From the IMG/VR virus record IMGVR_UViG_3300044608_001820, positions 1 to 53,119 of that record: a stretch of DNA of 53,119 bases. One strand, 5' to 3'. The translations under genes were made by a program, and so were the position numbers. The notes under the pieces were generated by a model that saw nothing but the letters and a program-made list of their open reading frames with translations, searched no databases and had not been told where the DNA came from. Of this stretch, positions 1 to 53,119 are shown piece by piece; positions within the stretch are counted from its first letter, which is position 1; every line of letters begins with the position of its first letter. Origin of the DNA: a virus.

Positions 1-5
1 TGTTC

Positions 6-200
6 ATGCTCTCGCTGAAGCCTGATCAGCGGGAGTTTGTTACCGACACCGTCGAGGAGGCGGTGAAGATGAGATCGGAGGGATTAGACGAGAAAGACAT
101 TGAATCCCAGCTCAAACAGGCAATTCAGATGATCGAAGGGTGGACGACCACACCTCGAATAGTTCGAAGGATCGTCCTCGGAATCTATGGCTCAAATTAG
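6..200 (+). CDS. Small hypothetical protein (64 aa)
   Basis: Acidic, probably helical protein that I do not recognise. The first ATG is five bases from the window edge, so the true start could lie upstream. A terminator-like hairpin follows ten bases after its stop, so it is probably the last gene of a cluster that begins outside the window. Confidence 0.6.
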   Translation: MLSLKPDQREFVTDTVEEAVKMRSEGLDEKDIESQLKQAIQMIEGWTTTPRIVRRIVLGIYGSN

Positions 201-209
201 TCGACTCGT

Positions 210-234
210 GTGCCCCACTGCGGGGCACTTTTTA
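210..234 (+). terminator. Rho-independent terminator
   Basis: A perfect 7-bp stem (GTGCCCC / GGGGCAC) with a 5-base loop is followed by a run of five T. It closes the first small gene and lies before the ribosome binding site of the next, which argues against the longer upstream start of that gene. Confidence 0.75.
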
Positions 235-255
235 ATACAGACCAAAAGAGGGAAC

Positions 256-630
256 ATGCGGACCATGTGGAGATCTGTCACGAAGTTCTTGAAGCGGTCC
301 GTGCCGCTAGTGCTACGGAGGCCGAATGTGCCCGGGATGAGCTACGACGAGGCAATCTCATTCCTTGAGAACCTGTCGATCGGTGATCTCGTCAACGGAA
401 AGATTAAAATCAAGATTGATGCTTACGACTTGATCATGCTCATTGAGGCGACGAGAGTAAGGTCCGAGAGTACGATTCTCAATTCCAAAGGCGACCCGGT
501 AAAACTCCTGTCGATGTGGGGAGAGACTGACGAGTGTGGCATGGGACAGTTCGTCGAGATCAATGTGGCGCCAGGACTGAACTACTCAGCGGTGTATGAG
601 CACGTGAAAACTGTACGGACTGGGCAGTAG
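256..630 (+). CDS. Hypothetical protein (124 aa)
   Basis: Unrecognised, with a basic N-terminus (several Arg and Lys in the first 25 residues) and a mixed alpha/beta body. I chose the ATG at 256 because AGAGGGA sits just upstream. An in-frame ATG at 187 would place the terminator hairpin inside the gene. Its stop lies directly before the first operator-promoter unit. Confidence 0.6.
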   Translation: MRTMWRSVTKFLKRSVPLVLRRPNVPGMSYDEAISFLENLSIGDLVNGKIKIKIDAYDLIMLIEATRVRSESTILNSKGDPVKLLSMWGETDECGMGQFVEINVAPGLNYSAVYEHVKTVRTGQ

Positions 631-708
631 TACACTCGTACTATGGCCACTTAAGCAACTGTCCACTCTTTTCGCCACGGACCCTCGAAAAGCTGTATAG
701 TACCTTCA
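628..708 (+). promoter_or_regulatory. Tandem-operator promoter P1
   Basis: Upstream dyad TAGTAC-ACTC-GTACTA (628-643), then the degenerate dyad GGCCACTT-AAGC-AACTGTCC (645-664), then the GTCCAC box (661-666), 29 bases, and the -10 box TATAGT (696-701). No -35 hexamer is present. The predicted start of transcription, seven bases after the -10 box, falls on the A of the ATG at 708, so the transcript is probably leaderless. Confidence 0.75.
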
Positions 709-1031
709 TGAACAAAACCAAAGTCACCGTTTCCAACCTCGCCCCTGACCAGATCGTTCAGGCGGGTTACAAGCGTCGTCACCTCAATGTCGACTCCAAT
801 CGCTTCCTTGGCTTCAAGTACAATGGCCTCTGGTTCTCGGACCTCAAGTCCCTGAAAGAGTTCATCGGCGTCAAGAACCTCAGGGAGATCGAGTTCGAAG
901 CTGATCGTCTCGAGGGTGGTTCCGTCACTGCCGAGTTCCGCAACGTCGAGGAAGGTTACATGTGGGGAGCGTACCTCTGGAACGGCGCTTTTCGCGTCGG
1001 TACCTCCGCTGACCGTCTCGTCCTGGGTTGA
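708..1031 (+). CDS. Hypothetical protein (107 aa), leaderless mRNA
   Basis: Unrecognised mixed-charge soluble protein without membrane segments. The ATG sits seven bases after the TATAGT box of P1, so there is no room for a Shine-Dalgarno site. No other in-frame Met lies near the start. The following gene overlaps or abuts the stop. Confidence 0.65.
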   Translation: MNKTKVTVSNLAPDQIVQAGYKRRHLNVDSNRFLGFKYNGLWFSDLKSLKEFIGVKNLREIEFEADRLEGGSVTAEFRNVEEGYMWGAYLWNGAFRVGTSADRLVLG

Positions 1032-1036
1032 TAAAG

Positions 1037-1258
1037 ATGGAAGAAACAAAAGCTGTGTTGAATGAGACCGAGATGAAGCGTCTCGCTGGTCTCGTAGCTG
1101 ATAAGTTAAATGAGTGGTTGCTCGACAATCACTACGACCTGATTCACGATGTCTGCAATGATGTGGTCCTCGAGGAGTATCCGAACCTTGAAGAGGAAGA
1201 TTTCTGGGAGGTCGTGCCTGACATTTTCGATCGGATCGTTCCCTTCACCTCGATCTGA
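1037..1258 (+). CDS. Small acidic hypothetical protein (73 aa)
   Basis: Unrecognised acidic protein with Trp-rich segments. A TTG at 1028 overlapping the previous stop is an alternative start. I prefer the ATG at 1037. The stop lies immediately before operator-promoter P2. Confidence 0.6.
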   Translation: MEETKAVLNETEMKRLAGLVADKLNEWLLDNHYDLIHDVCNDVVLEEYPNLEEEDFWEVVPDIFDRIVPFTSI

Positions 1259-1322
1259 GGCCACTTCGAAAACTGTCCACTAAACTCCCCGCGAGCCCTC
1301 AAAACCCTGTATAGTAAGGACA
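1259..1322 (+). promoter_or_regulatory. Operator promoter P2
   Basis: Degenerate dyad GGCCACTT-CGAA-AACTGTCC, GTCCAC box at 1275-1280, 29-base spacer, -10 TATAGT at 1310-1315, then the shared initial sequence ATCAAAACAAAAC. The leader to the next ATG is about 20 bases. Confidence 0.75.
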
Positions 1323-1339
1323 TCAAAACAAAACAACCA

Positions 1340-1609
1340 ATGACTAACGACATTCTCACCGTCCGATATGATATGTGTGGCGACGGGTCGATGTGGGAAG
1401 GATTCGCATACATCGTCGATCAACTCCCCGTCGACGGCGACGACATGATCCACAGCGCTAAGTTCGCCGGTTACGCTCCAAACGGTTACCCGATCCTCGA
1501 AGTCAAGTTCGGCAATCTGGACGTCGCTAAGGGTTTCACGGCGGTTTACTTCGGTCTTCCTGATGCCGACGACGCTGACGTGCTTGAGTATCTTGGGATT
1601 GCTGCTTGA
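1340..1609 (+). CDS. Hypothetical protein (89 aa)
   Basis: Unrecognised acidic protein with a likely beta-rich core. First gene of the cluster driven by P2. The stop overlaps a possible TTG of the next gene, so translation is probably coupled. Confidence 0.65.
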   Translation: MTNDILTVRYDMCGDGSMWEGFAYIVDQLPVDGDDMIHSAKFAGYAPNGYPILEVKFGNLDVAKGFTAVYFGLPDADDADVLEYLGIAA

Positions 1610-1611
1610 AT

Positions 1612-1818
1612 ATGACTAATCTTTCTCCCGCCGCCCAGGCCGTGCTCGCTGCCTACGAGGAGTCAAGCGACGCCTACTTCGAGGAGCGAGGTCAGCTCGC
1701 CGCCGCACTTCGTGCTGTGGCCGAGATGTGTGTTTACCCCGACGACCACGGAGTTGACTGGATACTTCCCTCGGAAATCCTTGCCATCGCTGACGAACTG
1801 GATGCAAGCAATGACTGA
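1612..1818 (+). CDS. Small cyanophage-type protein, MTNLSPAAQAVL family (68 aa)
   Basis: Begins MTNLSPAAQAVLAAY, an N-terminus that recurs, from memory, in many small cyanophage proteins of unknown function. A paralogue with the same first 14 residues lies at 2850. The C-terminus (LAIADELDA) also resembles the paralogue's LAIAAELEG. The stop overlaps the next ATG (ATGACTGA). Confidence 0.65.
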   Translation: MTNLSPAAQAVLAAYEESSDAYFEERGQLAAALRAVAEMCVYPDDHGVDWILPSEILAIADELDASND

Positions 1819-2302
1819 CACCCGAGACCTCATCTACAAACTGCTGGAAGTGGCCGATTGTTACTCTGACGGTAGAGAAACCTACGAGCCGTTCGAGCAG
1901 GTTCTCAGGGAAGCCCGTTCTTACCTACTAAATGGCGATAAACCAACAATGACCGAGCACAACCCCATCACCCCGCCGCCGGAGCTGGTGCAGCAGTGGT
2001 GGGAACAAGCCGACCAGTACCAAGACGATCCAAAGACTTACTTCGACTATGTAGCTACCGAAGCAGCCCAATGGGGCGCAGATCAGGAGCTTTTGGCTTG
2101 TGGCAACTACCTCAAACAGTGCGCTGCCTGGGAAGAAGAGGATGTAACCGAGTTCTATAACTATCGCCGCCCGAGGCCACTGAGTTTGAAGGAACTGGCC
2201 TTGGAAAGTGTAAAACGATTTGAGAAGAGCGGTGAGTTTTTCTCGGACCAAATGCGTGAACTTGAGTTTATTCGTAAAGCACTGGAGACTATCGATGACT
2301 AA
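1811..2302 (+). CDS. Small-protein fusion with AAQWGADQE motif (163 aa)
   Basis: The first 46 residues (MTDTRDLIYK...) resemble a stand-alone small protein. From Met47 (base 1949) it continues as MTEHNPITPPPEL, the start of the same family as the next gene, with the shared motifs AAQWGADQE and RRPRPLSLKE. No stop separates them, so this is either a fusion of two adjacent small genes or a gene with an internal in-frame start, since ACCAACA precedes Met47 as it does other starts here. Function unknown. Confidence 0.6.
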   Translation: MTDTRDLIYKLLEVADCYSDGRETYEPFEQVLREARSYLLNGDKPTMTEHNPITPPPELVQQWWEQADQYQDDPKTYFDYVATEAAQWGADQELLACGNYLKQCAAWEEEDVTEFYNYRRPRPLSLKELALESVKRFEKSGEFFSDQMRELEFIRKALETIDD

Positions 2303-2627
2303 CCAACACCCCATCACCCCATCGCCGGAGCTGGCGCTGCAATGGATTAACGAATACTTAAACGAGCATCCTGAAGGAGTGGACGTTGAAGTTCTTGTTG
2401 TTAACGCCGCCCAATGGGGCGCCGACCAGGAGCTGGAGGCGTGCTGCCATTACTTTGCCCGCGATCTCCGCGAAAGTCTTGCACTAGAACTCCGCGCCGC
2501 CCGCCGCCCCAAGCCGTCGAGCTTGAAAGAGCAAGCGCTAGCTCTGCTAAATAAAGCAGAAGACCCAAGTTGGGACATTAACGACTTTTCAATCGTCCGC
2601 CGCGCACTGGAGCAACTCGATGACTGA
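2295..2627 (+). CDS. AAQWGADQE-motif small protein (110 aa)
   Basis: Paralogue of the second half of the preceding gene: ITPSPELALQW near the start, AAQWGADQELEACC in the middle, RAARRPKPSSLKEQAL and a C-terminal RRALEQLDD. This family is, to my memory, common in cyanophages and has no assigned function. The start overlaps the previous stop by eight bases, and the next gene also overlaps. Confidence 0.7.
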   Translation: MTNQHPITPSPELALQWINEYLNEHPEGVDVEVLVVNAAQWGADQELEACCHYFARDLRESLALELRAARRPKPSSLKEQALALLNKAEDPSWDINDFSIVRRALEQLDD

Positions 2628-2853
2628 CTTTCGAGCGCTGTGCACTGAGCTGCTGTGCAGCCTGGAACAGTATCCGGTGCAACCTCCCAGGGACCGCAAC
2701 TTGATTGACCGCGTTCGCGCCGCCCTGGCTGAGCCCGAGGAGCAGGAGCCGACGGATGAAGAGTTAGTTGAACTCTTTAACGACAACGACTGGAATTACA
2801 TCAGCCCAGAAACTTTCCTTAACATTGCTCGTTCTGTACTGGAGTTACGATGA
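2620..2853 (+). CDS. Small acidic protein, MTDFRALCTELL family (77 aa)
   Basis: Starts MTDFRALCTELLCSLE with an LIDRVRAALAEPE segment and an acidic PTDEELVELF stretch, a recurrent unknown family in cyanophages (from memory). Both ends overlap neighbours, which indicates a translationally coupled operon. Confidence 0.65.
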   Translation: MTDFRALCTELLCSLEQYPVQPPRDRNLIDRVRAALAEPEEQEPTDEELVELFNDNDWNYISPETFLNIARSVLELR

Positions 2854-3101
2854 CTAACCTCTCCCCCGCCGCGCAGGCGGTGCTGGCCGCCTGTGGCTGC
2901 CCCGACCCAGACTCTCCGTTTCGACTGGTAGCGCGAGGCTTTGCCGGCGCCGCCCTGCGAGCTGCTGCGGATCAGGTTGCTCCTGAGCACTACTCTTGTT
3001 ATACCGGTCACGGTGAGTTTGACTTTGGCATGGATGCAAGAAATGAAGCGATCCGTGAGGATCTCCTCGCCATCGCCGCCGAGCTGGAGGGTTTCGAATG
3101 A
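2850..3101 (+). CDS. MTNLSPAAQAVL family small protein, paralogue (83 aa)
   Basis: Shares its first 14 residues with the gene at 1612 and ends in a related LLAIAAELEG segment. Ala-rich helices, no membrane segment. Function unknown. ATGA overlap with the gene before and a 4-base overlap with the one after. Confidence 0.65.
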   Translation: MTNLSPAAQAVLAACGCPDPDSPFRLVARGFAGAALRAAADQVAPEHYSCYTGHGEFDFGMDARNEAIREDLLAIAAELEGFE

Positions 3102-3289
3102 AACTCGAGCACAAGCGAGCACTCCGTTGCTTCATCCTCGAAAAGCTTGGCGAGGTGACGTGTCTTCAGCTGGCGGAGTTAGCTGAGACACACGACTGCT
3201 GCCCGTTCAGCATGGCCGAACAGTTCGACATTGAGTTCGAGCGCATCGCGAAGCTATTCAACTACCCCAACTACTCCGACGAAGAATGA
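3098..3289 (+). CDS. Small hypothetical protein (63 aa)
   Basis: Unrecognised. Predicted helical with a Cys pair (HDCCPF). The layout LGEVTCLQLAELAETHDC resembles a short helix-turn-helix but is too short to assign. Overlaps both neighbours by four bases. Confidence 0.55.
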   Translation: MKLEHKRALRCFILEKLGEVTCLQLAELAETHDCCPFSMAEQFDIEFERIAKLFNYPNYSDEE

Positions 3290-3558
3290 CCGACACAAAG
3301 TCCATTGAGCGCTCCGCCGCAAACTTCTTCGCTCACTTCTTCGGAGATACAAGCCTTCTTGATGCCCTCGAAGACGGTCGCAGTTTTCGTTACGAACCCA
3401 AACCAGACATCACTACGTACGAATTAGCACTATGCATGTACCTTCTCATAGTGCAGGCATGGAACAAACCACTAAGGGATGAACAAAAGATTTACGACCA
3501 GTTGCCCGCCGAGGCGCAACGCCACTTTGTAGTTGTTCGAGAGGATGGTAATGACTGA
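3286..3558 (+). CDS. Hypothetical protein (90 aa)
   Basis: Unrecognised soluble, largely helical protein. Placed by its ATGA overlap with the gene before and its overlap with the start at 3551. Confidence 0.6.
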   Translation: MTDTKSIERSAANFFAHFFGDTSLLDALEDGRSFRYEPKPDITTYELALCMYLLIVQAWNKPLRDEQKIYDQLPAEAQRHFVVVREDGND

Positions 3559-3940
3559 GTACCGTGCAACTTCCGATCAGTGGGAGAAAGTTCTGGGTTG
3601 GTCAGAAGACCACGACGTCAGTGTAAGCTGTGATGCCGCTTGCATTCTCGAACTGCGTGCCAGGGTTGAGGCACTGGAAGCCAGGAATAAGCCGGGGTTC
3701 ATGGAGCTGAGTGTCACGACAGCCACGGTGCCAACACCCAAATCTCTATGCAGTGATTCTCTGGTGAGGCGGGTGGCCGCAGCTCTTCATAGCGAAACAA
3801 ATAGCGGATTACCGGTGGAGGATTGGGGACCCGAAGCTCGCGCAGCCATTAGCGAGGTGGCAACGTGGTTGGAGGAGGAGTTTGGTCCTCAGATTGATTG
3901 GATTACAACTGAACTCAGAGAGGAGGCATGCAGTGACTGA
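3551..3940 (+). CDS. MTEYRAT-family small protein (129 aa)
   Basis: Begins MTEYRATSDQWEKV and contains ILELRARVEALEA, a short coiled coil. These are hallmarks of a widespread cyanophage family of unknown role (from memory). I chose the ATG at 3551, which overlaps the previous stop, over the longer reading frame. The C-terminus is unlike the family core. Confidence 0.65.
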   Translation: MTEYRATSDQWEKVLGWSEDHDVSVSCDAACILELRARVEALEARNKPGFMELSVTTATVPTPKSLCSDSLVRRVAAALHSETNSGLPVEDWGPEARAAISEVATWLEEEFGPQIDWITTELREEACSD

Positions 3941-4205
3941 AACCATCGAGAAGAAGGATGGGCGCCCGAGTCGCAAAGTCACCGTCATAAACGAACGCTA
4001 CCCGTACCGGTACATCATCGCGGGTACACTCGAGAACGGCAAACCCGACTATAGACTTCAGAAGATGCACGACTGGTCGAACCGTTACCGTGACATCTAC
4101 CTCTTCGACAACTCCATGCAATGCGACATCGCTATGGAGGATTTTGAGTACACCAAATGGTTGGATCCCGATCCTTCCGTCTCCGCTTACCGTCATTTGG
4201 ATTGA
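3933..4205 (+). CDS. Hypothetical protein (90 aa), GTG start
   Basis: A strong GAGGAGG ribosome binding site lies six bases before the GTG at 3933, which overlaps the previous stop. Basic N-terminal third, aromatic-rich middle (YPYRYIIAG). Unrecognised. Confidence 0.6.
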   Translation: MTETIEKKDGRPSRKVTVINERYPYRYIIAGTLENGKPDYRLQKMHDWSNRYRDIYLFDNSMQCDIAMEDFEYTKWLDPDPSVSAYRHLD

Positions 4206-4208
4206 ACT

Positions 4209-4364
4209 ATGAAAGAGAAAAAGCTAAGGAAACTTATCCAAGGCCCGCTAAGATTTCACCATCAAGACATTCACGAGGAGATCGATAAGATTAACATCAC
4301 ACTCGCCGAGATTTTAGCCAGCATCAAGCTCATTCGAGAGGAACTCAAGGACAATGCCGACTGA
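4209..4364 (+). CDS. Short basic/helical protein (51 aa)
   Basis: Short frame opening MKEKKLRKLIQ and continuing as amphipathic helix (IDKINITLAEILASIKLIREEL), possibly a coiled coil. Supported by tight packing: its ATG lies just after the previous stop and its end overlaps the next start at 4354. Confidence 0.5.
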   Translation: MKEKKLRKLIQGPLRFHHQDIHEEIDKINITLAEILASIKLIREELKDNAD

Positions 4365-4911
4365 AAAGCCTATGCGATACAGCGTTCAGTGGGATTGCCC
4401 AAATTGCGGCAATAGCCACAACTGGTGGTGGGAGGATAAGCGGGAGGCATACTCAGAGGATGAAATCGAAATGATATGCGATCGGTGTATGGAACCCACG
4501 AAGTGCAGGGGGGATGGTAATGGTTTTTATGAACCAATCGAAGATTCGTGCCCTGCTAACGATACGACCGCTCAGATCAAGACTCTTTTCGATTCCGTCA
4601 ATTCCCTCGCAAAACGACTGGCGGAAGTCGAGAATATAGTAAAACCGGCTAAGTCTGAACCTAGCTTCATCGATCTGATTCACGGTGTCAAACCGCCGTT
4701 CTACACACGTTTTCGTGAAGGGTGCCAATTCACTAAGGAGGAGATGCCGCCGGAGAAGTTGGCAAGTGTGCTTCGGTTTATCGCTGTGGAGGTGGAGCGC
4801 ATGACGGAGCGAGATATGGGCGGATCTTTCACAATTAGCAATCTCAAAGTCGCCGAGAAGTTACGGGAACTCGCTACCGACGCCTTAGTCGAAGATTTTC
4901 ACTCTGGTTGA
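4354..4911 (+). CDS. Zinc-ribbon hypothetical protein (185 aa)
   Basis: Two Cys pairs, CPNCG near residue 15 and CDRC near residue 43, with a nearby C, form a likely zinc ribbon at the N-terminus. A coiled-coil-like stretch (LFDSVNSLAKRLAEVENIV) follows, then an unassigned C-terminus. It may bind nucleic acid or protein, but no specific function can be given. Last gene before a regulatory block. Confidence 0.65.
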   Translation: MPTEKPMRYSVQWDCPNCGNSHNWWWEDKREAYSEDEIEMICDRCMEPTKCRGDGNGFYEPIEDSCPANDTTAQIKTLFDSVNSLAKRLAEVENIVKPAKSEPSFIDLIHGVKPPFYTRFREGCQFTKEEMPPEKLASVLRFIAVEVERMTERDMGGSFTISNLKVAEKLRELATDALVEDFHSG

Positions 4912-4980
4912 AAAACTCAAAAATGTGAAAAACCACGAGGGCTCCCCGATGGATTCCCCGCCTCAGGACCTCGAGACGAA

Positions 4981-5050
4981 AAAAGCGGAAAGTGTGAGCC
5001 TCAAAACCCTTGCGGCACCGTGGCCTCGGATAGTACAAATGTGCTAGAGG
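4981..5050 (+). repeat. Regulatory repeat A, copy 1
   Basis: About 70 bases shared with copies at 15291 and 21533: AGTGTGAGCCTCAAAA, CCCTTGCGG, then the dyad TAGTAC-AAAT-GTGCTA (5031-5046) inside longer imperfect inverted flanks (GGCCTC / GAGGTC). All three copies lie between gene clusters. They may be a promoter (TTGCGG with TAGTAC 15 bases later), an operator or a terminator. The stretch 4912-4980 shows nothing else clear. Confidence 0.6.
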
Positions 5051-5090
5051 TCTGAGCCTGGCCCTCAGGACGGGAATCCCAAGAGCCCTA

Positions 5091-5154
5091 GGCCAATCGC
5101 AAAACTGTCCACTCTCCTCGCCAAAGGCTCCCTGGATGCCGTATAGTAGCTCTA
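5091..5154 (+). promoter_or_regulatory. Operator promoter P3
   Basis: Degenerate dyad with GTCCAC box at 5107-5112, a 29-base spacer, -10 TATAGT at 5142-5147, then initial sequence CTATCAACCAAACG. It drives the cluster that begins at 5172. Confidence 0.75.
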
Positions 5155-5171
5155 TCAACCAAACGAAACGA

Positions 5172-5633
5172 ATGGTAGGAACCATCACTCACAACGGAGT
5201 TCTTCCTCGCGGCACTTACTATGTCGGGGATCTGTGTTACGTGGTCAAAGATGATGAGTGGGAGAATTATTGCGATCGGTCATTCCCTGATGATGGTTAC
5301 GAGCACATCGGAATCTTTGAAAATTACGACGGGATCGAGTACGCAACCTTCGGAACTAAGTACGGAGACGGCGAGTATTTTGACCAATACGGCGATAGTT
5401 ATGCTGTAGACAGCGGGTCTATCGGTTGTATTCCGATTAGCGCCGTCGCAGATAAGTATGACATGGATGAGATCATCCGACTTGGTAATATCGTCAGCTT
5501 TAACGAACCGTTCTATTGCGAATACGATAACGAGACGGGCACTATTCGCATCGGACACGTTGAGATTGTGACCGGACAATCTGAGGATGAGGATGAGGAC
5601 GAATACGATTACGATTCGGAGGATGAGGAATGA
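5172..5633 (+). CDS. Hypothetical phage protein with acidic tail (153 aa)
   Basis: Beta-rich body with GTYYVGDLCYVV near the start and GDGEYFDQYGDSYAVDSGSI in the middle, a pattern I recall from unnamed phage proteins. The last 18 residues are almost all Asp, Glu, Tyr or Ser, as in DNA-mimic or chaperone-like tails. I chose the ATG at 5172, about 18 bases after the predicted transcription start. Confidence 0.65.
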   Translation: MVGTITHNGVLPRGTYYVGDLCYVVKDDEWENYCDRSFPDDGYEHIGIFENYDGIEYATFGTKYGDGEYFDQYGDSYAVDSGSIGCIPISAVADKYDMDEIIRLGNIVSFNEPFYCEYDNETGTIRIGHVEIVTGQSEDEDEDEYDYDSEDEE

Positions 5634-5806
5634 GACCGAAATTTAGGGTGATCCTCGAGCAAGCGATCGAGGAAGGTGTGAGACGTGGTTATACTCGAGC
5701 GTTCAAACACAATGATAGTCCTTCCGAGGGCGCCATCCTTGAGTCGCTTGAGGAGCATGTCATGAGTTCCATTTACGAGTATTTCACATTTGATGAGGAT
5801 GAGTAA
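5630..5806 (+). CDS. Small phage protein (58 aa)
   Basis: Short frame starting MRPKFRVILEQAIEEG with RRGYTRAFKHNDSPSEG and an acidic C-terminus. I recall the general pattern from other phage small proteins but no function. ATGA overlap with the previous gene and overlap with the next. Confidence 0.6.
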   Translation: MRPKFRVILEQAIEEGVRRGYTRAFKHNDSPSEGAILESLEEHVMSSIYEYFTFDEDE

Positions 5807-6011
5807 TAAGACGAAACTCCTGAGAGACATTACAGAAGTCATCAACTTCCATGGCGAACGCGATTCCAGCCCTGGGGAGTTAGCTCAGGCGGTGATCAAC
5901 ACCACAGCTGACTGGTTTGAGGACGTTCTTCTAAATATCGGAATCGCTCCCAGCACCATCCCGGCGCTTCTCCGCTGGCAAGCACACCAACACGAGTACA
6001 TCGATGACTGA
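5799..6011 (+). CDS. Small hypothetical protein (70 aa)
   Basis: Unrecognised, helical. Several in-frame starts exist at 5790, 5793 and 5799. I use the last, which still overlaps the previous stop. The following gene overlaps its end by eight bases. Confidence 0.55.
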   Translation: MSNKTKLLRDITEVINFHGERDSSPGELAQAVINTTADWFEDVLLNIGIAPSTIPALLRWQAHQHEYIDD

Positions 6012-6222
6012 AGAGCAACCAACGACTTACGACGAAGCGTTCACAGTGACTAAACAACGGTGGGGCACCTACGTCTCTCGTGATCTCGAGGGAAACACTC
6101 TCGTTACGTCATACACAGAGGAAGCCTGCATCGCGGCAACTCGCTGGTATCTCAAAGGGCGCCAGGATGGTTTCCCGCAGATCGAAATCAAGTATGATAG
6201 CACCGTTGGAGGTAAGCTTTGA
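6004..6222 (+). CDS. Small hypothetical protein (72 aa)
   Basis: Unrecognised soluble protein. Overlaps at both ends place it in the coupled small-gene operon driven by P3. Confidence 0.6.
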   Translation: MTEEQPTTYDEAFTVTKQRWGTYVSRDLEGNTLVTSYTEEACIAATRWYLKGRQDGFPQIEIKYDSTVGGKL

Positions 6223-6458
6223 TGAACAAACCGGAACTCTACGAAGTCGAAATTAAGTACACTGTGATGGTTGCGGCTGATACCGAGACCAAAGCCGAAC
6301 AGTATGTCTACGACAGTCTCCAAGACATCGTTCGAGACGAACCGGTCGATCTCGTGTATTGCACAGGAAAAGTCTTCTCCGTCGGTATGCCATGGAAGGG
6401 AACTGTTGCCTGGGGCGACAATCCGACCGAAGAAATCTGTGAGTTTTTCGTCAAATGA
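6222..6458 (+). CDS. Small hypothetical protein (78 aa)
   Basis: Unrecognised. The opening ELYEVEIKYTVMVAADTETKAE resembles small phage beta-alpha-beta proteins, but I assign no role. ATG overlaps the previous stop. Confidence 0.6.
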   Translation: MNKPELYEVEIKYTVMVAADTETKAEQYVYDSLQDIVRDEPVDLVYCTGKVFSVGMPWKGTVAWGDNPTEEICEFFVK

Positions 6459-6628
6459 AAGCAACTATCTTCACGCTCTTCGCTCTCGTCATTGGTAACG
6501 CGACTCTCGCCATCGCGCAGCAACCTTGCAACACATCATTCTGGGTTTGGCAGGGCGGTGAACGAGTAAAAGTCTGCTGCAACCAACAGAACTTCTGCTT
6601 CACCAAGTACGGAATCTACAATCAGTGA
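6455..6628 (+). CDS. Small secreted Cys-rich protein (57 aa)
   Basis: A clear signal peptide (MKATIFTLFALVIGNATLAIA with a likely cut before QQP) is followed by about 35 residues with four Cys (PCN, CC, FCF), which may form two disulfides in the periplasm. Role unknown. A host-envelope effect is possible but is inference. Confidence 0.6.
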   Translation: MKATIFTLFALVIGNATLAIAQQPCNTSFWVWQGGERVKVCCNQQNFCFTKYGIYNQ

Positions 6629-6804
6629 TGCTTCCTTTCCTTCTCGCCACTGTGATTCAATATGACTTCACTAACCGACCAGTTCCTGAATCGATTGCGA
6701 GGCGGTGCGCGGAGGACGTTGGAATCCCCTACGCTTCCGACAACTTCTCAGACACAGAGTGGCAGGAGTTCAAACGATGCATTATCCAACGAACAGGAAA
6801 CTAA
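6628..6804 (+). CDS. Small hypothetical protein (58 aa)
   Basis: Short frame MLPFLLATVIQYDF... containing CAEDVGIPYASDNF and TEWQEFKRC, a pattern I associate with T4-like cyanophage small proteins. ATGA overlap with the secreted protein gene. A different frame of this stretch is also open but lacks a comparable start. Confidence 0.55.
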   Translation: MLPFLLATVIQYDFTNRPVPESIARRCAEDVGIPYASDNFSDTEWQEFKRCIIQRTGN

Positions 6805-6808
6805 ACAA

Positions 6809-7030
6809 ATGAAACTCATGCCAACTTTCAAGAAGGCGAAGATCAGCTGGGGCGAGACTATAGCAATCATCCTCGGAATGCTTGTAGGTGCCGCCGTAAG
6901 TATCGCCCTTGGCGCCTGGATCATTCATTGGATCCTTGGTCTGATCAACATCGGGAATCTAACTTACGGTCAGATCGCCGGTCTTCTTGTCATCTGGGAA
7001 CTCATCAAACCTCGACCCTCCAATGACTAA
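6809..7030 (+). CDS. Small membrane protein (73 aa)
   Basis: Two hydrophobic segments (about residues 16-40 and 48-66) flanked by Lys/Arg-rich ends indicate an inner-membrane protein. I chose the ATG at 6809 because it lies just after the preceding stop. The longer upstream extension is out of register with the gene at 6628. Confidence 0.55.
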   Translation: MKLMPTFKKAKISWGETIAIILGMLVGAAVSIALGAWIIHWILGLINIGNLTYGQIAGLLVIWELIKPRPSND

Positions 7031-7196
7031 CTTTACGGAAGAACAAGTTGAAATCATTTATGAAGCGGTGAGTCGCCTTCAGAAAGAGTACGGCAGTGTG
7101 CACCCGATGTACTTCCGATGTGAGGAAGTATTGAATCGGGCGCATTCTACTGTTATCTCTCGACGTAAGCGACTTAACGCTGTTTGTGATTCCTAA
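7023..7196 (+). CDS. Small hypothetical protein (57 aa)
   Basis: Begins MTNFTEEQVEIIYEAV, helical, basic C-terminus. Last gene of the rightward cluster, converging tail-to-tail with the methyltransferase gene with no gap. No terminator hairpin is visible at the junction. Confidence 0.55.
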   Translation: MTNFTEEQVEIIYEAVSRLQKEYGSVHPMYFRCEEVLNRAHSTVISRRKRLNAVCDS

Positions 7197-8447
7197 TCAC
7201 TTGATATTCCAAATCGGTGCCATCTGATTCTCCCGCGAGATGTTATTCTGGCGGAGAATCTTGTAGGATCCGTCCTCCTTCTTCTCCGGTTCGATCCACT
7301 GACGCTGACCATCGAGAGCCGCTGCGACCTCGCGGATCCAGTCACCTGCGGTGCACGCCGGCACGTTTTGGCAAATGATGTTGATGTCCTTCGTCGGCAT
7401 TTGCACTTTCTCAGCAAAGTCAGGTGGGAATCCCATCAGTGCGAATGCTTCCGAGGTCATCAGCCAGCGGTCCTCATACGGATGCATGAGATAGGGCAAT
7501 GTCTGCCACATCAGACTACGCGTGTGATCCCATGCGAGTTTGATCGACTTATCGAGGATGCAACTATCGGTCTCAAACTTGTGTTTCGCGTGGCGCAGAA
7601 ACTTATTCGTCTTCGGATCCGAGATAGCATCAATCGCGTCGTCAAACCAGTTATTCTCCTTCACGACACGAACGATCGTCGTCATTCGATCGCTTGCGAC
7701 TTCCGCCAAAATCTCTTGCTTGGTGTAGCCCTTAAACTTCGACTGGATGAATTGCCAGATGAGATCCGCACTCGGTGGCAGGTCGGTGTCGTAGTTGACT
7801 GACGCTGTCTTAGCGAAGTTGCCACTCTTGAGAAACTCGTGATATTGCTTGTACGGTCTCTTGATGTGATTAAGCACGGGAACCTTGTCGCCCTTCCACA
7901 GGAAGAAAAAGCTACGAGTTCTCTCCTGAGGTACACCGTGATTGATCGAAGAAGTCTTCACGAGACTCATCGTGTACCCGTGCTCGAATGCCAACGCGTT
8001 CAGTCGCTCCGCGAACTCCTCGCCCATTTTAGTGAATAGGGTCGGGGCATTCTCGACCATGATCGCTTTCGGCTTGAGGTACTTCACCGAGTACAGCGCC
8101 GCGTTGTGCATGTGCATGTTGCTGGGAGCCATGCACCCACGAGGATTTTTTGACTTCTCGTTTTTGCCTGTGGATTGGTTAGCTAAACTCAGTCCCGCGC
8201 AAGGAGGCAGCGAGGTGATGATGTCAACGTACTTCACCGGAAGTTGATCCATGGTGAAGTCCAGAAACGGAACATCATCCATATACTCGAGGCAGTACTT
8301 ATCGTTCGCGGCGAATGCGCTACTCCACGATGCGATCCACTCAGGCTTATTCCCCAGAGCCATCGTGGTCCCGATGACACTACCGCCCACGAGTGGAATA
8401 ATATGTCCGTGCGTATACGTCATTGGTGACGTTTGCCAAAGTCCCAT
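7197..8447 (-). CDS. DNA (cytosine-5) methyltransferase (416 aa)
   Basis: Transfers a methyl group from S-adenosylmethionine to C5 of cytosine in DNA. Motif IV PPC with the catalytic Cys is near residue 83, motif VI ENAP near 133, motif VIII PQERTR near 174. C-terminal motifs read ALMGFPPDF and CQNVPACTAGDWIREV, matching the FPxxF and NxVP motifs IX and X. The usual FxGxGG motif I is replaced by PLVGGSVIG, so it belongs to a divergent phage branch. No restriction partner is adjacent, which suggests genome protection. I took the start at 8447, because a longer start would run through promoter P13 on the other strand. It is the only gene called on the minus strand. Confidence 0.9.
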   Translation of the reverse strand: MGLWQTSPMTYTHGHIIPLVGGSVIGTTMALGNKPEWIASWSSAFAANDKYCLEYMDDVPFLDFTMDQLPVKYVDIITSLPPCAGLSLANQSTGKNEKSKNPRGCMAPSNMHMHNAALYSVKYLKPKAIMVENAPTLFTKMGEEFAERLNALAFEHGYTMSLVKTSSINHGVPQERTRSFFFLWKGDKVPVLNHIKRPYKQYHEFLKSGNFAKTASVNYDTDLPPSADLIWQFIQSKFKGYTKQEILAEVASDRMTTIVRVVKENNWFDDAIDAISDPKTNKFLRHAKHKFETDSCILDKSIKLAWDHTRSLMWQTLPYLMHPYEDRWLMTSEAFALMGFPPDFAEKVQMPTKDINIICQNVPACTAGDWIREVAAALDGQRQWIEPEKKEDGSYKILRQNNISRENQMAPIWNIK

Positions 8448-8459
8448 TCTAACAAAAGG

Positions 8460-8539
8460 TAGAACAAGTGAACCTGTGACAGTTGGAGAAGTGGCACGTA
8501 AAAAGTCACCGATCCCCGTCATGGAGTACAATAGATCTA
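8460..8539 (+). promoter_or_regulatory. Tandem-operator promoter P13 (divergent from the methyltransferase)
   Basis: Upstream half-dyad TAGAAC-AAGT-GAACCT, two bases, then GACAGTT-GGAG-AAGTGGC (8478-8495), a degenerate box, 28 bases and -10 TACAAT (8527-8532). The ATG at 8539 is exactly seven bases after the -10 box, predicting a leaderless mRNA. The operators also sit just upstream of the methyltransferase start on the other strand. Confidence 0.6.
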
Positions 8540-8742
8540 TGAACAACCCCATTGCACGAGCTCGAGCCCTTTACGACAAGGGTTCCCGAGAGAACATCGT
8601 CCAGTTCCTGCAGGAGATGGACCCCAACGGTTCTTGGACTGACGAGGCATCTTACGCCGAAGGACTGGAGCCTCTGACCTACGATGAGGCACTCCTCGAA
8701 CTCGAGGACATGATCAAGGAACTGGAAGCCGTGCCCGCCTGA
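8539..8742 (+). CDS. Small acidic protein (67 aa), leaderless mRNA
   Basis: Unrecognised acidic helical protein (TYDEALLELEDMIKELE near the end). ATG at the predicted transcription start. Its stop overlaps the ATG of the topoisomerase gene by one base, so the two are translated as an operon. Confidence 0.6.
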   Translation: MNNPIARARALYDKGSRENIVQFLQEMDPNGSWTDEASYAEGLEPLTYDEALLELEDMIKELEAVPA

Positions 8743-10727
8743 TGACTGATTCAAATATCACCCCCGTAAATCTCGTCAACGAGATGAAGACGGCATATCT
8801 CGACTACAGCATGGCTGTGCTTGTCGGGCGCGCAATTCCTGATCTCTACGATGGCTTGAAGCCTGTTACTCGTCGTGTGCTCACGGCGATGAAGTGGCTT
8901 AACCTTAAGCCTGACGCCCGCTATATGAAAGCCGCCCGTGTCGAGGGCGAGACCATGGGCAAACTCCACCCCCACGGTGGAGCGTACGGCGCGATGGTTA
9001 CTGCCGCCTCGTGGTGGACGAACAATCACCCTCTTGTCGACGGACACGGAAATTGGGGCTCCCCGACTGACGGTCCCGCCGCCGCACGTTACACCGAAGC
9101 CAAACTCACTTCGTTCGCGTACGAGGCCCTCCTTCAGGACTCTGAGACGTGGGTGACTCGTCCGAACTACGACGGAAGTCTGGAAGAGCCGGTGCAATTC
9201 AACGCTCGACTTCCCGTACTGCTGATGAATGGTGGTGAGGGCATCGGTGTGGGTTATGCGACGAAGATCCCGACTCATAACCTCCGTGGAGTGGCTAAGG
9301 CACTCCGTGCTCTCGTCGATGATGATATGATCACGGCGAAGAATAATCTCGCACCAGACTTTCCAACGGGTTGCGATATCGTCAAGGACGAAGGATTGGT
9401 CGAGTATCTAAACACGGGCGCCGGATCGATTCGGATGCGAGCTGTGTGCACTCGTGAGAAGCTTGACTACGGCAAGCGATCGAAGCGTGATGCTTTAGTG
9501 TTCACCAACCTGCCTCTCCACATCAACACCGAGCAGGTGGGAGAGCAGGTGAAGGAAGCTATCGAGAAAGGAAAGATCACCACCGTCGCTGACGTTCGGG
9601 ATGAGACCGATAAAGCCGGTGTGCGCCTCGTTATCGTTCTCAAGGCGGCCGCTGACGTCGATCAAGCCGAAGCGGAACTCTTCCACCACACGTCACTCGA
9701 CACGCGATTCGCAGCACGGAATCTCGCCATCGACGGTTTGAAGCCAGTGCAGTTGGCGCCGCACGACATCCTGATCAAGTGGGCAGGATGGAGGGATCAG
9801 CGACTACTTGCCTCCCTCAAAGCCGAACTCGAGAAGCGTCGCAATCGCCTCGAGGTAGTGCAGGGACTGATCACAGCGATCACGATGATCGACGAGGTGA
9901 TCGTCCAGATTCGTATGGCGAAGGATCGTCCAGATGCACGTAAGCGCCTCGAGAAGATGCAGTTTACACCTGCACAGGCTGATGCCATCCTCGATATGAG
10001 GTTAGCGCAGCTAACCAAGCTCGACGACAAGCAACTACAAACCGACGCGAAGGAGATTCAGGCGCGGATCAAGGAGATCCTCGGACTGACGTCCTCCGAG
10101 AAGAAACGCCGTGAGTACATCGTTACCGAAGTGGAGCAACTCGCGGAACGTCATGGGAATGCGAGGCGTTCCAAGGCTATCGCTGAGCCTAAACAACTTT
10201 CCGTTCAGACTGTCAAGGTCGGACGGAAGAATGTAGAGGTCAAGACTACTGGTCCGAAGACTCGGTTCATGTTGCTCGATGAGGAGAAGGGAATCATCAC
10301 TCAGCTGAAGGGTCCACGTGGTGCTAATGTCACTGCTCAGGACGATCAGAAACTGGTGGTGGTTTGCGGTAACGGGATGTTCTACAAACTGACGTCTAAG
10401 CATCGTGGTCCGATCACGACGGAACCGACGAAAGTTCTCTCCCGTGGTAACACCGGAAAGCTTTCCGACACCCCATTGATCGCTGTTTGGAAGACAAATG
10501 AGGGTGTGTTCGCTAACGTGATTCCGTGGGAAACGCTGACAAAGACGACGTCTAAAGGCAAGCGTTGGTTGCCAGAGGGAGCGGAGCTTCTTAGCCTTGG
10601 AGGCACTTACACTCTGAAGATGCAGGGACGGAAGAAGGATAAGGTCATTGGGATCAACACCGTGAAGCCTCGTCCTGTTGGAGGTCCTGGCACGAAGCTG
10701 GCGAAGCTCGAGGAAGTTTCGGTGTAA
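8742..10727 (+). CDS. Type IIA DNA topoisomerase A subunit, GyrA/ParC-like (661 aa)
   Basis: Breakage-reunion subunit that cuts both DNA strands through a tyrosine. The winged-helix core is seen as GLKPVTRRVL near residue 39, GKLHPHGG at 73-80 and AAARYTEAKL with the catalytic Tyr near 117. The coiled-coil region and DILDMRLAQLTKLD (exit-gate DxRLxxLT signature) lie near residue 410. At 661 residues it is shorter than host GyrA (over 800), with a reduced C-terminal wrapping domain. The ATPase B subunit is not in the window. Probably handles supercoiling during phage replication. Confidence 0.9.
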   Translation: MTDSNITPVNLVNEMKTAYLDYSMAVLVGRAIPDLYDGLKPVTRRVLTAMKWLNLKPDARYMKAARVEGETMGKLHPHGGAYGAMVTAASWWTNNHPLVDGHGNWGSPTDGPAAARYTEAKLTSFAYEALLQDSETWVTRPNYDGSLEEPVQFNARLPVLLMNGGEGIGVGYATKIPTHNLRGVAKALRALVDDDMITAKNNLAPDFPTGCDIVKDEGLVEYLNTGAGSIRMRAVCTREKLDYGKRSKRDALVFTNLPLHINTEQVGEQVKEAIEKGKITTVADVRDETDKAGVRLVIVLKAAADVDQAEAELFHHTSLDTRFAARNLAIDGLKPVQLAPHDILIKWAGWRDQRLLASLKAELEKRRNRLEVVQGLITAITMIDEVIVQIRMAKDRPDARKRLEKMQFTPAQADAILDMRLAQLTKLDDKQLQTDAKEIQARIKEILGLTSSEKKRREYIVTEVEQLAERHGNARRSKAIAEPKQLSVQTVKVGRKNVEVKTTGPKTRFMLLDEEKGIITQLKGPRGANVTAQDDQKLVVVCGNGMFYKLTSKHRGPITTEPTKVLSRGNTGKLSDTPLIAVWKTNEGVFANVIPWETLTKTTSKGKRWLPEGAELLSLGGTYTLKMQGRKKDKVIGINTVKPRPVGGPGTKLAKLEEVSV

Positions 10728-10736
10728 AGTGCAATG

Positions 10737-10779
10737 TGCGCTCTCGCGATGAGAACTTGAGCTTCTTGACAAGAGCGCA
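10737..10779 (+). other. Inverted repeat after the topoisomerase gene
   Basis: Perfect 8-bp stem TGCGCTCT / AGAGCGCA with a 27-base loop, starting ten bases after the stop. The downstream arm follows TTGACA (10766-10771). There is no T-run, so it may be a processing or termination structure or part of a promoter for the next gene. Confidence 0.4.
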
Positions 10780-10810
10780 TATAACAATAAATAAATATAG
10801 GGTAATAATT

Positions 10811-10829
10811 AAACATCCTCGCGATGTTT
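10811..10829 (+). promoter_or_regulatory. Hairpin immediately before a start codon
   Basis: Perfect 7-bp stem AAACATC / GATGTTT with a 5-base loop ending three bases before the ATG at 10832, where a ribosome binding site would be expected. It could block translation of one transcript form. Confidence 0.5.
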
Positions 10830-10831
10830 TA

Positions 10832-11170
10832 ATGTTGCAGTTCAACGACCCAAACTTTTATTCTGATGGACGTCCAAGAAGATTTGGTAAGACCAAAACT
10901 ATAGATAATAAATTCAGTAAGCACAACAATCCAATGGACAAAGTACAAGTAGAGTACTTCACTCCCACTGTAGAAAAAGCTCGCGAATGGCGACCTATTA
11001 AGTTAATCAATGATTCAATCGGGGTAGCTTACACGATTCCTGAAAAGCTACGTTGGGTTGACATTACTCGTAACCTGCTTAAAGATGGCACAAACCCGTC
11101 AAACATCGCTAAACTAATTCGAGGAGAATGTAAACGCGTTAACGGCTGGCGTTGCGAGTTCCTCGACTGA
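10832..11170 (+). CDS. AT-rich protein with NUMOD-like C-terminus (112 aa)
   Basis: The last 50 residues (VDITRNLLKDGTNPSNIAKLIRGECKRVNGWRCEF) resemble the small DNA-binding NUMOD repeats attached to homing endonucleases: S-x-I-A-x-L-I-x-G followed by G-W. No HNH or GIY-YIG catalytic motif is visible, so it may be a remnant or a stand-alone DNA binder. The base composition of 10740-11160 is clearly richer in A and T than its neighbours, which suggests transfer. Met at 10934 is an alternative start. Confidence 0.55.
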   Translation: MLQFNDPNFYSDGRPRRFGKTKTIDNKFSKHNNPMDKVQVEYFTPTVEKAREWRPIKLINDSIGVAYTIPEKLRWVDITRNLLKDGTNPSNIAKLIRGECKRVNGWRCEFLD

Positions 11171-11248
11171 TACAACTGTACTTGTGACACTTCACTAAGT
11201 GTCCACTAAACTCCCCATGAGTCCCTTGGACCCTGTACAGTAGTCCTA
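11168..11248 (+). promoter_or_regulatory. Tandem-operator promoter P4
   Basis: TGATAC-AACT-GTACTT, two bases, the perfect dyad GACACTT-CACT-AAGTGTC (11186-11203), GTCCAC at 11201-11206, 29 bases, -10 TACAGT at 11236-11241, then CTATCAACAAAAC. Confidence 0.75.
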
Positions 11249-11265
11249 TCAACAAAACAAATCGA

Positions 11266-11703
11266 ATGGCAACCCGTTCTCGCATTGGCATCATGCTCCC
11301 CGACGAATCCGTCCTCTCCGTGTATCACCACTGGGATGGCTATCCGGAGTGGCTTGGACGTATCCTGAAGACTCACTATAACTCTCGAGAGAAAGCCGCT
11401 GAGCTCATCGATGGTGGAGATATGTCCTGCGCGTGGACTAAAGATCGTTGGACCGGTGTTGAGATCGATAAGTACGTGATCGAGAATAAGGAGGTTGAGG
11501 AGTACGGTCCGCAGTATTACGCTCAGCGCGGTGACGACTGTCCTCCTCGTCTCGATGCGAACATCTACGACTACATCGCGGAAGGTGAGGAGTACGCGTA
11601 CATCTTCACTCGAAATGATGAGTGGGTGTGTTATGACCGGCATCAGTGGGGCGATGCGTATCCCACCGTCGTCGAGATCCCGCCCAGTGCCTTAGCTGTG
11701 TGA
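11266..11703 (+). CDS. Conserved phage protein, MATRSRIGI family (145 aa)
   Basis: Starts MATRSRIGIMLPDESVLSVYHHWDG, with GRILKTHYNSREKAAELIDGGDMS further on. I recall this family from many T4-like and cyanobacterial phages, without known function. Aromatic-rich, soluble, no membrane segment. Single-gene unit between P4 and P5. Confidence 0.7.
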   Translation: MATRSRIGIMLPDESVLSVYHHWDGYPEWLGRILKTHYNSREKAAELIDGGDMSCAWTKDRWTGVEIDKYVIENKEVEEYGPQYYAQRGDDCPPRLDANIYDYIAEGEEYAYIFTRNDEWVCYDRHQWGDAYPTVVEIPPSALAV

Positions 11704-11763
11704 CACTTAGACAACTGTCCACCAAACTCCCCAAAGCCCCCGGGATGCCGTATAGTACCTTCA
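11702..11763 (+). promoter_or_regulatory. Operator promoter P5
   Basis: Dyad GACACTT-AGAC-AACTGTC (11702-11719), GTCCAC at 11717-11722, 28 bases, -10 TATAGT at 11751-11756. The ATG at 11763 is seven bases after the -10 box. The sequence after the -10 box, ACCTTCATGAAC, is the same as at P1. Confidence 0.75.
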
Positions 11764-11975
11764 TGAACGAAACCAAAACCAAAGTCTACGTCATCGAGGT
11801 CCGCGGGAACGACTACTACGACCAGCTCGAATTCTTCGGAGTTTACGCCGACAAGTTCAAGGCCGAGCATGTCGCTAATGAACTGCGCTGTAAAGTCGAG
11901 GACAACGACGATGCTTGCGAAGATGGCGAGTTGCTCTACGAAGAAGTGGTCGTCTCCGAAGTCACCCTTAACTGA
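11763..11975 (+). CDS. Small acidic protein (70 aa), leaderless mRNA
   Basis: Unrecognised. Beta-alpha pattern (TKVYVIEVRGNDYYDQLEFFGVYADKFKAEHVANE) and an acidic C-terminus. Its ATG coincides with the predicted transcription start of P5. Confidence 0.65.
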   Translation: MNETKTKVYVIEVRGNDYYDQLEFFGVYADKFKAEHVANELRCKVEDNDDACEDGELLYEEVVVSEVTLN

Positions 11976-11983
11976 AACAACAC

Positions 11984-12265
11984 ATGAACTGGCGTAAGAA
12001 CCTTGAGAGTCTACTCCTCAGAAATGAAGACAAGTTGGAAGAGCTTGTGATTCAGGAGTCAGGAGAGCCTGTGCGGGCGACTATCGACCACCCATCGTTC
12101 ACCCGTGAATTCGATGGCGGTTTTGGTTGCTCAGAGGGATGTAGCTTCACGGCATGGGGAGAGAAGTACGTTTACTTCCCGGCGGTTTACGATGGGTCGG
12201 AGTGGATCGAGTGCGTGCCTCGTAATCCGTGCCTCGAAGCGACTTTCCACATTGGAGGACAATGA
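11984..12265 (+). CDS. Hypothetical protein (93 aa)
   Basis: Unrecognised soluble protein. Cys residues in GCSEGCSF and CVPRNPC are suggestive but do not form a clear zinc motif. AACACA before the ATG is a weak ribosome binding context. Confidence 0.6.
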   Translation: MNWRKNLESLLLRNEDKLEELVIQESGEPVRATIDHPSFTREFDGGFGCSEGCSFTAWGEKYVYFPAVYDGSEWIECVPRNPCLEATFHIGGQ

Positions 12266-12435
12266 TGACTAAACTAACGGCTTCGCAGTTGATGGTAATC
12301 ATTGAGGTTCTCTATCGTAGTTTGAGAGTCGCTAACTATTCTGGAATGTATGATGAGAAAACCAGACAAGAAACACTAGAGGACGTTGTGAAAATTCTCG
12401 ATAGTGTTCGATTGAACGTAATTGAAGAGTTATGA
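12262..12435 (+). CDS. Small hypothetical protein (57 aa)
   Basis: Short helical protein. GGAGGAC lies just before adjacent ATG codons at 12262 and 12265, the first overlapping the previous stop. Unrecognised. Confidence 0.55.
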   Translation: MMTKLTASQLMVIIEVLYRSLRVANYSGMYDEKTRQETLEDVVKILDSVRLNVIEEL

Positions 12436-12626
12436 TCGAAGAACGCGACTGGAAACACTACGTCACTCTCATCGGACTTGAGATTGAGGACACAATTCCT
12501 AATCCGTCCGAGATAGAGACTCTCGATGCGGTAAGATTGCTGGTGAGAGAAGTCAACGCTCTTCGCAAAGCTATGGGACTTCCGTCATACAAGGATCTTG
12601 CTAAAGAGGAGGAAAAAGATGGCTAA
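12432..12626 (+). CDS. Small hypothetical protein (64 aa)
   Basis: Acidic helical protein, unrecognised. ATGA overlap with the gene before. The gene after starts inside its last codons. Confidence 0.55.
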   Translation: MIEERDWKHYVTLIGLEIEDTIPNPSEIETLDAVRLLVREVNALRKAMGLPSYKDLAKEEEKDG

Positions 12627-13131
12627 GGTTGTCCTGTCGCTGGGCGGTAACATCAACCGTTTAGACACGTCAATCGAGTTAGTTAAACAAAATCCAGGAT
12701 CGTATCTCTTCATCTCGTCAGAGAGTGACCCCGCTGCGTGCTTACAAAAAGTTCACGATGCCGGACTGGATCCCACGCGTGTCTTTCTTAACTACTACGC
12801 CTGGGACACGGTTACTAACTTCACGAACACGAAGCGCCCGCTATCCACACTCAATCCGGACGAGATTCTCGTCGTCACTGACGGGTATCACATGCTTCGG
12901 GCGATGACGATCGGACGTATCATCTACTTCGGTTCGAATGTAAAACTCACCGAGCATCCGAGTTCTCCAAAGGATCACAGTGAGCCTCTCACGGAGGTCA
13001 TCACTGACGCGATCCGAGCACTCATCTCTCGTTTTCTGGGCATGACGATCTTCAGTCAAAATGTCTATGACGATCGTATTCCCTACTACTATGACTGTTA
13101 CTACGTAGCACGGACACTTCAAGGAGGCTGA
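12619..13131 (+). CDS. DUF218 (ElyC/SanA/YdcF-like) protein (170 aa)
   Basis: The DUF218 fold is seen as VVLSLGGN near the start, the central WDTVTNFTNT (the family's T-x-x-N motif) and the diagnostic PDEILVVTDGYHMLRAMTIGR near residue 90. Bacterial relatives act in envelope or peptidoglycan-precursor metabolism and may bind nucleotides. They usually carry an N-terminal membrane anchor, which is absent here, so this is a cytosolic minimal form. GAGGAGG lies before the ATG at 12619. Phage role unknown. Confidence 0.7.
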   Translation: MAKVVLSLGGNINRLDTSIELVKQNPGSYLFISSESDPAACLQKVHDAGLDPTRVFLNYYAWDTVTNFTNTKRPLSTLNPDEILVVTDGYHMLRAMTIGRIIYFGSNVKLTEHPSSPKDHSEPLTEVITDAIRALISRFLGMTIFSQNVYDDRIPYYYDCYYVARTLQGG

Positions 13132-13133
13132 TC

Positions 13134-13340
13134 ATGGGACGTCCAACCGATCGTGACCCAAATTACATGCGCCAGAAGTTTGGCACTACCAAACTTGCTA
13201 CTGACTACGGCGTATTCGACGCGGTGGAACGTCCGCGTGATCCGTCCCTCATTCGTAACTCCGACGACTACGACGACTGGGAGTACGGAACCGAACCCAT
13301 CCCACATGATAGCACATGGACGAGAAAACCCAGTTCATAG
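13134..13340 (+). CDS. Small hypothetical protein (68 aa)
   Basis: Asp-, Pro- and Arg-rich, probably disordered. AAGGAGG precedes the ATG at good spacing. The end overlaps the next short gene. Confidence 0.55.
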   Translation: MGRPTDRDPNYMRQKFGTTKLATDYGVFDAVERPRDPSLIRNSDDYDDWEYGTEPIPHDSTWTRKPSS

Positions 13341-13492
13341 AAGCCACTCTCGATTGGGCGGAAAGTCGAATCGAAGTGCTTCTAAATGATGGGATGATCG
13401 AGGAAGCTCTGGCAATCGGTCATGAGTTTCATGAGTGGTCGCGGGCTCCCCTGGGATTTGATCACGACCTCGAGTACCCGGTGGACACTTGA
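13316..13492 (+). CDS. Small helical protein (58 aa), paralogue of neighbours
   Basis: Short frame MDEKTQFIEATLDWAESRIEVL... It resembles the proteins at 13560 and 29307 (pattern AxDRIxxLxxxA with long helices). Its stop codon lies inside the dyad of promoter P6, so operator and coding sequence overlap. Confidence 0.55.
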   Translation: MDEKTQFIEATLDWAESRIEVLLNDGMIEEALAIGHEFHEWSRAPLGFDHDLEYPVDT

Positions 13493-13546
13493 TTAAGTGT
13501 CTACTCGGGGTTCCCAGAGCACCGATGGCGGTGTAGAATAAACCTA
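13484..13546 (+). promoter_or_regulatory. Operator promoter P6
   Basis: Perfect dyad GACACTT-GATT-AAGTGTC (13484-13501), box GTCTAC at 13499-13504, 29 bases, -10 TAGAAT at 13534-13539. The dyad overlaps the end of the gene before. Confidence 0.7.
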
Positions 13547-13559
13547 GTTGAAAACAACC

Positions 13560-13808
13560 ATGATCCAAACCTTCAACCTCGCCGTGGACCGCATCGAGCA
13601 CCTGATCGATATGGCAAAGGACCATAGCGAGCGTGGCGATAACGACACCAAAGAGTTCCTTCTCGCCGAGGCGAAGATCCTCGCGATGGTGATGGACGGC
13701 GCCGATGACGTATTCCAGATGAAGTACCATCGTTACGCTTCCGATTCCTTTGGCGTAGACTTTGAGATCACGCACGGTGATCCCGACCTGATGTTTGGTG
13801 GCGTGTGA
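13560..13808 (+). CDS. Small helical protein, AVDRIEHLI family (82 aa)
   Basis: Starts MIQTFNLAVDRIEHLIDMAKDH. The same layout begins the gene at 29307 (DLAVDRIHYLVERAQD), which also sits behind an operator promoter. Function unknown. I chose the ATG at 13560 over a TTG at 13548. Confidence 0.65.
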   Translation: MIQTFNLAVDRIEHLIDMAKDHSERGDNDTKEFLLAEAKILAMVMDGADDVFQMKYHRYASDSFGVDFEITHGDPDLMFGGV

Positions 13809-13975
13809 TGTTTACAAAAGGTCCCTTAGCCGGCATCCACAGTGGATTTTGGTGGTGCGGTCAATGCTTTGAAGTCTGGCTTCATCTGATGTCAGAAGAC
13901 GTGGATGTTGACTACAACTGTTGGGACTTTTTCTATCATTTAAGCTATTGGTACCCCGATCACGAAGGACTATGA
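13808..13975 (+). CDS. Small aromatic-rich protein (55 aa)
   Basis: Short frame with WWCGQCF near residue 15 and many Trp, Tyr and Phe. The CGQC pair resembles a thioredoxin or zinc motif, but the protein is too short for a redox fold. ATGA overlaps at both ends. Confidence 0.5.
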   Translation: MFTKGPLAGIHSGFWWCGQCFEVWLHLMSEDVDVDYNCWDFFYHLSYWYPDHEGL

Positions 13976-14337
13976 GCGACATTCAAACATGCGGCTTCCA
14001 CGACTCTCTCACCGACGAGTTTAGTTTGTCGATGGCATTCGGGGATGGTCCCGCGCTGACATTCGAGGGACTCACTCGGGAACAAGTGATCAACCTACGT
14101 GATTGCCTTGACTGTATGATCTGGGATAAACTCGACGGCGGTTACGATGAGGTCCTCGACGACATTCGAGCCACTATCGGACCCTACACTTCCGTGATGG
14201 ATGAGAAGGTGGCGGCGAAGGAAGCGCTTGAAACGATAAAGGCACTTCTTTCACGAAAGGTCGATTATTCTGGCGATCCTGAGGGAATCCTCTACTGGCA
14301 GGATGTTGAGGGAATGCTGACACCACCGCTTAACTAA
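13972..14337 (+). CDS. Hypothetical protein (121 aa)
   Basis: Unrecognised acidic protein. LTREQVINLRDCLDCMIWDKL suggests a helical core. The ATG at 13972 overlaps the previous stop. Confidence 0.6.
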   Translation: MSDIQTCGFHDSLTDEFSLSMAFGDGPALTFEGLTREQVINLRDCLDCMIWDKLDGGYDEVLDDIRATIGPYTSVMDEKVAAKEALETIKALLSRKVDYSGDPEGILYWQDVEGMLTPPLN

Positions 14338-14339
14338 CC

Positions 14340-14864
14340 ATGGACTCACCCTCGTTCGAAATCCTGCACTTCTCCGTGCGGTATCCAAATGATCCTTTGG
14401 ATCCTCCACGGTATCCGTATTTCACTCACAATTTAGTATGGAGGGCCATCGACCCTGAGTTTCATAGCTTCTGCGTCGACTGGACGAAAGATTGGGTGAA
14501 GACGACCGTGGTGTTTGACACGGAGAGGGCCGAGGAGTATATTCGCGGGTTGAGTATGGAGGAGGATGAGCAGGTCGTCGAGAATCAGTTCGGTTACGCG
14601 CCGGTGAAACTGGTACAACGTGACGGTATTCGCCGCGACACCATCTATCATGACGCGTGGCAGATGCAGTTTCCGTTTGTGTTCCACCTCGAGAAGTTCG
14701 ATGTCTTCCGCCACTGGGGATTCACGGAATCCAATGCGATCACGCAAGCGTGCATCCACGAGATCGAGATGTTGAAGCTGGGCGAGCACATGTACCGGGG
14801 ACGGTTCGCTCCGTGGTGTCACTTCCGCAGGGTGATTGAAACGTTAGATCGGTTTTGGGACTAA
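14340..14864 (+). CDS. Hypothetical protein (174 aa)
   Basis: Unrecognised, rich in Trp, Phe, His and Tyr. No catalytic signature or membrane segment. Two bases after the previous stop, two bases before the next start. Confidence 0.6.
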   Translation: MDSPSFEILHFSVRYPNDPLDPPRYPYFTHNLVWRAIDPEFHSFCVDWTKDWVKTTVVFDTERAEEYIRGLSMEEDEQVVENQFGYAPVKLVQRDGIRRDTIYHDAWQMQFPFVFHLEKFDVFRHWGFTESNAITQACIHEIEMLKLGEHMYRGRFAPWCHFRRVIETLDRFWD

Positions 14865-14865
14865 A

Positions 14866-15054
14866 ATGAACTACCTATGCTTCGTCGACGGAGTCATTGA
14901 GTACGGCAGCACAGATCTCGATGACTTCAACCATTATCACATGATGTACGCTGAAGATCATGCCAATGCAAATGTGGAGTATCTCGCGCTAACCGATGAA
15001 GAATATGAGGCGATGCTCTCCTTAGACGAAGATGATCTGGAACATCAAGAATGA
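14866..15054 (+). CDS. Small acidic protein (62 aa)
   Basis: Unrecognised, with a His/Met/Tyr cluster (NHYHMMYAEDHAN) and an acidic end. Overlaps the next frame by 23 bases. Confidence 0.55.
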   Translation: MNYLCFVDGVIEYGSTDLDDFNHYHMMYAEDHANANVEYLALTDEEYEAMLSLDEDDLEHQE

Positions 15055-15238
15055 CTTCGAAGATCCGATGGAGAAAGCCATCAAGAAGATGCTTTCCTAT
15101 GGGGGCAACATACCATCGGAGTGCATGAACGCATACGACTATGAGGTCTACCTGAAAGTAGCGCCACCTCATGAGTTAGAGCGCGATATAGTCTCCGAGG
15201 ACACGATGCGAAAGATGTGTACATTTTACAATTTTTAG
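15032..15238 (+). CDS. Small hypothetical protein (68 aa)
   Basis: Unrecognised. The ATG at 15032 overlaps the previous gene by 23 bases. An internal ATG at 15068 (MEKAIKKM) is an alternative start without that long overlap. Last gene before a regulatory block. Confidence 0.5.
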   Translation: MIWNIKNDFEDPMEKAIKKMLSYGGNIPSECMNAYDYEVYLKVAPPHELERDIVSEDTMRKMCTFYNF

Positions 15239-15290
15239 CTCATGGGACGGGGGACCTACGAGGTATCCATCGCCAAGCGGCTCGTCGCGC

Positions 15291-15360
15291 AAAAATCAAA
15301 AAGTGTAAGGCTCAAAGCCCTTGCAGTGCCTGGGTCGACGTGTGGTACGGACGTACTAGA
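15291..15360 (+). repeat. Regulatory repeat A, copy 2
   Basis: Shares AAAAAGTGTAAGGCTCAAA and CCCTTGCAG with the other copies. The dyad TGGTAC-GGAC-GTACTA (15343-15358) is nested in a longer stem (TGCCTGGGTC / GACCAGGCA). The intervals 15239-15290 and 15361-15393 hold no gene. Confidence 0.6.
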
Positions 15361-15393
15361 GACCAGGCAGGGTCTGGCTCCTCGAAACCCAGG

Positions 15394-15474
15394 CAGTACA
15401 AGTGTACTTGTGCCACTCAAGCAACTGTCCACTAAACCCGCCACGAGGCCCCTGGAGGCTGTATAGTAAGATCA
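15394..15474 (+). promoter_or_regulatory. Tandem-operator promoter P7
   Basis: CAGTAC-AAGT-GTACTT, two bases, GCCACTC-AAGC-AACTGTC, GTCCAC at 15427-15432, 29 bases, -10 TATAGT at 15462-15467, then ATCATCAACCAAAAGG. Confidence 0.75.
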
Positions 15475-15494
15475 TCAACCAAAAGGAAAACCAT

Positions 15495-15659
15495 ATGAAC
15501 GTCTACGAAAAGCAACTGGTCCAGAAGGGCTACTCCCTCTCCGAGATCCGGGCTACGAAAGCTCCGAAGCGCGAGTTCCCTTGCACGATCGGTGCTCGTT
15601 ACTTCGAATCCGAAGCCGAGTACAATGAGGCTCTGGCTGACTTCCTGAACGGGAACTGA
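15495..15659 (+). CDS. Small hypothetical protein (54 aa)
   Basis: Short basic protein MNVYEKQLVQKGYSLSEIRA... AAAGGAAA precedes the ATG in the leader of P7. Single-gene unit between P7 and P8. Unrecognised. Confidence 0.6.
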   Translation: MNVYEKQLVQKGYSLSEIRATKAPKREFPCTIGARYFESEAEYNEALADFLNGN

Positions 15660-15723
15660 GGCCAGTTCAAAAACTGTCCACTAAACTCCCCGCCGCCTCT
15701 CAAAAAGCTGTATAGTACACTCA
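15660..15723 (+). promoter_or_regulatory. Operator promoter P8
   Basis: Dyad GGCCAGTT-CAAA-AACTGTCC (seven of eight positions symmetric), GTCCAC at 15676-15681, 29 bases, -10 TATAGT at 15711-15716. The ATG at 15723 is seven bases after it. Confidence 0.75.
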
Positions 15724-16019
15724 TGAATCAAATCAAAGCTATCGGAGCTCGTACCTCCGCCAAGACTGGTAAAGTCTACTCCTACGATCTCGAGCGTCAG
15801 ACCCGTACGGACTACGCCGAGTTTATGAATCCCGAGTCCAAGTACGAGCGGGTGTACTATCAGGTCAACGTCTATGACGCTGGCGGTAAACTCGTCAACT
15901 TCGCCTTCGTCGATGACGCGGACGATCTCATGGCAGTGTATGATGCCGTGAGTGGTGTTATCGAGTGGGACGAAACTCCCAACGAAGTCCTCGCTTCCAT
16001 GCACTCCCGCTACGACTGA
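15723..16019 (+). CDS. Hypothetical protein (98 aa), leaderless mRNA
   Basis: Unrecognised beta-rich protein (YYQVNVYDAGGKLVNFAFVDDADD). Its start coincides with the predicted transcription start of P8, and no internal Met near the start gives a better site. Confidence 0.65.
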   Translation: MNQIKAIGARTSAKTGKVYSYDLERQTRTDYAEFMNPESKYERVYYQVNVYDAGGKLVNFAFVDDADDLMAVYDAVSGVIEWDETPNEVLASMHSRYD

Positions 16020-16041
16020 GGTCCTCAGAGGTAAACAACTA

Positions 16042-16227
16042 ATGTTAACTAACGAAGCCTACATCGAGCGCCTCGAGCAGCTCATCAGTGACTTACATCA
16101 CGAGCTGGGGATGACCGTCTACAGCGTTGAGGACACTTCGGCCGCTAGCGATATTTACCGCACAGCTGATAAGCTGTGGGACGAATTCTGCGCGACCAAA
16201 GCCGCCCACTACACGGAGGAGCAATGA
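16042..16227 (+). CDS. Small hypothetical protein (61 aa)
   Basis: Helical (YIERLEQLISDLHHEL). AGAGGTAAACAACTA precedes the ATG at 16042. Unrecognised. Overlaps the next start. Confidence 0.55.
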   Translation: MLTNEAYIERLEQLISDLHHELGMTVYSVEDTSAASDIYRTADKLWDEFCATKAAHYTEEQ

Positions 16228-16370
16228 GCCTCATCTCGAAGCAGGACCACGATCTCGCCATCTGCGCGCTCGCCATCGTGGTCGAAATGGAAGATCCCAA
16301 AGATCCCGCTGTGGTACAAATGAAACAGCTCCTTCAGTGGCTAAGACTTCAGCGCCGTAAATTCGATTAG
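16224..16370 (+). CDS. Small hypothetical protein (48 aa)
   Basis: Short helical protein MSLISKQDHDLAICALAIVV... with a basic end, ATGA overlap with the gene before. Unrecognised. Confidence 0.5.
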   Translation: MSLISKQDHDLAICALAIVVEMEDPKDPAVVQMKQLLQWLRLQRRKFD

Positions 16371-16377
16371 ACTCATC

Positions 16378-16851
16378 ATGTCGCCGCCCGTTGCGCTCAA
16401 CAAAAGTATCCTTGTTCTCAACGCATCGTACGAGCCTCTCAACGTATGCTCAGGGCGGAGAGCATTTGTGCTGGTATTGAAAAAGAAGGCACAGGTGCTA
16501 TCAAGGCAGGTCATCCGACTTCTTAGCTACATCAGACTTCCGATGAGTCGGATCAATGCGAAGAAGCCAAGTCGGAATCTCATCCTCAAGCGCGACAATT
16601 TCACTTGTCAGTACTGCGGCGCAGACCGCAATCTGACAATCGATCATGTCTTACCGCAATCACGAGGAGGGAAGGATACGTGGGAGAATCTTGTTGCCTG
16701 CTGTTATACTTGCAACAACGCAAAAGATAATCGTACTCCTGAGGAGTGGGGCGTCCCACTTCGCAGCAATCCGCACGCTCCCTTTAGTCGGTTTCTTCTG
16801 ACGCTAAGTACAAACTCAGTGCCAGAGTGGCGTGAGTACTTATATGTCTAA
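16378..16851 (+). CDS. HNH endonuclease (157 aa)
   Basis: Metal-dependent nuclease of the bacterial/cyanobacterial HNH type. The family N-terminus VLNASYEPLNV is at 13-23, the zinc ligands CQYC at 77-80 and CYTC at 109-112, the catalytic DHVLPQSRGG at 89-98, and WENLVACC with NNAKDNRTPEEWG beyond. Similar genes occur as host genes in cyanobacteria, so it may have been acquired from a host. Phage relatives often work in DNA packaging or as mobile nucleases; neither is proven here. It lies just before the tRNA array. Confidence 0.85.
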   Translation: MSPPVALNKSILVLNASYEPLNVCSGRRAFVLVLKKKAQVLSRQVIRLLSYIRLPMSRINAKKPSRNLILKRDNFTCQYCGADRNLTIDHVLPQSRGGKDTWENLVACCYTCNNAKDNRTPEEWGVPLRSNPHAPFSRFLLTLSTNSVPEWREYLYV

Positions 16852-16869
16852 GTTCACATTTAGACAGAT

Positions 16870-16884
16870 CTTTGATAATCAAAG
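16870..16884 (+). promoter_or_regulatory. Palindrome before the first tRNA gene
   Basis: CTTTGAT-A-ATCAAAG is a perfect 7-1-7 palindrome eight bases before the first tRNA. It contains GATAAT, a possible -10 box, with TTCACA 15 bases upstream. It may be the promoter of the first two tRNA genes. Confidence 0.35.
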
Positions 16885-16892
16885 AACTTGAT

Positions 16893-16965
16893 CGGGATGT
16901 AGCCCAGCGGAAGAGGCCATGGACTTAAAATCCATTCAGGGTGGGTTCGAATCCCACCATCCCGA
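16893..16965 (+). tRNA. tRNA-Leu(UAA), short variable arm
   Basis: 7-bp acceptor CGGGATG/CATCCCG, anticodon stem ATGGA/TCCAT with loop CTTAAAA (anticodon UAA), T-arm GTGGG-TTCGAAT-CCCAC, discriminator A. The variable region has only five bases, although bacterial leucine tRNAs normally carry a long extra arm. CCA not encoded. Confidence 0.75.
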
Positions 16966-16971
16966 TCGAAT

Positions 16972-17052
16972 GCCCAGATGGTGGAATGGTATACACAGCA
17001 CGCTTAGAACGTGCCGCTGCAAGGCATGGAGGTTCGAGTCCTCTTCTGGGCA
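16972..17052 (+). tRNA. tRNA-Leu(UAG)
   Basis: Acceptor GCCCAGA/TCTGGGC, loop CTTAGAA (anticodon UAG), long variable arm, T-loop TTCGAGT, discriminator A. A normal class II leucine tRNA. Confidence 0.9.
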
Positions 17053-17089
17053 TAGTCCAATCTTTGGACTAAATATACTCAACTTAGGG

Positions 17090-17170
17090 TAATACAAGTG
17101 TACTTGTGACACTTGCCTAAGTGTCCACTAAAAGTCCCAAGGGGCGCGTGGATCCTGTATATTGATTTCA
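17090..17170 (+). promoter_or_regulatory. Tandem-operator promoter P9 (tRNA operon)
   Basis: TAATAC-AAGT-GTACTT, two bases, perfect dyad GACACTT-GCCT-AAGTGTC (17108-17125), GTCCAC at 17123-17128, 29 bases, -10 TATATT at 17158-17163. The transcript would begin CATGGTTGGGGG and lead into tRNA-Lys(CUU). Confidence 0.75.
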
Positions 17171-17171
17171 T

Positions 17172-17197
17172 GGTTGGGGGAGACACCCCGCCGAACC
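17172..17197 (+). ncRNA. Conserved 5' leader hairpin of tRNA operon (P9)
   Basis: GGTT...AACC closes a GGGG/CCCC hairpin directly at the 5' end of the P9 transcript, followed by TCGAAAA. The P10 transcript starts with a hairpin of the same design but different inner bases (17495-17531). Confidence 0.5.
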
Positions 17198-17224
17198 TCG
17201 AAAACTTCATAAGCAATATTCTCT

Positions 17225-17296
17225 GGGTCGCTAACTCAGTGGTAGAGTAGTCGGCTCTTAACCGATCTGTCCTCGGTTCGAATCCGAGGCGACCCA
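17225..17296 (+). tRNA. tRNA-Lys(CUU)
   Basis: Acceptor GGGTCGC/GCGACCC, loop CTCTTAA (anticodon CUU), T-loop TTCGAAT, discriminator A. CCA not encoded. Confidence 0.9.
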
Positions 17297-17298
17297 TC

Positions 17299-17402
17299 GA
17301 GACCGGATCACGGGGTGCCTGGGCGGCACTCGGAAAGAAAAGCCTCCAGTAGGAACTTTCCAGTGACGGGTTCGATTCCCGTCCATTCCACTTTCCGGTC
17401 TC
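17299..17402 (+). ncRNA. Candidate cloverleaf-like RNA with T-arm
   Basis: A perfect 9-bp closing stem (GAGACCGGA / TCCGGTCTC) encloses three hairpins: GTGCC-TGGGC-GGCAC, GGAAAG...CTTTCC with an 18-base loop, and GACGGG-TTCGATT-CCCGTC, which is a textbook tRNA T-arm. No anticodon arm of normal size is present and the bases 3' of the T-arm do not pair as an acceptor stem. It may be a tRNA-like RNA, a decayed tRNA or a processing structure. Confidence 0.5.
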
Positions 17403-17412
17403 AAGGCGCCGC

Positions 17413-17493
17413 TAGTACCCCTGTACTAGGGACACTTCACCAAGTGTCCACTAAGCGCGCCACCCGCCCCTTGGGCGGTGTATATTAGATTCA
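17413..17493 (+). promoter_or_regulatory. Tandem-operator promoter P10 (tRNA operon)
   Basis: Perfect dyad TAGTAC-CCCT-GTACTA, two bases, perfect dyad GACACTT-CACC-AAGTGTC (17431-17448), GTCCAC at 17446-17451, 29 bases, -10 TATATT at 17481-17486. This is the best-preserved copy of the composite site. Confidence 0.8.
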
Positions 17494-17494
17494 T

Positions 17495-17531
17495 GGTTGG
17501 GAGGGCGATCACCGCTCCTCCGACCCGAACC
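17495..17531 (+). ncRNA. Conserved 5' leader hairpin of tRNA operon (P10)
   Basis: GGTT...AACC with inner pairs GAGGGCG / CGCTCCTC, then CTCGAAAA. Same position and outer stem as the P9 leader hairpin, with changed inner bases. Confidence 0.5.
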
Positions 17532-17552
17532 TCGAAAATCTAAATTCTTCTC

Positions 17553-17624
17553 GGTCCTATCGACTAGCGGTTAGGTCACAACCCTTTCAAGGTTGCAGCA
17601 CGGGTTCGAATCCCGTTGGGACTA
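17553..17624 (+). tRNA. tRNA-Glu(UUC)
   Basis: Anticodon stem CAACC/GGTTG, loop CTTTCAA (anticodon UUC), T-arm ACGGG-TTCGAAT-CCCGT, discriminator A. The acceptor GGTCCTA/TGGGACT has two G-T pairs. Confidence 0.88.
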
Positions 17625-17768
17625 CTGGGAGTGAAGCTGAATGACTTCGGTCAGGGAGGTCACTCCACCCAGTTCTTGGATAAAACGCGGGGACTAGGGA
17701 CGCCCGCCTTTTGGTAACCTCTGGGGAGGAGGTTAATGACGGCTGCACCGTCCCAGCCAAAAGTCCAT
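17625..17768 (+). ncRNA. Structured spacer between tRNA genes
   Basis: CTGGG-AGTGA and TCACT-CC-ACCCAG pair around a TGAC-TTCG-GTCA hairpin with a UUCG tetraloop. Further on, GGGACG/CGTCCC encloses AACCTC/GAGGTT, and CTTTTGG pairs with CCAAAAG. No tRNA or protein gene is seen. Function unknown. Confidence 0.35.
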
Positions 17769-17842
17769 GACCCATTAGTGTAGCGGTCTATCACGCCACC
17801 CTGTCACGGTGGAGATCACGGGTTCGAATCCCGTATGGGTCG
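17769..17842 (+). tRNA. tRNA-Asp(GUC)
   Basis: Acceptor GACCCAT/ATGGGTC, anticodon stem CCACC/GGTGG, loop CTGTCAC (anticodon GUC), discriminator G as usual for Asp. Confidence 0.92.
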
Positions 17843-17844
17843 TT

Positions 17845-17971
17845 GGGTTGCTGCCCGATATGAGAAACACTCTTTTCTGCCCCGGTGGAATTGGTGAAAA
17901 GTCGGAATTACCCTTGCCCCGTCTCTTGGGGATGCGAATTGGGGAAAGGTAAAGGGAAGAGACAGCAACCC
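17845..17971 (+). ncRNA. Structured spacer closed by a 9-bp stem
   Basis: GGGTTGCTG (17845-17853) pairs perfectly with CAGCAACCC (17963-17971). Inside, TTACC...GGTAA and a CCCC-GTCTCTT-GGGG hairpin are possible. No T-loop, so it is not a tRNA. Processing stem or small RNA. Confidence 0.4.
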
Positions 17972-17976
17972 ATATT

Positions 17977-18048
17977 GGAATCGTAGCTCAGTGGTAGAGC
18001 ACTCGGCTGATAACCGAGCGGTCACAAGTTCAAATCTTGTCGGTTCCA
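17977..18048 (+). tRNA. tRNA-Ile(GAU)
   Basis: Acceptor GGAATCG/CGGTTCC, stem CTCGG/CCGAG, loop CTGATAA (anticodon GAU), T-loop TTCAAAT, discriminator A. Confidence 0.92.
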
Positions 18049-18052
18049 CTCT

Positions 18053-18125
<73 letters not shown>

Positions 18126-18149
18126 TCGAGAATCTTTCGATTCTCTTAC

Positions 18150-18226
18150 TGTGGAGTAGAGCAGTCCGGTAGCTCGCCAGGCTCATAACCTGGAGGTCGC
18201 AGGTTCGAATCCTGCCTCCGCCACCA
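18150..18226 (+). tRNA. tRNA-Met(CAU), initiator-like
   Basis: Anticodon stem CCAGG/CCTGG, loop CTCATAA (CAU). The first acceptor pair is a T-C mismatch, as in initiator tRNA, and the D-arm GAGCAGTCCGGTAGCTC is initiator-like. The anticodon stem has only two of the three G-C pairs typical of initiators. CCA is encoded (18224-18226). Confidence 0.85.
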
Positions 18227-18227
18227 T

Positions 18228-18299
18228 TGGCCTGTAGTTCAGCGGTAGAACGCCTGACTGTTAATCAGGTTGTCGCAGGTTCGATCCCTGCCGGGCCAG
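18228..18299 (+). tRNA. tRNA-Asn(GUU)
   Basis: Acceptor TGGCCTG/CGGGCCA, stem CCTGA/TCAGG, loop CTGTTAA (anticodon GUU), T-loop TTCGATC, discriminator G. Confidence 0.92.
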
Positions 18300-18749
18300 T
18301 TCCGCTCTGCTTGGTCTGGAAATGTCCGGGTCAAGTATCGGATCTAAGTCCTAGTTCTGGGGCCCTCCATCGGTGAGGATCACCCTTCCTAGGCCGGGGG
18401 ACTGATCACCCCCGCCCGTTTGACCCACTGTCGGGTCGCGATGGCGGGCAGTTGCCATCGTTCCATTGCGGTTTGCCTCACCGTCCCGCGTTCTTCGGAT
18501 CGCCCGAGGGAGAACGAGGCAATCTCCGTTCTAGACACCGGAGTCGTATGGAATACGTCGTTAAGTTCCCGAAACGGCCACGCACACATTCGTTAAAGTG
18601 TGGACTAGCAGATTGCTCCTAGCTCGCACTAGCTGTGGGCCACCGAAAGGTGACCAATCCCGGTCTCTGCCCGTATGGGGAGCAACTAGCTAGAAAAGCC
18701 CCCACCTCTGTACGTCCTTGAGGCGTTTCATGTGTTAAATGGGGCCTTC
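18300..18749 (+). ncRNA. 450-base structured region without genes
   Basis: Dense stems: GATGGC/GCCATC; TTGCCTC (near 18473) with GAGGCAA, nesting GTTCT/AGAAC; CTCCG/CGGAG; CACC-GAAA-GGTG with a GNRA tetraloop; and TTGCTCC (18613) with GGAGCAA (18679). No reading frame or tRNA is convincing. It could be one large structured RNA. I could not match it to RNase P, 6S or group I intron cores. Confidence 0.4.
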
Positions 18750-18823
<74 letters not shown>

Positions 18824-18845
18824 TTGCCTTCAAGGAAGGCACAAT

Positions 18846-18936
18846 GAGAGGGTGGCTACTGTTGGCAATACGTGTGGCTGCGGTCTGTAAAACCGTTACA
18901 TAGGAACCATCGGGGGTTCGATTCCCTCCCCTCTCA
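18846..18936 (+). tRNA. tRNA-Tyr(GUA)
   Basis: Acceptor GAGAGGG/CCCTCTC, loop CTGTAAA (anticodon GUA), long variable arm as expected for bacterial Tyr, T-loop TTCGATT, discriminator A. Confidence 0.9.
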
Positions 18937-18939
18937 TCC

Positions 18940-19014
18940 GCCGCCATAGCTCAGTGGTAGAGCACCTCTTTGGTAAAGAGGAGGTCTCGAGTTCAAGTCT
19001 CGATGGTGGCTCCA
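18940..19014 (+). tRNA. tRNA-Thr(GGU)
   Basis: Acceptor GCCGCCA/TGGTGGC, stem CCTCT/AGAGG, loop TTGGTAA (anticodon GGU), discriminator T. CCA is encoded (19012-19014). Confidence 0.92.
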
Positions 19015-19086
19015 GGTCGCTTAGCTCAGCGGTAGAGCTCTTGCCTTACAAGCAAGCTGTCACTGGTTCGATCCCAGTAGCGACCA
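19015..19086 (+). tRNA. tRNA-Val(UAC)
   Basis: Starts directly after the encoded CCA of tRNA-Thr. Acceptor GGTCGCT/AGCGACC, stem CTTGC/GCAAG, loop CTTACAA (anticodon UAC), discriminator A. Confidence 0.92.
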
Positions 19087-19212
19087 TTGGTAGTCGTTGT
19101 GCAGATAGCACAGAAAGACGCCAAAGGGGGTGCAACAAGGAACGTTGCATTAAACGAAAGGTCCCGTAGGCCACATCGTAGATTATCGTTGGTGGACACC
19201 TTCGCCCTGCTC
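19087..19212 (+). ncRNA. Spacer with hairpins between tRNA genes
   Basis: GTGC/GCAC, TGCAAC/GTTGCA and AACGA/TCGTT stems and a GGTG-GA-CACC hairpin can form. No coding frame or tRNA is convincing. Role unknown. Confidence 0.3.
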
Positions 19213-19285
19213 GGGGAATTAGCTCAGTTGGTAGAGCGCCTGCTTTGCAAGCAGGCTGTCAGGAGTTCGAGTCTCCTATTCTCCA
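19213..19285 (+). tRNA. tRNA-Ala(UGC)
   Basis: Acceptor GGGGAAT/ATTCTCC, stem CCTGC/GCAGG, loop TTTGCAA (anticodon UGC), T-arm AGGAG-TTCGAGT-CTCCT, discriminator A. Confidence 0.92.
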
Positions 19286-19305
19286 TCGTTCCTTCGGGAA
19301 CACCC

Positions 19306-19380
19306 GCGGATGTAGCTCAGTGGTAGAGCATCTCCTTGCCAAGGAGAAAGTCGAGGGTTCGAATCCCTTCATCCGCTCCA
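19306..19380 (+). tRNA. tRNA-Gly(GCC)
   Basis: Acceptor GCGGATG/CATCCGC, stem TCTCC/GGAGA, loop TTGCCAA (anticodon GCC), discriminator T. CCA is encoded (19378-19380). Confidence 0.92.
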
Positions 19381-19383
19381 CTT

Positions 19384-19466
19384 GGAGGGAGTCCGGTTGG
19401 TCGAGGAAAGCGTCTTGAAAACGCCTGGGTGTTAAAGCCTCACGGGTTCGATTCCTGTTCCCTCCG
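19384..19466 (+). tRNA. tRNA-Ser(UGA)
   Basis: Acceptor GGAGGGA/TCCCTCC, loop CTTGAAA (anticodon UGA), long variable arm, discriminator G as usual for Ser. Confidence 0.9.
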
Positions 19467-19468
19467 CT

Positions 19469-19541
19469 GTGGTCGTAGCATAATGGTTAATGCGCCAGAT
19501 TGTGGATCTGGTTTATGTGAGTTCAAATCTCATCGGCCACC
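19469..19541 (+). tRNA. tRNA-His(GUG)
   Basis: Acceptor GTGGTCG/CGGCCAC, stem CCAGA/TCTGG, loop TTGTGGA (anticodon GUG), discriminator C, the His identity base. Confidence 0.92.
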
Positions 19542-19543
19542 CC

Positions 19544-19615
19544 GCTCGATTAGCTCAGTGGTAGAGCAACTGTTTCGTAAACAGTAGGTCGTCGGTTCAA
19601 GTCCGACATTGAGCT
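19544..19615 (+). tRNA. tRNA-Thr(CGU)
   Basis: Acceptor GCTCGAT/ATTGAGC, stem ACTGT/ACAGT, loop TTCGTAA (anticodon CGU), T-loop TTCAAGT, discriminator T. Confidence 0.92.
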
Positions 19616-19632
19616 TCTGCTTTCGCAGAAAT

Positions 19633-19704
19633 GTTTCGGTAGCCAAGCGGTAAGGCGAAGGTCTGCAAAATCTTCATTCGTCGGTTCGATTCCGACCCGA
19701 AACT
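19633..19704 (+). tRNA. tRNA-Cys(GCA)
   Basis: Acceptor GTTTCGG/CCGAAAC, stem AAGGT/ATCTT, loop CTGCAAA (anticodon GCA), discriminator T, the Cys identity base. Confidence 0.92.
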
Positions 19705-19723
19705 TTGGCCGCGTGCCAAATAA

Positions 19724-19798
19724 TCTGGAGTCGCCAAGCGGTAAGGCAGCGGGTTTTGGTCCCGCCATTCGTGGGTTCGAATCCTACCTCCAGAACCA
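19724..19798 (+). tRNA. tRNA-Gln(UUG)
   Basis: Acceptor TCTGGAG/CTCCAGA, stem GCGGG/CCCGC, loop TTTTGGT (anticodon UUG), discriminator A. CCA is encoded (19796-19798). Confidence 0.9.
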
Positions 19799-19800
19799 AT

Positions 19801-19874
19801 GTCCGTGTGGCGCAATTGGTAGACGCGCTACTTTGAGGTGGTAGTTGTTGGAGGTTCGAGTCCTCTCACGGACA
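19801..19874 (+). tRNA. tRNA-Leu(GAG), short variable arm
   Basis: Acceptor GTCCGTG/CACGGAC, leucine-like D-arm (GCAATTGGTAGACGC), stem CTACT/GGTAG, loop TTGAGGT (anticodon GAG), T-arm GGAGG-TTCGAGT-CCTCT, discriminator A. Only five variable-region bases (TTGTT) instead of the long leucine arm. Confidence 0.78.
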
Positions 19875-19876
19875 TT

Positions 19877-19948
19877 GTCAGAATAGTGTAGTTGGAAACA
19901 CGGCGGTCTCCAAAACCGTAATCCGGGGTTCGAATCCTCGTTCTGGCG
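19877..19948 (+). tRNA. tRNA-Trp(CCA)
   Basis: Acceptor GTCAGAA/TTCTGGC, stem GCGGT/ACCGT, loop CTCCAAA (anticodon CCA), discriminator G as usual for Trp. Confidence 0.9.
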
Positions 19949-19952
19949 CCTT

Positions 19953-20026
19953 GCTCCCCTAGCTCAGCGGATTAGAGCGTCTGACTACGGATCAGAAGGT
20001 CGAAGGTTCGAATCCTTCGGGGAGCG
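19953..20026 (+). tRNA. tRNA-Arg(ACG)
   Basis: Acceptor GCTCCCC/GGGGAGC, stem TCTGA/TCAGA, loop CTACGGA (anticodon ACG, probably deaminated to ICG), discriminator G. Confidence 0.92.
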
Positions 20027-20029
20027 TGT

Positions 20030-20103
20030 GTGCCCTTAGCTCAGCGGATTAGAGCAACCGCCTTCTAAGCGGTCGGTCATAGGTTCAAATCCTATAGGGC
20101 GCG
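20030..20103 (+). tRNA. tRNA-Arg(UCU)
   Basis: Acceptor GTGCCCT/AGGGCGC, stem ACCGC/GCGGT, loop CTTCTAA (anticodon UCU), T-loop TTCAAAT, discriminator G. Confidence 0.92.
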
Positions 20104-20107
20104 CCTT

Positions 20108-20181
20108 GAGAGATTAGCTCAGTCTGGTAGAGTACGGGTCTCATATGCCTATGGTCGGTGGTTCAAATCCACCATCTCTCA
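20108..20181 (+). tRNA. tRNA with CAU anticodon (Met or Ile2)
   Basis: Acceptor GAGAGAT/ATCTCTC, weak anticodon stem CGGGT/GCCTA, loop CTCATAT (anticodon CAU), discriminator A. It could be elongator Met or, if C34 is changed to lysidine, an Ile tRNA for AUA. Sequence alone does not decide. Confidence 0.8.
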
Positions 20182-20184
20182 TCC

Positions 20185-20258
20185 GCCCTCTTAGCTCAGT
20201 GGAATAGAGCATCTGGCTTCGAACCAGAAAGTCGTAGGTTCGAATCCTACAGGGGGCA
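20185..20258 (+). tRNA. tRNA-Arg(UCG)
   Basis: Acceptor GCCCTCT/AGGGGGC, stem TCTGG/CCAGA, loop CTTCGAA (anticodon UCG), T-loop TTCGAAT, discriminator A. Confidence 0.92.
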
Positions 20259-20262
20259 CCTT

Positions 20263-20352
20263 GGAAGATTGGCCGAGTGGTTTAAGGCGACGGTTTGCTA
20301 AACCGTTGTGTCGGTAACGGCACCACTGGTTCGAATCCAGTATCTTCCGCCA
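20263..20352 (+). tRNA. tRNA-Ser(GCU)
   Basis: Acceptor GGAAGAT/ATCTTCC, stem ACGGT/ACCGT, loop TTGCTAA (anticodon GCU), long variable arm, discriminator G. CCA is encoded (20350-20352) and abuts the next tRNA. Confidence 0.92.
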
Positions 20353-20424
20353 GGGCGATTAACTCAGAGGTAGAGTACTTCCTTGACACGGAAGAAGTCA
20401 CTGGTTCGAATCCAGTATCGCCCA
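20353..20424 (+). tRNA. tRNA-Val(GAC)
   Basis: Acceptor GGGCGAT/ATCGCCC, stem CTTCC/GGAAG, loop TTGACAC (anticodon GAC), T-loop TTCGAAT, discriminator A. Confidence 0.92.
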
Positions 20425-20426
20425 TC

Positions 20427-20499
20427 GCTTCCTTAGCTATCTGGTGAAAGCGCCCGACTCATAATCGGAATCAGGCGAGTTCGATCCTCGCAGGAAGCA
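20427..20499 (+). tRNA. tRNA with CAU anticodon (Met or Ile2)
   Basis: Acceptor GCTTCCT/AGGAAGC, stem CCCGA/TCGGA with one mismatch, loop CTCATAA (anticodon CAU), T-arm GCGAG-TTCGATC-CTCGC, discriminator A. The third CAU tRNA of the window. One of the three may serve AUA. Confidence 0.82.
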
Positions 20500-20504
20500 C
20501 CTAA

Positions 20505-20576
20505 GGGTTATTAGCTCAGCGGTAGAGCATCCGGCTTTTAACCGGTCGGTCCCCAGTTCGAATCTGGGATGACCCA
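20505..20576 (+). tRNA. tRNA-Lys(UUU)
   Basis: Acceptor GGGTTAT/ATGACCC, stem with CCGG pairs, loop CTTTTAA (anticodon UUU), T-arm CCCAG-TTCGAAT-CTGGG, discriminator A. Last tRNA before the tmRNA. Confidence 0.92.
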
Positions 20577-20746
20577 TCGTTCCTCACGGAACGACAATCC
20601 AGTTCGGACACGGGTTCGACTCCCGTATGCTCCATTGAATAATTTTGTTGAAGTAGTTTCCCTAAGAAAGGAACTGTGACCACAAAACTATTCATCATGG
20701 GGCATAAAGGCTTTCGACGGGCTGGAGGGTTCTGAGAACAAATCTC

Positions 20747-20788
20747 AACAACATCGTACGTTTCGAACGCGTTGCCGTCGCCGCCTGA
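20747..20788 (+). other. tmRNA tag reading frame
   Basis: Thirteen codons from AAC to the TGA at 20786 encode NNIVRFERVAVAA, so with the alanine carried by the tmRNA the tag is (A)NNIVRFERVAVAA. From memory it closely matches the one-piece Synechocystis tag (A)NNIVSFKRVAIAA and ends in the AA degron seen by ClpXP-type proteases. Confidence 0.9.
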
Positions 20789-20811
20789 GCGAACAACCCG
20801 TGACGATATCT

Positions 20812-20838
20812 GGGAGGGACATTTGTGCCCTCCCTTTC
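20812..20838 (+). terminator. Hairpin ending the tmRNA coding piece
   Basis: GGGAGGG / CCCTCCC, 7 bp with a 9-base loop, followed by TTTCTCT. It can act as terminator for the tRNA-tmRNA transcript and as the 3' hairpin of the coding piece. Confidence 0.7.
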
Positions 20839-20851
20839 TCTAAGACTAACA

Positions 20852-21472
20852 ATGCCACTCCTCAATCGGGCTGACGGGAAATCGATCAATTTTATCCACA
20901 TTCCGCGCACAGGCGGAAGATTTGTCGTAGAACTTTTTCGGAGTAACGGGTTCGACTTCACCTTCCCTGAAGACCATCGATTGCACTGGTCAAAGACAGT
21001 TGATGGGCATGAGGTGATGCATTTTCATGCGGAGTTGATGACCAGATATTTGAATCTCGTTGGCATTAGATCATTTACGATCGTTAGAAATCCGATATCC
21101 AGGTTTATCTCCGCGGCTCCTGCGATGTTAGACTTGTTGCACGCGCCGCTAACTGAAATATCTCCCGAGGAGCTGGAGAAAAGTCTAAGCGCAGCCCTCG
21201 CTTTTGCGCCAAATTGGTTTAGACCTCAGCATGAGTTCATACTTCCTGGCACCTTAATTTGGAGATATGAAGATGGACTCGATGAGAAATTTTTTGATTG
21301 GTTACGCAGAGTCGTGGGGGTTTCTCTCTCATTAAATCACAACATAGCTTTGGGATCTCACCCGCATGACAGATCACACAAGCCGTATTTGCCTGAACGT
21401 CTTATACCGACTCTAAAAAAGTTTTACGCCAGAGACTTTGAGTTACTAAACTCTCGTCATAGCTACATTTAA
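20852..21472 (+). CDS. Sulfotransferase-family protein (206 aa)
   Basis: Sulfotransferases move sulfate from PAPS to sugars or other acceptors. The PAPS 5'-phosphate loop reads FIHIPRTGGRF near residues 14-24 (family IPKTGGT), and the 3'-phosphate motif TIVRNPISRFISA lies near 74-86. The protein is short but has both motifs in order. I chose the ATG at 20852 because the upstream frame runs into the tmRNA hairpin. Base composition is more AT-rich than its neighbours, which suggests transfer. It may modify host or viral surface glycans (inference). Confidence 0.75.
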   Translation: MPLLNRADGKSINFIHIPRTGGRFVVELFRSNGFDFTFPEDHRLHWSKTVDGHEVMHFHAELMTRYLNLVGIRSFTIVRNPISRFISAAPAMLDLLHAPLTEISPEELEKSLSAALAFAPNWFRPQHEFILPGTLIWRYEDGLDEKFFDWLRRVVGVSLSLNHNIALGSHPHDRSHKPYLPERLIPTLKKFYARDFELLNSRHSYI

Positions 21473-21532
21473 GGATTTTTTCACGACGAGACGGCGTCCC
21501 GCGATAGATACTACGTCAAGGCCCCTCAGAAC

Positions 21533-21602
21533 GAAAAAATCGAAAAGTGTAAGGCTCAAACCCCTTGCAGCACCTAGTCTCGAGACTAGTACGATCGTAC
21601 TA
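21533..21602 (+). repeat. Regulatory repeat A, copy 3
   Basis: AAAAGTGTAAGGCTCAAA and CCCTTGCAG as in copy 2, the perfect palindrome CTAGTCT-CG-AGACTAG, and the perfect dyad TAGTAC-GATC-GTACTA (21587-21602). TTGCAG and TAGTAC are 16 bases apart. Confidence 0.6.
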
Positions 21603-21835
21603 ATCGCAGGCCGCGGGAGCCGAGGCCCCAATTTCACTGGGCCTTAACAATCCTATAATAATCAGGTCTCGTAGCGATACAAACTCGCAACGGTTATGAG
21701 ACGTTCCGGCGCACCACGCACCGGCGAGACTCGGAAGTGCAACGCTTCTTAAACACCTAGAGCCCGGCGAGGTGCCTCCTGAGATGGAGGATGTGTGACC
21801 CTCGCGATACGGGATGTCGAATTCTATTCTTTCTA
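21603..21835 (+). other. Gene-free region before the RlpA-like gene
   Basis: Contains a GGCCCC/GGGCC hairpin, the possible -10 TATAAT at 21654, and a nested stem (GTCTC...GAGAC around GCGA/TCGC) near 21666-21705. No coding frame is convincing. A structured leader or a small RNA is possible. Confidence 0.35.
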
Positions 21836-22204
21836 ATGCTTTTTTCGAGACTCAAATCCCTAGTTGGTTTATCAGCGATCGCCATCTTGACCGCAATTCC
21901 AAGTCCGTCTCTCGCAGCAACTCGTTGTTCGGGAGCAAGCTTCTACGGAGTTGGAGATGGCTATCACGGACAAACCACAGCGAGCGGCGAACGATTCAAC
22001 ACGTACGCAATGACGACAGCTCACCGCTCACTGCCCTTCGGAACTCGGCTTCGTGTCACAAGCAATGGACGATCAGTTATCGTTCGAGTGAATGACCGCG
22101 GTCCGTTTGTCGGAGGTAGGGATCTCGACCTCTCGTACGCGGCGTTCAGCACGCTTGCGGCACCGAGCAGAGGTCACATCGATGTGTGCTACTCGCGTGT
22201 CTGA
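21836..22204 (+). CDS. RlpA-like lytic protein with signal peptide (122 aa)
   Basis: Double-psi beta-barrel protein of the RlpA family, whose bacterial members cleave peptidoglycan as lytic transglycosylases. A signal peptide covers residues 1-27 (hydrophobic [14 protein letters not shown], cut after LAA). The family motifs follow: [31 protein letters not shown] and RDLDLSYAA. There is no SPOR domain, so this is a minimal enzyme. Exported to the periplasm, it may help lysis. I chose the ATG at 21836 because it starts the signal peptide. Confidence 0.85.
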
Positions 22205-22231
22205 TCGCTATAATTGATAAGCGATATTCAA

Positions 22232-22263
22232 GGGAAGAGACTCATTATCTTCCCTTTCCTTTT
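22232..22263 (+). terminator. Rho-independent terminator
   Basis: GGGAAGA / TCTTCCC stem with a 9-base loop, then TTTCCTTTT. Ends the RlpA-like gene and lies just before tRNA-Thr(UGU). Confidence 0.7.
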
Positions 22264-22337
22264 GCCTCCATAGCTCAGCTGGATAGAGCAACTGTTTTGT
22301 AAACAGTAGGTCGCGGGTTCAAGTCCTGCTGGGGGCT
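22264..22337 (+). tRNA. tRNA-Thr(UGU)
   Basis: Acceptor GCCTCCA/TGGGGGC, stem ACTGT/ACAGT, loop TTTGTAA (anticodon UGU), T-arm GCGGG-TTCAAGT-CCTGC, discriminator T. Stands apart from the main array. Confidence 0.92.
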
Positions 22338-22381
22338 TGGGACACATGTCCCACTCATGAGTTCAAAGCATTTTAGGTAAC

Positions 22382-22924
22382 ATGCAAGTTCCTTATATCG
22401 ATTTCATCTTCCGCGAGGGCGGTGAGTTTGTGACCCGCACTTCGAAGGAGATCTTCAGCGGCAAGCGTGTGGTTGTGTTCGCCCTACCTGGCGCCTTCAC
22501 ACCTACCTGCACCGAACAACAACTCCCCGGGTTCGAAGCCTCCTACGACGAGATCAAGTCGTTTGGCGTCGATGAGATCTATTGCCTCGCCGTGAATGAC
22601 GCATTCGTGATGAATGCCTGGTTCAAGGATCTAGGCATCACTAAGGTGAAACCTCTGCCCGATGGCAATGGTTCGTTCACCGCCAGTGCTGGCATGGCTG
22701 TAGCCAAGACTAACCTCGGTTTCGCTTCGCGTAGCTGGCGTTATGCCGTGGTGATCAACGACGGCGCCATCGAGTGGGCTGGCGTGGAGCAGGGCAAACG
22801 TGACAATGCCTCCGATGATCCGTACACCGAGTCCACACCCGAGCGTGTGATCCAATATCTTCAAGCCAAGCAAAATCAAGGCAGCGAGGCTAATGTCAGT
22901 GAGATCCTGACCGCTTCGAGGTAA
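22382..22924 (+). CDS. Peroxiredoxin, Prx5-like (180 aa)
   Basis: Thiol peroxidase that reduces hydrogen peroxide and organic peroxides. The active-site stretch PGAFTPTCTEQQLPGF holds the peroxidatic Cys43 with the conserved P-T-T/C environment. The rest of the thioredoxin fold follows (IYCLAVNDAFVMNAWFKDLG, the signature of the Prx5 subfamily). No resolving-Cys or glutaredoxin domain is attached. Probably host-derived, it could protect the infected phototroph from oxidative stress (inference). Confidence 0.9.
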   Translation: MQVPYIDFIFREGGEFVTRTSKEIFSGKRVVVFALPGAFTPTCTEQQLPGFEASYDEIKSFGVDEIYCLAVNDAFVMNAWFKDLGITKVKPLPDGNGSFTASAGMAVAKTNLGFASRSWRYAVVINDGAIEWAGVEQGKRDNASDDPYTESTPERVIQYLQAKQNQGSEANVSEILTASR

Positions 22925-22947
22925 AATTCTTCGGCAGAAGAATTACC

Positions 22948-23265
22948 ATGCTCTCCCCAAAAACCCGGCTTCGTCTTGAGGATATCGCCGCACGTATAGC
23001 CGGGGGATTAGATGTCTCGTTTGAAGAGATGACGTGGGCGCAAAAGTGGGCCGATCACAATCGGGTCGCTGCCCGCATCATCAATCAAGCGAGGAGGGAG
23101 GCGATTCAGGGAAAGCCTGAACCCGGGTCGTTGGACGAATTTCTTAACGACCTCGACCTGGGAGACCCTGATCCTAGCAATCATCTGATTGGTCCACAAG
23201 ACCCAATAGACCTTGCTCGGTGGTTCACTAAATCAGACAATTGGTTCTTAACTGACGATGACTGA
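22948..23265 (+). CDS. Hypothetical protein (105 aa)
   Basis: Unrecognised. Helical N-terminal half with RRxxxQG segments and an acidic C-terminal half. A short hairpin (TTCTTCGGCAGAAGAA) lies just before its ATG. Overlaps the next short gene by eight bases. Confidence 0.55.
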   Translation: MLSPKTRLRLEDIAARIAGGLDVSFEEMTWAQKWADHNRVAARIINQARREAIQGKPEPGSLDEFLNDLDLGDPDPSNHLIGPQDPIDLARWFTKSDNWFLTDDD

Positions 23266-23359
23266 TCCAGTATGGTCCCTAAATATCCTCATCGGTTTCG
23301 GATTGTTCTTCGTCATCGGTGTGATCGTGATCGTTATTAAAGAGGCGATCAGCGAGTAG
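23258..23359 (+). CDS. Single-pass membrane peptide (33 aa)
   Basis: MTDPVWSLN followed by one hydrophobic helix of about 20 residues and IKEAISE. A tiny inner-membrane protein, followed by a terminator. Role unknown. Confidence 0.45.
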   Translation: MTDPVWSLNILIGFGLFFVIGVIVIVIKEAISE

Positions 23360-23382
23360 ACAGTTTATAAAGTGGAATGTAG

Positions 23383-23405
23383 GGGCTCTCATAGGGAGCC
23401 CTTTT
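23383..23405 (+). terminator. Rho-independent terminator
   Basis: GGGCTC / GAGCCC stem with a 7-base loop, then TTTTC, about 20 bases after the membrane peptide stop. Confidence 0.75.
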
Positions 23406-23420
23406 CAGTAATATATCAAT

Positions 23421-23717
23421 ATGAGCTTCACAAAAACCATCTCCGTTTTCGCTGCTCTTGCCAGCATCTTTGGCGCCGGCGCCGCTGGCTGGAAGTTGGC
23501 ACAGGACAACAACTCACAAGCCCCCGCGTATGAAAAACAAATTGAGGAGTTAAAGCAACAAGTTTCGACTCTGGAGCAACAAGCCACTAACGTGAATCCT
23601 CCGCCGCCCGTCGCACTCCCGACTCCTCAAGAGCCGGTGAGCGTACAAGCTCCTAAACCAACTCCGCTGCCTCCGCCGCCCGTTCCTCCCGCACCTCCGA
23701 CCGAATCAACACCGTGA
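23421..23717 (+). CDS. Membrane-anchored coiled-coil, Pro-rich protein (98 aa)
   Basis: N-terminal membrane helix (about residues 6-27), a coiled coil (YEKQIEELKQQVSTLEQQA) and a C-terminal third made almost wholly of Pro with Ala, Thr and Val. The layout resembles inner-membrane spanin or TonB-like spacers, but no partner gene is evident. Periplasmic C-terminus likely. Confidence 0.6.
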   Translation: MSFTKTISVFAALASIFGAGAAGWKLAQDNNSQAPAYEKQIEELKQQVSTLEQQATNVNPPPPVALPTPQEPVSVQAPKPTPLPPPPVPPAPPTESTP

Positions 23718-23968
23718 CTGAGAACAACATCCCCAATCCCTGGGAGAACAAACCAGAGATAAACATCGGAGGATCTCCCATTTTAGACCATACGTTTACC
23801 ATCACTGGCAAACCTCTCGAACTAAAGTTACCGAACTATGTCGGTTATTGGGATGTGATTCCACCAGATGATTCTGTTCACTTTCGAATTTACAGACCCA
23901 ATCGACCGAACTTCTTTCACAGGCTAATGAACAAGTGGCTGATCGGGTGGGAGTGGAATGATACGTGA
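23714..23968 (+). CDS. Hypothetical protein (84 aa)
   Basis: Unrecognised, Pro-, Asn- and aromatic-rich, beta-type. ATGA-type overlaps with both neighbours. Confidence 0.55.
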   Translation: MTENNIPNPWENKPEINIGGSPILDHTFTITGKPLELKLPNYVGYWDVIPPDDSVHFRIYRPNRPNFFHRLMNKWLIGWEWNDT

Positions 23969-24594
23969 CAGCTATTCGATTCATCGGAGATGTTCACGGC
24001 AAGTGGAAACGCTATGAGAAGACTATTAAGGATGCTCCGAGGTCAATCCAAGTCGGAGACTTTGGGATCGGATTCTATAATCCTCGTACGGAAACTTATA
24101 CGCGCCCACCGTACGATAAAATGTCAAAGGGCGACCACAAGTTCATTCGAGGAAACCATGATAACCCCAAGCAGTGCCGTGATCACCCGTATTGGATCGC
24201 GGATGGGTCGCTTATTGATGAGAGTATCTTCTGCATCGGAGGAGCTAAGTCGATCGATACGCACCTTCGTACGGAAGGATGGGATTGGTGGGCGGATGAG
24301 GAGCTCAACTACTCTGAATTCCTCCAACTCATTCAGACGTACGAGGAAGCGAGACCGTCTATCGTCGTTTCTCACGACGCTCCGGAAGATATGGTGAATC
24401 ACATATTGAAGACGCGGGGCGCGTATAAGTACGACATTCCAAGTATCACACGCCAATTCTTCGACAATCTCCTGCATGTGCACAAACCGGATCTCTGGAT
24501 TCACGGACATTGGCACATCGATCACCACACGGTGTTTAAGGGCGTAGAATATATTGGTCTCGGCGAACTCTCATATGTTGATTTAGACCTCTGA
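23965..24594 (+). CDS. Calcineurin-like metallophosphoesterase (209 aa)
   Basis: Two-metal phosphoesterase. Motifs in order: GDVHGKW near 8-14, GDFG near 31, GNHDN near 62-66, SHDAPED near 135 and HGHWHIDHH near 172-180. Could act on phosphoproteins, nucleotides or RNA; the substrate is not predictable. GTG start overlapping the previous stop. It is distinct from the PPP-type phosphatase at 25885. Confidence 0.85.
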   Translation: MTAIRFIGDVHGKWKRYEKTIKDAPRSIQVGDFGIGFYNPRTETYTRPPYDKMSKGDHKFIRGNHDNPKQCRDHPYWIADGSLIDESIFCIGGAKSIDTHLRTEGWDWWADEELNYSEFLQLIQTYEEARPSIVVSHDAPEDMVNHILKTRGAYKYDIPSITRQFFDNLLHVHKPDLWIHGHWHIDHHTVFKGVEYIGLGELSYVDLDL

Positions 24595-24776
24595 TGGACA
24601 CTATTCACAAGGCACTCTACGCCGTCGACCACTTCCAAATGACCAGAAAACAACAGTTATGGGGAGATGTCTATCGGTGTGCTTTCTACCGATGGAAAGC
24701 CTCCGACTACAGGTCTGAGGGAGACTACACCACGATGGTCGCTGCGCTCGGTCTTGGAGACCGATTCTGGGAATGA
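24594..24776 (+). CDS. Small hypothetical protein (60 aa)
   Basis: Unrecognised helical, aromatic-rich protein. Overlaps the phosphoesterase stop and the next short gene by four bases. Confidence 0.5.
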   Translation: MDTIHKALYAVDHFQMTRKQQLWGDVYRCAFYRWKASDYRSEGDYTTMVAALGLGDRFWE

Positions 24777-24862
24777 CTACCTTTTTCGGTCTTTGGCTAG
24801 TAAGTTCATTCTTCGCCGCCTACTTCCATTATCTACTCGTAAGAAACAATCCTCAGGATTAG
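24773..24862 (+). CDS. Very small membrane peptide (29 aa)
   Basis: MTTFFGLWLVSSFFAAYFHYLLV is one hydrophobic helix with a polar tail. Supported by overlap with the gene before and direct abutment to the next ATG. Confidence 0.4.
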   Translation: MTTFFGLWLVSSFFAAYFHYLLVRNNPQD

Positions 24863-25270
24863 ATGAAACAACAAAACGGATTTATTGACCCCGGTATCGC
24901 CGCTCTTGCACTCGGTATAGGCATATTTGCTGCCATCGTATTCATCGGCGGTCCGCAATACAACGTCTGGCAACAGTCTCTTGCTGGTAAGGCAGAGCTA
25001 CAAAAAGCAGAATACACCCGTCAGGTTGCAGTTCTGGAAGCGCAAGCCAAGAAGGATTCTGCTCAACAACTCGCCGATGCCGAGATCATTCGCGCCACGG
25101 GTGTTGCAAAAGCTAACCAAATCATCGGTGATTCACTGAAAGACAACCGTGAGTATCTTCAGTATCTATACATCACCGGGCTGGAAGAAGGTGCCAATAA
25201 AGGTAACGTAACGATCTACGTTCCCACTGAAGGTGGGATGCCTGTGCCCACTTTGCAGATGAATAAGTGA
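24863..25270 (+). CDS. SPFH/prohibitin-like membrane protein, truncated (135 aa)
   Basis: N-terminal membrane helix (about residues 12-30) and a long helical stretch rich in Ala, Glu and Gln (AEYTRQVAVLEAQAKKD, QLADAEIIRATGVAKANQII), then IYVPTEGGMPVPT. This is the C-terminal coiled-coil region of stomatin/prohibitin proteins without most of the SPFH fold. Similar short proteins occur in cyanophages (from memory). May organise membrane patches or inhibit host FtsH-type proteases (inference). Confidence 0.6.
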   Translation: MKQQNGFIDPGIAALALGIGIFAAIVFIGGPQYNVWQQSLAGKAELQKAEYTRQVAVLEAQAKKDSAQQLADAEIIRATGVAKANQIIGDSLKDNREYLQYLYITGLEEGANKGNVTIYVPTEGGMPVPTLQMNK

Positions 25271-25479
25271 TGGAGATAGGTGTACCGCCCGGGTTTACAC
25301 AAGAAGAGTTCGAGAGGCTACTCGAAGAACACATCACTAAGTCCATGTTTGACGCAATTATCACGTACCTGAAAGGCACAGCGGATGTGATGGAGAAAAA
25401 TGGGCTAGAATATATGACTCCCGATGACCTAAGGCGTCTCGCCTTCGAAATGACGGTGCAGGGATACCAACCCCAATGA
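25270..25479 (+). CDS. Small hypothetical protein (69 aa)
   Basis: Helical, unrecognised (PPGFTQEEFERLLEEHI). ATG at 25270 with an alternative GTG at 25267, both overlapping the previous stop. Confidence 0.55.
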   Translation: MEIGVPPGFTQEEFERLLEEHITKSMFDAIITYLKGTADVMEKNGLEYMTPDDLRRLAFEMTVQGYQPQ

Positions 25480-25661
25480 CCGGATACAAGTTTGAGTTTT
25501 GGGCCGATGCCACAACAAACACGACTTTCTACGTGATAAAGGTAACAGATCCGCACGGTGATACGATCGGAGAGGTAAGAAGTCTCGCGGAAGAAACGTC
25601 GTTGAGGCTTGCATATGAGCTTAAGAAAGCTGACGGTACACGCCTCAAGATCGGCGGTTGA
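25476..25661 (+). CDS. Small hypothetical protein (61 aa)
   Basis: Predicted beta strands followed by a helix (YKFEFWADATTNTTFYVIKV). Unrecognised. ATGA overlap with the gene before. Confidence 0.5.
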   Translation: MTGYKFEFWADATTNTTFYVIKVTDPHGDTIGEVRSLAEETSLRLAYELKKADGTRLKIGG

Positions 25662-25665
25662 GTCA

Positions 25666-25809
25666 ATGGATGATCGCATGCAGGAACTCTATAGTCGAAT
25701 GAACGACATAGGTGTTTCCTGTATGACTACTGAAGAGCTGGAGGAGTGGTCGTATCTAATGGCCGAGAGTTTGGAAGGCAAAGGCAATCCTATTGTGCCA
25801 GTTCGATAA
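25666..25809 (+). CDS. Small hypothetical protein (47 aa)
   Basis: Short helical frame MDDRMQELYSRMND..., four bases after the previous stop and ending inside promoter P11. Unrecognised. Confidence 0.45.
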   Translation: MDDRMQELYSRMNDIGVSCMTTEELEEWSYLMAESLEGKGNPIVPVR

Positions 25810-25858
25810 GTGTCCACTTTGATATCAGAGAGCTCGAATTCGATGTATAATTGAGCTA
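25796..25858 (+). promoter_or_regulatory. Operator promoter P11
   Basis: Half-degenerate dyad TGCCAGTT-CGAT-AAGTGTCC, GTCCAC at 25812-25817, 28 bases, and a consensus -10 TATAAT at 25846-25851, then GCTATCTACAG. Confidence 0.65.
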
Positions 25859-25884
25859 TCTACAGAGAAACCACGTGACCACGC

Positions 25885-26610
25885 ATGCTTAACGCTACTA
25901 AGTCCCCGCCTAAACAGCGGGGTGTTTTATTTTCTGACCACGAACTTGATGAACACTCAGTGGTTGTCATCGGCGACATTCACGGGTGCGCGCAGGCACT
26001 GCGAGAACTGCTGATAGAGATAATCAATACCAACTGTCAAGTCGTATTCGTAGGCGACCTAGTCGATCGCGGCACTCACTTCAAGTCCGTAGTCACTATC
26101 GTGCACTCGATGTGTACTGAACCCGAGAAGTGGGGGATCAGAAGCGCAATCTGCCTCATGGGCAACCACGAGAGAATGATTGTTGATGCCCGTAATGGAG
26201 ATGATTTCCGTCTGTGGCGTCAAAATGGCGGCCGTCTTGACGACTTTCTATTCATCTCTGACACTGACCGTTGGGAGTGGCTGAGCGGGCTGCCGCTATA
26301 CTATGAGCACCCGACAAAGATTGAGTGGGACGGCGAGAAACTCGACTTACTCGTGACGCACGGATCGGTAGCTCCCGGCGTCAGTCTCAATCAACAAGAC
26401 CCAGAGACTCTCTACTGGGGCCGGGACATTCAGGGATTCTCGCAAAATCACCTGACGGTGCATGGTCACACTATCTGTCGCCATGGCGAACCACTACAGT
26501 ACGACACTCCGACAGGAAAAGTTCTCCGGATCGACACAGGTTCATATGCCACTGGCATAGTGACCGGGGTCGCCTTTCGGGAAGTCGTTACTTCTGGCAA
26601 ATCTGAGTAA
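25885..26610 (+). CDS. PPP-family serine/threonine phosphatase (241 aa)
   Basis: Lambda-phosphatase-like enzyme with all metal-binding motifs: GDIHG (30-34), GDLVDRG (57-63), GNHER (93-97), THGS near 157 and VHGH near 192. Length fits the phage and bacterial PPP type. It may reverse host protein phosphorylation. It starts the cluster behind P11 and is followed by a TACAAT-type box. Confidence 0.88.
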   Translation: MLNATKSPPKQRGVLFSDHELDEHSVVVIGDIHGCAQALRELLIEIINTNCQVVFVGDLVDRGTHFKSVVTIVHSMCTEPEKWGIRSAICLMGNHERMIVDARNGDDFRLWRQNGGRLDDFLFISDTDRWEWLSGLPLYYEHPTKIEWDGEKLDLLVTHGSVAPGVSLNQQDPETLYWGRDIQGFSQNHLTVHGHTICRHGEPLQYDTPTGKVLRIDTGSYATGIVTGVAFREVVTSGKSE

Positions 26611-26638
26611 AATTACAATAGGAGTCCACTTGGGTCCA

Positions 26639-27217
26639 ATGGAGACAAAGCAGATCATCTATCCCGTCAGTCGATTGCTGGCAAATCCACGAGTCTTCAT
26701 GGCGATCGCGAAAGAGTTCGAGGGACCGGACTGGGAAACAATTGCCAGCGCCTTCTACGATCTGATCGAGAATGACATTCTCAATGAGGAAGATCCTGAG
26801 GACGTGGCATTCAATGCGCCCGAAGTTTGTTTTCGACTGAAACCTGAAGCTGAGGATGTGTTACAAATCATTCTTCCGGACGGGAATGCCGTTGAGCTCC
26901 ATCCCACTGCGAGTTCGATTGATGGCGCGGAGGAATACTATTCGGCGATCCGGACTGAGGAGGAGTTCGCTATCACGTCTACGATCAACGCTCGTTTGAT
27001 TCGTGCTATTGAGGAGGCGGCTCCTGAGGTGGCTGGAGATATCGCCCTGTGCGAACCTCCTACTCCCGCAAATGAGTTCCTTCGCGACGTCGACAATGAT
27101 TGCTTTAGCGGGCAGTTTCACCTGATGTCTGACCCCGAGAAACTCTATGACTTCCGTGTGGAAGTTGTCGATCTGTCCACCGATCAGCTAAAAGCGTCGA
27201 TCCGTAGGATACAATGA
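26639..27217 (+). CDS. Hypothetical protein (192 aa)
   Basis: Unrecognised acidic protein without catalytic motifs or membrane segments. GGAGTCC and the possible -10 TACAAT (near 26614) lie upstream. A TTG at 26630 is an alternative start. Twelve bases before the glycosylase gene. Confidence 0.6.
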   Translation: METKQIIYPVSRLLANPRVFMAIAKEFEGPDWETIASAFYDLIENDILNEEDPEDVAFNAPEVCFRLKPEAEDVLQIILPDGNAVELHPTASSIDGAEEYYSAIRTEEEFAITSTINARLIRAIEEAAPEVAGDIALCEPPTPANEFLRDVDNDCFSGQFHLMSDPEKLYDFRVEVVDLSTDQLKASIRRIQ

Positions 27218-27229
27218 GAAGGAGCAAAT

Positions 27230-27826
27230 TTGATACTCGACCAAACCACCCGAGACCTGATGTTTTTCTCCGAAACTCCCGCTCCCTATACTCGGGATGG
27301 TTGGCTCATTCAAGAGCAACTTCCCACGGAGTGGCATATTCTCGTCGCGGCAATCTTATTAAATCAAAGCAAGCGTACCGCCGCTTGGGACGATATGCTG
27401 TGGAGGCTATTCGAAAAGTGGCCGACTGCCTCAGCCCTTTCCGTTTCCGATACTTCTCTTGAGGAGTTATTGAAACCGCAGGGTTTTTCGAACATGAAGG
27501 CTAAACGCCTTCGGCGAATGTCATCGGAGTATTTAGTGTGGGACCACAAGAATGCTCGGGATCTCTACGGTTGTGGGCAGTACGCTTACGATTCGTGGAG
27601 AGTTTTTGTTAAGGGCGACCGTCCTAAGCCACACGAGATTAACGACAAAGCCTTAGTTAAATTTCTGGAGAGGTATCATGCGGGCTGGCGAATTGGACGG
27701 CCTCTACCACCACTTTTTAGAATCAGCGAGACGCCTAAACCTCGAACAGCAGTTCGAAGAAAGGTATCGGTACTATCGACAAAGGTGTTGGGCTCGGAGA
27801 GAGTGCATCCTGGTAGCAGCAACTGA
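27230..27826 (+). CDS. MBD4-like HhH-GPD DNA glycosylase (198 aa)
   Basis: Removes mispaired thymine or uracil from DNA in its best-known family, the C-terminal domain of vertebrate MBD4. Matches in order: WHILVAAILLNQSKRTAAW (35-53), a WRLFEKWPTASAL segment, LEELLKPQGFSNMKAKRLRRMSSEYL (78-102), and the helix-hairpin-helix end DLYGCGQYAYDSWRVF with catalytic Asp near 121. There is no methyl-CpG-binding domain. TTG start with AAGGAG seven bases upstream. The last 50 residues are low-quality sequence and overlap a better frame at 27678. Confidence 0.82.
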   Translation: MILDQTTRDLMFFSETPAPYTRDGWLIQEQLPTEWHILVAAILLNQSKRTAAWDDMLWRLFEKWPTASALSVSDTSLEELLKPQGFSNMKAKRLRRMSSEYLVWDHKNARDLYGCGQYAYDSWRVFVKGDRPKPHEINDKALVKFLERYHAGWRIGRPLPPLFRISETPKPRTAVRRKVSVLSTKVLGSERVHPGSSN

Positions 27827-27842
27827 GCTGAATCTGCCATAA
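27678..27842 (+). CDS. Small basic/helical protein overlapping the glycosylase end (54 aa)
   Basis: MRAGELDGLYHHFLESARRLNLEQQ... has a good GGAGAGG ribosome binding site five bases upstream and a natural helical composition. It overlaps the last 149 bases of the glycosylase frame. Either two genes truly overlap or a mutation moved the glycosylase stop downstream. Confidence 0.5.
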   Translation: MRAGELDGLYHHFLESARRLNLEQQFEERYRYYRQRCWARRECILVAATELNLP

Positions 27843-27868
27843 TAGACCAAACAACGAAGAATCCAACG

Positions 27869-28699
27869 ATGCTCGACTATGAACTCACACGATTCATTGG
27901 GCGCAAGAACGCTCTCTCGAATCAAATCAAAAAACTTGAGTCGGAGATCCAAGTAAAAATCAGAAAGCTTGAGGAAGCTGCTGATAAGCTTGATGAGTCG
28001 CAGGAGCGTATCATGATCGCCATTGCCGCTTACAAGAAGCAGTGCGAGCGAGGAGCGAACACTGAGCTTCGGAGAGCGGAGCGCCGCATCAAAGAGCTCG
28101 AGAAACTTGTCGCGAACGGTGGAGGACAAGCGCGGGCGGATGTTGATCTTATGGCAGTTGCCCGTGGCCGAACCTTCGCTATCTTCGATGCGATTTTATT
28201 CAGCATCTCGAATTGGTCTACGAGCGGCGATACAGCTCCCGACTTTGAACTTGTGTCTCAGTCGATTCTGTTCCCCGTAGTCTACGAGCAGGTGATGAAT
28301 GGTCCTGAAGGATACTTACTTGACACTGTGCCAACTAGCGCATTAGAGGTTGTCAGGCGCGGACGGGAGTGGGTCAGGCACCTTCGCCAAACCTGCGAAC
28401 GTTCCCTCATCGACCCGGATGTCTGGCATCGATATCAACCCGCTGTCGTGGAGTGGTGGTTGAATGACGCGCTGCCGCTGATCTATGAGTATCGCAATCC
28501 GGAGTGGGATGATTTCGAGGCTTTCTCCCAGCAGGAGATGATCGCCTGGCGAGATTTCCCTGCAAATCGGGCACTGTCATTCCCGCTGATCTTTGACGGC
28601 ATGGAAACAGTCACTCGGTACCGCGACGAGATTCGCGAATCTTCTGGGATACCAGAATTAGATAAGAACGCGATACAAACTCGCCTCGATCCCCTATGA
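27869..28699 (+). CDS. Coiled-coil hypothetical protein (276 aa)
   Basis: Residues 10-90 form a long charged coiled coil (KKLESEIQVKIRKLEEAADKL). The remaining 180 residues are a Trp-rich globular domain I do not recognise. The possible -10 CATAAT lies 30 bases before the ATG. ATGA overlap with the next gene. Confidence 0.6.
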   Translation: MLDYELTRFIGRKNALSNQIKKLESEIQVKIRKLEEAADKLDESQERIMIAIAAYKKQCERGANTELRRAERRIKELEKLVANGGGQARADVDLMAVARGRTFAIFDAILFSISNWSTSGDTAPDFELVSQSILFPVVYEQVMNGPEGYLLDTVPTSALEVVRRGREWVRHLRQTCERSLIDPDVWHRYQPAVVEWWLNDALPLIYEYRNPEWDDFEAFSQQEMIAWRDFPANRALSFPLIFDGMETVTRYRDEIRESSGIPELDKNAIQTRLDPL

Positions 28700-29097
28700 A
28701 TGACATTCGGAATCTAGAAAACTGGGCGATTGACACGATCGCTGAGAATAAAAAGCTCGGGCATCTCAAGATGAAGGCTGGTTACGGCCTCATCGATGCC
28801 CTAGAAACTCTCTACATGCAATGGCAGACGAAGAGAACTAAACGTGTCCAAACTGAATATATGAAGTGGAGGGTGCGTCTTCACCGTAAGTGGAACGCCG
28901 ACCACGACTTTCTGCATGAACTCGATGATAATTTTAAGATCGGGTTAAATGATGACACAATAGGTAAAACACTCTGGGATGTTCCACCTGAAGACTCCGT
29001 CAATCTCTCGAATGGATACAACTGGCGCCGCGACTCCGGATACGCACTTCGGGGAGGATCGCGAGATCGAACCAGTCCTTCGGATTTGGTGGAGTGA
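28696..29097 (+). CDS. Hypothetical protein (133 aa)
   Basis: Unrecognised, helical and basic in the middle (WQTKRTKRVQTEYMKWRVRLHRK). The last 28 codons overlap the next gene in another frame. Confidence 0.5.
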   Translation: MNDIRNLENWAIDTIAENKKLGHLKMKAGYGLIDALETLYMQWQTKRTKRVQTEYMKWRVRLHRKWNADHDFLHELDDNFKIGLNDDTIGKTLWDVPPEDSVNLSNGYNWRRDSGYALRGGSRDRTSPSDLVE

Positions 29098-29251
29098 GCA
29101 CGTAGATCAGTTCAGGTGGGTGCTCACTTTTAGCGCTTCCGAGTACAAAGTTTTTCATGGCAACGCTCTGACCTTAGAACAGGCAATGAGTGACGTTGAG
29201 CATTGTCGTAAAATCTACGAATCAAGGGACAGTTTTCTAACTGTCTACTGA
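29012..29251 (+). CDS. Small hypothetical protein (79 aa)
   Basis: Alpha/beta pattern (EPVLRIWWSEHVDQFRWVLTFSASEY). The ATG at 29012 gives an 86-base overlap with the previous gene, and a later start is possible. The stop lies inside promoter P12. Confidence 0.5.
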   Translation: MDTTGAATPDTHFGEDREIEPVLRIWWSEHVDQFRWVLTFSASEYKVFHGNALTLEQAMSDVEHCRKIYESRDSFLTVY

Positions 29252-29290
29252 GGCACCTAGACCGTCCCTTGGCGTAGTATGATATTTCTG
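29228..29290 (+). promoter_or_regulatory. Operator promoter P12
   Basis: Perfect dyad with a compensatory change, GACAGTT-TTCT-AACTGTC (29228-29245), box GTCTAC at 29243-29248, 29 bases, -10 TATGAT at 29278-29283. It overlaps the end of the gene before. Confidence 0.65.
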
Positions 29291-29306
29291 TACAACGCAA
29301 GCACAG

Positions 29307-29468
29307 ATGGACTACCGCGACCTCGCTGTGGATCGTATTCACTACCTTGTGGAACGAGCGCAGGACCTGTACTATGATGAGATGTACGAAGAAGGCGATC
29401 TCCTAATGGAGCAAGCCTGCGAGATCGCTGACGAACTTCGTGATACTTTACAACCAGCCCTCGCCTGA
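29307..29468 (+). CDS. Small helical protein, AVDRI family (53 aa)
   Basis: MDYRDLAVDRIHYLVERAQDLYYDE... is a paralogue of the protein at 13560, which also follows an operator promoter. Acidic, helical, unknown function. Confidence 0.6.
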   Translation: MDYRDLAVDRIHYLVERAQDLYYDEMYEEGDLLMEQACEIADELRDTLQPALA

Positions 29469-29482
29469 TATAATAGATGCGA
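29447..29482 (+). promoter_or_regulatory. Sigma70-like promoter of the polymerase gene
   Basis: TTTACA (29447-29452), 16 bases, TATAAT (29469-29474). An ATG at 29477 would fall before the transcription start, which favours the start at 29510 for the polymerase. Confidence 0.5.
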
Positions 29483-29509
29483 ACAAAAACTTATCAGATG
29501 GTAACGTCT

Positions 29510-32407
29510 ATGAACTTGAATGAGCAAGGTTATCCTGTACTCAACAACGATCTCCATAAAAAGCTCTTCGGTTCCGCCAGCCGCCCCGTACCTAAGAGCT
29601 TCATGCTCGAACGGTCGAGGCGGCTTCTTAGTAGGTTTGACATCCCCGTGCCGGTAGACTATCCGGATGGGATGTATGATGGTGACTTGCCATTTCCTGA
29701 ACTAATTGGTGGAAACATTGAGTCTCACTTTGAGGCTATGGCTGGGGAGTTCGTCGATGACTATAAGTCATACGCTGACCAATTCTCCACCGCAAAACTT
29801 CCAAAGATCCCTGGCTACGATGATTTCATCTTTCAGCCTGGGTGGACTCGCTATACGTTCGTAAACAACAAGTGGGTCACTGAGAAAGTCCCGTATCCTC
29901 TCGAAAAAGCATTCACGTTCGATACGGAGACCTTCGTTACTGGAGGCGCATTCCCGGTTATTGGCACTGCCTTGTCGGAGGAAGCATCGTACATTTGGCT
30001 AGCCGCCGAGATGTGTGATCCCTCTCTGCCTGTCGATGAATGGACTCAACATGACCTTATCCCACTTGGTGATGGGAACTTCATTGTCGGTCATAACATT
30101 TCCTATGACCGCGTTCGCGCTCGTGACGGCTACACGCTTGATAAAACGGAGCCTGAGAATTTCTACTTCGACACGCTCTCGGCGCACATTGCTGTCTCGG
30201 GTCTTGCGTCGGGTCAACGGTGGCTTTACGTCCTTGCCGGGAAGGATCCAGACTCCCTCACGGAGGAGGAAAAGAAGAAGCTCCGCTTCCGTCCACGATG
30301 GGCAACCGAGGGTGCGACAAACTCCCTAGTGAATGTGTATAACTTCCACGTCGCGGCCGTGCGTGAGTACTTTGGCGAGGAAGTCCACTTCATGGAGGAT
30401 GCTGATAAGGACATCCGGGATGTGTTCGTGAAGGCAACCGAGATGCATCAGTTGGCTAATCGCCGTGATCTTCTCGAGTACGCAATGCTTGACGCCTTCT
30501 ACACATCCGAGTTGTTCCAGGCTCTGTGGCGTAAGTACCTCGAGTCAACTCCTTCGAAGGTAGCACTCGCGGGCCACATGTTCCTCAATGGATCACGTAT
30601 TCCTGTCTCCACGGATTGGCCGCAATGGATCGATCAGGTGGAGAAAGTCTTCGCGAAGTACAACCGTGAGATGTCTGACATCTGTCACGAGTTGATTCAG
30701 AAGTACGTGGATGAATGGCGTGTAGAGCTCGAGAAGGATATTGCCGCCGTACAATCTGCACTGGATGGCGAAGACCGAGCTGACATCATCGCCGCAGCCG
30801 GACTCGAGAAGAAGAAAGTCGTGAAGATCACTGACGTTCTCAAAGGTCTGGATAAGAACGCGGTGTTTAATTGGACTCATCACGCTGATGCCTGGGTTCG
30901 GAAGGATCCATGGATGAGCCAACTTGATTGGACTCCACGTGGATATGCCGGGAAGTATGCCTACATGCCAAAGTGGGCGAGTAAGTATCTGGCGGATACT
31001 TCAGAGCGGATCACGACCAAAGCCCAGGTCTCTCACCTTCTGCTTAAGCTGAAGTGGGAAGACACACCGATTCAACTCACAAAGAGCAAGGGCTGGTGCT
31101 TCCGCACCGAGGAAGGAAAGCTGGAGAAGATTCCGCACCCGAAAGGCAATGGCGACAATGTTGGTATTCTCCTGTCGAAAGACTTTCTAGTCGATATGGA
31201 GAATGGTCGTCTGAGCAGTGACCTTCCCGAGGCGCGAAGGGCGCTTGATATTGCAAATGCCACATCGTATTGGACGTCAGTGCGTAAGCGTGTTCATGAC
31301 CGAATCTTCATGGATGTGGAAAATCCGTACGGGAAGAGTTGGTATATGATGATGCCGGAGATCATCGCTCACGGCACGGTGACTCGCCGAACTGTGGAGA
31401 GCCTGATGGTTACGATGTGTTCTACCAAGAAGCATCGGATTGGCACCGAGCTTAAGACTCGTATTCAGTGCCCTCCTGGCTGGAAGATCGTTGGTGCTGA
31501 CTTCGACGGTCAGGAACTTCAGATCGCTAGCATCTACGCGGATGCCTGGGAGGGAGGATTCATCGGTGCATCGCCAATGGCTCACACGGTGCTGTCCGGA
31601 TCGAAGGAAAAGGGAACGGATGCCCACACCAAGCTCGCTAAGGCAATTAACACCAACCGTGATGTTGCTAAGGGCGTGGGCTTCGCAATGCTATACGGCG
31701 CGGGTGTTCGCACCATCGCTAATACCATCAAGAAGACTTACAAGGACCGGTCCGCAGCTGAACTCCGTCAGTTCGGTAACCGAGCGCTCTCATTCAAGAA
31801 GGGTCAGAAGACTCCCGATGGTCACTATGAGGGAGGGAGTGACAGCGGCTGCTATAACTACATGGAAGGTATCGCCCTTCGCACGAAGATTCCTACGCTT
31901 CCCTGTCTCGGAACCAAGATCTCAACTGCACTCCGCCCTGCGGCAGTAGGCGATGACTTCCACACCGGTCGGATCAACTGGACTATTCAATCGTCCGGCG
32001 CTGAGATGCTTGCCGTGATCCTTACCGCCTCACATTGGTTGGCTCGTAGGTTCAAGATTCCCGCTCAGTTCATCCTCTCGATTCACGACGAGACATGGTT
32101 CATGGTCCCGGAGAAGTACGCTGAGAGCTTTGCTGTATTATTCCAGATGGCTCACCTCTACTCCTGGGCACGCTTCCAAGCAAGCGTAAAGATGAATGAT
32201 GTGCCGCTAAGCCGGGCATTCTTCTCTTCCGTGGCAATCGATGATCGGCTTCGTAAATCAGTTCGAGAGTGTACTGTGACACCCTCAAATCCCGAGGGTG
32301 CCGATGAACCCGACGGCAATGAGTATTCGATGGCTCAAATGGCGGAGCTCGGGTGGGTGAAGAAGCTTAAGACTCGAGCGGATATGGTTGCGAAGGGGTT
32401 GCTTTGA
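29510..32407 (+). CDS. Pol gamma-like family A DNA polymerase (965 aa)
   Basis: Replicative polymerase with 3'-5' exonuclease. Exo I FDTE lies near residue 138, Exo II GHNISYDR near 196, Exo III YAMLDAFYT near 324. Palm motif A reads VGADFDGQEL (near 662) and motif B KGVGFAMLYGAG. Motif C and the end read INWTIQSSGAEML, LSIHDE (near 858), MNDVPLSRAFFSSVAIDDRLRK and TPSNPEG. The last blocks match mitochondrial Pol gamma nearly word for word (NWxxQSS, SIHDE, NDxPxSxAFFSxVxID, TPSNPxG) rather than E. coli Pol I or T7. Such a polymerase was reported in cyanomyovirus S-TIM5 (from memory). Confidence 0.93.
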   Translation: MNLNEQGYPVLNNDLHKKLFGSASRPVPKSFMLERSRRLLSRFDIPVPVDYPDGMYDGDLPFPELIGGNIESHFEAMAGEFVDDYKSYADQFSTAKLPKIPGYDDFIFQPGWTRYTFVNNKWVTEKVPYPLEKAFTFDTETFVTGGAFPVIGTALSEEASYIWLAAEMCDPSLPVDEWTQHDLIPLGDGNFIVGHNISYDRVRARDGYTLDKTEPENFYFDTLSAHIAVSGLASGQRWLYVLAGKDPDSLTEEEKKKLRFRPRWATEGATNSLVNVYNFHVAAVREYFGEEVHFMEDADKDIRDVFVKATEMHQLANRRDLLEYAMLDAFYTSELFQALWRKYLESTPSKVALAGHMFLNGSRIPVSTDWPQWIDQVEKVFAKYNREMSDICHELIQKYVDEWRVELEKDIAAVQSALDGEDRADIIAAAGLEKKKVVKITDVLKGLDKNAVFNWTHHADAWVRKDPWMSQLDWTPRGYAGKYAYMPKWASKYLADTSERITTKAQVSHLLLKLKWEDTPIQLTKSKGWCFRTEEGKLEKIPHPKGNGDNVGILLSKDFLVDMENGRLSSDLPEARRALDIANATSYWTSVRKRVHDRIFMDVENPYGKSWYMMMPEIIAHGTVTRRTVESLMVTMCSTKKHRIGTELKTRIQCPPGWKIVGADFDGQELQIASIYADAWEGGFIGASPMAHTVLSGSKEKGTDAHTKLAKAINTNRDVAKGVGFAMLYGAGVRTIANTIKKTYKDRSAAELRQFGNRALSFKKGQKTPDGHYEGGSDSGCYNYMEGIALRTKIPTLPCLGTKISTALRPAAVGDDFHTGRINWTIQSSGAEMLAVILTASHWLARRFKIPAQFILSIHDETWFMVPEKYAESFAVLFQMAHLYSWARFQASVKMNDVPLSRAFFSSVAIDDRLRKSVRECTVTPSNPEGADEPDGNEYSMAQMAELGWVKKLKTRADMVAKGLL

Positions 32408-32583
32408 CTAAACTCGAACGTGCCATCGACGCCCTATATCGTGGAAGATGCAACCTTATTCAAGCATGCTCGTTAGCCGAAGTCGATCAGGAAACGATGA
32501 AAAAGTTCTTGCTTGACAAAGTTCAGTGCACGCCGTCACACCCGCTCCAACTCTCTCTCGACCTAAGGAACTCTGACCAATGA
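32404..32583 (+). CDS. Small hypothetical protein (59 aa)
   Basis: TTG start overlapping the polymerase stop. LERAIDALYRGRCNLIQACSLAEVDQETMKKF resembles a helix-turn-helix layout. Too short to assign. Confidence 0.5.
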   Translation: MTKLERAIDALYRGRCNLIQACSLAEVDQETMKKFLLDKVQCTPSHPLQLSLDLRNSDQ

Positions 32584-32756
32584 GCAAGAAAAAGGCACAA
32601 TTTTACAATCTAACGCTTCTGGCTAATAATAGACCGTACGTCTCGATCACTTTCTTCGATCACAAGGAGCGCCGAATGCTAAGCTCTGTTGATGTTGTTC
32701 TCAACCTCGACTACCATGACGACGCAACCATCGGATCCTTTGTCACCTCTCGTTAA
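32580..32756 (+). CDS. Small hypothetical protein (58 aa)
   Basis: MSKKKAQFYNLTLLANNRPYVSITFF... is beta-rich and basic at the start. ATGA overlap with the gene before. Unrecognised. Confidence 0.5.
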   Translation: MSKKKAQFYNLTLLANNRPYVSITFFDHKERRMLSSVDVVLNLDYHDDATIGSFVTSR

Positions 32757-32761
32757 TCAAC

Positions 32762-33337
32762 ATGTCAATGCTAATCATCGTTTCTGGTCCAGACCGAGTT
32801 GGTAAGTCAACTCTCATTGATTCCATGGCTCAGGAGCTAGGAGTGGACAATACGTTCGTAGCTCACCACGGTCCTCCGCCAAAGCATAACGACAATATCT
32901 TTGACATGTACCGGGACACTCTTCAGGACTGGAGGTGGTCTAAGAAACCTTATGCGATCTTCGATAGGGCATACCCATGCAGCTATATTCTTGAGCAGCA
33001 CCGCCGCCACAATGCCGGACATTTCGAGGACATCATTGACCTGGAGATCGAGACATCCGAGGCTGTGGACTCTGTGGTTCACCTTGGCGTCTTTCGCCCA
33101 TGGTATTGGTCAGCTCCCCTGCACCTTGAGGAGATCCGAGAGGAGGAGCCTGGCGCCGCTCTATGGTACATCCGCGACCAGTACATCGCACGCATGCAGG
33201 AGCACGAGATCTATACTCAGCAGCTCCTTAACTTCTACGAGAACATTACGATGTTCCCGAACTATCAGATCCACAATCAAGATACCAATGGACGGGCGGC
33301 ACTTGCCAACTGTCGCGAAGCTCTACGTAAATCCTGA
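32762..33337 (+). CDS. Thymidylate kinase-like P-loop kinase (191 aa)
   Basis: N-terminal P-loop GPDRVGKST (residues 9-17), a DRAYPCSYILEQ segment near 69-80 in the place of the dTMP kinase DR motif, and an overall deoxynucleoside-monophosphate kinase layout. Probably phosphorylates dTMP or another dNMP, fitting the thymidylate synthase 200 bases downstream. Substrate choice is inference. Confidence 0.75.
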   Translation: MSMLIIVSGPDRVGKSTLIDSMAQELGVDNTFVAHHGPPPKHNDNIFDMYRDTLQDWRWSKKPYAIFDRAYPCSYILEQHRRHNAGHFEDIIDLEIETSEAVDSVVHLGVFRPWYWSAPLHLEEIREEEPGAALWYIRDQYIARMQEHEIYTQQLLNFYENITMFPNYQIHNQDTNGRAALANCREALRKS

Positions 33338-33552
33338 TGCCATTTCCTATGCCACGCGATCCTAACTTCATGCTTGAATACTGTCGAGAGTGGGTGGATG
33401 ACGCCAACTATCGATATGATCACGGAATGCGATCGATGGCACAGGAAAGTATACGAACGGCGGCACAACTATATGTTCAGTTGCCGCCGGGATTTTCTGA
33501 TTTAGAGTTTGAAAAGTATTACGAGGAAACACTCAAGAAGGTTTACGGATGA
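33337..33552 (+). CDS. Small hypothetical protein (71 aa)
   Basis: Helical, aromatic-rich, unrecognised. Sits between kinase and thymidylate synthase with overlaps on both sides, so it is co-translated with the nucleotide genes. Confidence 0.55.
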   Translation: MPFPMPRDPNFMLEYCREWVDDANYRYDHGMRSMAQESIRTAAQLYVQLPPGFSDLEFEKYYEETLKKVYG

Positions 33553-34457
33553 GACTACAAAGTTTGGAAGCAAAAACACAGCTTGGTCACGTTCTTCATG
33601 CCGGTGATTACGCGATTAAGCATGATAATTGGGACTATATCTACAGCGAGTATCTCTATGAAATCATGACTAACGGCGAGAAGTTCGTCGGTAGGAATGG
33701 CGAGACTCGCGCGCTCTTCGGTTGTTCAGCGAAGGTTGATCTTCGTGTTGGATTCCCGCTCACCCGCCTTCGGAAGATGCCATGGATGAATATCCTTCGG
33801 GAACTAAAGTTTGACATCGGGTTCAACACCAACGTCGAAGCTCTTGGTCCCGCTAAGCACTTCTGGGATTTTCTCGCCGATGAGAACGGTGAGCTGGGTG
33901 CCTCCGCTTACTGTCGGCAGTGGCGCCAGTGGCCACCATCATCACCGGGATACGAGATGCCTAACGAGCGACTCGTTACTGACAGGTCTATCGATCAGCT
34001 CAAAGATGTGATCGTCAAACTCATTGAGCAACCTAACACCCGTCAAGGCACTGTCATCACTCACAATCCGACTGCGATCGATCCAGCGTGCCCACCCTGT
34101 CACATTGCGATGCAGTTTGCCCCATCGGTGGATGGCTGGTTGGATCTGATGGTGCCCGCCCGGTCTAACGATATGGTTGTCGGGTTCCCGCTGGATATTG
34201 CCCGCTACGCCTTGATTCTCAAGATTGTAGCGATGAGAAGCGGTAAGGCTGCTCGTTTCGTGTACATGCCAAGCGCTAACTCGCATATCTACCAAAATTG
34301 CTATGATATTGTCGATGAGATGCTTGACCGAGAGCCTAAGCCTGAGTGTCAAGTTCGCCTCACCCGTTGCCCTGGAAGCCTCTCAGATGTAAATCTTGAG
34401 GACTTTGAGCTAACTGATTACGACCCGCATCCCGCGATTAAGATCGCAGTTAACTAA
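33549..34457 (+). CDS. thyA: Thymidylate synthase, ThyA family (302 aa)
   Basis: Makes dTMP from dUMP with methylene-tetrahydrofolate. The active-site block DPACPPCHIAMQF holds the catalytic Cys near 184. The dUMP-binding blocks ARSNDMVVGFPLDIARYALI and SNSHIYQNCYD match RSxDxxLGxPFNIxxY and HxYxNH. The N-terminal part (RNGETRALFGCSAKVDLRVGFPLTRLRKM) replaces the standard RTGxxxxSxFG block and is divergent, as in other phage ThyA-like enzymes (some act on dCMP), so hydroxymethylation cannot be excluded. Confidence 0.85.
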   Translation: MRLQSLEAKTQLGHVLHAGDYAIKHDNWDYIYSEYLYEIMTNGEKFVGRNGETRALFGCSAKVDLRVGFPLTRLRKMPWMNILRELKFDIGFNTNVEALGPAKHFWDFLADENGELGASAYCRQWRQWPPSSPGYEMPNERLVTDRSIDQLKDVIVKLIEQPNTRQGTVITHNPTAIDPACPPCHIAMQFAPSVDGWLDLMVPARSNDMVVGFPLDIARYALILKIVAMRSGKAARFVYMPSANSHIYQNCYDIVDEMLDREPKPECQVRLTRCPGSLSDVNLEDFELTDYDPHPAIKIAVN

Positions 34458-34459
34458 CG

Positions 34460-34467
34460 GGGTAAAA
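34460..34467 (+). promoter_or_regulatory. GGGTAAAA motif, candidate late promoter
   Basis: GGGTAAAA 41 bases before the ATG at 34501, directly after the thymidylate synthase stop. The same motif occurs before three other virion genes. AAAATTACGATAG follows and resembles a -10 region. Confidence 0.4.
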
Positions 34468-34500
34468 AATTACGATAGAGGTAACTCGAAACACACTTTC

Positions 34501-34866
34501 ATGGAAGAAACACCTAAACCCGGCGTTCGTGTCATGCGAAAGTCTCCTGAGGAAATGGCTCAGGGTGCTGCAATTCAAACGCAAAACTCTTTCGAAGACG
34601 CTGACTCCACATTCTTCACGACTCTCTCGAATGGCCGCGATGTCATTCTCCGAGAGATGACAGCGAGCGATCTGCTTTTCATCGAGAAGCTAAACACCGC
34701 CGGAGATATGGAGCGTTCGCTAAAACTCGTCGCTCGGCTCTCCACAGGGTCAGGCAAGATCACCTACGATGAGTTGCAAAAACTCAAGATGAAGGATCTT
34801 CGCAAGGTGACTGAATTGCTCGGTAAAGCCGGCGGCACTGACGAGGACGAGGACCCAAACGACTGA
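34501..34866 (+). CDS. Tail assembly chaperone, short form (121 aa)
   Basis: Analogue of the phage lambda G protein: small, acidic C-terminus (GGTDEDEDPND), with body TLSNGRDVILREMTASDLLFIEKL and TYDELQKLKMKDLRKVTELL. It guides tail tube assembly around the tape measure protein. Its penultimate codons form a slippery heptamer that lets some ribosomes make the longer form. Confidence 0.78.
   Translation: MEETPKPGVRVMRKSPEEMAQGAAIQTQNSFEDADSTFFTTLSNGRDVILREMTASDLLFIEKLNTAGDMERSLKLVARLSTGSGKITYDELQKLKMKDLRKVTELLGKAGGTDEDEDPND
34854..34860 (+). promoter_or_regulatory. -1 ribosomal frameshift site CCCAAAC
   Basis: Read as C CCA AAC in the chaperone frame, one codon before its TGA: an X-XXY-YYZ slippery heptamer. 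After slipping, CCC AAA is followed by CGA CTG and an open frame of 149 codons. That frame has a stop at 34839 and no ATG, GTG or TTG before about 35000, so only frameshifting can express its start. Confidence 0.85.
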
Positions 34867-35309
34867 TAGTCGTCCCGCGAGAGGACTTCTCCTATGAGGT
34901 CACTCTCGCGAATGGAACGACTCTTATAATTCGTGAGATCATCCCGAAGGATTTCTATTTCTTCAACCTGATCGAAAACGATTTCCCCGACATCACCACA
35001 AACCACCTTGTGTTGCTTGTGATCATGCGATTGAGCGGCATGACCGAGCAGGATCTAGAAACGATCCCTTCGAGATATGTAGCCCCGCTCGGACAGTGGA
35101 TGGCGAAGAACGTTCTCGAAGAGAAGGTGATGAAAGTGGAGCAATGGCTCGAGATGGCATTTCACTTTTGTAAGCAAAGGTGGGATGCATCCATCGATTG
35201 GTTGGAACAACAACCGGTCTCTAAAATACTTCTCATGGCAAGGATTCTCTCCGACTTTGTCGAGAAACAAAAAGAGGAGACGAAACGAGCAGCACGGAGG
35301 AAAAAGTGA
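34860..35309 (+). CDS. Tail assembly chaperone extension (frameshifted part, 149 aa)
   Basis: The T-like part of a G-GT pair. It opens RLIVVPREDFSYEVTLANGTTLIIREIIPKDFYFFNLIE, an echo of the first protein's own FFTTLSNGRDVILREMTASDLLFIEKL, so the two halves are duplicated domains. It ends with a basic helix (EKQKEETKRAARRKK). Full fusion about 269 residues. The overlapping GTG of the next gene follows. Confidence 0.8.
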   Translation, partial: RLIVVPREDFSYEVTLANGTTLIIREIIPKDFYFFNLIENDFPDITTNHLVLLVIMRLSGMTEQDLETIPSRYVAPLGQWMAKNVLEEKVMKVEQWLEMAFHFCKQRWDASIDWLEQQPVSKILLMARILSDFVEKQKEETKRAARRKK

Positions 35310-35701
35310 CCTTTAAGTTCAAAGGTTCCGTCCAACTTTTTAACGAGAACTGGTGGGCATCTTCAAAGAGCCCTATCGCTGATGTCCTTCAGCAGGATAA
35401 TGAGGAAGCCTGGTCGAGAGAAAGAGATCCGCAGACGGGTCAGGGCTGGAAACCTCGGAAGCAACCCACCGGTGGGTGGCCCATCCTCAGGAAGAGCGGT
35501 AAGATGCAGGATATGGTGAAGATCCGTGCCGTTGGCGCGGGAGTCTTCTCCACTAAAACGACGTCGTATGGTCCGTTCCATATGACCGGAACAAGTCGAA
35601 TGGCGGCTCGCCCTTGGCTTGGTGTTCCGCAATCATCGATGCCGAAGATGACGATGGTCGCTAAAAAGGCAATTCTCAAGGGCAAGACCCTTCGCTTTTA
35701 A
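35306..35701 (+). CDS. Tail completion / virion morphogenesis protein (131 aa)
   Basis: Resembles the Mu gpG / P2 gpS family: W-rich start, GQGWKPRKQPTGGWPILRKSGKMQDMV, then YGPFHMTGTSRMAARPWLGVP, matching the family pattern Y-x-x-x-H-x-x-G...R-P-(F/W)-L-G. Caps or finishes the tail so that it can join the head. GTG start with CGGAGG upstream. Confidence 0.7.
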   Translation: MTFKFKGSVQLFNENWWASSKSPIADVLQQDNEEAWSRERDPQTGQGWKPRKQPTGGWPILRKSGKMQDMVKIRAVGAGVFSTKTTSYGPFHMTGTSRMAARPWLGVPQSSMPKMTMVAKKAILKGKTLRF

Positions 35702-36135
35702 TGGCAGGAAAAGTACGCGTCTGGCAAACAGGCGACAGTTGGAATAAGCTCGCTTACGCATATTACGGCGATTCGCGAGAGTTTCGGCGCCTCATCGACC
35801 TGAATCCCGGGTTTGATATTCGAACGAATCCGGCTTCCACGGTTCCAGTGTTTATCACAGGGCCTGACGGGATCCTGGGTAAAACCGGCTCGAGCGACGC
35901 AGCGGGATCCCCGGGAACTCTCAATCAACTGAGCACTGCTCTGAATCTTTCAGGTGGATCCAACCCAAATCCCGAACAACAGGACATTGCGACCGCTATC
36001 TTCCCATGGACAAGTTTGCCCGAGTACGCTGAGAGACTCTCAGAATACACGGCTTATGCGATCCTCGAGAAGGACAGAATGAACGGGTACGGCTTAGACT
36101 CGCCACAAGCGAAAGCCGATACTCAGCGTGGTTGA
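35701..36135 (+). CDS. LysM-like tail protein, gpX type (144 aa)
   Basis: First 55 residues (QTGDSWNKLAYAYYGDSREFRRLIDLNPGFD) fit the LysM-like fold of P2 gpX tail proteins that bind baseplate hub parts. The C-terminal 90 residues are Ser-, Gly- and Pro-rich and unassigned. The ATG abuts the previous stop. The gap after it (36136-36214) holds a CCACGG/CCACGG-type hairpin and a GAAGGAG ribosome binding site. Confidence 0.68.
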   Translation: MAGKVRVWQTGDSWNKLAYAYYGDSREFRRLIDLNPGFDIRTNPASTVPVFITGPDGILGKTGSSDAAGSPGTLNQLSTALNLSGGSNPNPEQQDIATAIFPWTSLPEYAERLSEYTAYAILEKDRMNGYGLDSPQAKADTQRG

Positions 36136-36214
36136 GAGACCTCCACGGAGACCACGGTGGGACAGTCCGAAGCCCTCAGCTCTCTCAACATCTAAAGAAG
36201 GAGTTAAACTCTAA

Positions 36215-39200
36215 ATGGCTACTATTTCCCTTGGAGGCGCCCGCGGCGGCGCGCCGGGAACATTTATCTATGAGTCAGCGATCGCGTCTCGCGCGTCTGT
36301 CGCCAGCTTCAACACGATCTACATGGTTGTTGAGGCACCTCAAGAGACATCTGTTGCCCGTTTCCCATATAACCGCCCCATCTTCGTGGGCAGTCTCAAC
36401 GACTACGTGAACCTAATCGGTACCATTCCTGCTGGTGGTGCTGAGCTTGATTCATATTTTGGCGTTAAGGCTTTCTTCCAGCAGTGCACTGTCGGCGACC
36501 TTCGTGTTGTTCGCGTTGGCACTCCTTCCAATATTGTCCAGGTCGCTTTCGATCCGAGCGCCAATAAGGACAATGGCGTGGCTGCTCCTAGCCAACTGAG
36601 CAAAGGCGATCAAGTCTACATCAAGCTCGTCATCAATGGCATCCAGCTTGGTGTTAAGAACAGCGCTGGTGCATGGCTTGGTGTGCCCGTCATCATCCCT
36701 GTTGACTACGTATCCGGCAACACCACTAACAATCTCGAGATCTCTGGCGCTATTCGCGACGCTGTGCGCGACGCCATCGAGGCTAACAGCGACATTTCCG
36801 CTAGCGTTTACGTGCGCTATGAGGGTGAAGGCACCTCCGGCTGCAGTGACTGTGCATTCCTGTACCTGACAGGTCGCGTATTCAATGCCCCTGTGGAAGT
36901 TGTCAACTCCAACGAAGTCACTGGCGCTCAGTTCATTCTGGCTGCTGCCGGTTATTCGATCGAGAACATCTCCGAATCCGACGAGACCGTTTACGACTGG
37001 ATCCAGTGCGTTCGCACCGCATTCGAAGATCCCCGTCTTCCTCAGGGATACCTGATTGCTCCCGCTGGCTTCGGTAAGTTCAGCCAGTCTGAGCGCGTGA
37101 ACCTCGGTCAGTCGATGGAGGAAGTGTGCTCGGATCAGAACCACAAGTGGATGGCTCTGGTTGATTGCGGTCCGTTTGACGTGACCGATATCACCACATA
37201 TAGCCAGTTCACCCCTGCTAATCCTTCAAATGGATTCTCAGAAGGCGGACTCTACCTTGTGGATAACGTGATCTATGAGTGGACTGATAACAATCCACTT
37301 AGCTTCACATCTGCTAACTATGACGCCGCAAGCGCTCTCAACTCGGTGAATGCGTCTCTGGCTGACGGATCACGCCGCGCGCTCAAGGATGATCAACTGG
37401 TCTCCTGCAACTCGGGCGTCAATACTGGCACCGATGTGGTGACACTGGCTAGTGATTGGCCTGTTAGCGCACTTCCCTCGGGAACTCTGGTTAGTGTTGA
37501 GCTGTTCCAAAACACTCCGCTGCCAACCGCTCCTCTTTACACTGACGTTGCCACTGGCGTAACTAACGAGCCTCTGATTGGTTCGTTCTACGTGATCGCT
37601 AGCGACATCGACGGAACTCTCGCTGCCAATCAGATCCGTCTGGCTACAAGCAGCACCCGCGCAGCTATCAATCAAGCTGTGAACTTCACCACCGCTGGTA
37701 CTCCCCAAGGTGGCGGACTTCTGGTTCTGTCCTACGCCGATCCCGCTTGGGAATTCGAGGTGGAAATCAAGGGCAAGATCAGCAGCCTGATCGAAGCCAA
37801 TGGTGGCGTGAATGCGGTGTCCTTCAACACCCTGCACCTGCCTGGCACGCTGCAATCTCCCACCACCCAGCATGACTTCAAGGGTCTGGTTCGTCAGCTG
37901 ACTGATCCTTCCCAATCGATTGTCAAGGGCGGTCTGACTCTGCAGTACTTCAATGCTGCCGACGTCAACACTGGTACCAACGCCATCACTGTGATCGGTC
38001 ACGGTTACAACACTGGCGATGCTATCAACTACTATCTGCTTCCTTCCGACGGTGCTGCCGCTCCGGGCACTCTGGCTAGCGGAACTCAGTACTTCGTCAT
38101 CAAAGTTGACGACAACACCATTCAGCTGGCTTCGTCTCTCGCCAACGCTAACGCTGGCACTGAGCTGACAATCGGAACCGCTGGTACTGACTCCTCGACT
38201 GTCAAGAATCCTCAGGGTGGTGCTGCTCAGTCGGTACTGACAACTGGTGGTGATTGCCTGGTCTTCTCCTCGGCTCACGGTGTGGCCACCGCTGATAAGA
38301 TCTACTTTGACGGTAGCATTGTCACCGCATCTTCCACCGTATTTAGCGGAACTTCTGCAACTGCAACCTCCGCTTTCTACGCCCAGCAGGTTGACCTCAA
38401 CTTCTTCCGCCTCGCTCGTTCGTCTTCGGACCTGGCTTCCAACGCTTTCGTTGACTTCCCCAGCTCCGCTATCACCACTTCAACTGCTCGCCGCTTCTAT
38501 AAGAAGTATAGCGTGGCTGTCGATGGTGGTCAGTACAGCGACTCCGGTCTGATCCGTTACATTCGCGGTCGTAAGTACCAGCTGGATGTGACTCTGGCTA
38601 ATGCCGCTGTGAAGGACGAAGCTGGCGTAAGCATTGCATCAGGTTCTAACGATCCTTACGGCGTTGCTTACACCGACGACATCAGCTCCGACCTGCGACT
38701 GTCTTACAGCGCTGCTCCTGTTGGTGTTCCCGTGTGGCAAGTTGCCTCAGGCGACATCACCGCCCTGTCGGATGAGATCGCTATCTCCAGCCACGGTTAT
38801 CTGACTGGCGATGAGGTGGTGATCAACACCGCAACTGGCGCTGTTCTCGCACCTGGTCTCTCGGATAACACAGTCTACTACGTGATCGCTCTCACCGCGA
38901 ACACGCTGCAGTTGGCTGAAACCGCCGCCGATGCTGTTGCTGCAAACCCGGTCGACATCACCGGTACCGGCACCAATAACGGCGCAGGCGTGGAGTTCAC
39001 TCTGACCTCTACTTCCAGCCCGTACACCTGGCAGTATACCGAGGACGCTGACGCTTATCCTCTGAATCCTGCACAGGACTTCTCCGGCGAGAACAACTTC
39101 TACTGTGTGCCTCTGAGCGCCGGTGCCCAGGCTAACAATGCCCGCGGTGCTTACGCTCACCCAGTCCTGCAAGTTGGTCAAGCTTACACCACCCTGTATG

Positions 39201-40120
39201 CTGGCTTCACCGAGATCGAGTACATCGAGCCCTCAGGCGACACTCCGACCACTTTGTGGAACTTCGACGCTATCACCTCCGGTGATCTTGTGAGCGAAGC
39301 ACTCCGCGGTGTGAATAACGCTGGTATCCCTCAGATGGTTGCCATCGAGAAGGGTATCGATAGCCATGCTCGCCTCTTCGCCGAGTCACAGTTCTACAGC
39401 ACAACCCAAGGATTCCTGGCTTACTACGCTCCTTACATCAGAAATGATGCAGGAGTCTTCACTCAGCCTACTCCTTACGTTGCTGGTCTTGCTATTCGTC
39501 GCTATCGCGATGAGGCTGGTGGATTCAAGCTTCCTCCGGCTGGAGCTAAGTATAGCCTCGCTGGTGCTCGCGGTTGCGAAATCGCCATCACAAGCGCTCA
39601 GCAGGAAGTCAGCACTCCTCAGGGTCTGAACGCTCTGCGTCAGCTTCCTGGCTACAGCAGCACTGATCCCGACACCGGTGAGACCTACGGTCCCGTGTTC
39701 GTGTGGGGTTCACGTACTCGCGTCAATCGCGGAAATTCCGAGCAGGCTCTGTACCAGTTCGTGAACACCCGTGTGATCCTGAACGTGATCTTCGGTACGC
39801 TGCGTAGCGCCTTCGATGGTCAGATCTTCGATGTTATCGATGGTCGCGCAGTTACCTTCAACCAGATCCGTGCAATCGCCTACAACACCCTGTACGAGAG
39901 CTTCTACGTCCCCGGTGCACTGTTCGGTTCTACTCCGGCTGAAGCCTTCGAGGTTGTTGTCGACGAGCGTAACAACCCGCCGGGTGCTCTGGAGAACGGC
40001 TTCATCAACGTGAAGGTGTTCGTGGTTCCAGTTCCAACTCTCGAGCGTATCGAAGTGGATCTCATCCGCGTTGGTATTGGTGGAATCCAGGACGCCCTCC
40101 AAGCTTCCGGAATCTTCTGA
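36215..40120 (+). CDS. Contractile tail sheath protein with inserted repeats (1301 aa)
   Basis: Contracts to drive the tail tube into the host. The N-terminus GGARGGAPGTFIYESA and the block RPIFVGSLNDYVNLIG with LDSYFGVKAFFQQ are sheath-like. The end AYNTLYESFYVPGALFGSTPAEAFEVVVDERNNPP and VPVPTLERIEVDLIRVGIG is the conserved sheath C-terminus. It is about twice the usual length. The excess (about 400-1000) contains repeated beta domains of the type HGYxTGDxVxY...GTxYYVIxVDxNTIQLA (near bases 37998, 38266 and 38788), probably displayed on the outside. GAAGGAG precedes the ATG. Confidence 0.87.
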   Translation: MATISLGGARGGAPGTFIYESAIASRASVASFNTIYMVVEAPQETSVARFPYNRPIFVGSLNDYVNLIGTIPAGGAELDSYFGVKAFFQQCTVGDLRVVRVGTPSNIVQVAFDPSANKDNGVAAPSQLSKGDQVYIKLVINGIQLGVKNSAGAWLGVPVIIPVDYVSGNTTNNLEISGAIRDAVRDAIEANSDISASVYVRYEGEGTSGCSDCAFLYLTGRVFNAPVEVVNSNEVTGAQFILAAAGYSIENISESDETVYDWIQCVRTAFEDPRLPQGYLIAPAGFGKFSQSERVNLGQSMEEVCSDQNHKWMALVDCGPFDVTDITTYSQFTPANPSNGFSEGGLYLVDNVIYEWTDNNPLSFTSANYDAASALNSVNASLADGSRRALKDDQLVSCNSGVNTGTDVVTLASDWPVSALPSGTLVSVELFQNTPLPTAPLYTDVATGVTNEPLIGSFYVIASDIDGTLAANQIRLATSSTRAAINQAVNFTTAGTPQGGGLLVLSYADPAWEFEVEIKGKISSLIEANGGVNAVSFNTLHLPGTLQSPTTQHDFKGLVRQLTDPSQSIVKGGLTLQYFNAADVNTGTNAITVIGHGYNTGDAINYYLLPSDGAAAPGTLASGTQYFVIKVDDNTIQLASSLANANAGTELTIGTAGTDSSTVKNPQGGAAQSVLTTGGDCLVFSSAHGVATADKIYFDGSIVTASSTVFSGTSATATSAFYAQQVDLNFFRLARSSSDLASNAFVDFPSSAITTSTARRFYKKYSVAVDGGQYSDSGLIRYIRGRKYQLDVTLANAAVKDEAGVSIASGSNDPYGVAYTDDISSDLRLSYSAAPVGVPVWQVASGDITALSDEIAISSHGYLTGDEVVINTATGAVLAPGLSDNTVYYVIALTANTLQLAETAADAVAANPVDITGTGTNNGAGVEFTLTSTSSPYTWQYTEDADAYPLNPAQDFSGENNFYCVPLSAGAQANNARGAYAHPVLQVGQAYTTLYAGFTEIEYIEPSGDTPTTLWNFDAITSGDLVSEALRGVNNAGIPQMVAIEKGIDSHARLFAESQFYSTTQGFLAYYAPYIRNDAGVFTQPTPYVAGLAIRRYRDEAGGFKLPPAGAKYSLAGARGCEIAITSAQQEVSTPQGLNALRQLPGYSSTDPDTGETYGPVFVWGSRTRVNRGNSEQALYQFVNTRVILNVIFGTLRSAFDGQIFDVIDGRAVTFNQIRAIAYNTLYESFYVPGALFGSTPAEAFEVVVDERNNPPGALENGFINVKVFVVPVPTLERIEVDLIRVGIGGIQDALQASGIF

Positions 40121-40138
40121 TAGTTACGGCGATCAAAC

Positions 40139-40438
40139 ATGGCCAAAAAACGCCTGGCATTCGATGTCGAGGAAGATCTTCATTCCCGTCTAAAACAATT
40201 GGCTGCAGAGCAGGGAGTCCTTCTTGGGGCTTTCTGCTCCAGCCTTATCGAAACTGGACTGGAAGTGAATGGTTTAACCAGCACTTCCGTTGAAATCGAT
40301 CCCAGCTCATACGCTAACCTTCCGCTCGACGCGTTACGCACGGAAGCTAATAGGATCTCAACCGCAAGACCAAAGAACTGGGAGACAGCGGTTAGGCGCA
40401 TTAACGCAGAAATTGTCAAAAGGTACGTCGCTCGATGA
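40139..40438 (+). CDS. Ribbon-helix-helix-like protein (99 aa)
   Basis: Starts MAKKRLAFDVEEDLHSRLKQLAAEQGVLLGAFCSSLIETGL, the strand-helix-helix pattern of MetJ/Arc-type DNA binders. The C-terminal half is unassigned. Placed between the sheath and baseplate genes, it may regulate late genes or be structural. Confidence 0.55.
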   Translation: MAKKRLAFDVEEDLHSRLKQLAAEQGVLLGAFCSSLIETGLEVNGLTSTSVEIDPSSYANLPLDALRTEANRISTARPKNWETAVRRINAEIVKRYVAR

Positions 40439-40788
40439 CCAGCGTTCGCGGGCTTCTTTATCCGCTACAGGTTAGCAACGGTCAATTAGTGCTAGCCGAA
40501 GATGAGGCGATTGTTGAGCAACAGATAATTTCAGTGCTCGAGACACGACCATTTGAGCGCATCATGCGGGCTGATTACGGATTGCCCGATAATATCTTTG
40601 AGACAATGAATCCCGCCGCTATCGACTCTAAGATATCCGAAGCGATTTTAGAGCAAGTCGGCGGCATTGATGATCTATCCGTCAAAGGATCTTGGACGGG
40701 TGGGGATAACGGCATCTATGCCGTGAACATTTTGTATTCGGTGCGGGGAACACTTCAACCTCCGCTTTCACTCTCCCTGGTGGTCTGA
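40435..40788 (+). CDS. Baseplate wedge protein, gp25-like (117 aa)
   Basis: GPW/gp25 family. RGLLYPLQVSNGQLVLAEDEAIVEQQIISVLETRPFERIMRADYGL fits the pattern L-x-T-x-x-G/F-E-R-x-M-R-x-D-(F/Y)-G of the wedge protein that seeds the sheath at the baseplate. ATGA overlap before, one-base overlap with the portal gene after. Confidence 0.85.
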   Translation: MTSVRGLLYPLQVSNGQLVLAEDEAIVEQQIISVLETRPFERIMRADYGLPDNIFETMNPAAIDSKISEAILEQVGGIDDLSVKGSWTGGDNGIYAVNILYSVRGTLQPPLSLSLVV

Positions 40789-42275
40789 TGGCAAAGAGAT
40801 TCGATATTCCGCCAATTCCCAAGGGGGATATTGCTCAATACGCGACAAACCCGTACGCAAGACAGACGATCTACGGATACTATCCGGGACTCTTTAACGA
40901 CCAGTCACCGAATAATCTTGTAGTTCGTCCGAACGATGACCTCCTAATCCAAAAGGGCGGCATCTCGGCCCTCATCGTTTATCAGCGTCTGCTGTTTGAT
41001 CCAAACGTTCAAGCAGCTTGGATGAAGGTGATCCAGGAAATTACATCGCGTGACTTAGTTGTTGATCCCGCTTCCGATCTTGCTGGCGATATTGCGATAA
41101 AGGATTTCGTTGAAGAACAACTAAAAGATCTCCCCATGGATGAGATCTTCCGCGCGATGCTTGAGGCATACATCGTCGGATTCTCAGTTGGTGAGATCAT
41201 GTGGCGCCGCACGCCGGCCGGTGTGAAGGCTTACGATGTGCGACCAAGAGACCCTCGGCGCTTTCTCTTCGCGGTAGACGAGAAGGCGGACATGGGCTTC
41301 TCGATGAAGATGGTGACGTACGCCAACACTCTCGTCGGTGAGGACCTTCCCGCTCGTAAGTTTATTGTGTTCCGTTACTGGACACAGTCCAACGGTGACC
41401 CGTACGGTTGTGGATTAGGCCGGACACTCTACCCGATCGTTAAGTTTAAGCGCCGTGCGCTTGAGTCGCAGTTGCTTTATAGCGACCGCTACGCTAATCC
41501 CACGGCAGTCGCCAAAGCTCCACTTGCGGCAACAACGCAAGAAATTGACACTCTCTACAATCACCTCGTCAATCTCTCTCAGGAAACCGCACTCATCCTC
41601 CCAGAGGGATATGACCTTGAGTTCGTGAATCCCCAGGGATCACCTGACACATTCACTCAATTGCGTGAGTCACTGATCCGCGAAATCAATATGCTTATTT
41701 CCGGCGAAGATGAAACCGGAAATGCCGACGCGGGATCTCGTGCATCCTCTGAAGTTGCTCTTCAAGTTCGAGAAGTGCGGGCAAAAGAACTTGCCGAACT
41801 ACTCTGTGAGACATTAAACGAAACTCTTGTCCGCTGGATCGTTGATCTAAACTACGGCACGAATGTTGTCGCTCCTAAGGTGAGACGTGACTTCCGAGTC
41901 GAGGAAGGTAGCAAACTCACGATGAGTGACGTAAGTATTCTCATCTCTCAAGTAGGATATCGTCCGACCAAAGAGTGGATCGAGACAACATACAAAGTGG
42001 AGCTCGAAGAGGGTGAGGAGGTTCAGCCTGGAGCTGAAATGGCAGTGCCAACTGAGGAAGTAGCACCAGAGGCAGAAGCAGCAAGCGAGGAGATGACTGA
42101 TGAAGATCTTGATGCTGAGATTGCGGAACTCGAAGGTCAATTAGAATCAACTCCCCCCGAAGAGGAAGACGATGATGCTGAATTAGATGAACTACTTTCT
42201 GATTTAGAACAATCGCCGACTGCTGAGGCTGAGACCGAAGACGAACAGCTCAGAAAAATAATTGATGAACTTTGA
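40788..42275 (+). CDS. Portal protein, DUF935 / Mu gp29-like (495 aa)
   Basis: Forms the dodecameric DNA gate of the head. Family signs: YQRLLFDPNVQAAWMKVIQEITSRDLVVDP, AMLEAYIVGFSVGEIMWRR, FRYWTQSNGDPYGCGLGRTLYPIVKFKRRAL and LISGEDETGNADAGSRASSEVALQVREVRAKELAE. The last 85 residues are highly acidic. The stop is followed by the GGGTAAAA motif. Confidence 0.85.
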   Translation: MAKRFDIPPIPKGDIAQYATNPYARQTIYGYYPGLFNDQSPNNLVVRPNDDLLIQKGGISALIVYQRLLFDPNVQAAWMKVIQEITSRDLVVDPASDLAGDIAIKDFVEEQLKDLPMDEIFRAMLEAYIVGFSVGEIMWRRTPAGVKAYDVRPRDPRRFLFAVDEKADMGFSMKMVTYANTLVGEDLPARKFIVFRYWTQSNGDPYGCGLGRTLYPIVKFKRRALESQLLYSDRYANPTAVAKAPLAATTQEIDTLYNHLVNLSQETALILPEGYDLEFVNPQGSPDTFTQLRESLIREINMLISGEDETGNADAGSRASSEVALQVREVRAKELAELLCETLNETLVRWIVDLNYGTNVVAPKVRRDFRVEEGSKLTMSDVSILISQVGYRPTKEWIETTYKVELEEGEEVQPGAEMAVPTEEVAPEAEAASEEMTDEDLDAEIAELEGQLESTPPEEEDDDAELDELLSDLEQSPTAEAETEDEQLRKIIDEL

Positions 42276-42284
42276 CCTACAACC

Positions 42285-42292
42285 GGGTAAAA
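42285..42292 (+). promoter_or_regulatory. GGGTAAAA motif, candidate late promoter
   Basis: GGGTAAAA ten bases after the portal stop and 35 bases before the protease ATG. Confidence 0.4.
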
Positions 42293-42319
42293 CCTTAGGG
42301 GCTTCCCAGCTTGATTAAA

Positions 42320-44461
42320 ATGATTAAGGAAGTACACATTTTTAAGGCTGGGAAACAAACCTCAGCCCAGGGCATCACGAGAGAATTCACTAAAAACGAT
42401 CTTCAGCAAATCGTGGATTCCTACCGACCTGAAGTTCATGAGGCGCCAATCCGCATCGGTCATGAAGACAACGATAAAGTTCCTTCATGGGGGTGGGTCA
42501 AGGGAGTCAAAGTGAAAGGCGATGAGCTCTTCGCGGAGATTGATTTCTCTCCGCTAGCAGAGGAGTACATCAAGAATGGTCTCTACAAAAAAGTTAGCGC
42601 ATCGTTCTACTCTCCTGACTCAAAAATCAATCCGGAGCCGGGCAAGTGGTCGCTCCGTCACGTTGCTCTATTAGGAGCCCAACCACCTGCAGTTAAAGGA
42701 CTAAAAGGCTTCGCCTACGAAGAGAACTCTGACGGAGTCCTTGACTTCGCAGTAACTCTCACTCCTGATCAAGTGTTCGATGAGGAGCTTGGTCCCACTC
42801 TCAAGCGTGATCTTGGTCCGCTTGAGATCCTTAAAGAAAAACTCGATGAGGCACGCTCTCAGATGATCGAAGAAGAAAAGGGCGCTGAGCAACAGCTCGA
42901 AGCTCCCCAAATTGAAGAAGTAACCGCCGAAGAGGAACAATTCGGCGAAGGCAAAGTGTCCCACATGGGCATGATGGCCAAGACTTCTAAAAAGTCAATG
43001 TCCGGTGGCAAGATGGGCCACGAGGGTGATGACGAGGATGAGGAGGATGAGGATTCCGTAAAGTCTGCCGAAATGGAAGGCAAGAATCTCCCCGAGCCTC
43101 TGAAGAAGCAAGCCGCCAAAAAGATGGCTAAGTCTAAAGGTATTTCCGAAGACGAGGCTATGGGCGAGAAGGACATGAACTACATGTCTTGCGGATCTAA
43201 AGGCAAGAAAATGAACTACGAAGAAACTGATTCCACCGAGCACGGTGAAGCTACCGCCGAGCACGACGGAAAGGTCAAGGGTCTGAAGGCTCCCGCTCCA
43301 AAGGGAATGTCTGATATGTCTCCTGAGACTGTCGACGGTGAAGGTCCCGAGGCTTCTAAAGTCAAGAAGAATCCAAAGTCGGGCGCTTGTGATCCCGAGT
43401 GCGAGGATGATGACAAGAAGTACGAAGAGCCTACTTTCGAAGCCAACAAGAAGAAGCGCGGTACCGATCACCTGAACGCTTCCGATGTCGGAGCCAAGGA
43501 AACCGAAGGCGGTCCTGGCGGGCTCGTTCGTACTCGTTCCACCTCAAAGGGCATCAACCTCGGTTACGAGGAAGCCGACGAGGAGGACCTCGAGGATGAT
43601 GATGAGCAGCATGTCGAGACCGACAACAACAAGTACGTCGATAAGGCCACTGAGCCCAAGCGCGGTAAGGATGGTCTGAAGGGACGTAAGGCTCAAGATC
43701 CTTACAACGACCAGTCAGGTCGTGGCGAACTCGGCAAAGCCGGAGTCGAAGGCGAAACTGACCGTGGCATGAAGGGAACTGCCCCTGAGATCAAGGGATT
43801 CCCCAACGGTAAGGGTCAGGATTCTGCCAAGGGTGGCGACGGCGGCGAGATGTCCAAGAACTACGAGGACTCCTACAAGGGTCAATCCTCTGGTCAGGAT
43901 GAGGACCGCAAGATGACCGGCAAGCATGCTGAGATTCAGGGCTATCCCGGTAAGTACATGACTCTCGGGTCACCCAAGGGTGGCGGCAAGCAGATCAAGG
44001 GCGGTAAAGTCCGCGTGATGGAGATCAACCACTCCGAGAGCGATCCTATCGCCCAGATGATGGCACGTCTCGAGGAGCTGGAAGCCGCTAACGCTCGTCT
44101 TCGTGAGCAGGCCGAGTACGCTGAGCGTCAAGCAAATCGTATGCGTCTCGAGCAATTTGCTGAGGGACTGTACGAGTCAGGCAAACTTACCGATGCGATC
44201 GTCGCTCAAGACGATCTGGTTGAGTATCTCGAGGGACTCGAGTATGGCACTCTGGAGTTTGCTGAGGGTGAAACCGCAGCTACTCCGCTGATGAAGATCC
44301 TGGAGGGTCTGCCTTCTCAAGTATGCTACTCCGAAGTAGCTGGTGGCGAGCCTGTCGTTCGTGAAGAGGACCTTAATCCTCACGAGCGTGCAGTGAAACT
44401 CTCCAAAGAGGAGAACATCGACTACACCGAAGCCCTGAAGCAAGTTCTCTTCTCCGCCTGA
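42320..44461 (+). CDS. Mu I-like head maturation protease with scaffold domain (713 aa)
   Basis: First 140 residues match Mu-like protease I: EVHEAPIRIGHEDNDKVPSWGWVKGVKVKGDELFAEIDF, then YKKVSASFYSPDS and WSLRHVALLGAQPPAVKGL. Residues about 200-560 are low-complexity Glu, Asp, Lys and Gly, unlike any fold. The end (AQMMARLEELEAANARLREQAEYAERQ) is a scaffold-type coiled coil finishing in EENIDYTEALKQVL. Scaffold and protease are fused as in Mu. I use the ATG at 42320; a TTG at 42311 is possible. Confidence 0.8.
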   Translation: MIKEVHIFKAGKQTSAQGITREFTKNDLQQIVDSYRPEVHEAPIRIGHEDNDKVPSWGWVKGVKVKGDELFAEIDFSPLAEEYIKNGLYKKVSASFYSPDSKINPEPGKWSLRHVALLGAQPPAVKGLKGFAYEENSDGVLDFAVTLTPDQVFDEELGPTLKRDLGPLEILKEKLDEARSQMIEEEKGAEQQLEAPQIEEVTAEEEQFGEGKVSHMGMMAKTSKKSMSGGKMGHEGDDEDEEDEDSVKSAEMEGKNLPEPLKKQAAKKMAKSKGISEDEAMGEKDMNYMSCGSKGKKMNYEETDSTEHGEATAEHDGKVKGLKAPAPKGMSDMSPETVDGEGPEASKVKKNPKSGACDPECEDDDKKYEEPTFEANKKKRGTDHLNASDVGAKETEGGPGGLVRTRSTSKGINLGYEEADEEDLEDDDEQHVETDNNKYVDKATEPKRGKDGLKGRKAQDPYNDQSGRGELGKAGVEGETDRGMKGTAPEIKGFPNGKGQDSAKGGDGGEMSKNYEDSYKGQSSGQDEDRKMTGKHAEIQGYPGKYMTLGSPKGGGKQIKGGKVRVMEINHSESDPIAQMMARLEELEAANARLREQAEYAERQANRMRLEQFAEGLYESGKLTDAIVAQDDLVEYLEGLEYGTLEFAEGETAATPLMKILEGLPSQVCYSEVAGGEPVVREEDLNPHERAVKLSKEENIDYTEALKQVLFSA

Positions 44462-44465
44462 TCCT

Positions 44466-45179
44466 GTGGAACTTCTGACCTTCATCGGTCAGGCGGCTAG
44501 GCGCAAAAGCGATTATATCGAACGCGCCGAGAATCTGGCCGATTCAGCCAAGACCCTCGAAAAACTCGAGGAAGAGATGAGCGGGAGAGCCCAAGCACTC
44601 TCCCGTAAACTCGCAAACACCAAGATCACCCTCGCTGAATTTAAGCGTGCAGCGGCGGAGGACACTTTAATCTCGTCCCTCGCCGCAACTCACCTCGGAC
44701 GTGGCAAACGAACGGAATTATCCGACGCAGCTTACGCCGAGGCAATGGGTCAGATGCAGTATCTTTGGAGGTTCTTCGAAGATATTGAGAAAGCTTTGTC
44801 CGAGGGTAAAATTGAGTACGGTAAGGTAGATTTCGCCACAGCGGACGAGATCGAAGACGATATCCTTGGGATCATTCCAGAGGACAGTCTCGATGCCAAA
44901 CCGGGCAAGTCAATTCCAGCGAGTTGGTCCGGGGTTCAAACAAGATTAGACCGGTATCTTGTCACCCCGGCTTACCGTTGGTTCAACGCGGGAGAGATGG
45001 CCCGCCGTCAAGAATTAGGCGCAAGCGAGATGCGACGCATCGCCAGACGAGATAAGCGAGTCTGTCGTGATTGCCTCGACTATGACGCCGCGGGATGGCA
45101 ACCAATTGGTGGCCTCCCCGTACCAGGAACCCGTTGCAGGTGCCTAGATCGCTGTAGGTGCCGCTTAGAATATCGGTAA
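44466..45179 (+). CDS. Minor head protein, Mu gpF-like (237 aa)
   Basis: The C-terminal block CRDCLDYDAAGWQPIGGLPVPGTRCRC is the gpF/SPP1 gp7 signature (C-x2-C...G...P...C-R-C), with a helical N-terminal part. Present in few copies in the head and needed for packaging or assembly. GTG start five bases after the protease stop. Confidence 0.75.
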   Translation: MELLTFIGQAARRKSDYIERAENLADSAKTLEKLEEEMSGRAQALSRKLANTKITLAEFKRAAAEDTLISSLAATHLGRGKRTELSDAAYAEAMGQMQYLWRFFEDIEKALSEGKIEYGKVDFATADEIEDDILGIIPEDSLDAKPGKSIPASWSGVQTRLDRYLVTPAYRWFNAGEMARRQELGASEMRRIARRDKRVCRDCLDYDAAGWQPIGGLPVPGTRCRCLDRCRCRLEYR

Positions 45180-45180
45180 C

Positions 45181-45188
45181 GGGTAAAT
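45181..45188 (+). promoter_or_regulatory. GGGTAAAT motif, candidate late promoter
   Basis: One-base variant of the GGGTAAAA motif directly after the minor head gene, 64 bases before the next ATG. A perfect CGCTTC/GAAGCG hairpin (45201-45218) lies between them. Confidence 0.35.
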
Positions 45189-45244
45189 CAGTTACAAGAA
45201 CGCTTCAATCTCGAAGCGATTGAATTCCATTAGCTCTATACAAA

Positions 45245-45691
45245 ATGGCAGCTCCTGTATACGGCAAGCAGTACATCCGCTTCGCCGAAACCTTCCGTGT
45301 CGCTGAAGGCACCGTCGTAAACCAGTTCCGCGTCGTTGAACTGACTGGCGCCCCTGGAGATCATCCTCCCCTGCTCGTTGAGCAGTCCAATGGTGGTGCC
45401 GCCATCGGCGTGGCTCAGTACACCGTGAACGATAACGTGCCTCCTACCGGTTTCGCTACCGATGAAGTGCGTCTTCTGACCGTGGCTACTTCCGGCCTCC
45501 TGCTGGTTGACGCCGACGGCACTCTGGGCACCAATGACATCGGTACCGCTCTGGAAGTGATTGCCGGTGGTATCGCTTCTGACGCCGGCACTGTCGGCTC
45601 CACCGCTGTGACCGTGAACGGCACCACTCCGATCATTCGTGACGTGCTGAACATTGGCGGTGAGCAATATGCTCTCGTGAGCTTCAGCTGA
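45245..45691 (+). CDS. Head decoration-like protein (148 aa)
   Basis: Small beta-rich Gly-, Val- and Thr-rich protein (FRVVELTGAPGDHPPLLVEQ, GVAQYTVNDNV, LLTVATSGLLLVDADG) of the DUF2190-like type found before capsid genes, where it binds and strengthens the capsid. Position directly upstream of the major capsid gene agrees. Confidence 0.65.
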   Translation: MAAPVYGKQYIRFAETFRVAEGTVVNQFRVVELTGAPGDHPPLLVEQSNGGAAIGVAQYTVNDNVPPTGFATDEVRLLTVATSGLLLVDADGTLGTNDIGTALEVIAGGIASDAGTVGSTAVTVNGTTPIIRDVLNIGGEQYALVSFS

Positions 45692-45712
45692 TCTAATCTT
45701 ATACGTAAACTT

Positions 45713-45752
45713 CGATCTTGGCTTCGGTCACTTCCGTGTAAGTCCAAGATCG
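45713..45752 (+). other. Hairpin before the major capsid gene
   Basis: Perfect 9-bp stem CGATCTTGG / CCAAGATCG with a 22-base loop and no T-run. Probably RNA stabilisation or processing that favours the capsid message. Confidence 0.5.
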
Positions 45753-45786
45753 TCTCTAACCTTCTGCAGAAGGAGACTTAAAGTCC

Positions 45787-46833
45787 ATGATGAATCTAAG
45801 GGACACCTACGGTGGTGTCGATCCTATTCTGACTACACTGGCTCAGGGCTTCATGCTGCCCGAGACCAGCATTGCTAACTTCATCGCTCCCGTGGTGGAC
45901 ACCCCCACTCGGGCTGGTAAGATCCTGCGCTTCGGCAAGGAAGCTTTTGCTATCCAAGACTATCGTCGCGCATACGGATCCAACATTCCTGCTGTTCAGA
46001 GCCGCTTCGATACCGACGCTTACGCTCTGCAACAAGAAGTGATCGCTTGGGAACTTCCCGAAGAAGTGATCGAGAACGCTGGTGAAGGTCCTGCTCAGGT
46101 TGATCTGCGTGCTATTGAGACACGCAACGCCATGAGCCGCCTGATGAACAGCTATGAGGTGAACGTTGCTGACGCTGTGAGCACCGTCGCCAACTACGAA
46201 GCTGTGAGCGCCACGAGCCTGGGTCTTGGCTACGCTGACTGGACCGCTTATGCTGCCGATGCTACTGCTCTCGGTATCGCTGACGGTGGCAACCCTTGGG
46301 GCACCCCTACCAACAACCCGATCGTTGACGTTCTGAACTGGAAGCGTGCCGTTTCCAACCAGATCGGTATTCGTCCCAATAGCGCTGTTATCGGTACTGC
46401 CGTATTCGATAGCCTGCTGACCAACCCTGCAATCCTGGAGCGTATCCAGTTCACCACCGCCGACTCGATCGACGTGGATGTGCTGGCACGTTACTTCGGT
46501 CTTGAGCGCGGTATCCGCGTGGCTGAGGGTCGTAGACTGGCTGACAATGGCGAACTGCTGCCCGTGTTCCCTGAGAACGGTGTGCTGCTGTTCTACAGCC
46601 CGCTGTCTGCTTCTGACTCGGTGATGCCTGCCGGTGGCGCTAATGCTGCTACACCTGCCTTCGCTTACACCTACCAGCTGACCGGCACTCCTGCTGTACG
46701 TCCTGAGTACTACATCCGTGAGCGTCGTGTGGTCCGTGCTGAGATCACCGTTGAGCGCGTGATCAATATCACTGGTCTGGGTGCTACTGGTGCTTTCGGT
46801 TCTGGCTTCTACATCGACGACGTATTCGCCTGA
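45787..46833 (+). CDS. Major capsid protein, gpE-like (348 aa)
   Basis: HK97-fold shell protein of the lambda gpE / phage E family: ETSIANFIAPVVDTPTRAGKILRFGKEAF near the start, DLRAIETRNAMSRLMNSYEVNVA, PNSAVIGTAVFDSLLTNPAILERI and the C-terminal YYIRERRVVRAEITVERVIN. Strongly biased codons, as expected for the most abundant protein. AGAAGGAGAC lies upstream of the ATG. Confidence 0.85.
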   Translation: MMNLRDTYGGVDPILTTLAQGFMLPETSIANFIAPVVDTPTRAGKILRFGKEAFAIQDYRRAYGSNIPAVQSRFDTDAYALQQEVIAWELPEEVIENAGEGPAQVDLRAIETRNAMSRLMNSYEVNVADAVSTVANYEAVSATSLGLGYADWTAYAADATALGIADGGNPWGTPTNNPIVDVLNWKRAVSNQIGIRPNSAVIGTAVFDSLLTNPAILERIQFTTADSIDVDVLARYFGLERGIRVAEGRRLADNGELLPVFPENGVLLFYSPLSASDSVMPAGGANAATPAFAYTYQLTGTPAVRPEYYIRERRVVRAEITVERVINITGLGATGAFGSGFYIDDVFA

Positions 46834-46868
46834 TCCTTCTTAAATCTTTTTCTTAAGGAGGACCTCCG

Positions 46869-47291
46869 ATGCCTGTTATCACACCAATCCCAAAGTCAGC
46901 GTTTATCGTTACCATCTCTGGAATGGAAACGATTTGGACTCAGTTTTCTGGGATTTCGGATACGGCGGAAAGTGGTCAGTACGCTAATGGAACTGGGAAC
47001 CGCATCTATAAAGTTGTTGGTCCCCGCTCTATTGACGATGTAACTGTCACAGCTCCGTACGATCCTGCATTGGCTCACACAATTGAGCAAATTTGGGCAA
47101 ACTACAACTGCGAATTTATCACCATCACCGTTCAACCAACTGCTTGCGATGGCGACACAGCTAATAGCACTGCTTACGTGCTTAGCGGTTGCCAACTGCA
47201 GCAGCTGACTGTCGCTGAGATGGATCGCGAATCTGGCGACGTTGGAACCATTGAGTTGGTCTTCACAGTCAACACTTGGAACTACGCCTGA
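46869..47291 (+). CDS. Tail tube protein-like (140 aa)
   Basis: FIVTISGMETIWTQFSGISDTAESGQYANGTGNRIYKVVGPRSIDDVTVTAPYDP resembles tube proteins of the T4 gp19 type (strand, G-x-W-x-x-F-S, then strands). AAGGAGG precedes the ATG and a strong terminator follows. Confidence 0.68.
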   Translation: MPVITPIPKSAFIVTISGMETIWTQFSGISDTAESGQYANGTGNRIYKVVGPRSIDDVTVTAPYDPALAHTIEQIWANYNCEFITITVQPTACDGDTANSTAYVLSGCQLQQLTVAEMDRESGDVGTIELVFTVNTWNYA

Positions 47292-47311
47292 TCAGTCGTA
47301 ATTATCCTATT

Positions 47312-47338
47312 AAGCCTCGCTTCGGCGGGGCTTTTTTA
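47312..47338 (+). terminator. Strong rho-independent terminator
   Basis: AAGCCTCGC-TTCG-GCGGGGCTT, a 9-bp stem with a UUCG tetraloop (one G-T pair), then a T-tract. Ends the capsid and tube messages. Confidence 0.92.
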
Positions 47339-47342
47339 TTGA

Positions 47343-47350
47343 GGGTAAAA
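47343..47350 (+). promoter_or_regulatory. GGGTAAAA motif, candidate late promoter
   Basis: GGGTAAAA four bases after the terminator T-tract and 37 bases before the ATG at 47380. Placed right after a terminator, it is the strongest case that the motif starts transcription. Confidence 0.5.
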
Positions 47351-47379
47351 TACACACAAGAAATCTAGCGCCGGAGTGC

Positions 47380-47811
47380 ATGGCGAAGACATTATTTGGG
47401 CCTGGAGTCATTGTAACGTCCCAGTGGCTCAACGGTGCACGTGAGATTAGTTTTGATGGAGCCGATGCTGATTGGCATTATGCGCCCATCAACGGAAATG
47501 ATATTCAACGCGGCGGCGATAACGGTCTAGACTCTGTTTACGTCACGCTTCAAACCGACCAGAGTTACGGATCCATTCCCGTCACTGGCCGCAAGAGCTT
47601 TATGGGCTTGGTGCAGTTTGGCGACCAAGTTAACACCAGTGGACTCAACGCTCCGCTGTCTTGGAATACGAATGCCAAGTTCAATCAAGGCGGATCACAA
47701 CAGAGCTTCTTAGTCAAGTACGCTCAGCTTGACTCTCCCGATCTCATCACGAAGGAGATCCTCAATGAGCGAATCAATAACTTCCCAGTTGTAGACGAAG
47801 GGTTCTTCTAA
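47380..47811 (+). CDS. Hypothetical virion protein (143 aa)
   Basis: Beta-rich (DSVYVTLQTDQSYGSIPVTGRKSFMGLVQFGDQV), not recognised. Its position between tube and baseplate genes and direct overlap with the baseplate J gene suggest a tail or baseplate part. Confidence 0.6.
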   Translation: MAKTLFGPGVIVTSQWLNGAREISFDGADADWHYAPINGNDIQRGGDNGLDSVYVTLQTDQSYGSIPVTGRKSFMGLVQFGDQVNTSGLNAPLSWNTNAKFNQGGSQQSFLVKYAQLDSPDLITKEILNERINNFPVVDEGFF

Positions 47812-50800
47812 TGCCGCAGTACGCGCCGCTTCCTCCCATCGACCTCGATCCGAGGAACGAATCGGAGTTGGTAGCCGCCGCAGCGCAGAGAGTCTACGAA
47901 GCGTCCGGCGCCACAATCAATGATTTCTCGAGTGGTTCGCCGGTTCTCGCACTACTTGAGGGTCAAGCCTTTGCGCAAGCTGAATTGCTTGCTTTTGCTA
48001 ACTCATTCCCCGAGTCCGTTCTTGTTGAATGGATCGGGCCATTTCTTGGTGCTCAGCGGCGTACAGGCGCTGGTGCTGTGGTTGAAGTCGAGTTTTCAAT
48101 CACTCCCACGATCCAAGAGTTTGTCATTTTCCCGGGATTTCAGGTCTCAACTAATCCCAATCTGACTGGTGGTCAGTCAATATCTTTTGTAACAACGGAT
48201 CTCCTTCGCATCTCACCCGGCGAAGAATCGGGTCGTGTTAGAGCCGTAGCGTTGCTCCGCGGATCAGCAACGAATGTTCCTGCTGGGTCCATCGTAAATA
48301 CGGTTACGTCCCTTGCGGGAGTCACGGGAGTAATCAACCCTGAAGCCGCGGCTGGTGGCCAAGATCCAGAGCTACTGCAAGAAGTTAAAGAACGCTTCTT
48401 CTCACTTATTCGCCGTCGCAATCCGGTTTCCGCTGAGGACTGGGAAGATTTCTTCTCCGATGCTCTTGGTCCTGGAACGGGCGTCAATGTGTTACCTCGT
48501 CGGTCTGAGAAAGACGTATATCGCTACGACACTAACTTTGTTGAGAGTGCTCCCGCAGTAGCATTCTTCATCATCAACCCAGATGGGAGTCCGCTGACAA
48601 CGGCACAAAGATCATCGCTTCAAAATTTGATTCGCTGGGCCCTTCCGACTGAATTTCAGGGAACGGTTTATTCGATGGAAGTTGACGATGTTGACATTTC
48701 CGTTGATCTGCTCTACGACCCGAATAAGCCATACGCCCAAGATCTCCGAACATTCACGGAGACCGTAAGGAATAATCTCTTCGGCATTCTAACACCGAAT
48801 GCGGTTTTTCCTGTTAGCTACGATCCGAATGTCTCAGATATTGAAGGAGCTCTGGCTACATCGTTCCCACTCACCCTTGGGACCACAAATCAGTTTATTG
48901 ATCCAGACATCGCTCAACTAAACGCGTATTATACTCCGCGTGGACTCGGATCACCTTCATTCACCGTGGTGACACCGCAGGCGTTTGAGACTGGGGCCAC
49001 ATTCCAGCCCGGCGACGTTTTAGTGAATGCCACAGGATCACTTCCCACTTATTATCCGGTACTTCAAGCATTCACCCCGGTTAATGCAAATAAGTCATAT
49101 TACGCCAACATCAATAATCTGTCATTTACGCTAATTCGTGAGTTAGCTCCTGGCGAATACGAGACCGGTGATGTAATCAGCGTCGTAAATGAGATAGGAG
49201 CTTCCCTCCACGTTGCCCTGGCAAGTTTCACGTATACGGGAAACCGGACACTGTCCAATCTAATCGATGCTGGACTTATCTCCGCGGCGAAAGCTTTCAC
49301 CGAGTGGTCCGTTGGAGCAAATATCGAAGCACGTACTCAACAAGGATTGTATGATCCGGACATCATCGCGTTCCAGAGCGGTGATCTTAACACGGAGGTC
49401 TTTGAACCTCGGACGCCTGAGAATGTTGATCTCAATCGCCGTGCGGGCTATCCGATTTGGGTGGCTAAGCAGAACTTCGTTGTTGAAGCTAGCACAGTAG
49501 ACCTCGGCACTGCACAGCAATCGGGATTCGTTTCCACTCAGCGTATTGAGTTCGAACTTCTTCTTAGCGAGGAGTCATACACAGCGGGACAATTCGTCGC
49601 ATCGCCCACTCCCGAGCAGTTCCTCACTGGAACTATCTCTGAGGATTCATGCTACATCGATCGTCTTCAAGGCGTCGTACGGATCTACGCGAGAGTTCTC
49701 ACAGCTTTCACCTTCCCTGCCTTAGGCGATAGGTCATACAAACAAGTCATCGACGATCTTGTTGCGGCTGGAATCCTGCAAATTATTCAGGTTGTTGACT
49801 ATATCGACTGTGCGGGACGTCCGCTCTTCATCGACAAATCTTTCCGTTATCAGGCTCGATTCCAACTCGGTGAGTATGTGCGCTATCGTCCCGAAGGCGG
49901 ATTTGATGCGGCACAGCTGGAAGACTGTTTCCTGCAAGCGGAAACCTGTGCTGAGGTCTCGTCCGGATGCAAGCGGCTGCTTGAGGCTAATTTGCCGTTG
50001 CCTCGGTACTTCCAAGCCCTTATCGATTTCACACCCGCAACACAAGACCCCGGTCAAATGATCGAAGATGGTCTGCTGATCGAGGTGGCTCCGGAGATCT
50101 TCCGCTACAACTACGTAGTCCCTTCAACAAGCATTCCGCTTAATTTCAGCCCTTCGCAGCTGACCCAAATTCTGCTTGAGCAGGGCGCAATCACAAATCA
50201 GTCTGATCTAGTCGCTGGGCAGACTTTAATTATACTTGGGCCGCTGAATGAGAACCTCGGAACGTATTTCTGGTCTCGTTTAGGATGGCTCACTGAGACC
50301 GGTGGCATTCCCACTTACAGGGATCTCTTCAGGTTTGCTCCGAAGGATGCCGCAACATTCAGGAACGGTTCGTTACTTCGTCAATACGAGGCAACCGAGC
50401 ATGTGACGCCTATTCTCGATCTCGAAGTGTACTTTGACGCCGGCGTGTTCGTTCGCTCGGAAAGACCTGAGACTGTTAAGTATTATGACTCCTCGTATCG
50501 GTACGAGGATGTTATCGCTGACATCACGGGATCTTCGCAAAAGTTCTACCGTGTGGAGAGGTCTTTCACGCCTCCCGATGTAATTCAAACGTGGGCAGGG
50601 GAGCAACCCAACACACCTCGCATCGAAGAAGTATACGGAAATCTTCTCAAGTTCGTTATTCGAGCTCAGTGTGATGAGAGAGTTTTCTCACGACTCGGCG
50701 CGCAAGTCTCCGCAAACAAGCTTGGTGTGGCGACTGTGAAGATTACATCGAAGTCTAACACAGAAGCATCATACACTTACGTCTGGGAGAGTACTCGCTA

Positions 50801-50891
50801 CATCTCGGATCCCGCGCAACTGTCATATTCTCCGACTAGCACATTCGGATACGGTCCGATCAACTACGGCATTGGTACTCTGTCGCTATGA
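47811..50891 (+). CDS. Baseplate J / gp6-like wedge protein (1026 aa)
   Basis: The first 280 residues carry the baseplate J core: DPRNESELVAAAAQRVYEASGATINDFSSGSPVLALLEGQAFAQAELL, then RTGAGAVVEVEFSI and QDPELLQEVKERFFSLIRRRNPVSAEDWEDFF. The remaining 700 residues are an unusual long extension with a Cys-containing segment (CFLQAETCAEVSSGC, near 708-722). It cross-links the wedges of the baseplate. Confidence 0.82.
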   Translation: MPQYAPLPPIDLDPRNESELVAAAAQRVYEASGATINDFSSGSPVLALLEGQAFAQAELLAFANSFPESVLVEWIGPFLGAQRRTGAGAVVEVEFSITPTIQEFVIFPGFQVSTNPNLTGGQSISFVTTDLLRISPGEESGRVRAVALLRGSATNVPAGSIVNTVTSLAGVTGVINPEAAAGGQDPELLQEVKERFFSLIRRRNPVSAEDWEDFFSDALGPGTGVNVLPRRSEKDVYRYDTNFVESAPAVAFFIINPDGSPLTTAQRSSLQNLIRWALPTEFQGTVYSMEVDDVDISVDLLYDPNKPYAQDLRTFTETVRNNLFGILTPNAVFPVSYDPNVSDIEGALATSFPLTLGTTNQFIDPDIAQLNAYYTPRGLGSPSFTVVTPQAFETGATFQPGDVLVNATGSLPTYYPVLQAFTPVNANKSYYANINNLSFTLIRELAPGEYETGDVISVVNEIGASLHVALASFTYTGNRTLSNLIDAGLISAAKAFTEWSVGANIEARTQQGLYDPDIIAFQSGDLNTEVFEPRTPENVDLNRRAGYPIWVAKQNFVVEASTVDLGTAQQSGFVSTQRIEFELLLSEESYTAGQFVASPTPEQFLTGTISEDSCYIDRLQGVVRIYARVLTAFTFPALGDRSYKQVIDDLVAAGILQIIQVVDYIDCAGRPLFIDKSFRYQARFQLGEYVRYRPEGGFDAAQLEDCFLQAETCAEVSSGCKRLLEANLPLPRYFQALIDFTPATQDPGQMIEDGLLIEVAPEIFRYNYVVPSTSIPLNFSPSQLTQILLEQGAITNQSDLVAGQTLIILGPLNENLGTYFWSRLGWLTETGGIPTYRDLFRFAPKDAATFRNGSLLRQYEATEHVTPILDLEVYFDAGVFVRSERPETVKYYDSSYRYEDVIADITGSSQKFYRVERSFTPPDVIQTWAGEQPNTPRIEEVYGNLLKFVIRAQCDERVFSRLGAQVSANKLGVATVKITSKSNTEASYTYVWESTRYISDPAQLSYSPTSTFGYGPINYGIGTLSL

Positions 50892-52390
50892 GCGAAGTAT
50901 TGCCTCAGTCAGAACTAGGAAGGATCGTCACCAAGCCACTGGCTGATGGATTCGCGAAAGTTAACGTTGCAAACCAAGAAGCTCTAGAGATCTTAGCACT
51001 CACTCCGACTAGTACGGTCTGGGGTGGTCCTTTCGGACGTCCAATTTACGACCGTCTTCCAGGAGTTTCTGAAGGATATCGCCGAGAGTTTTTCGGGGAA
51101 CGCGGGCGGGGATTCGTCTACATTGATCCTCAATTCGGATCCTCAGTTGGTCCCGGATCACTGCAAGTCGGCGCGTGGCAGGAAGATCCTCAGGTTCTTA
51201 TCGTTTACAATGGTACGATCACCTGGGCATTTGGTCAGATTGAGACAAATACGCTTGCACTCAACCTTTCAAATGTCGTTCCGAACGGGATTCAGGATGG
51301 GTCATATCAGATAGGTTACTACCTCAATCGTGTAGATCCTGATAAGGCTACGTTCTCAAAATTTGCGGTAGAGAACTATTCTCTCGGCGCAAGTGAAACT
51401 ATTTACGCCGCGGACGCTGAAGCAAAATATCACCCGGTAGTATCGATGTTCTCTGAGCCAAGTGATGGCTCGTGGAAACCAAGTGAGTTTGGGGAGACCG
51501 GAGATTACGTTGACGGATCATCCGTCACGATGGATTTCACTGAAGCAGTTGTTGCCAAAACCTTCACGTTAGTGGCCGCTGAAACCGGTCTAGCTACGGC
51601 TCTTTGCGCACTTTATAGTTCAGACGATGCTATTGTATGGAATTTAGAGGATTCAGTTGCACCTCGTAACAACGAGTGGATACTCAATTGCGGGCTGAAT
51701 GACGGCGCAAGATACTATCGCCTATTCTTTTGGGGCGGAGAAGCCGATATCTCTGAGGTAAGATACACTGGCGAAGCAATTTTTAGGGACCGACAACCAG
51801 TAGTCCCACGCTCAGAGGCTGAACTCTTTCTCGAGGGAGAGTTCGATCAGATTGATCGTCCTCACCTTGTACTTGCCATCGTTACGGTAAGTAACTATGA
51901 GATCACCGAGATTCGGGATACTCGTAGTCAGACATCAATCAAGTACGAGCCAGTTGCTTCATGGCTCACGGAGTTTCAGGACTCATCACTACGATTCTTA
52001 ATCACGAGCATCGAGAATTACTCGTCGCTCTACATGGCTCCTACGGCCACGTTAGACACTTATTATGAGCGTCTGCTTGAGGAGAACTTCGTCTTCGAAT
52101 CGGAGACTAAGACGCCGGTCATCACCTTCCCCTCAAGTATTGAACTAGAGGATGGGTGGATACTTATCGGTGACGCCTTACTCGAAACAGATCCTCTCGT
52201 TGAAAACCTTGCCGTCGATCCGTCTGGCTTAATTATCGACGGGCAGGAGATCGCTCAATTTCAGTCTAATTCCTCTGTCACTCCTTTTAACATCATCCTT
52301 CTAGCAGAGCCGACCGCCGCTGAGGATCTTGCTACAAAGGTGTACGCAGACATCGCGCTCATCCCCTCATTAGACAATGGCCAATACTAA
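50888..52390 (+). CDS. Putative tail/baseplate protein (500 aa)
   Basis: Beta-rich without clear homology. The C-terminal PTAAEDLATKVYADIALIP matches the LATKxYVD repeat common in phage tail fibres, so it may anchor fibres to the baseplate. ATGA overlap with the J protein and overlap with the next gene. Confidence 0.6.
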   Translation: MSEVLPQSELGRIVTKPLADGFAKVNVANQEALEILALTPTSTVWGGPFGRPIYDRLPGVSEGYRREFFGERGRGFVYIDPQFGSSVGPGSLQVGAWQEDPQVLIVYNGTITWAFGQIETNTLALNLSNVVPNGIQDGSYQIGYYLNRVDPDKATFSKFAVENYSLGASETIYAADAEAKYHPVVSMFSEPSDGSWKPSEFGETGDYVDGSSVTMDFTEAVVAKTFTLVAAETGLATALCALYSSDDAIVWNLEDSVAPRNNEWILNCGLNDGARYYRLFFWGGEADISEVRYTGEAIFRDRQPVVPRSEAELFLEGEFDQIDRPHLVLAIVTVSNYEITEIRDTRSQTSIKYEPVASWLTEFQDSSLRFLITSIENYSSLYMAPTATLDTYYERLLEENFVFESETKTPVITFPSSIELEDGWILIGDALLETDPLVENLAVDPSGLIIDGQEIAQFQSNSSVTPFNIILLAEPTAAEDLATKVYADIALIPSLDNGQY

Positions 52391-52583
52391 CGTCGTAGCT
52401 GGAGCTAATGTTCAGATCACCGGAACATTGGATATGAGGGAAAATCCAATCACCGGGCTGAATGCGAACGTTAATGAGTACCCGTTATCGCCGAGTGATG
52501 GGGCAACAAAGGCGTACGTAGACTATCAGCGTTCTCTTATTGAGTCGCAGCTTCCTGCCACAGCTAATAACGGGACTTATTGA
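52377..52583 (+). CDS. Short fibre-type protein (68 aa)
   Basis: DMRENPITGLNANVNEYPLSPSDGATKAYVD is the repeat unit of tail fibre shafts, here as a stand-alone protein. It could be a fibre connector or a remnant of a fibre gene. Confidence 0.6.
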   Translation: MANTNVVAGANVQITGTLDMRENPITGLNANVNEYPLSPSDGATKAYVDYQRSLIESQLPATANNGTY

Positions 52584-52591
52584 GTCGAAGC

Positions 52592-53119
52592 ATGGCGAGT
52601 CCAGTATTTGACAAGGAACAATATGAACTGAGGGGTCATCTTCCGACTCCAATGACAGAGGCGCAAAAGGACGCGCTTAATCTGGCTCTGTCACGAGTTA
52701 ACGGACAGCTTGATTGGAACGCCCAGCTTCTCGGCTATAGCGGACCGAATTATTGGGGGAAGCGAATCCCCACGACCGATGGATCATATAAGTGGAAAGG
52801 ACTTCCTGAAACGGTTTCCGAGAAGCGCGCAGTGCAAACTGGCGCGTTTGGCGTTTACAACAAGAACAAAGAGTATAGTCAGCGCCCAGCTCCGTTTAAT
52901 CGTGAGCAAGTTCGTGCCTCAGCTGACCAAACGTTTGATATTTTTGAGGAGAATGGAGTTACGCGGGTCGCTCCTTTCGGTCAACCACGCGGAGTTCTCT
53001 ACGAGACGAATCCCCGTCTTATCACGGGCGGCGAGTACATCTTCAACGCGCTTGTTGATGTAGAGGCCAATACGGGGGAGACCGAGTGGCTCTACGTAGT
53101 TCAGGACCTTGATCAGGGC
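52592..53119 (+). CDS. Tail protein, cut by the window end
   Basis: Starts MASPVFDKEQYELRGHLPTPMTEAQ and stays open for 176 codons to the edge of the window. Polar, aromatic-rich (WKGLPETVSEKR, GVLYETNPRLITGGEYIFNAL). Not recognised. By position a baseplate or fibre part. Confidence 0.6.
   Translation, partial: MASPVFDKEQYELRGHLPTPMTEAQKDALNLALSRVNGQLDWNAQLLGYSGPNYWGKRIPTTDGSYKWKGLPETVSEKRAVQTGAFGVYNKNKEYSQRPAPFNREQVRASADQTFDIFEENGVTRVAPFGQPRGVLYETNPRLITGGEYIFNALVDVEANTGETEWLYVVQDLDQG

Follow-up and report, generated by a model that had tools for sequence, protein, structure and literature searches.

A probable cyanobacterial LexA box at a fixed distance from a phage promoter element in five promoters of a cyanophage fragment

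Why do some promoters of a virus carry, besides the palindrome that they share with their neighbours, a second palindrome always placed at the same distance from it? The question is raised by a 53-kb virus fragment (IMG/VR record IMGVR_UViG_3300044608_001820), the whole of which, 53,119 nucleotides, was analysed and is here called the window. Its DNA polymerase shares 50% identity with that of Synechococcus phage S-CBWM1 and about 36% with that of S-TIM5; as judged from its sequence, the fragment is an S-CBWM1-like cyanophage, and the host would be a picocyanobacterium, an assignment taken solely from the hosts of relatives. Its cultured relatives are regarded as lytic. The window contains about 30 tRNA genes, and a permuted tmRNA (RF04321, score above gathering, positions 20588-20788) adjoins a phage tRNA cluster. 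A second IMG/VR contig (G001) is 99.996% identical to positions 26822-53119.

Thirteen promoters in the window contain the first dyad, as part of the pattern GNCASTT-N4-AASTGTC, CACTAAA, TG-TATAGT (Table 1). In five of them, hereafter composite promoters, a palindrome resembling TAGTAC-N4-GTACTA ends 2 bp before the first dyad, so that its centre lies exactly 19 bp upstream. The earlier note had reported this arrangement, with centres 19 bp apart, at the promoters that it called P1, P4, P7, P9 and P10, and it was found to be exact at 646, 11186, 15412, 17108 and 17431. A weaker second dyad had also been claimed at P13, which corresponds to the promoter at 8478 if the numbering is inferred correctly. 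This one was not confirmed: the sequence TAGAACAAGTGAACCT pairs at only two of six positions and its GAAC...GAAC is a direct repeat, though it is the 11th best match to the LexA matrix described below. The poor promoter at 8478 lies between the gene of a C-5 cytosine DNA methylase (7197-8552, minus strand) and a divergent topoisomerase-like ORF (8742-10727), or overlaps the methylase gene start.

In the composite promoters the second dyad is centred at about -72.5 and the first at about -53.5 from the predicted start, and the distance from the second dyad to the TATA-like sequence is 60.5 bp. The composite promoters at 646, 11186 and 15412 are followed by small ORFs that match only families of unknown function, and the next annotated genes after those at 17108 and 17431 are tRNAs.

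Table 1. Palindromes, promoters and repeated elements in the window. Mismatches are counted against TAGTACN4GTACTA; ranks are those of the LexA matrix over all window positions.
Feature	Sequence	Position	Strand	Mismatches	Rank	Context
Second dyad	TAGTACACTCGTACTA	628-643		0	3	overlaps stop codon of ORF 187-630
Second dyad	TGATACAACTGTACTT	11168-11183		3	5	overlaps stop codon of ORF 10736-11170
Second dyad	CAGTACAAGTGTACTT	15394-15409		2	1	ahead of first dyad 15412-15429
Second dyad	TAATACAAGTGTACTT	17090-17105		2	2	ahead of first dyad 17108-17125
Second dyad	TAGTACCCCTGTACTA	17413-17428		0	7	ahead of first dyad 17431-17448
Degenerate sequence	TAGAACAAGTGAACCT	8460-8475			11	same register before poor first dyad 8478-8495; no true palindrome
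Further box	TAGTACAAATGTGCTA	5031-5046		1	4	centre 62 bp before first-dyad centre (5092-5109)
Further box	TGGTACGGACGTACTA	15343-15358		1	8	centre 51 bp before box of promoter 15412
Further box	TAGTACGATCGTACTA	21587-21602		0	6	TATAAT 21654-21659 about 59.5 bp downstream; first dyad absent
First dyad	GCCACTTAAGCAACTGTC	646-663	+			TATAGT at 696-701
First dyad	GACACTTCACTAAGTGTC	11186-11203	+			TACAGT at 11236-11241
First dyad	GCCACTCAAGCAACTGTC	15412-15429	+			TATAGT at 15462-15467
First dyad	GACACTTGCCTAAGTGTC	17108-17125	+			TATATT at 17158-17163; tRNA-Lys 17224-17298 downstream
First dyad	GACACTTCACCAAGTGTC	17431-17448	+			TATATT at 17481-17486; tRNA-Glu 17553-17625 downstream
First-dyad promoter starts		646, 1260, 5092, 8478 (poor), 11186, 11702, 13484, 15412, 15661, 17108, 17431, 25797, 29228
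Dispersed element, copy 1		4915-5050	+			ends in 5031 box
Dispersed element, copy 2		15222-15362	+			ends in 15343 box
Dispersed element, copy 3		21462-21606	+			ends in 21587 box

The 16-bp pattern is moderately enriched in the window (18 occurrences at no more than three mismatches, 9.3 being expected), and its core AGTACN4GTACT strongly so, with four occurrences as compared to 0.0 expected in local shuffles. The palindrome itself suggested a LexA site; since the idea did not arise blindly, bias was limited by building a weight matrix solely from the cyanobacterial boxes printed in PMC3091678, which was symmetrised and applied to each position of the window. The eight clear copies of the box took ranks 1 to 8, and five of them stand exactly at the register, whereas none of the ten best matches of a reversed (not complemented) control matrix does. 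The probability that five of the eight best matches fall at the register by chance is about 5e-17, or about 1e-14 if any common offset within 100 bp is allowed; both are estimates that treat the sites as independent, an assumption violated by shared descent of the promoter cassettes. At 9 bits the matrix gave 14 matches as compared to 8.8 expected, a mild enrichment over the whole window, and the LexA signal is therefore in the top scores. The boxes were also compared with the published consensus RGTACNNNDGTWCB / AGTACWNWTGTACT, of which the strict form RGTACNNNDGTWCB matches three sites only, that at 628 on one strand. The spacing GTA-N6-TAC found here differs from that of the NtcA box (GTA-N8-TAC), which was rejected as a candidate. 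The second dyad is very probably a bona fide cyanobacterial LexA (SOS) box, which is the best identification that its sequence offers. Since no LexA-type DNA-binding domain (PF01726) was found in the fragment or in 11 further cyanophage records, several of which are also incomplete, the LexA of the host is the likely ligand; a phage protein with LexA-like specificity may take this part, the phage genome being available only in part.

On the host side, one genus, Cyanobium, was sampled (41 genomes), and 30 recA loci were retrieved. The exact AGTACN4GTACT is present in 28 of these, and a one-mismatch version, GGTACAGACGTACT when read towards recA, in locus L184; the shorter locus L186 contains no palindrome within two mismatches. 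A weaker, related box is seen at many lexA loci, and several give no match; as the consensus itself served to scan the recA and lexA loci, the scan demonstrates the presence of the box and not its blind discovery. A box also occurs near UmuD-like genes (partial TIGR00498 matches read as UmuD) in six Cyanobium genomes, directly after or near the stop codon in the five loci shown. Counted over entire Cyanobium genomes, the near-exact palindrome exceeds a reversed control by a modest margin only, and for this reason the host argument rests on where the palindrome is located. The LexA of these genomes is apparently cleavable, as its sequence contains an Ala-Gly cleavage motif (VAAGG) and the serine motif NGDSM in all 31 proteins read; the five shown at full length also have the lysine motif TTLKH.

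The first dyad has a different distribution. The pattern GNCACTTN4AAGTGTCCACT, searched with up to one mismatch, had no match in the 41 Cyanobium genomes, which argues against a host site, and the element GNCASTT-N4-AASTGTCCACT is found in the named T4-like cyanophages P-SSM7, S-B43 and DSL-LC02. In the cyanophage-like IMG/VR loci inspected it precedes a -10-like sequence. Together with CACTAAA it recurs in cyanophage-like IMG/VR contigs (L053, L059, L063 and W02-W04) as well as in named T4-like cyanophages, often with a C-rich/G-rich stem and a T-run ahead of a TATAAT-like sequence. By these comparisons, the first dyad is a separate, phage-specific promoter element common to T4-like cyanophages. 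None of 28 distinct first-dyad sites followed by YACT in other phages has a LexA box (score at least 9) at the register. Because the first dyad occurs in other phages without the box, and its strict form is absent from Cyanobium, the two dyads are independent elements that the lineage of the window combines. The suggestion that some of the promoters are under added control by a second, distinct regulator agrees well with this picture, in which the second dyad matches a host LexA box and the first is phage-specific; the two regulators may also touch or cooperate, as the earlier note proposed.

How far the arrangement is kept among relatives was the point on which the earlier note had made its proposal depend, and the answer is mixed. 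In G004, where most of the protein-coding blocks that align with the window are about 66-77% identical to it in nucleotides, two first-dyad promoters are detectable, and by their position they are orthologous to those at 15412 and 15661. Each is preceded by a degenerate box-like palindrome, in one case at the register and in the other displaced by 1 bp (the matrix ranks being 7 and 1); the sequence CGATACAAGTGCACTC at position 6597 belongs to the promoter orthologous to 15412, while window promoter 15661, unlike its G004 counterpart, has no box. G002, G007, G010, S-CBWM1 and L246 contain neither the first dyad nor the LexA box. Repeated dyads of S-CBWM1 are terminator-like, with T-rich tails, and are not the same element. 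G005 corresponds only to the part of the window beyond about 18 kb, where the first-dyad promoters of the window also lack boxes, so that the composite promoters fall outside this comparison. In IMG/VR the composite pattern was not found at the spacing of the window; a variable-gap version matched three stretches that are alike in their local sequence, in a region resembling a jumbo-phage major head protein gene, and these were judged to be chance matches. Since no box stands at the register in the other first-dyad phages, and the five relatives just named lack both dyads, the two-dyad arrangement is, within the sequences compared, confined to the lineage of the window.

Three further copies of the box, beyond those in the earlier note, begin at 5031, 15343 and 21587. 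Each terminates a dispersed intergenic element of about 140 nt that is present in three copies in the window. The element also occurs in G005 (nhmmer E 1.5e-13), where its middle segment looks inverted by eye relative to the window, and weakly in G004; an exact pattern search found it nowhere else in IMG/VR. The box at 21587 is at about -71.5 in the promoter at 21654, and because its distance to TATAAT (59.5 bp, as compared to 60.5 bp in the composite promoters) is nearly the same where the phage dyad is missing, the promoter may be no less important than the first dyad in fixing where the box lies.

The explanation that best accounts for these observations overall, and which we consider fairly probable, is that a host LexA site was built into five phage promoters, where LexA would modulate, and perhaps dampen, activation through the first dyad until the SOS response sets in. 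The identity of the box and its fixed position are supported by the sequence, and from these we infer binding, its sign and the link to SOS. An intact LexA dimer would bind the box, abutting a protein on the first dyad, and would modulate, somewhat more likely dampen than enhance, the activation by that protein of a promoter that mostly has no obvious -35, acting through the adjacent protein or through the alpha subunit of the polymerase. Infection, UV or breakdown of the host genome would lead to RecA-stimulated cleavage of LexA, whereupon the box-bearing genes and tRNA clusters would shift their expression together and the box-free first-dyad promoters would not. Expression of the box-bearing genes that depends on LexA and SOS is, on this evidence, rather to be expected. 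Simple occlusion of RNA polymerase cannot be the predicted mode of action at -72.5; as a site at this position is outside the core promoter, repression and activation cannot be told apart from the sequence, and we lean only slightly towards repression, activation having somewhat less than even chances.

The strongest rival, which nevertheless seems rather unlikely, makes LexA a co-activator that from its site at about -72 contacts RNA polymerase or stabilises the protein on the first dyad; box-bearing promoters would then be strong early in healthy cells and fall at SOS. The location of the box upstream of the core promoter and the usual lack of a -35 agree with this, and in Synechocystis the hox operon is activated by LexA and a far-upstream site accompanied positive control of pilA9 (PMC4759255); however, the LexA of Synechocystis has neither the cleavage site nor the serine and reads other sequences, which makes it a weak model for Cyanobium. 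It is improbable that the phasing reflects inheritance only, through repeated copying of one box-bearing cassette whose box has no present function. The composite promoters are indeed related cassettes, with 53% identity in the linker, but the arms of the box are 83% identical in pairwise comparisons whereas the box spacer (45%), the first-dyad spacer (40%) and the upstream flank (26%) have drifted, and boxes also end the separate dispersed element. Slightly less probable still is a LexA sponge, in which LexA is titrated by the replicating phage DNA, so that recA and umuDC of the host are derepressed: the 53 kb contain eight good boxes, four of them exact AGTACN4GTACT, whereas five complete cyanophage genomes have none or one exact copy apiece, which would suit it, yet a sponge has no need of five boxes at a single exact promoter register. 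That the dyads are RNA hairpins of upstream transcripts is most improbable. In its favour, the deviations of the 5031 and 15343 copies are G-U-compatible, and these copies can be drawn by eye inside outer stems, but the intergenic elements fold unremarkably (z -0.3 to -1.1), A-C mismatches occur at 11168, 17090 and in G005, and the C/G position of the first dyad does not covary; no Rfam family covers the dyads.

The preferred reading suggests that a cyanophage reads the SOS state of its host to time some of its genes. If this is true, a phage of a lytic-type lineage would follow the SOS status of cells that it infects in sunlit water, a setting in which UV damage is frequent, and the window would offer a natural comparison of the same phage promoter with and without the box of a host regulator. 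Only tentatively can we go further and propose that an otherwise lytic lineage wired host LexA into a promoter subset and tRNA clusters so as to sense damage to the host DNA or breakdown of the host genome, with LexA and a phage factor side by side at a fixed 19-bp phasing.

Most known cases in which the LexA of a host controls phage genes concern temperate phages. In the titles and abstract openings of the literature found, a coverage that leaves out most subscription journals, a host LexA box arrangement at cyanophage promoters is not described. The cyanobacterial boxes published by Li et al. 2010 (PMC3091678) at picocyanobacterial SOS genes (recA, umuDC and lexA) have the same palindrome AGTAC-N4-GTACT as the phage second dyad; those of the window differ in being viral, in lying at about -72 of phage promoters and in adjoining a phage-specific dyad. 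The T4-like cyanophages P-SSM7, S-B43 and DSL-LC02 share the first dyad and, unlike the window, have no LexA box at the register in the distinct sites examined. A further likeness is to Bacillus thuringiensis phage GIL01, in whose promoters P1 and P3, according to excerpts of PMC6182141 and PMC4551915, host LexA acts with phage gp7, gp6 being the activator. In both cases host LexA boxes are built into phage promoters, where LexA acts with a phage factor (in the window, a predicted one); GIL01, as these excerpts describe it, is temperate and has its LexA boxes within the promoter, whereas in the window the centre of the box lies upstream.

Follow-up and report, generated by a model that had tools for sequence, protein, structure and literature searches.

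Pol gamma-type DNA polymerases of cyanophages

DNA polymerases of the Pol gamma type have been published from the cyanophages A-HIS1 and A-HIS2 in 2011, S-TIM5 in 2012, S-CBWM1 in 2018 and Mic1 in 2020 (PMC7156551), and the 2020 work puts forward a shared ancestry with mitochondria (PMC7156551). Where the mitochondrial replicase came from has long been asked. The idea that animal Pol gamma came from a cyanophage was being discussed by 2014 (PMC3914683), and an origin of the animal mitochondrial replisome from one T-odd phage is still stated (PMC12230644). The window analysed here is a 53,119-base record of an uncultured virus, a fragment of about 53 kb. One of its genes very probably encodes the replicative Pol gamma-type polymerase of an uncultured cyanomyovirus related to S-CBWM1, placed in a large phage-only clade that is not the nearest relative of the mitochondrial enzymes. 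With the window, a broad branch of cyanophage Pol gammas gains one member.

Gene organization of the window

The genes that identify the virus are as follows.

8742..10727, + strand: DNA gyrase/topoisomerase IV subunit A-like protein (PF00521, E = 2.9e-109; 43% to S-CBWM1)
33549..34457, + strand: thymidylate synthase of the ThyA type, a nucleotide-metabolism gene downstream of the polymerase (PF00303, E = 1.1e-54)
36215..50891, + strand: contractile-tail structural block with sheath, portal, protease, capsid, tube and baseplate wedge genes

The sheath, tube and baseplate genes of the window, together with those for portal, protease and capsid, identify the virus as a contractile-tailed myovirus. 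The structural block is collinear with that of S-CBWM1, with 64% identity in the capsid protein and 50% in the portal protein. S-CBWM1 also matches the window in the gyrA–polymerase order, its gyrA-like gene preceding the polymerase by about 2 kb, in the neck genes and in the protein encoded upstream of the polymerase. With S-TIM5, the window shares the polymerase and ThyA, along with a cytosine methyltransferase and structural proteins that are more distantly related. The first-pass annotation had linked the window to the S-TIM5 type of cyanomyovirus, but the polymerase is 50% identical to that of S-CBWM1 against 36% to the S-TIM5 group, the S-TIM5 enzymes form a separate clade and the gene order matches S-CBWM1. 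On sequence and gene order, the S-CBWM1 (Aokuangvirus-like) type is the better link, genus rank aside.

The window contains two possible auxiliary genes, a cytosine-C5 methyltransferase at 7197–8552 on the − strand, which is 60% identical to that of S-TIM5, and a peroxiredoxin-like gene at 22382–22924. The array of 31 tRNA genes at 16892–22337 on the + strand, which covers 19 amino acids with none found for Tyr, is a very large set for a phage. A permuted, phage-encoded tmRNA lies at 20588–20788 on the + strand (Rfam RF04321, 52.3 bits), and its reading frame at 20747–20788 encodes NNIVRFERVAVAA followed by a stop codon, a tag that presumably resembles cyanobacterial tmRNA tags. The tag peptide given by ARAGORN was dropped because the permuted Rfam model was preferred. 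A tmRNA is also present in S-CBWM1 (72.4 bits) and in contig G010 (57.5 bits).

Domain composition and catalytic motifs

The polymerase gene and its parts are as follows, residues being numbered from the first codon of the ORF.

29477..32407, + strand: Pol gamma-type family A DNA polymerase, an ORF of 976 residues with an alternative start, Met12, at 29510
29684..30538, + strand: 3'-5' exonuclease domain, residues 70–354 (PF18136, E = 7.5e-59)
29909..29950, + strand: Exo I, AFTFDTETFVTGGA, residues 145–158 with D149 and E151 (alignment with yeast and mouse Pol gamma)
30074..30124, + strand: Exo II, GNFIVGHNISYDRVRAR, residues 200–216 with D211 (same alignment)
30464..30514, + strand: Exo III, RDLLEYAMLDAFYTSEL, residues 330–346 with Y335 and D339 (same alignment)
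30734..30871, + strand: helical insertion in the spacer (thumb), about residues 420–465, about 45 residues, in the window clade only
31436..32146, + strand: polymerase domain DNA_pol_A, residues 654–890 (PF00476, E = 2.4e-11)
31484..31552, + strand: motif A, KIVGADFDGQELQIASIYADAWE, residues 670–692 with catalytic D675 (alignment)
31658..31711, + strand: motif B, RDVAKGVGFAMLYGAGVR, residues 728–745, in which F736 corresponds to human Y951 and Y740 to the Y955 position (alignment)
31976..31996, + strand: NWTIQSS, residues 834–840 (alignment)
32075..32092, + strand: motif C, LSIHDE, residues 867–872 with catalytic D871 (alignment)
32192..32299, + strand: Pol gamma C-terminal block, MNDVPLSRAFFSSVAIDD to TPSNPEG, residues 906–941 (alignment)

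The start given by the first-pass annotation, 29510, is the in-frame Met12 of this ORF. Since the S-CBWM1 homologue starts at the position that aligns with Met12 and residues 1–9 have low confidence in the AlphaFold2 model, 29510 may well be the true start. The product combines in one chain an N-terminal 3'-5' proofreading exonuclease, a spacer or thumb and a C-terminal family A polymerase. PF18136, the mitochondrial-type exonuclease domain, scores 199.6 bits against a Pfam cutoff of 26.7, and each of the 38 relatives in the alignment likewise has both PF18136 and PF00476. In Exo I, II and III and in polymerase motifs A, B and C, all catalytic residues align with those of yeast Mip1 and mouse Pol gamma, in agreement with the earlier claim that the three exonuclease motifs are intact. 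Four motifs quoted with that claim are likewise located in the ORF, MNDVPLSRAFFSSVAIDD at residues 906–923 and TPSNPEG at residues 935–941 being the two parts of the C-terminal block and NWTIQSS and LSIHDE the other two. As read from its sequence, the polymerase is complete, with the exonuclease domain and every catalytic motif present. Polymerase and proofreading activities are predicted; D675 and D871 would perform two-metal catalysis, and the enzyme would copy the phage genome.

The Tyr residue seen at the human Y951 position in yeast and mammals is absent from the window enzyme, which has Phe-736. Phe also occupies this position in S-CBWM1 and the A-HIS phages, and a Tyr there does not define the phage Pol gamma branch. 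The Tyr/Phe difference among phages has been noted earlier for A-HIS and S-CBWM1 (PMC7156551). The Y951F substitution in the human enzyme retains polymerase activity and increases discrimination between dCTP and ddCTP 2,400-fold (PMC5702650). By analogy, Phe-736 would give stronger dideoxynucleotide discrimination than in human Pol gamma.

Spacer region and accessory subunit

The span from D339 to W500 has 158–161 residues in the window enzyme and its relatives L012, L013, L020, L026 and L031, compared with 107–122 in other phages. AlphaFold2 models the inserted residues as helices with pLDDT values of 83–94. Together with Phe-736 at the human Tyr951 position, this helical spacer insertion of 45 residues, confined to the window clade, is what is specific to the window enzyme. 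T7 polymerase and animal Pol gamma have docking insertions in the same general region. An additional role of residues 420–465 as the dock for a processivity factor, as an independent counterpart of the thioredoxin-binding loop of T7 or the metazoan accessory-interacting region, would fit their confident helical modelling and restriction to one clade, but this is unlikely because the insertion precedes the DPWLxxLDW block and the animal one follows it, no partner was found, and the extension may be neutral.

The accessory-interacting region, which the first-pass annotation had singled out for structure prediction, is missing from the window enzyme in the alignment with mouse Pol gamma. The segment from W500 to P553 has 53 residues, compared with 178 in mouse, and lacks the stretch after DPWLxxLDW that is the place of the animal accessory-interacting determinant; yeast Mip1 is short there too. 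The metazoan intrinsic-processivity insertion is also missing in the alignment. The HGTP-anticodon domain PF03129, the hallmark of POLG2, was found in none of nine Pol gamma phage records. In nematodes, the accessory-interacting region has been lost together with the accessory subunit (PMC4419789). The accessory determinant and the POLG2 partner belong to the metazoan form only and are not a requirement of the family. Since both the metazoan accessory region and the processivity insertion are absent, the window enzyme is probably a one-chain proofreading replicase, and, like yeast Mip1, it would need no POLG2-like subunit. Single-chain phage Pol gammas that have no metazoan insertions are useful simple models of the human enzyme. 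Motifs A and B are set apart by long insertions of about 26–57 residues in several distinct phage Pol gamma lineages (L134, L088, L090, L098, L096, L094, S-CBWM1, A-HIS1 and A-HIS2).

Position among phage and mitochondrial Pol gammas

At least 183 relatives of the window polymerase are present in the virus collection, as found with one pattern set. Identity to the A-HIS1 and A-HIS2 enzymes is about 31–34% and to Mic1 about 31–33%. A full-length tree of 35 rows places the window with L012 (87%), L031, L026 and L020 and puts S-CBWM1 in the same clade, separate from the S-TIM5 and A-HIS clades. Mic1 joins yeast and mouse in this tree with support of 100/99, its row being short by about 40 residues beside its intron; these residues were restored in the outgroup tree and the AU tests. 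The eukaryotes in the trees are two lineages, yeast and mouse, whose sequences were copied from PDB alignments and miss short unaligned stretches. Consistently, Mic1 is 40.7% identical to mouse and 38.2% to yeast, close to the 42.9% between yeast and mouse.

In AU tests on the outgroup-rooted set, joining the window clade to the eukaryotes is rejected (p = 0.0007) and joining the window and S-TIM5 clades together to the eukaryotes is weakly rejected (p = 0.032). Joining Mic1 to the eukaryotes is at least as good as the free tree (p = 0.53), and a single clade of all phages is not rejected (p = 0.34). These results do not show that the eukaryotes are nested within the phages, and they indicate that the window lineage is not the sister of mitochondria. 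In these trees and alignments, the phage enzyme closest to mitochondria is that of Mic1 and not that of the window clade. A scan of viral sequences with conserved Mic1/yeast stretches for a Pol gamma more mitochondria-like than Mic1 returned Mic1-like contigs only. Two scans of bacterial and archaeal genome contigs with different patterns found no relative, although such pattern scans are limited and leave absence unproved.

It is highly improbable that the window polymerase represents the phage lineage that gave Pol gamma to mitochondria and so records a direct transfer; although it is a true Pol gamma homologue with related phages widespread in the virus collection, its identity of 31–32% to mouse or yeast falls short of that of Mic1, and both the 100/99 grouping of Mic1 with the eukaryotes and the rejection of a window–eukaryote clade oppose such a role. 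The proposed bearing of the gene on the origin of the mitochondrial replicase stands insofar as the homology is real, but it is weak, as the mitochondrial enzymes group with Mic1 and cyanophage Pol gammas had already been published.

Separation from T7-like and Pol I polymerases

A phmmer search of the PDB returns Pol gamma chains with E-values of 1e-101 to 2e-107, and the next polymerase is a Pol I with an E-value of 0.23. A profile built from six phage proteins retrieves yeast Mip1 at 5e-198 and the human and mouse enzymes at about 1e-172, compared with 7.6e-13 for Pol I. Together with the PF18136 match, these scores exclude chance similarity. The AlphaFold2 model of the polymerase, built with 38 sequences, has a mean pLDDT of 85.9 and a pTM of 0.83. 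All 36 of its best Foldseek matches in the PDB are human, mouse or yeast Pol gamma, the best being human (E = 1.5e-54), and TM-scores normalized to the query are mostly 0.73–0.78 for Pol gamma, compared with 0.31–0.36, at E-values of about 1e-10, for Pol I, T7 polymerase and Pol theta.

In the outgroup maximum-likelihood tree, computed from 329 columns of the polymerase domain in 29 rows and with the root within the Pol gamma clade left unplaced, Pol gamma together with the window and the phages is separated from the T7-like and Pol I rows with support of 100/100, and forcing the window clade to join the T7-like rows is rejected in the AU test (p = 2e-6). All family A polymerases have motifs A, B and C in common, but the reading that this enzyme is T7-like or a Pol I and matches Pol gamma in just a few blocks is practically untenable: the similarity is full-length and includes the Pol gamma-specific exonuclease domain, and the fold ranking, the tree and the AU test all oppose that reading. 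Classification as a T7 gp5-like enzyme was also discarded, there being no grouping with T7 and no gp4-type helicase or T7-type RNA polymerase in the relatives. The alignments, trees and predicted structure together establish the domain content, the catalytic residues, the fold and the monophyly with yeast and mouse Pol gamma. The first-pass annotation was right that the enzyme is Pol gamma-like and not of bacterial or T7 type, and it overstated the phage affiliation and the evolutionary weight.

Replisome context

A DnaB_C helicase of the Twinkle/T7 gp4 type was found in none of ten Pol gamma virus contigs and none of four Pol gamma isolate genomes, with T7 as a positive control. Similarly, no T7-type RNA polymerase was found in the Pol gamma-bearing records searched, the T7 control again being positive. 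A DUF5906 protein is present in 10 of 14 records, including all four isolates, and is not present in T7. The three contigs that have Pol gamma but no DUF5906 protein are probably fragments. The three DUF5906 proteins tested belong to one 'DNA primase' family in PHROGs, and we take DUF5906 to be the helicase part of NrS-1-like primase-polymerases (SF3). Since no sequence relative of the DUF5906 primase was found in the PDB, its SF3 assignment comes from the Pfam domain.

No DUF5906 gene was found in the window fragment as far as scanned, and the relative L012 (149,878 bases) has one. Since the 53 kb fragment in the window includes no primase/helicase gene and misses some other replication genes, we infer its replisome from the relatives, in which the polymerase would pair with a DUF5906-type primase/helicase encoded elsewhere in the genome. 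It is possible, if somewhat doubtful, that the replisome of Pol gamma cyanophages is a distinct one, with a DUF5906 primase/helicase, probably of SF3, and with neither Twinkle/gp4 nor a T7-type RNA polymerase, so that, if the donor belonged to the Mic1 branch, Pol gamma and Twinkle/POLRMT would have separate phage sources, and for the polymerase the 'T-odd phage package' origin of the animal mitochondrial replisome would be wrong. If this pattern holds, Pol gamma phages did not pass Twinkle and POLRMT to mitochondria in one package. A limited literature search found no earlier mention of the absence of Twinkle and T7 RNA polymerase from Pol gamma phages.

Unusual polymerase genes in relatives

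In the relative L020 (7906–11675), Pol gamma is encoded by two ORFs about 850 nt apart, the exonuclease/spacer part followed by the polymerase part. An intron was rejected as the cause of this split, Rfam having found none between the halves. Since a terminator-like hairpin also follows the first half, L020 Pol gamma may be a natural two-subunit enzyme. The Mic1 polymerase (L006, 7992–10968) is broken inside motif A, directly after GADVDS, and the polymerases of L323–L325 are likewise split. Motif C reads HDS, not HDE, in the S-TIM5-type relatives L003, L132, L232, L234 and L236. In L296 (4034–7003), the Pol gamma ORF apparently continues at its extreme C-terminus into a double-psi beta-barrel (RlpA-like, DPBB_1); this Pfam hint of a Pol gamma–lipoprotein fusion looks like a run-on into a neighbouring gene or an assembly effect, although it could be a fusion.

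Comparison with known systems

The Pol gamma of S-CBWM1 (gp77, Aokuangvirus) resembles the window enzyme in its 50% full-length identity, domain order, motif B Phe and synteny, and differs in an insertion of its own of 36 residues between motifs A and B and in missing the spacer insertion of the window. S-TIM5 and S-TIM54 (Aurunvirus) are also myoviruses with a Pol gamma-type enzyme and with ThyA and cytosine methyltransferase homologues, but their polymerases are 36% identical, form a separate clade and have Tyr in motif B and HDS in motif C, where the window has HDE. The Acaryochloris phages A-HIS1 and A-HIS2, which were the first phage examples of the family and of which A-HIS1 has a DUF5906 primase, differ in being siphoviruses, in forming a separate clade and in their long insertion between motifs A and B. 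The Microcystis phage Mic1 is likewise a cyanophage with a polymerase of the Pol gamma family, but among phage enzymes this one comes closest to yeast and mouse Pol gamma, and an intron within motif A interrupts its gene. Yeast Mip1 and mammalian POLG share with the window enzyme the fold, the exonuclease, motifs A to C and the C-terminal block, whereas identity is 31–32%, the metazoan insertions are absent from the window enzyme and Phe replaces human Tyr951. In this comparison, Mic1 and not the window branch stands next to mitochondria, and the rest of the mitochondrial set was not found in the Pol gamma phages.
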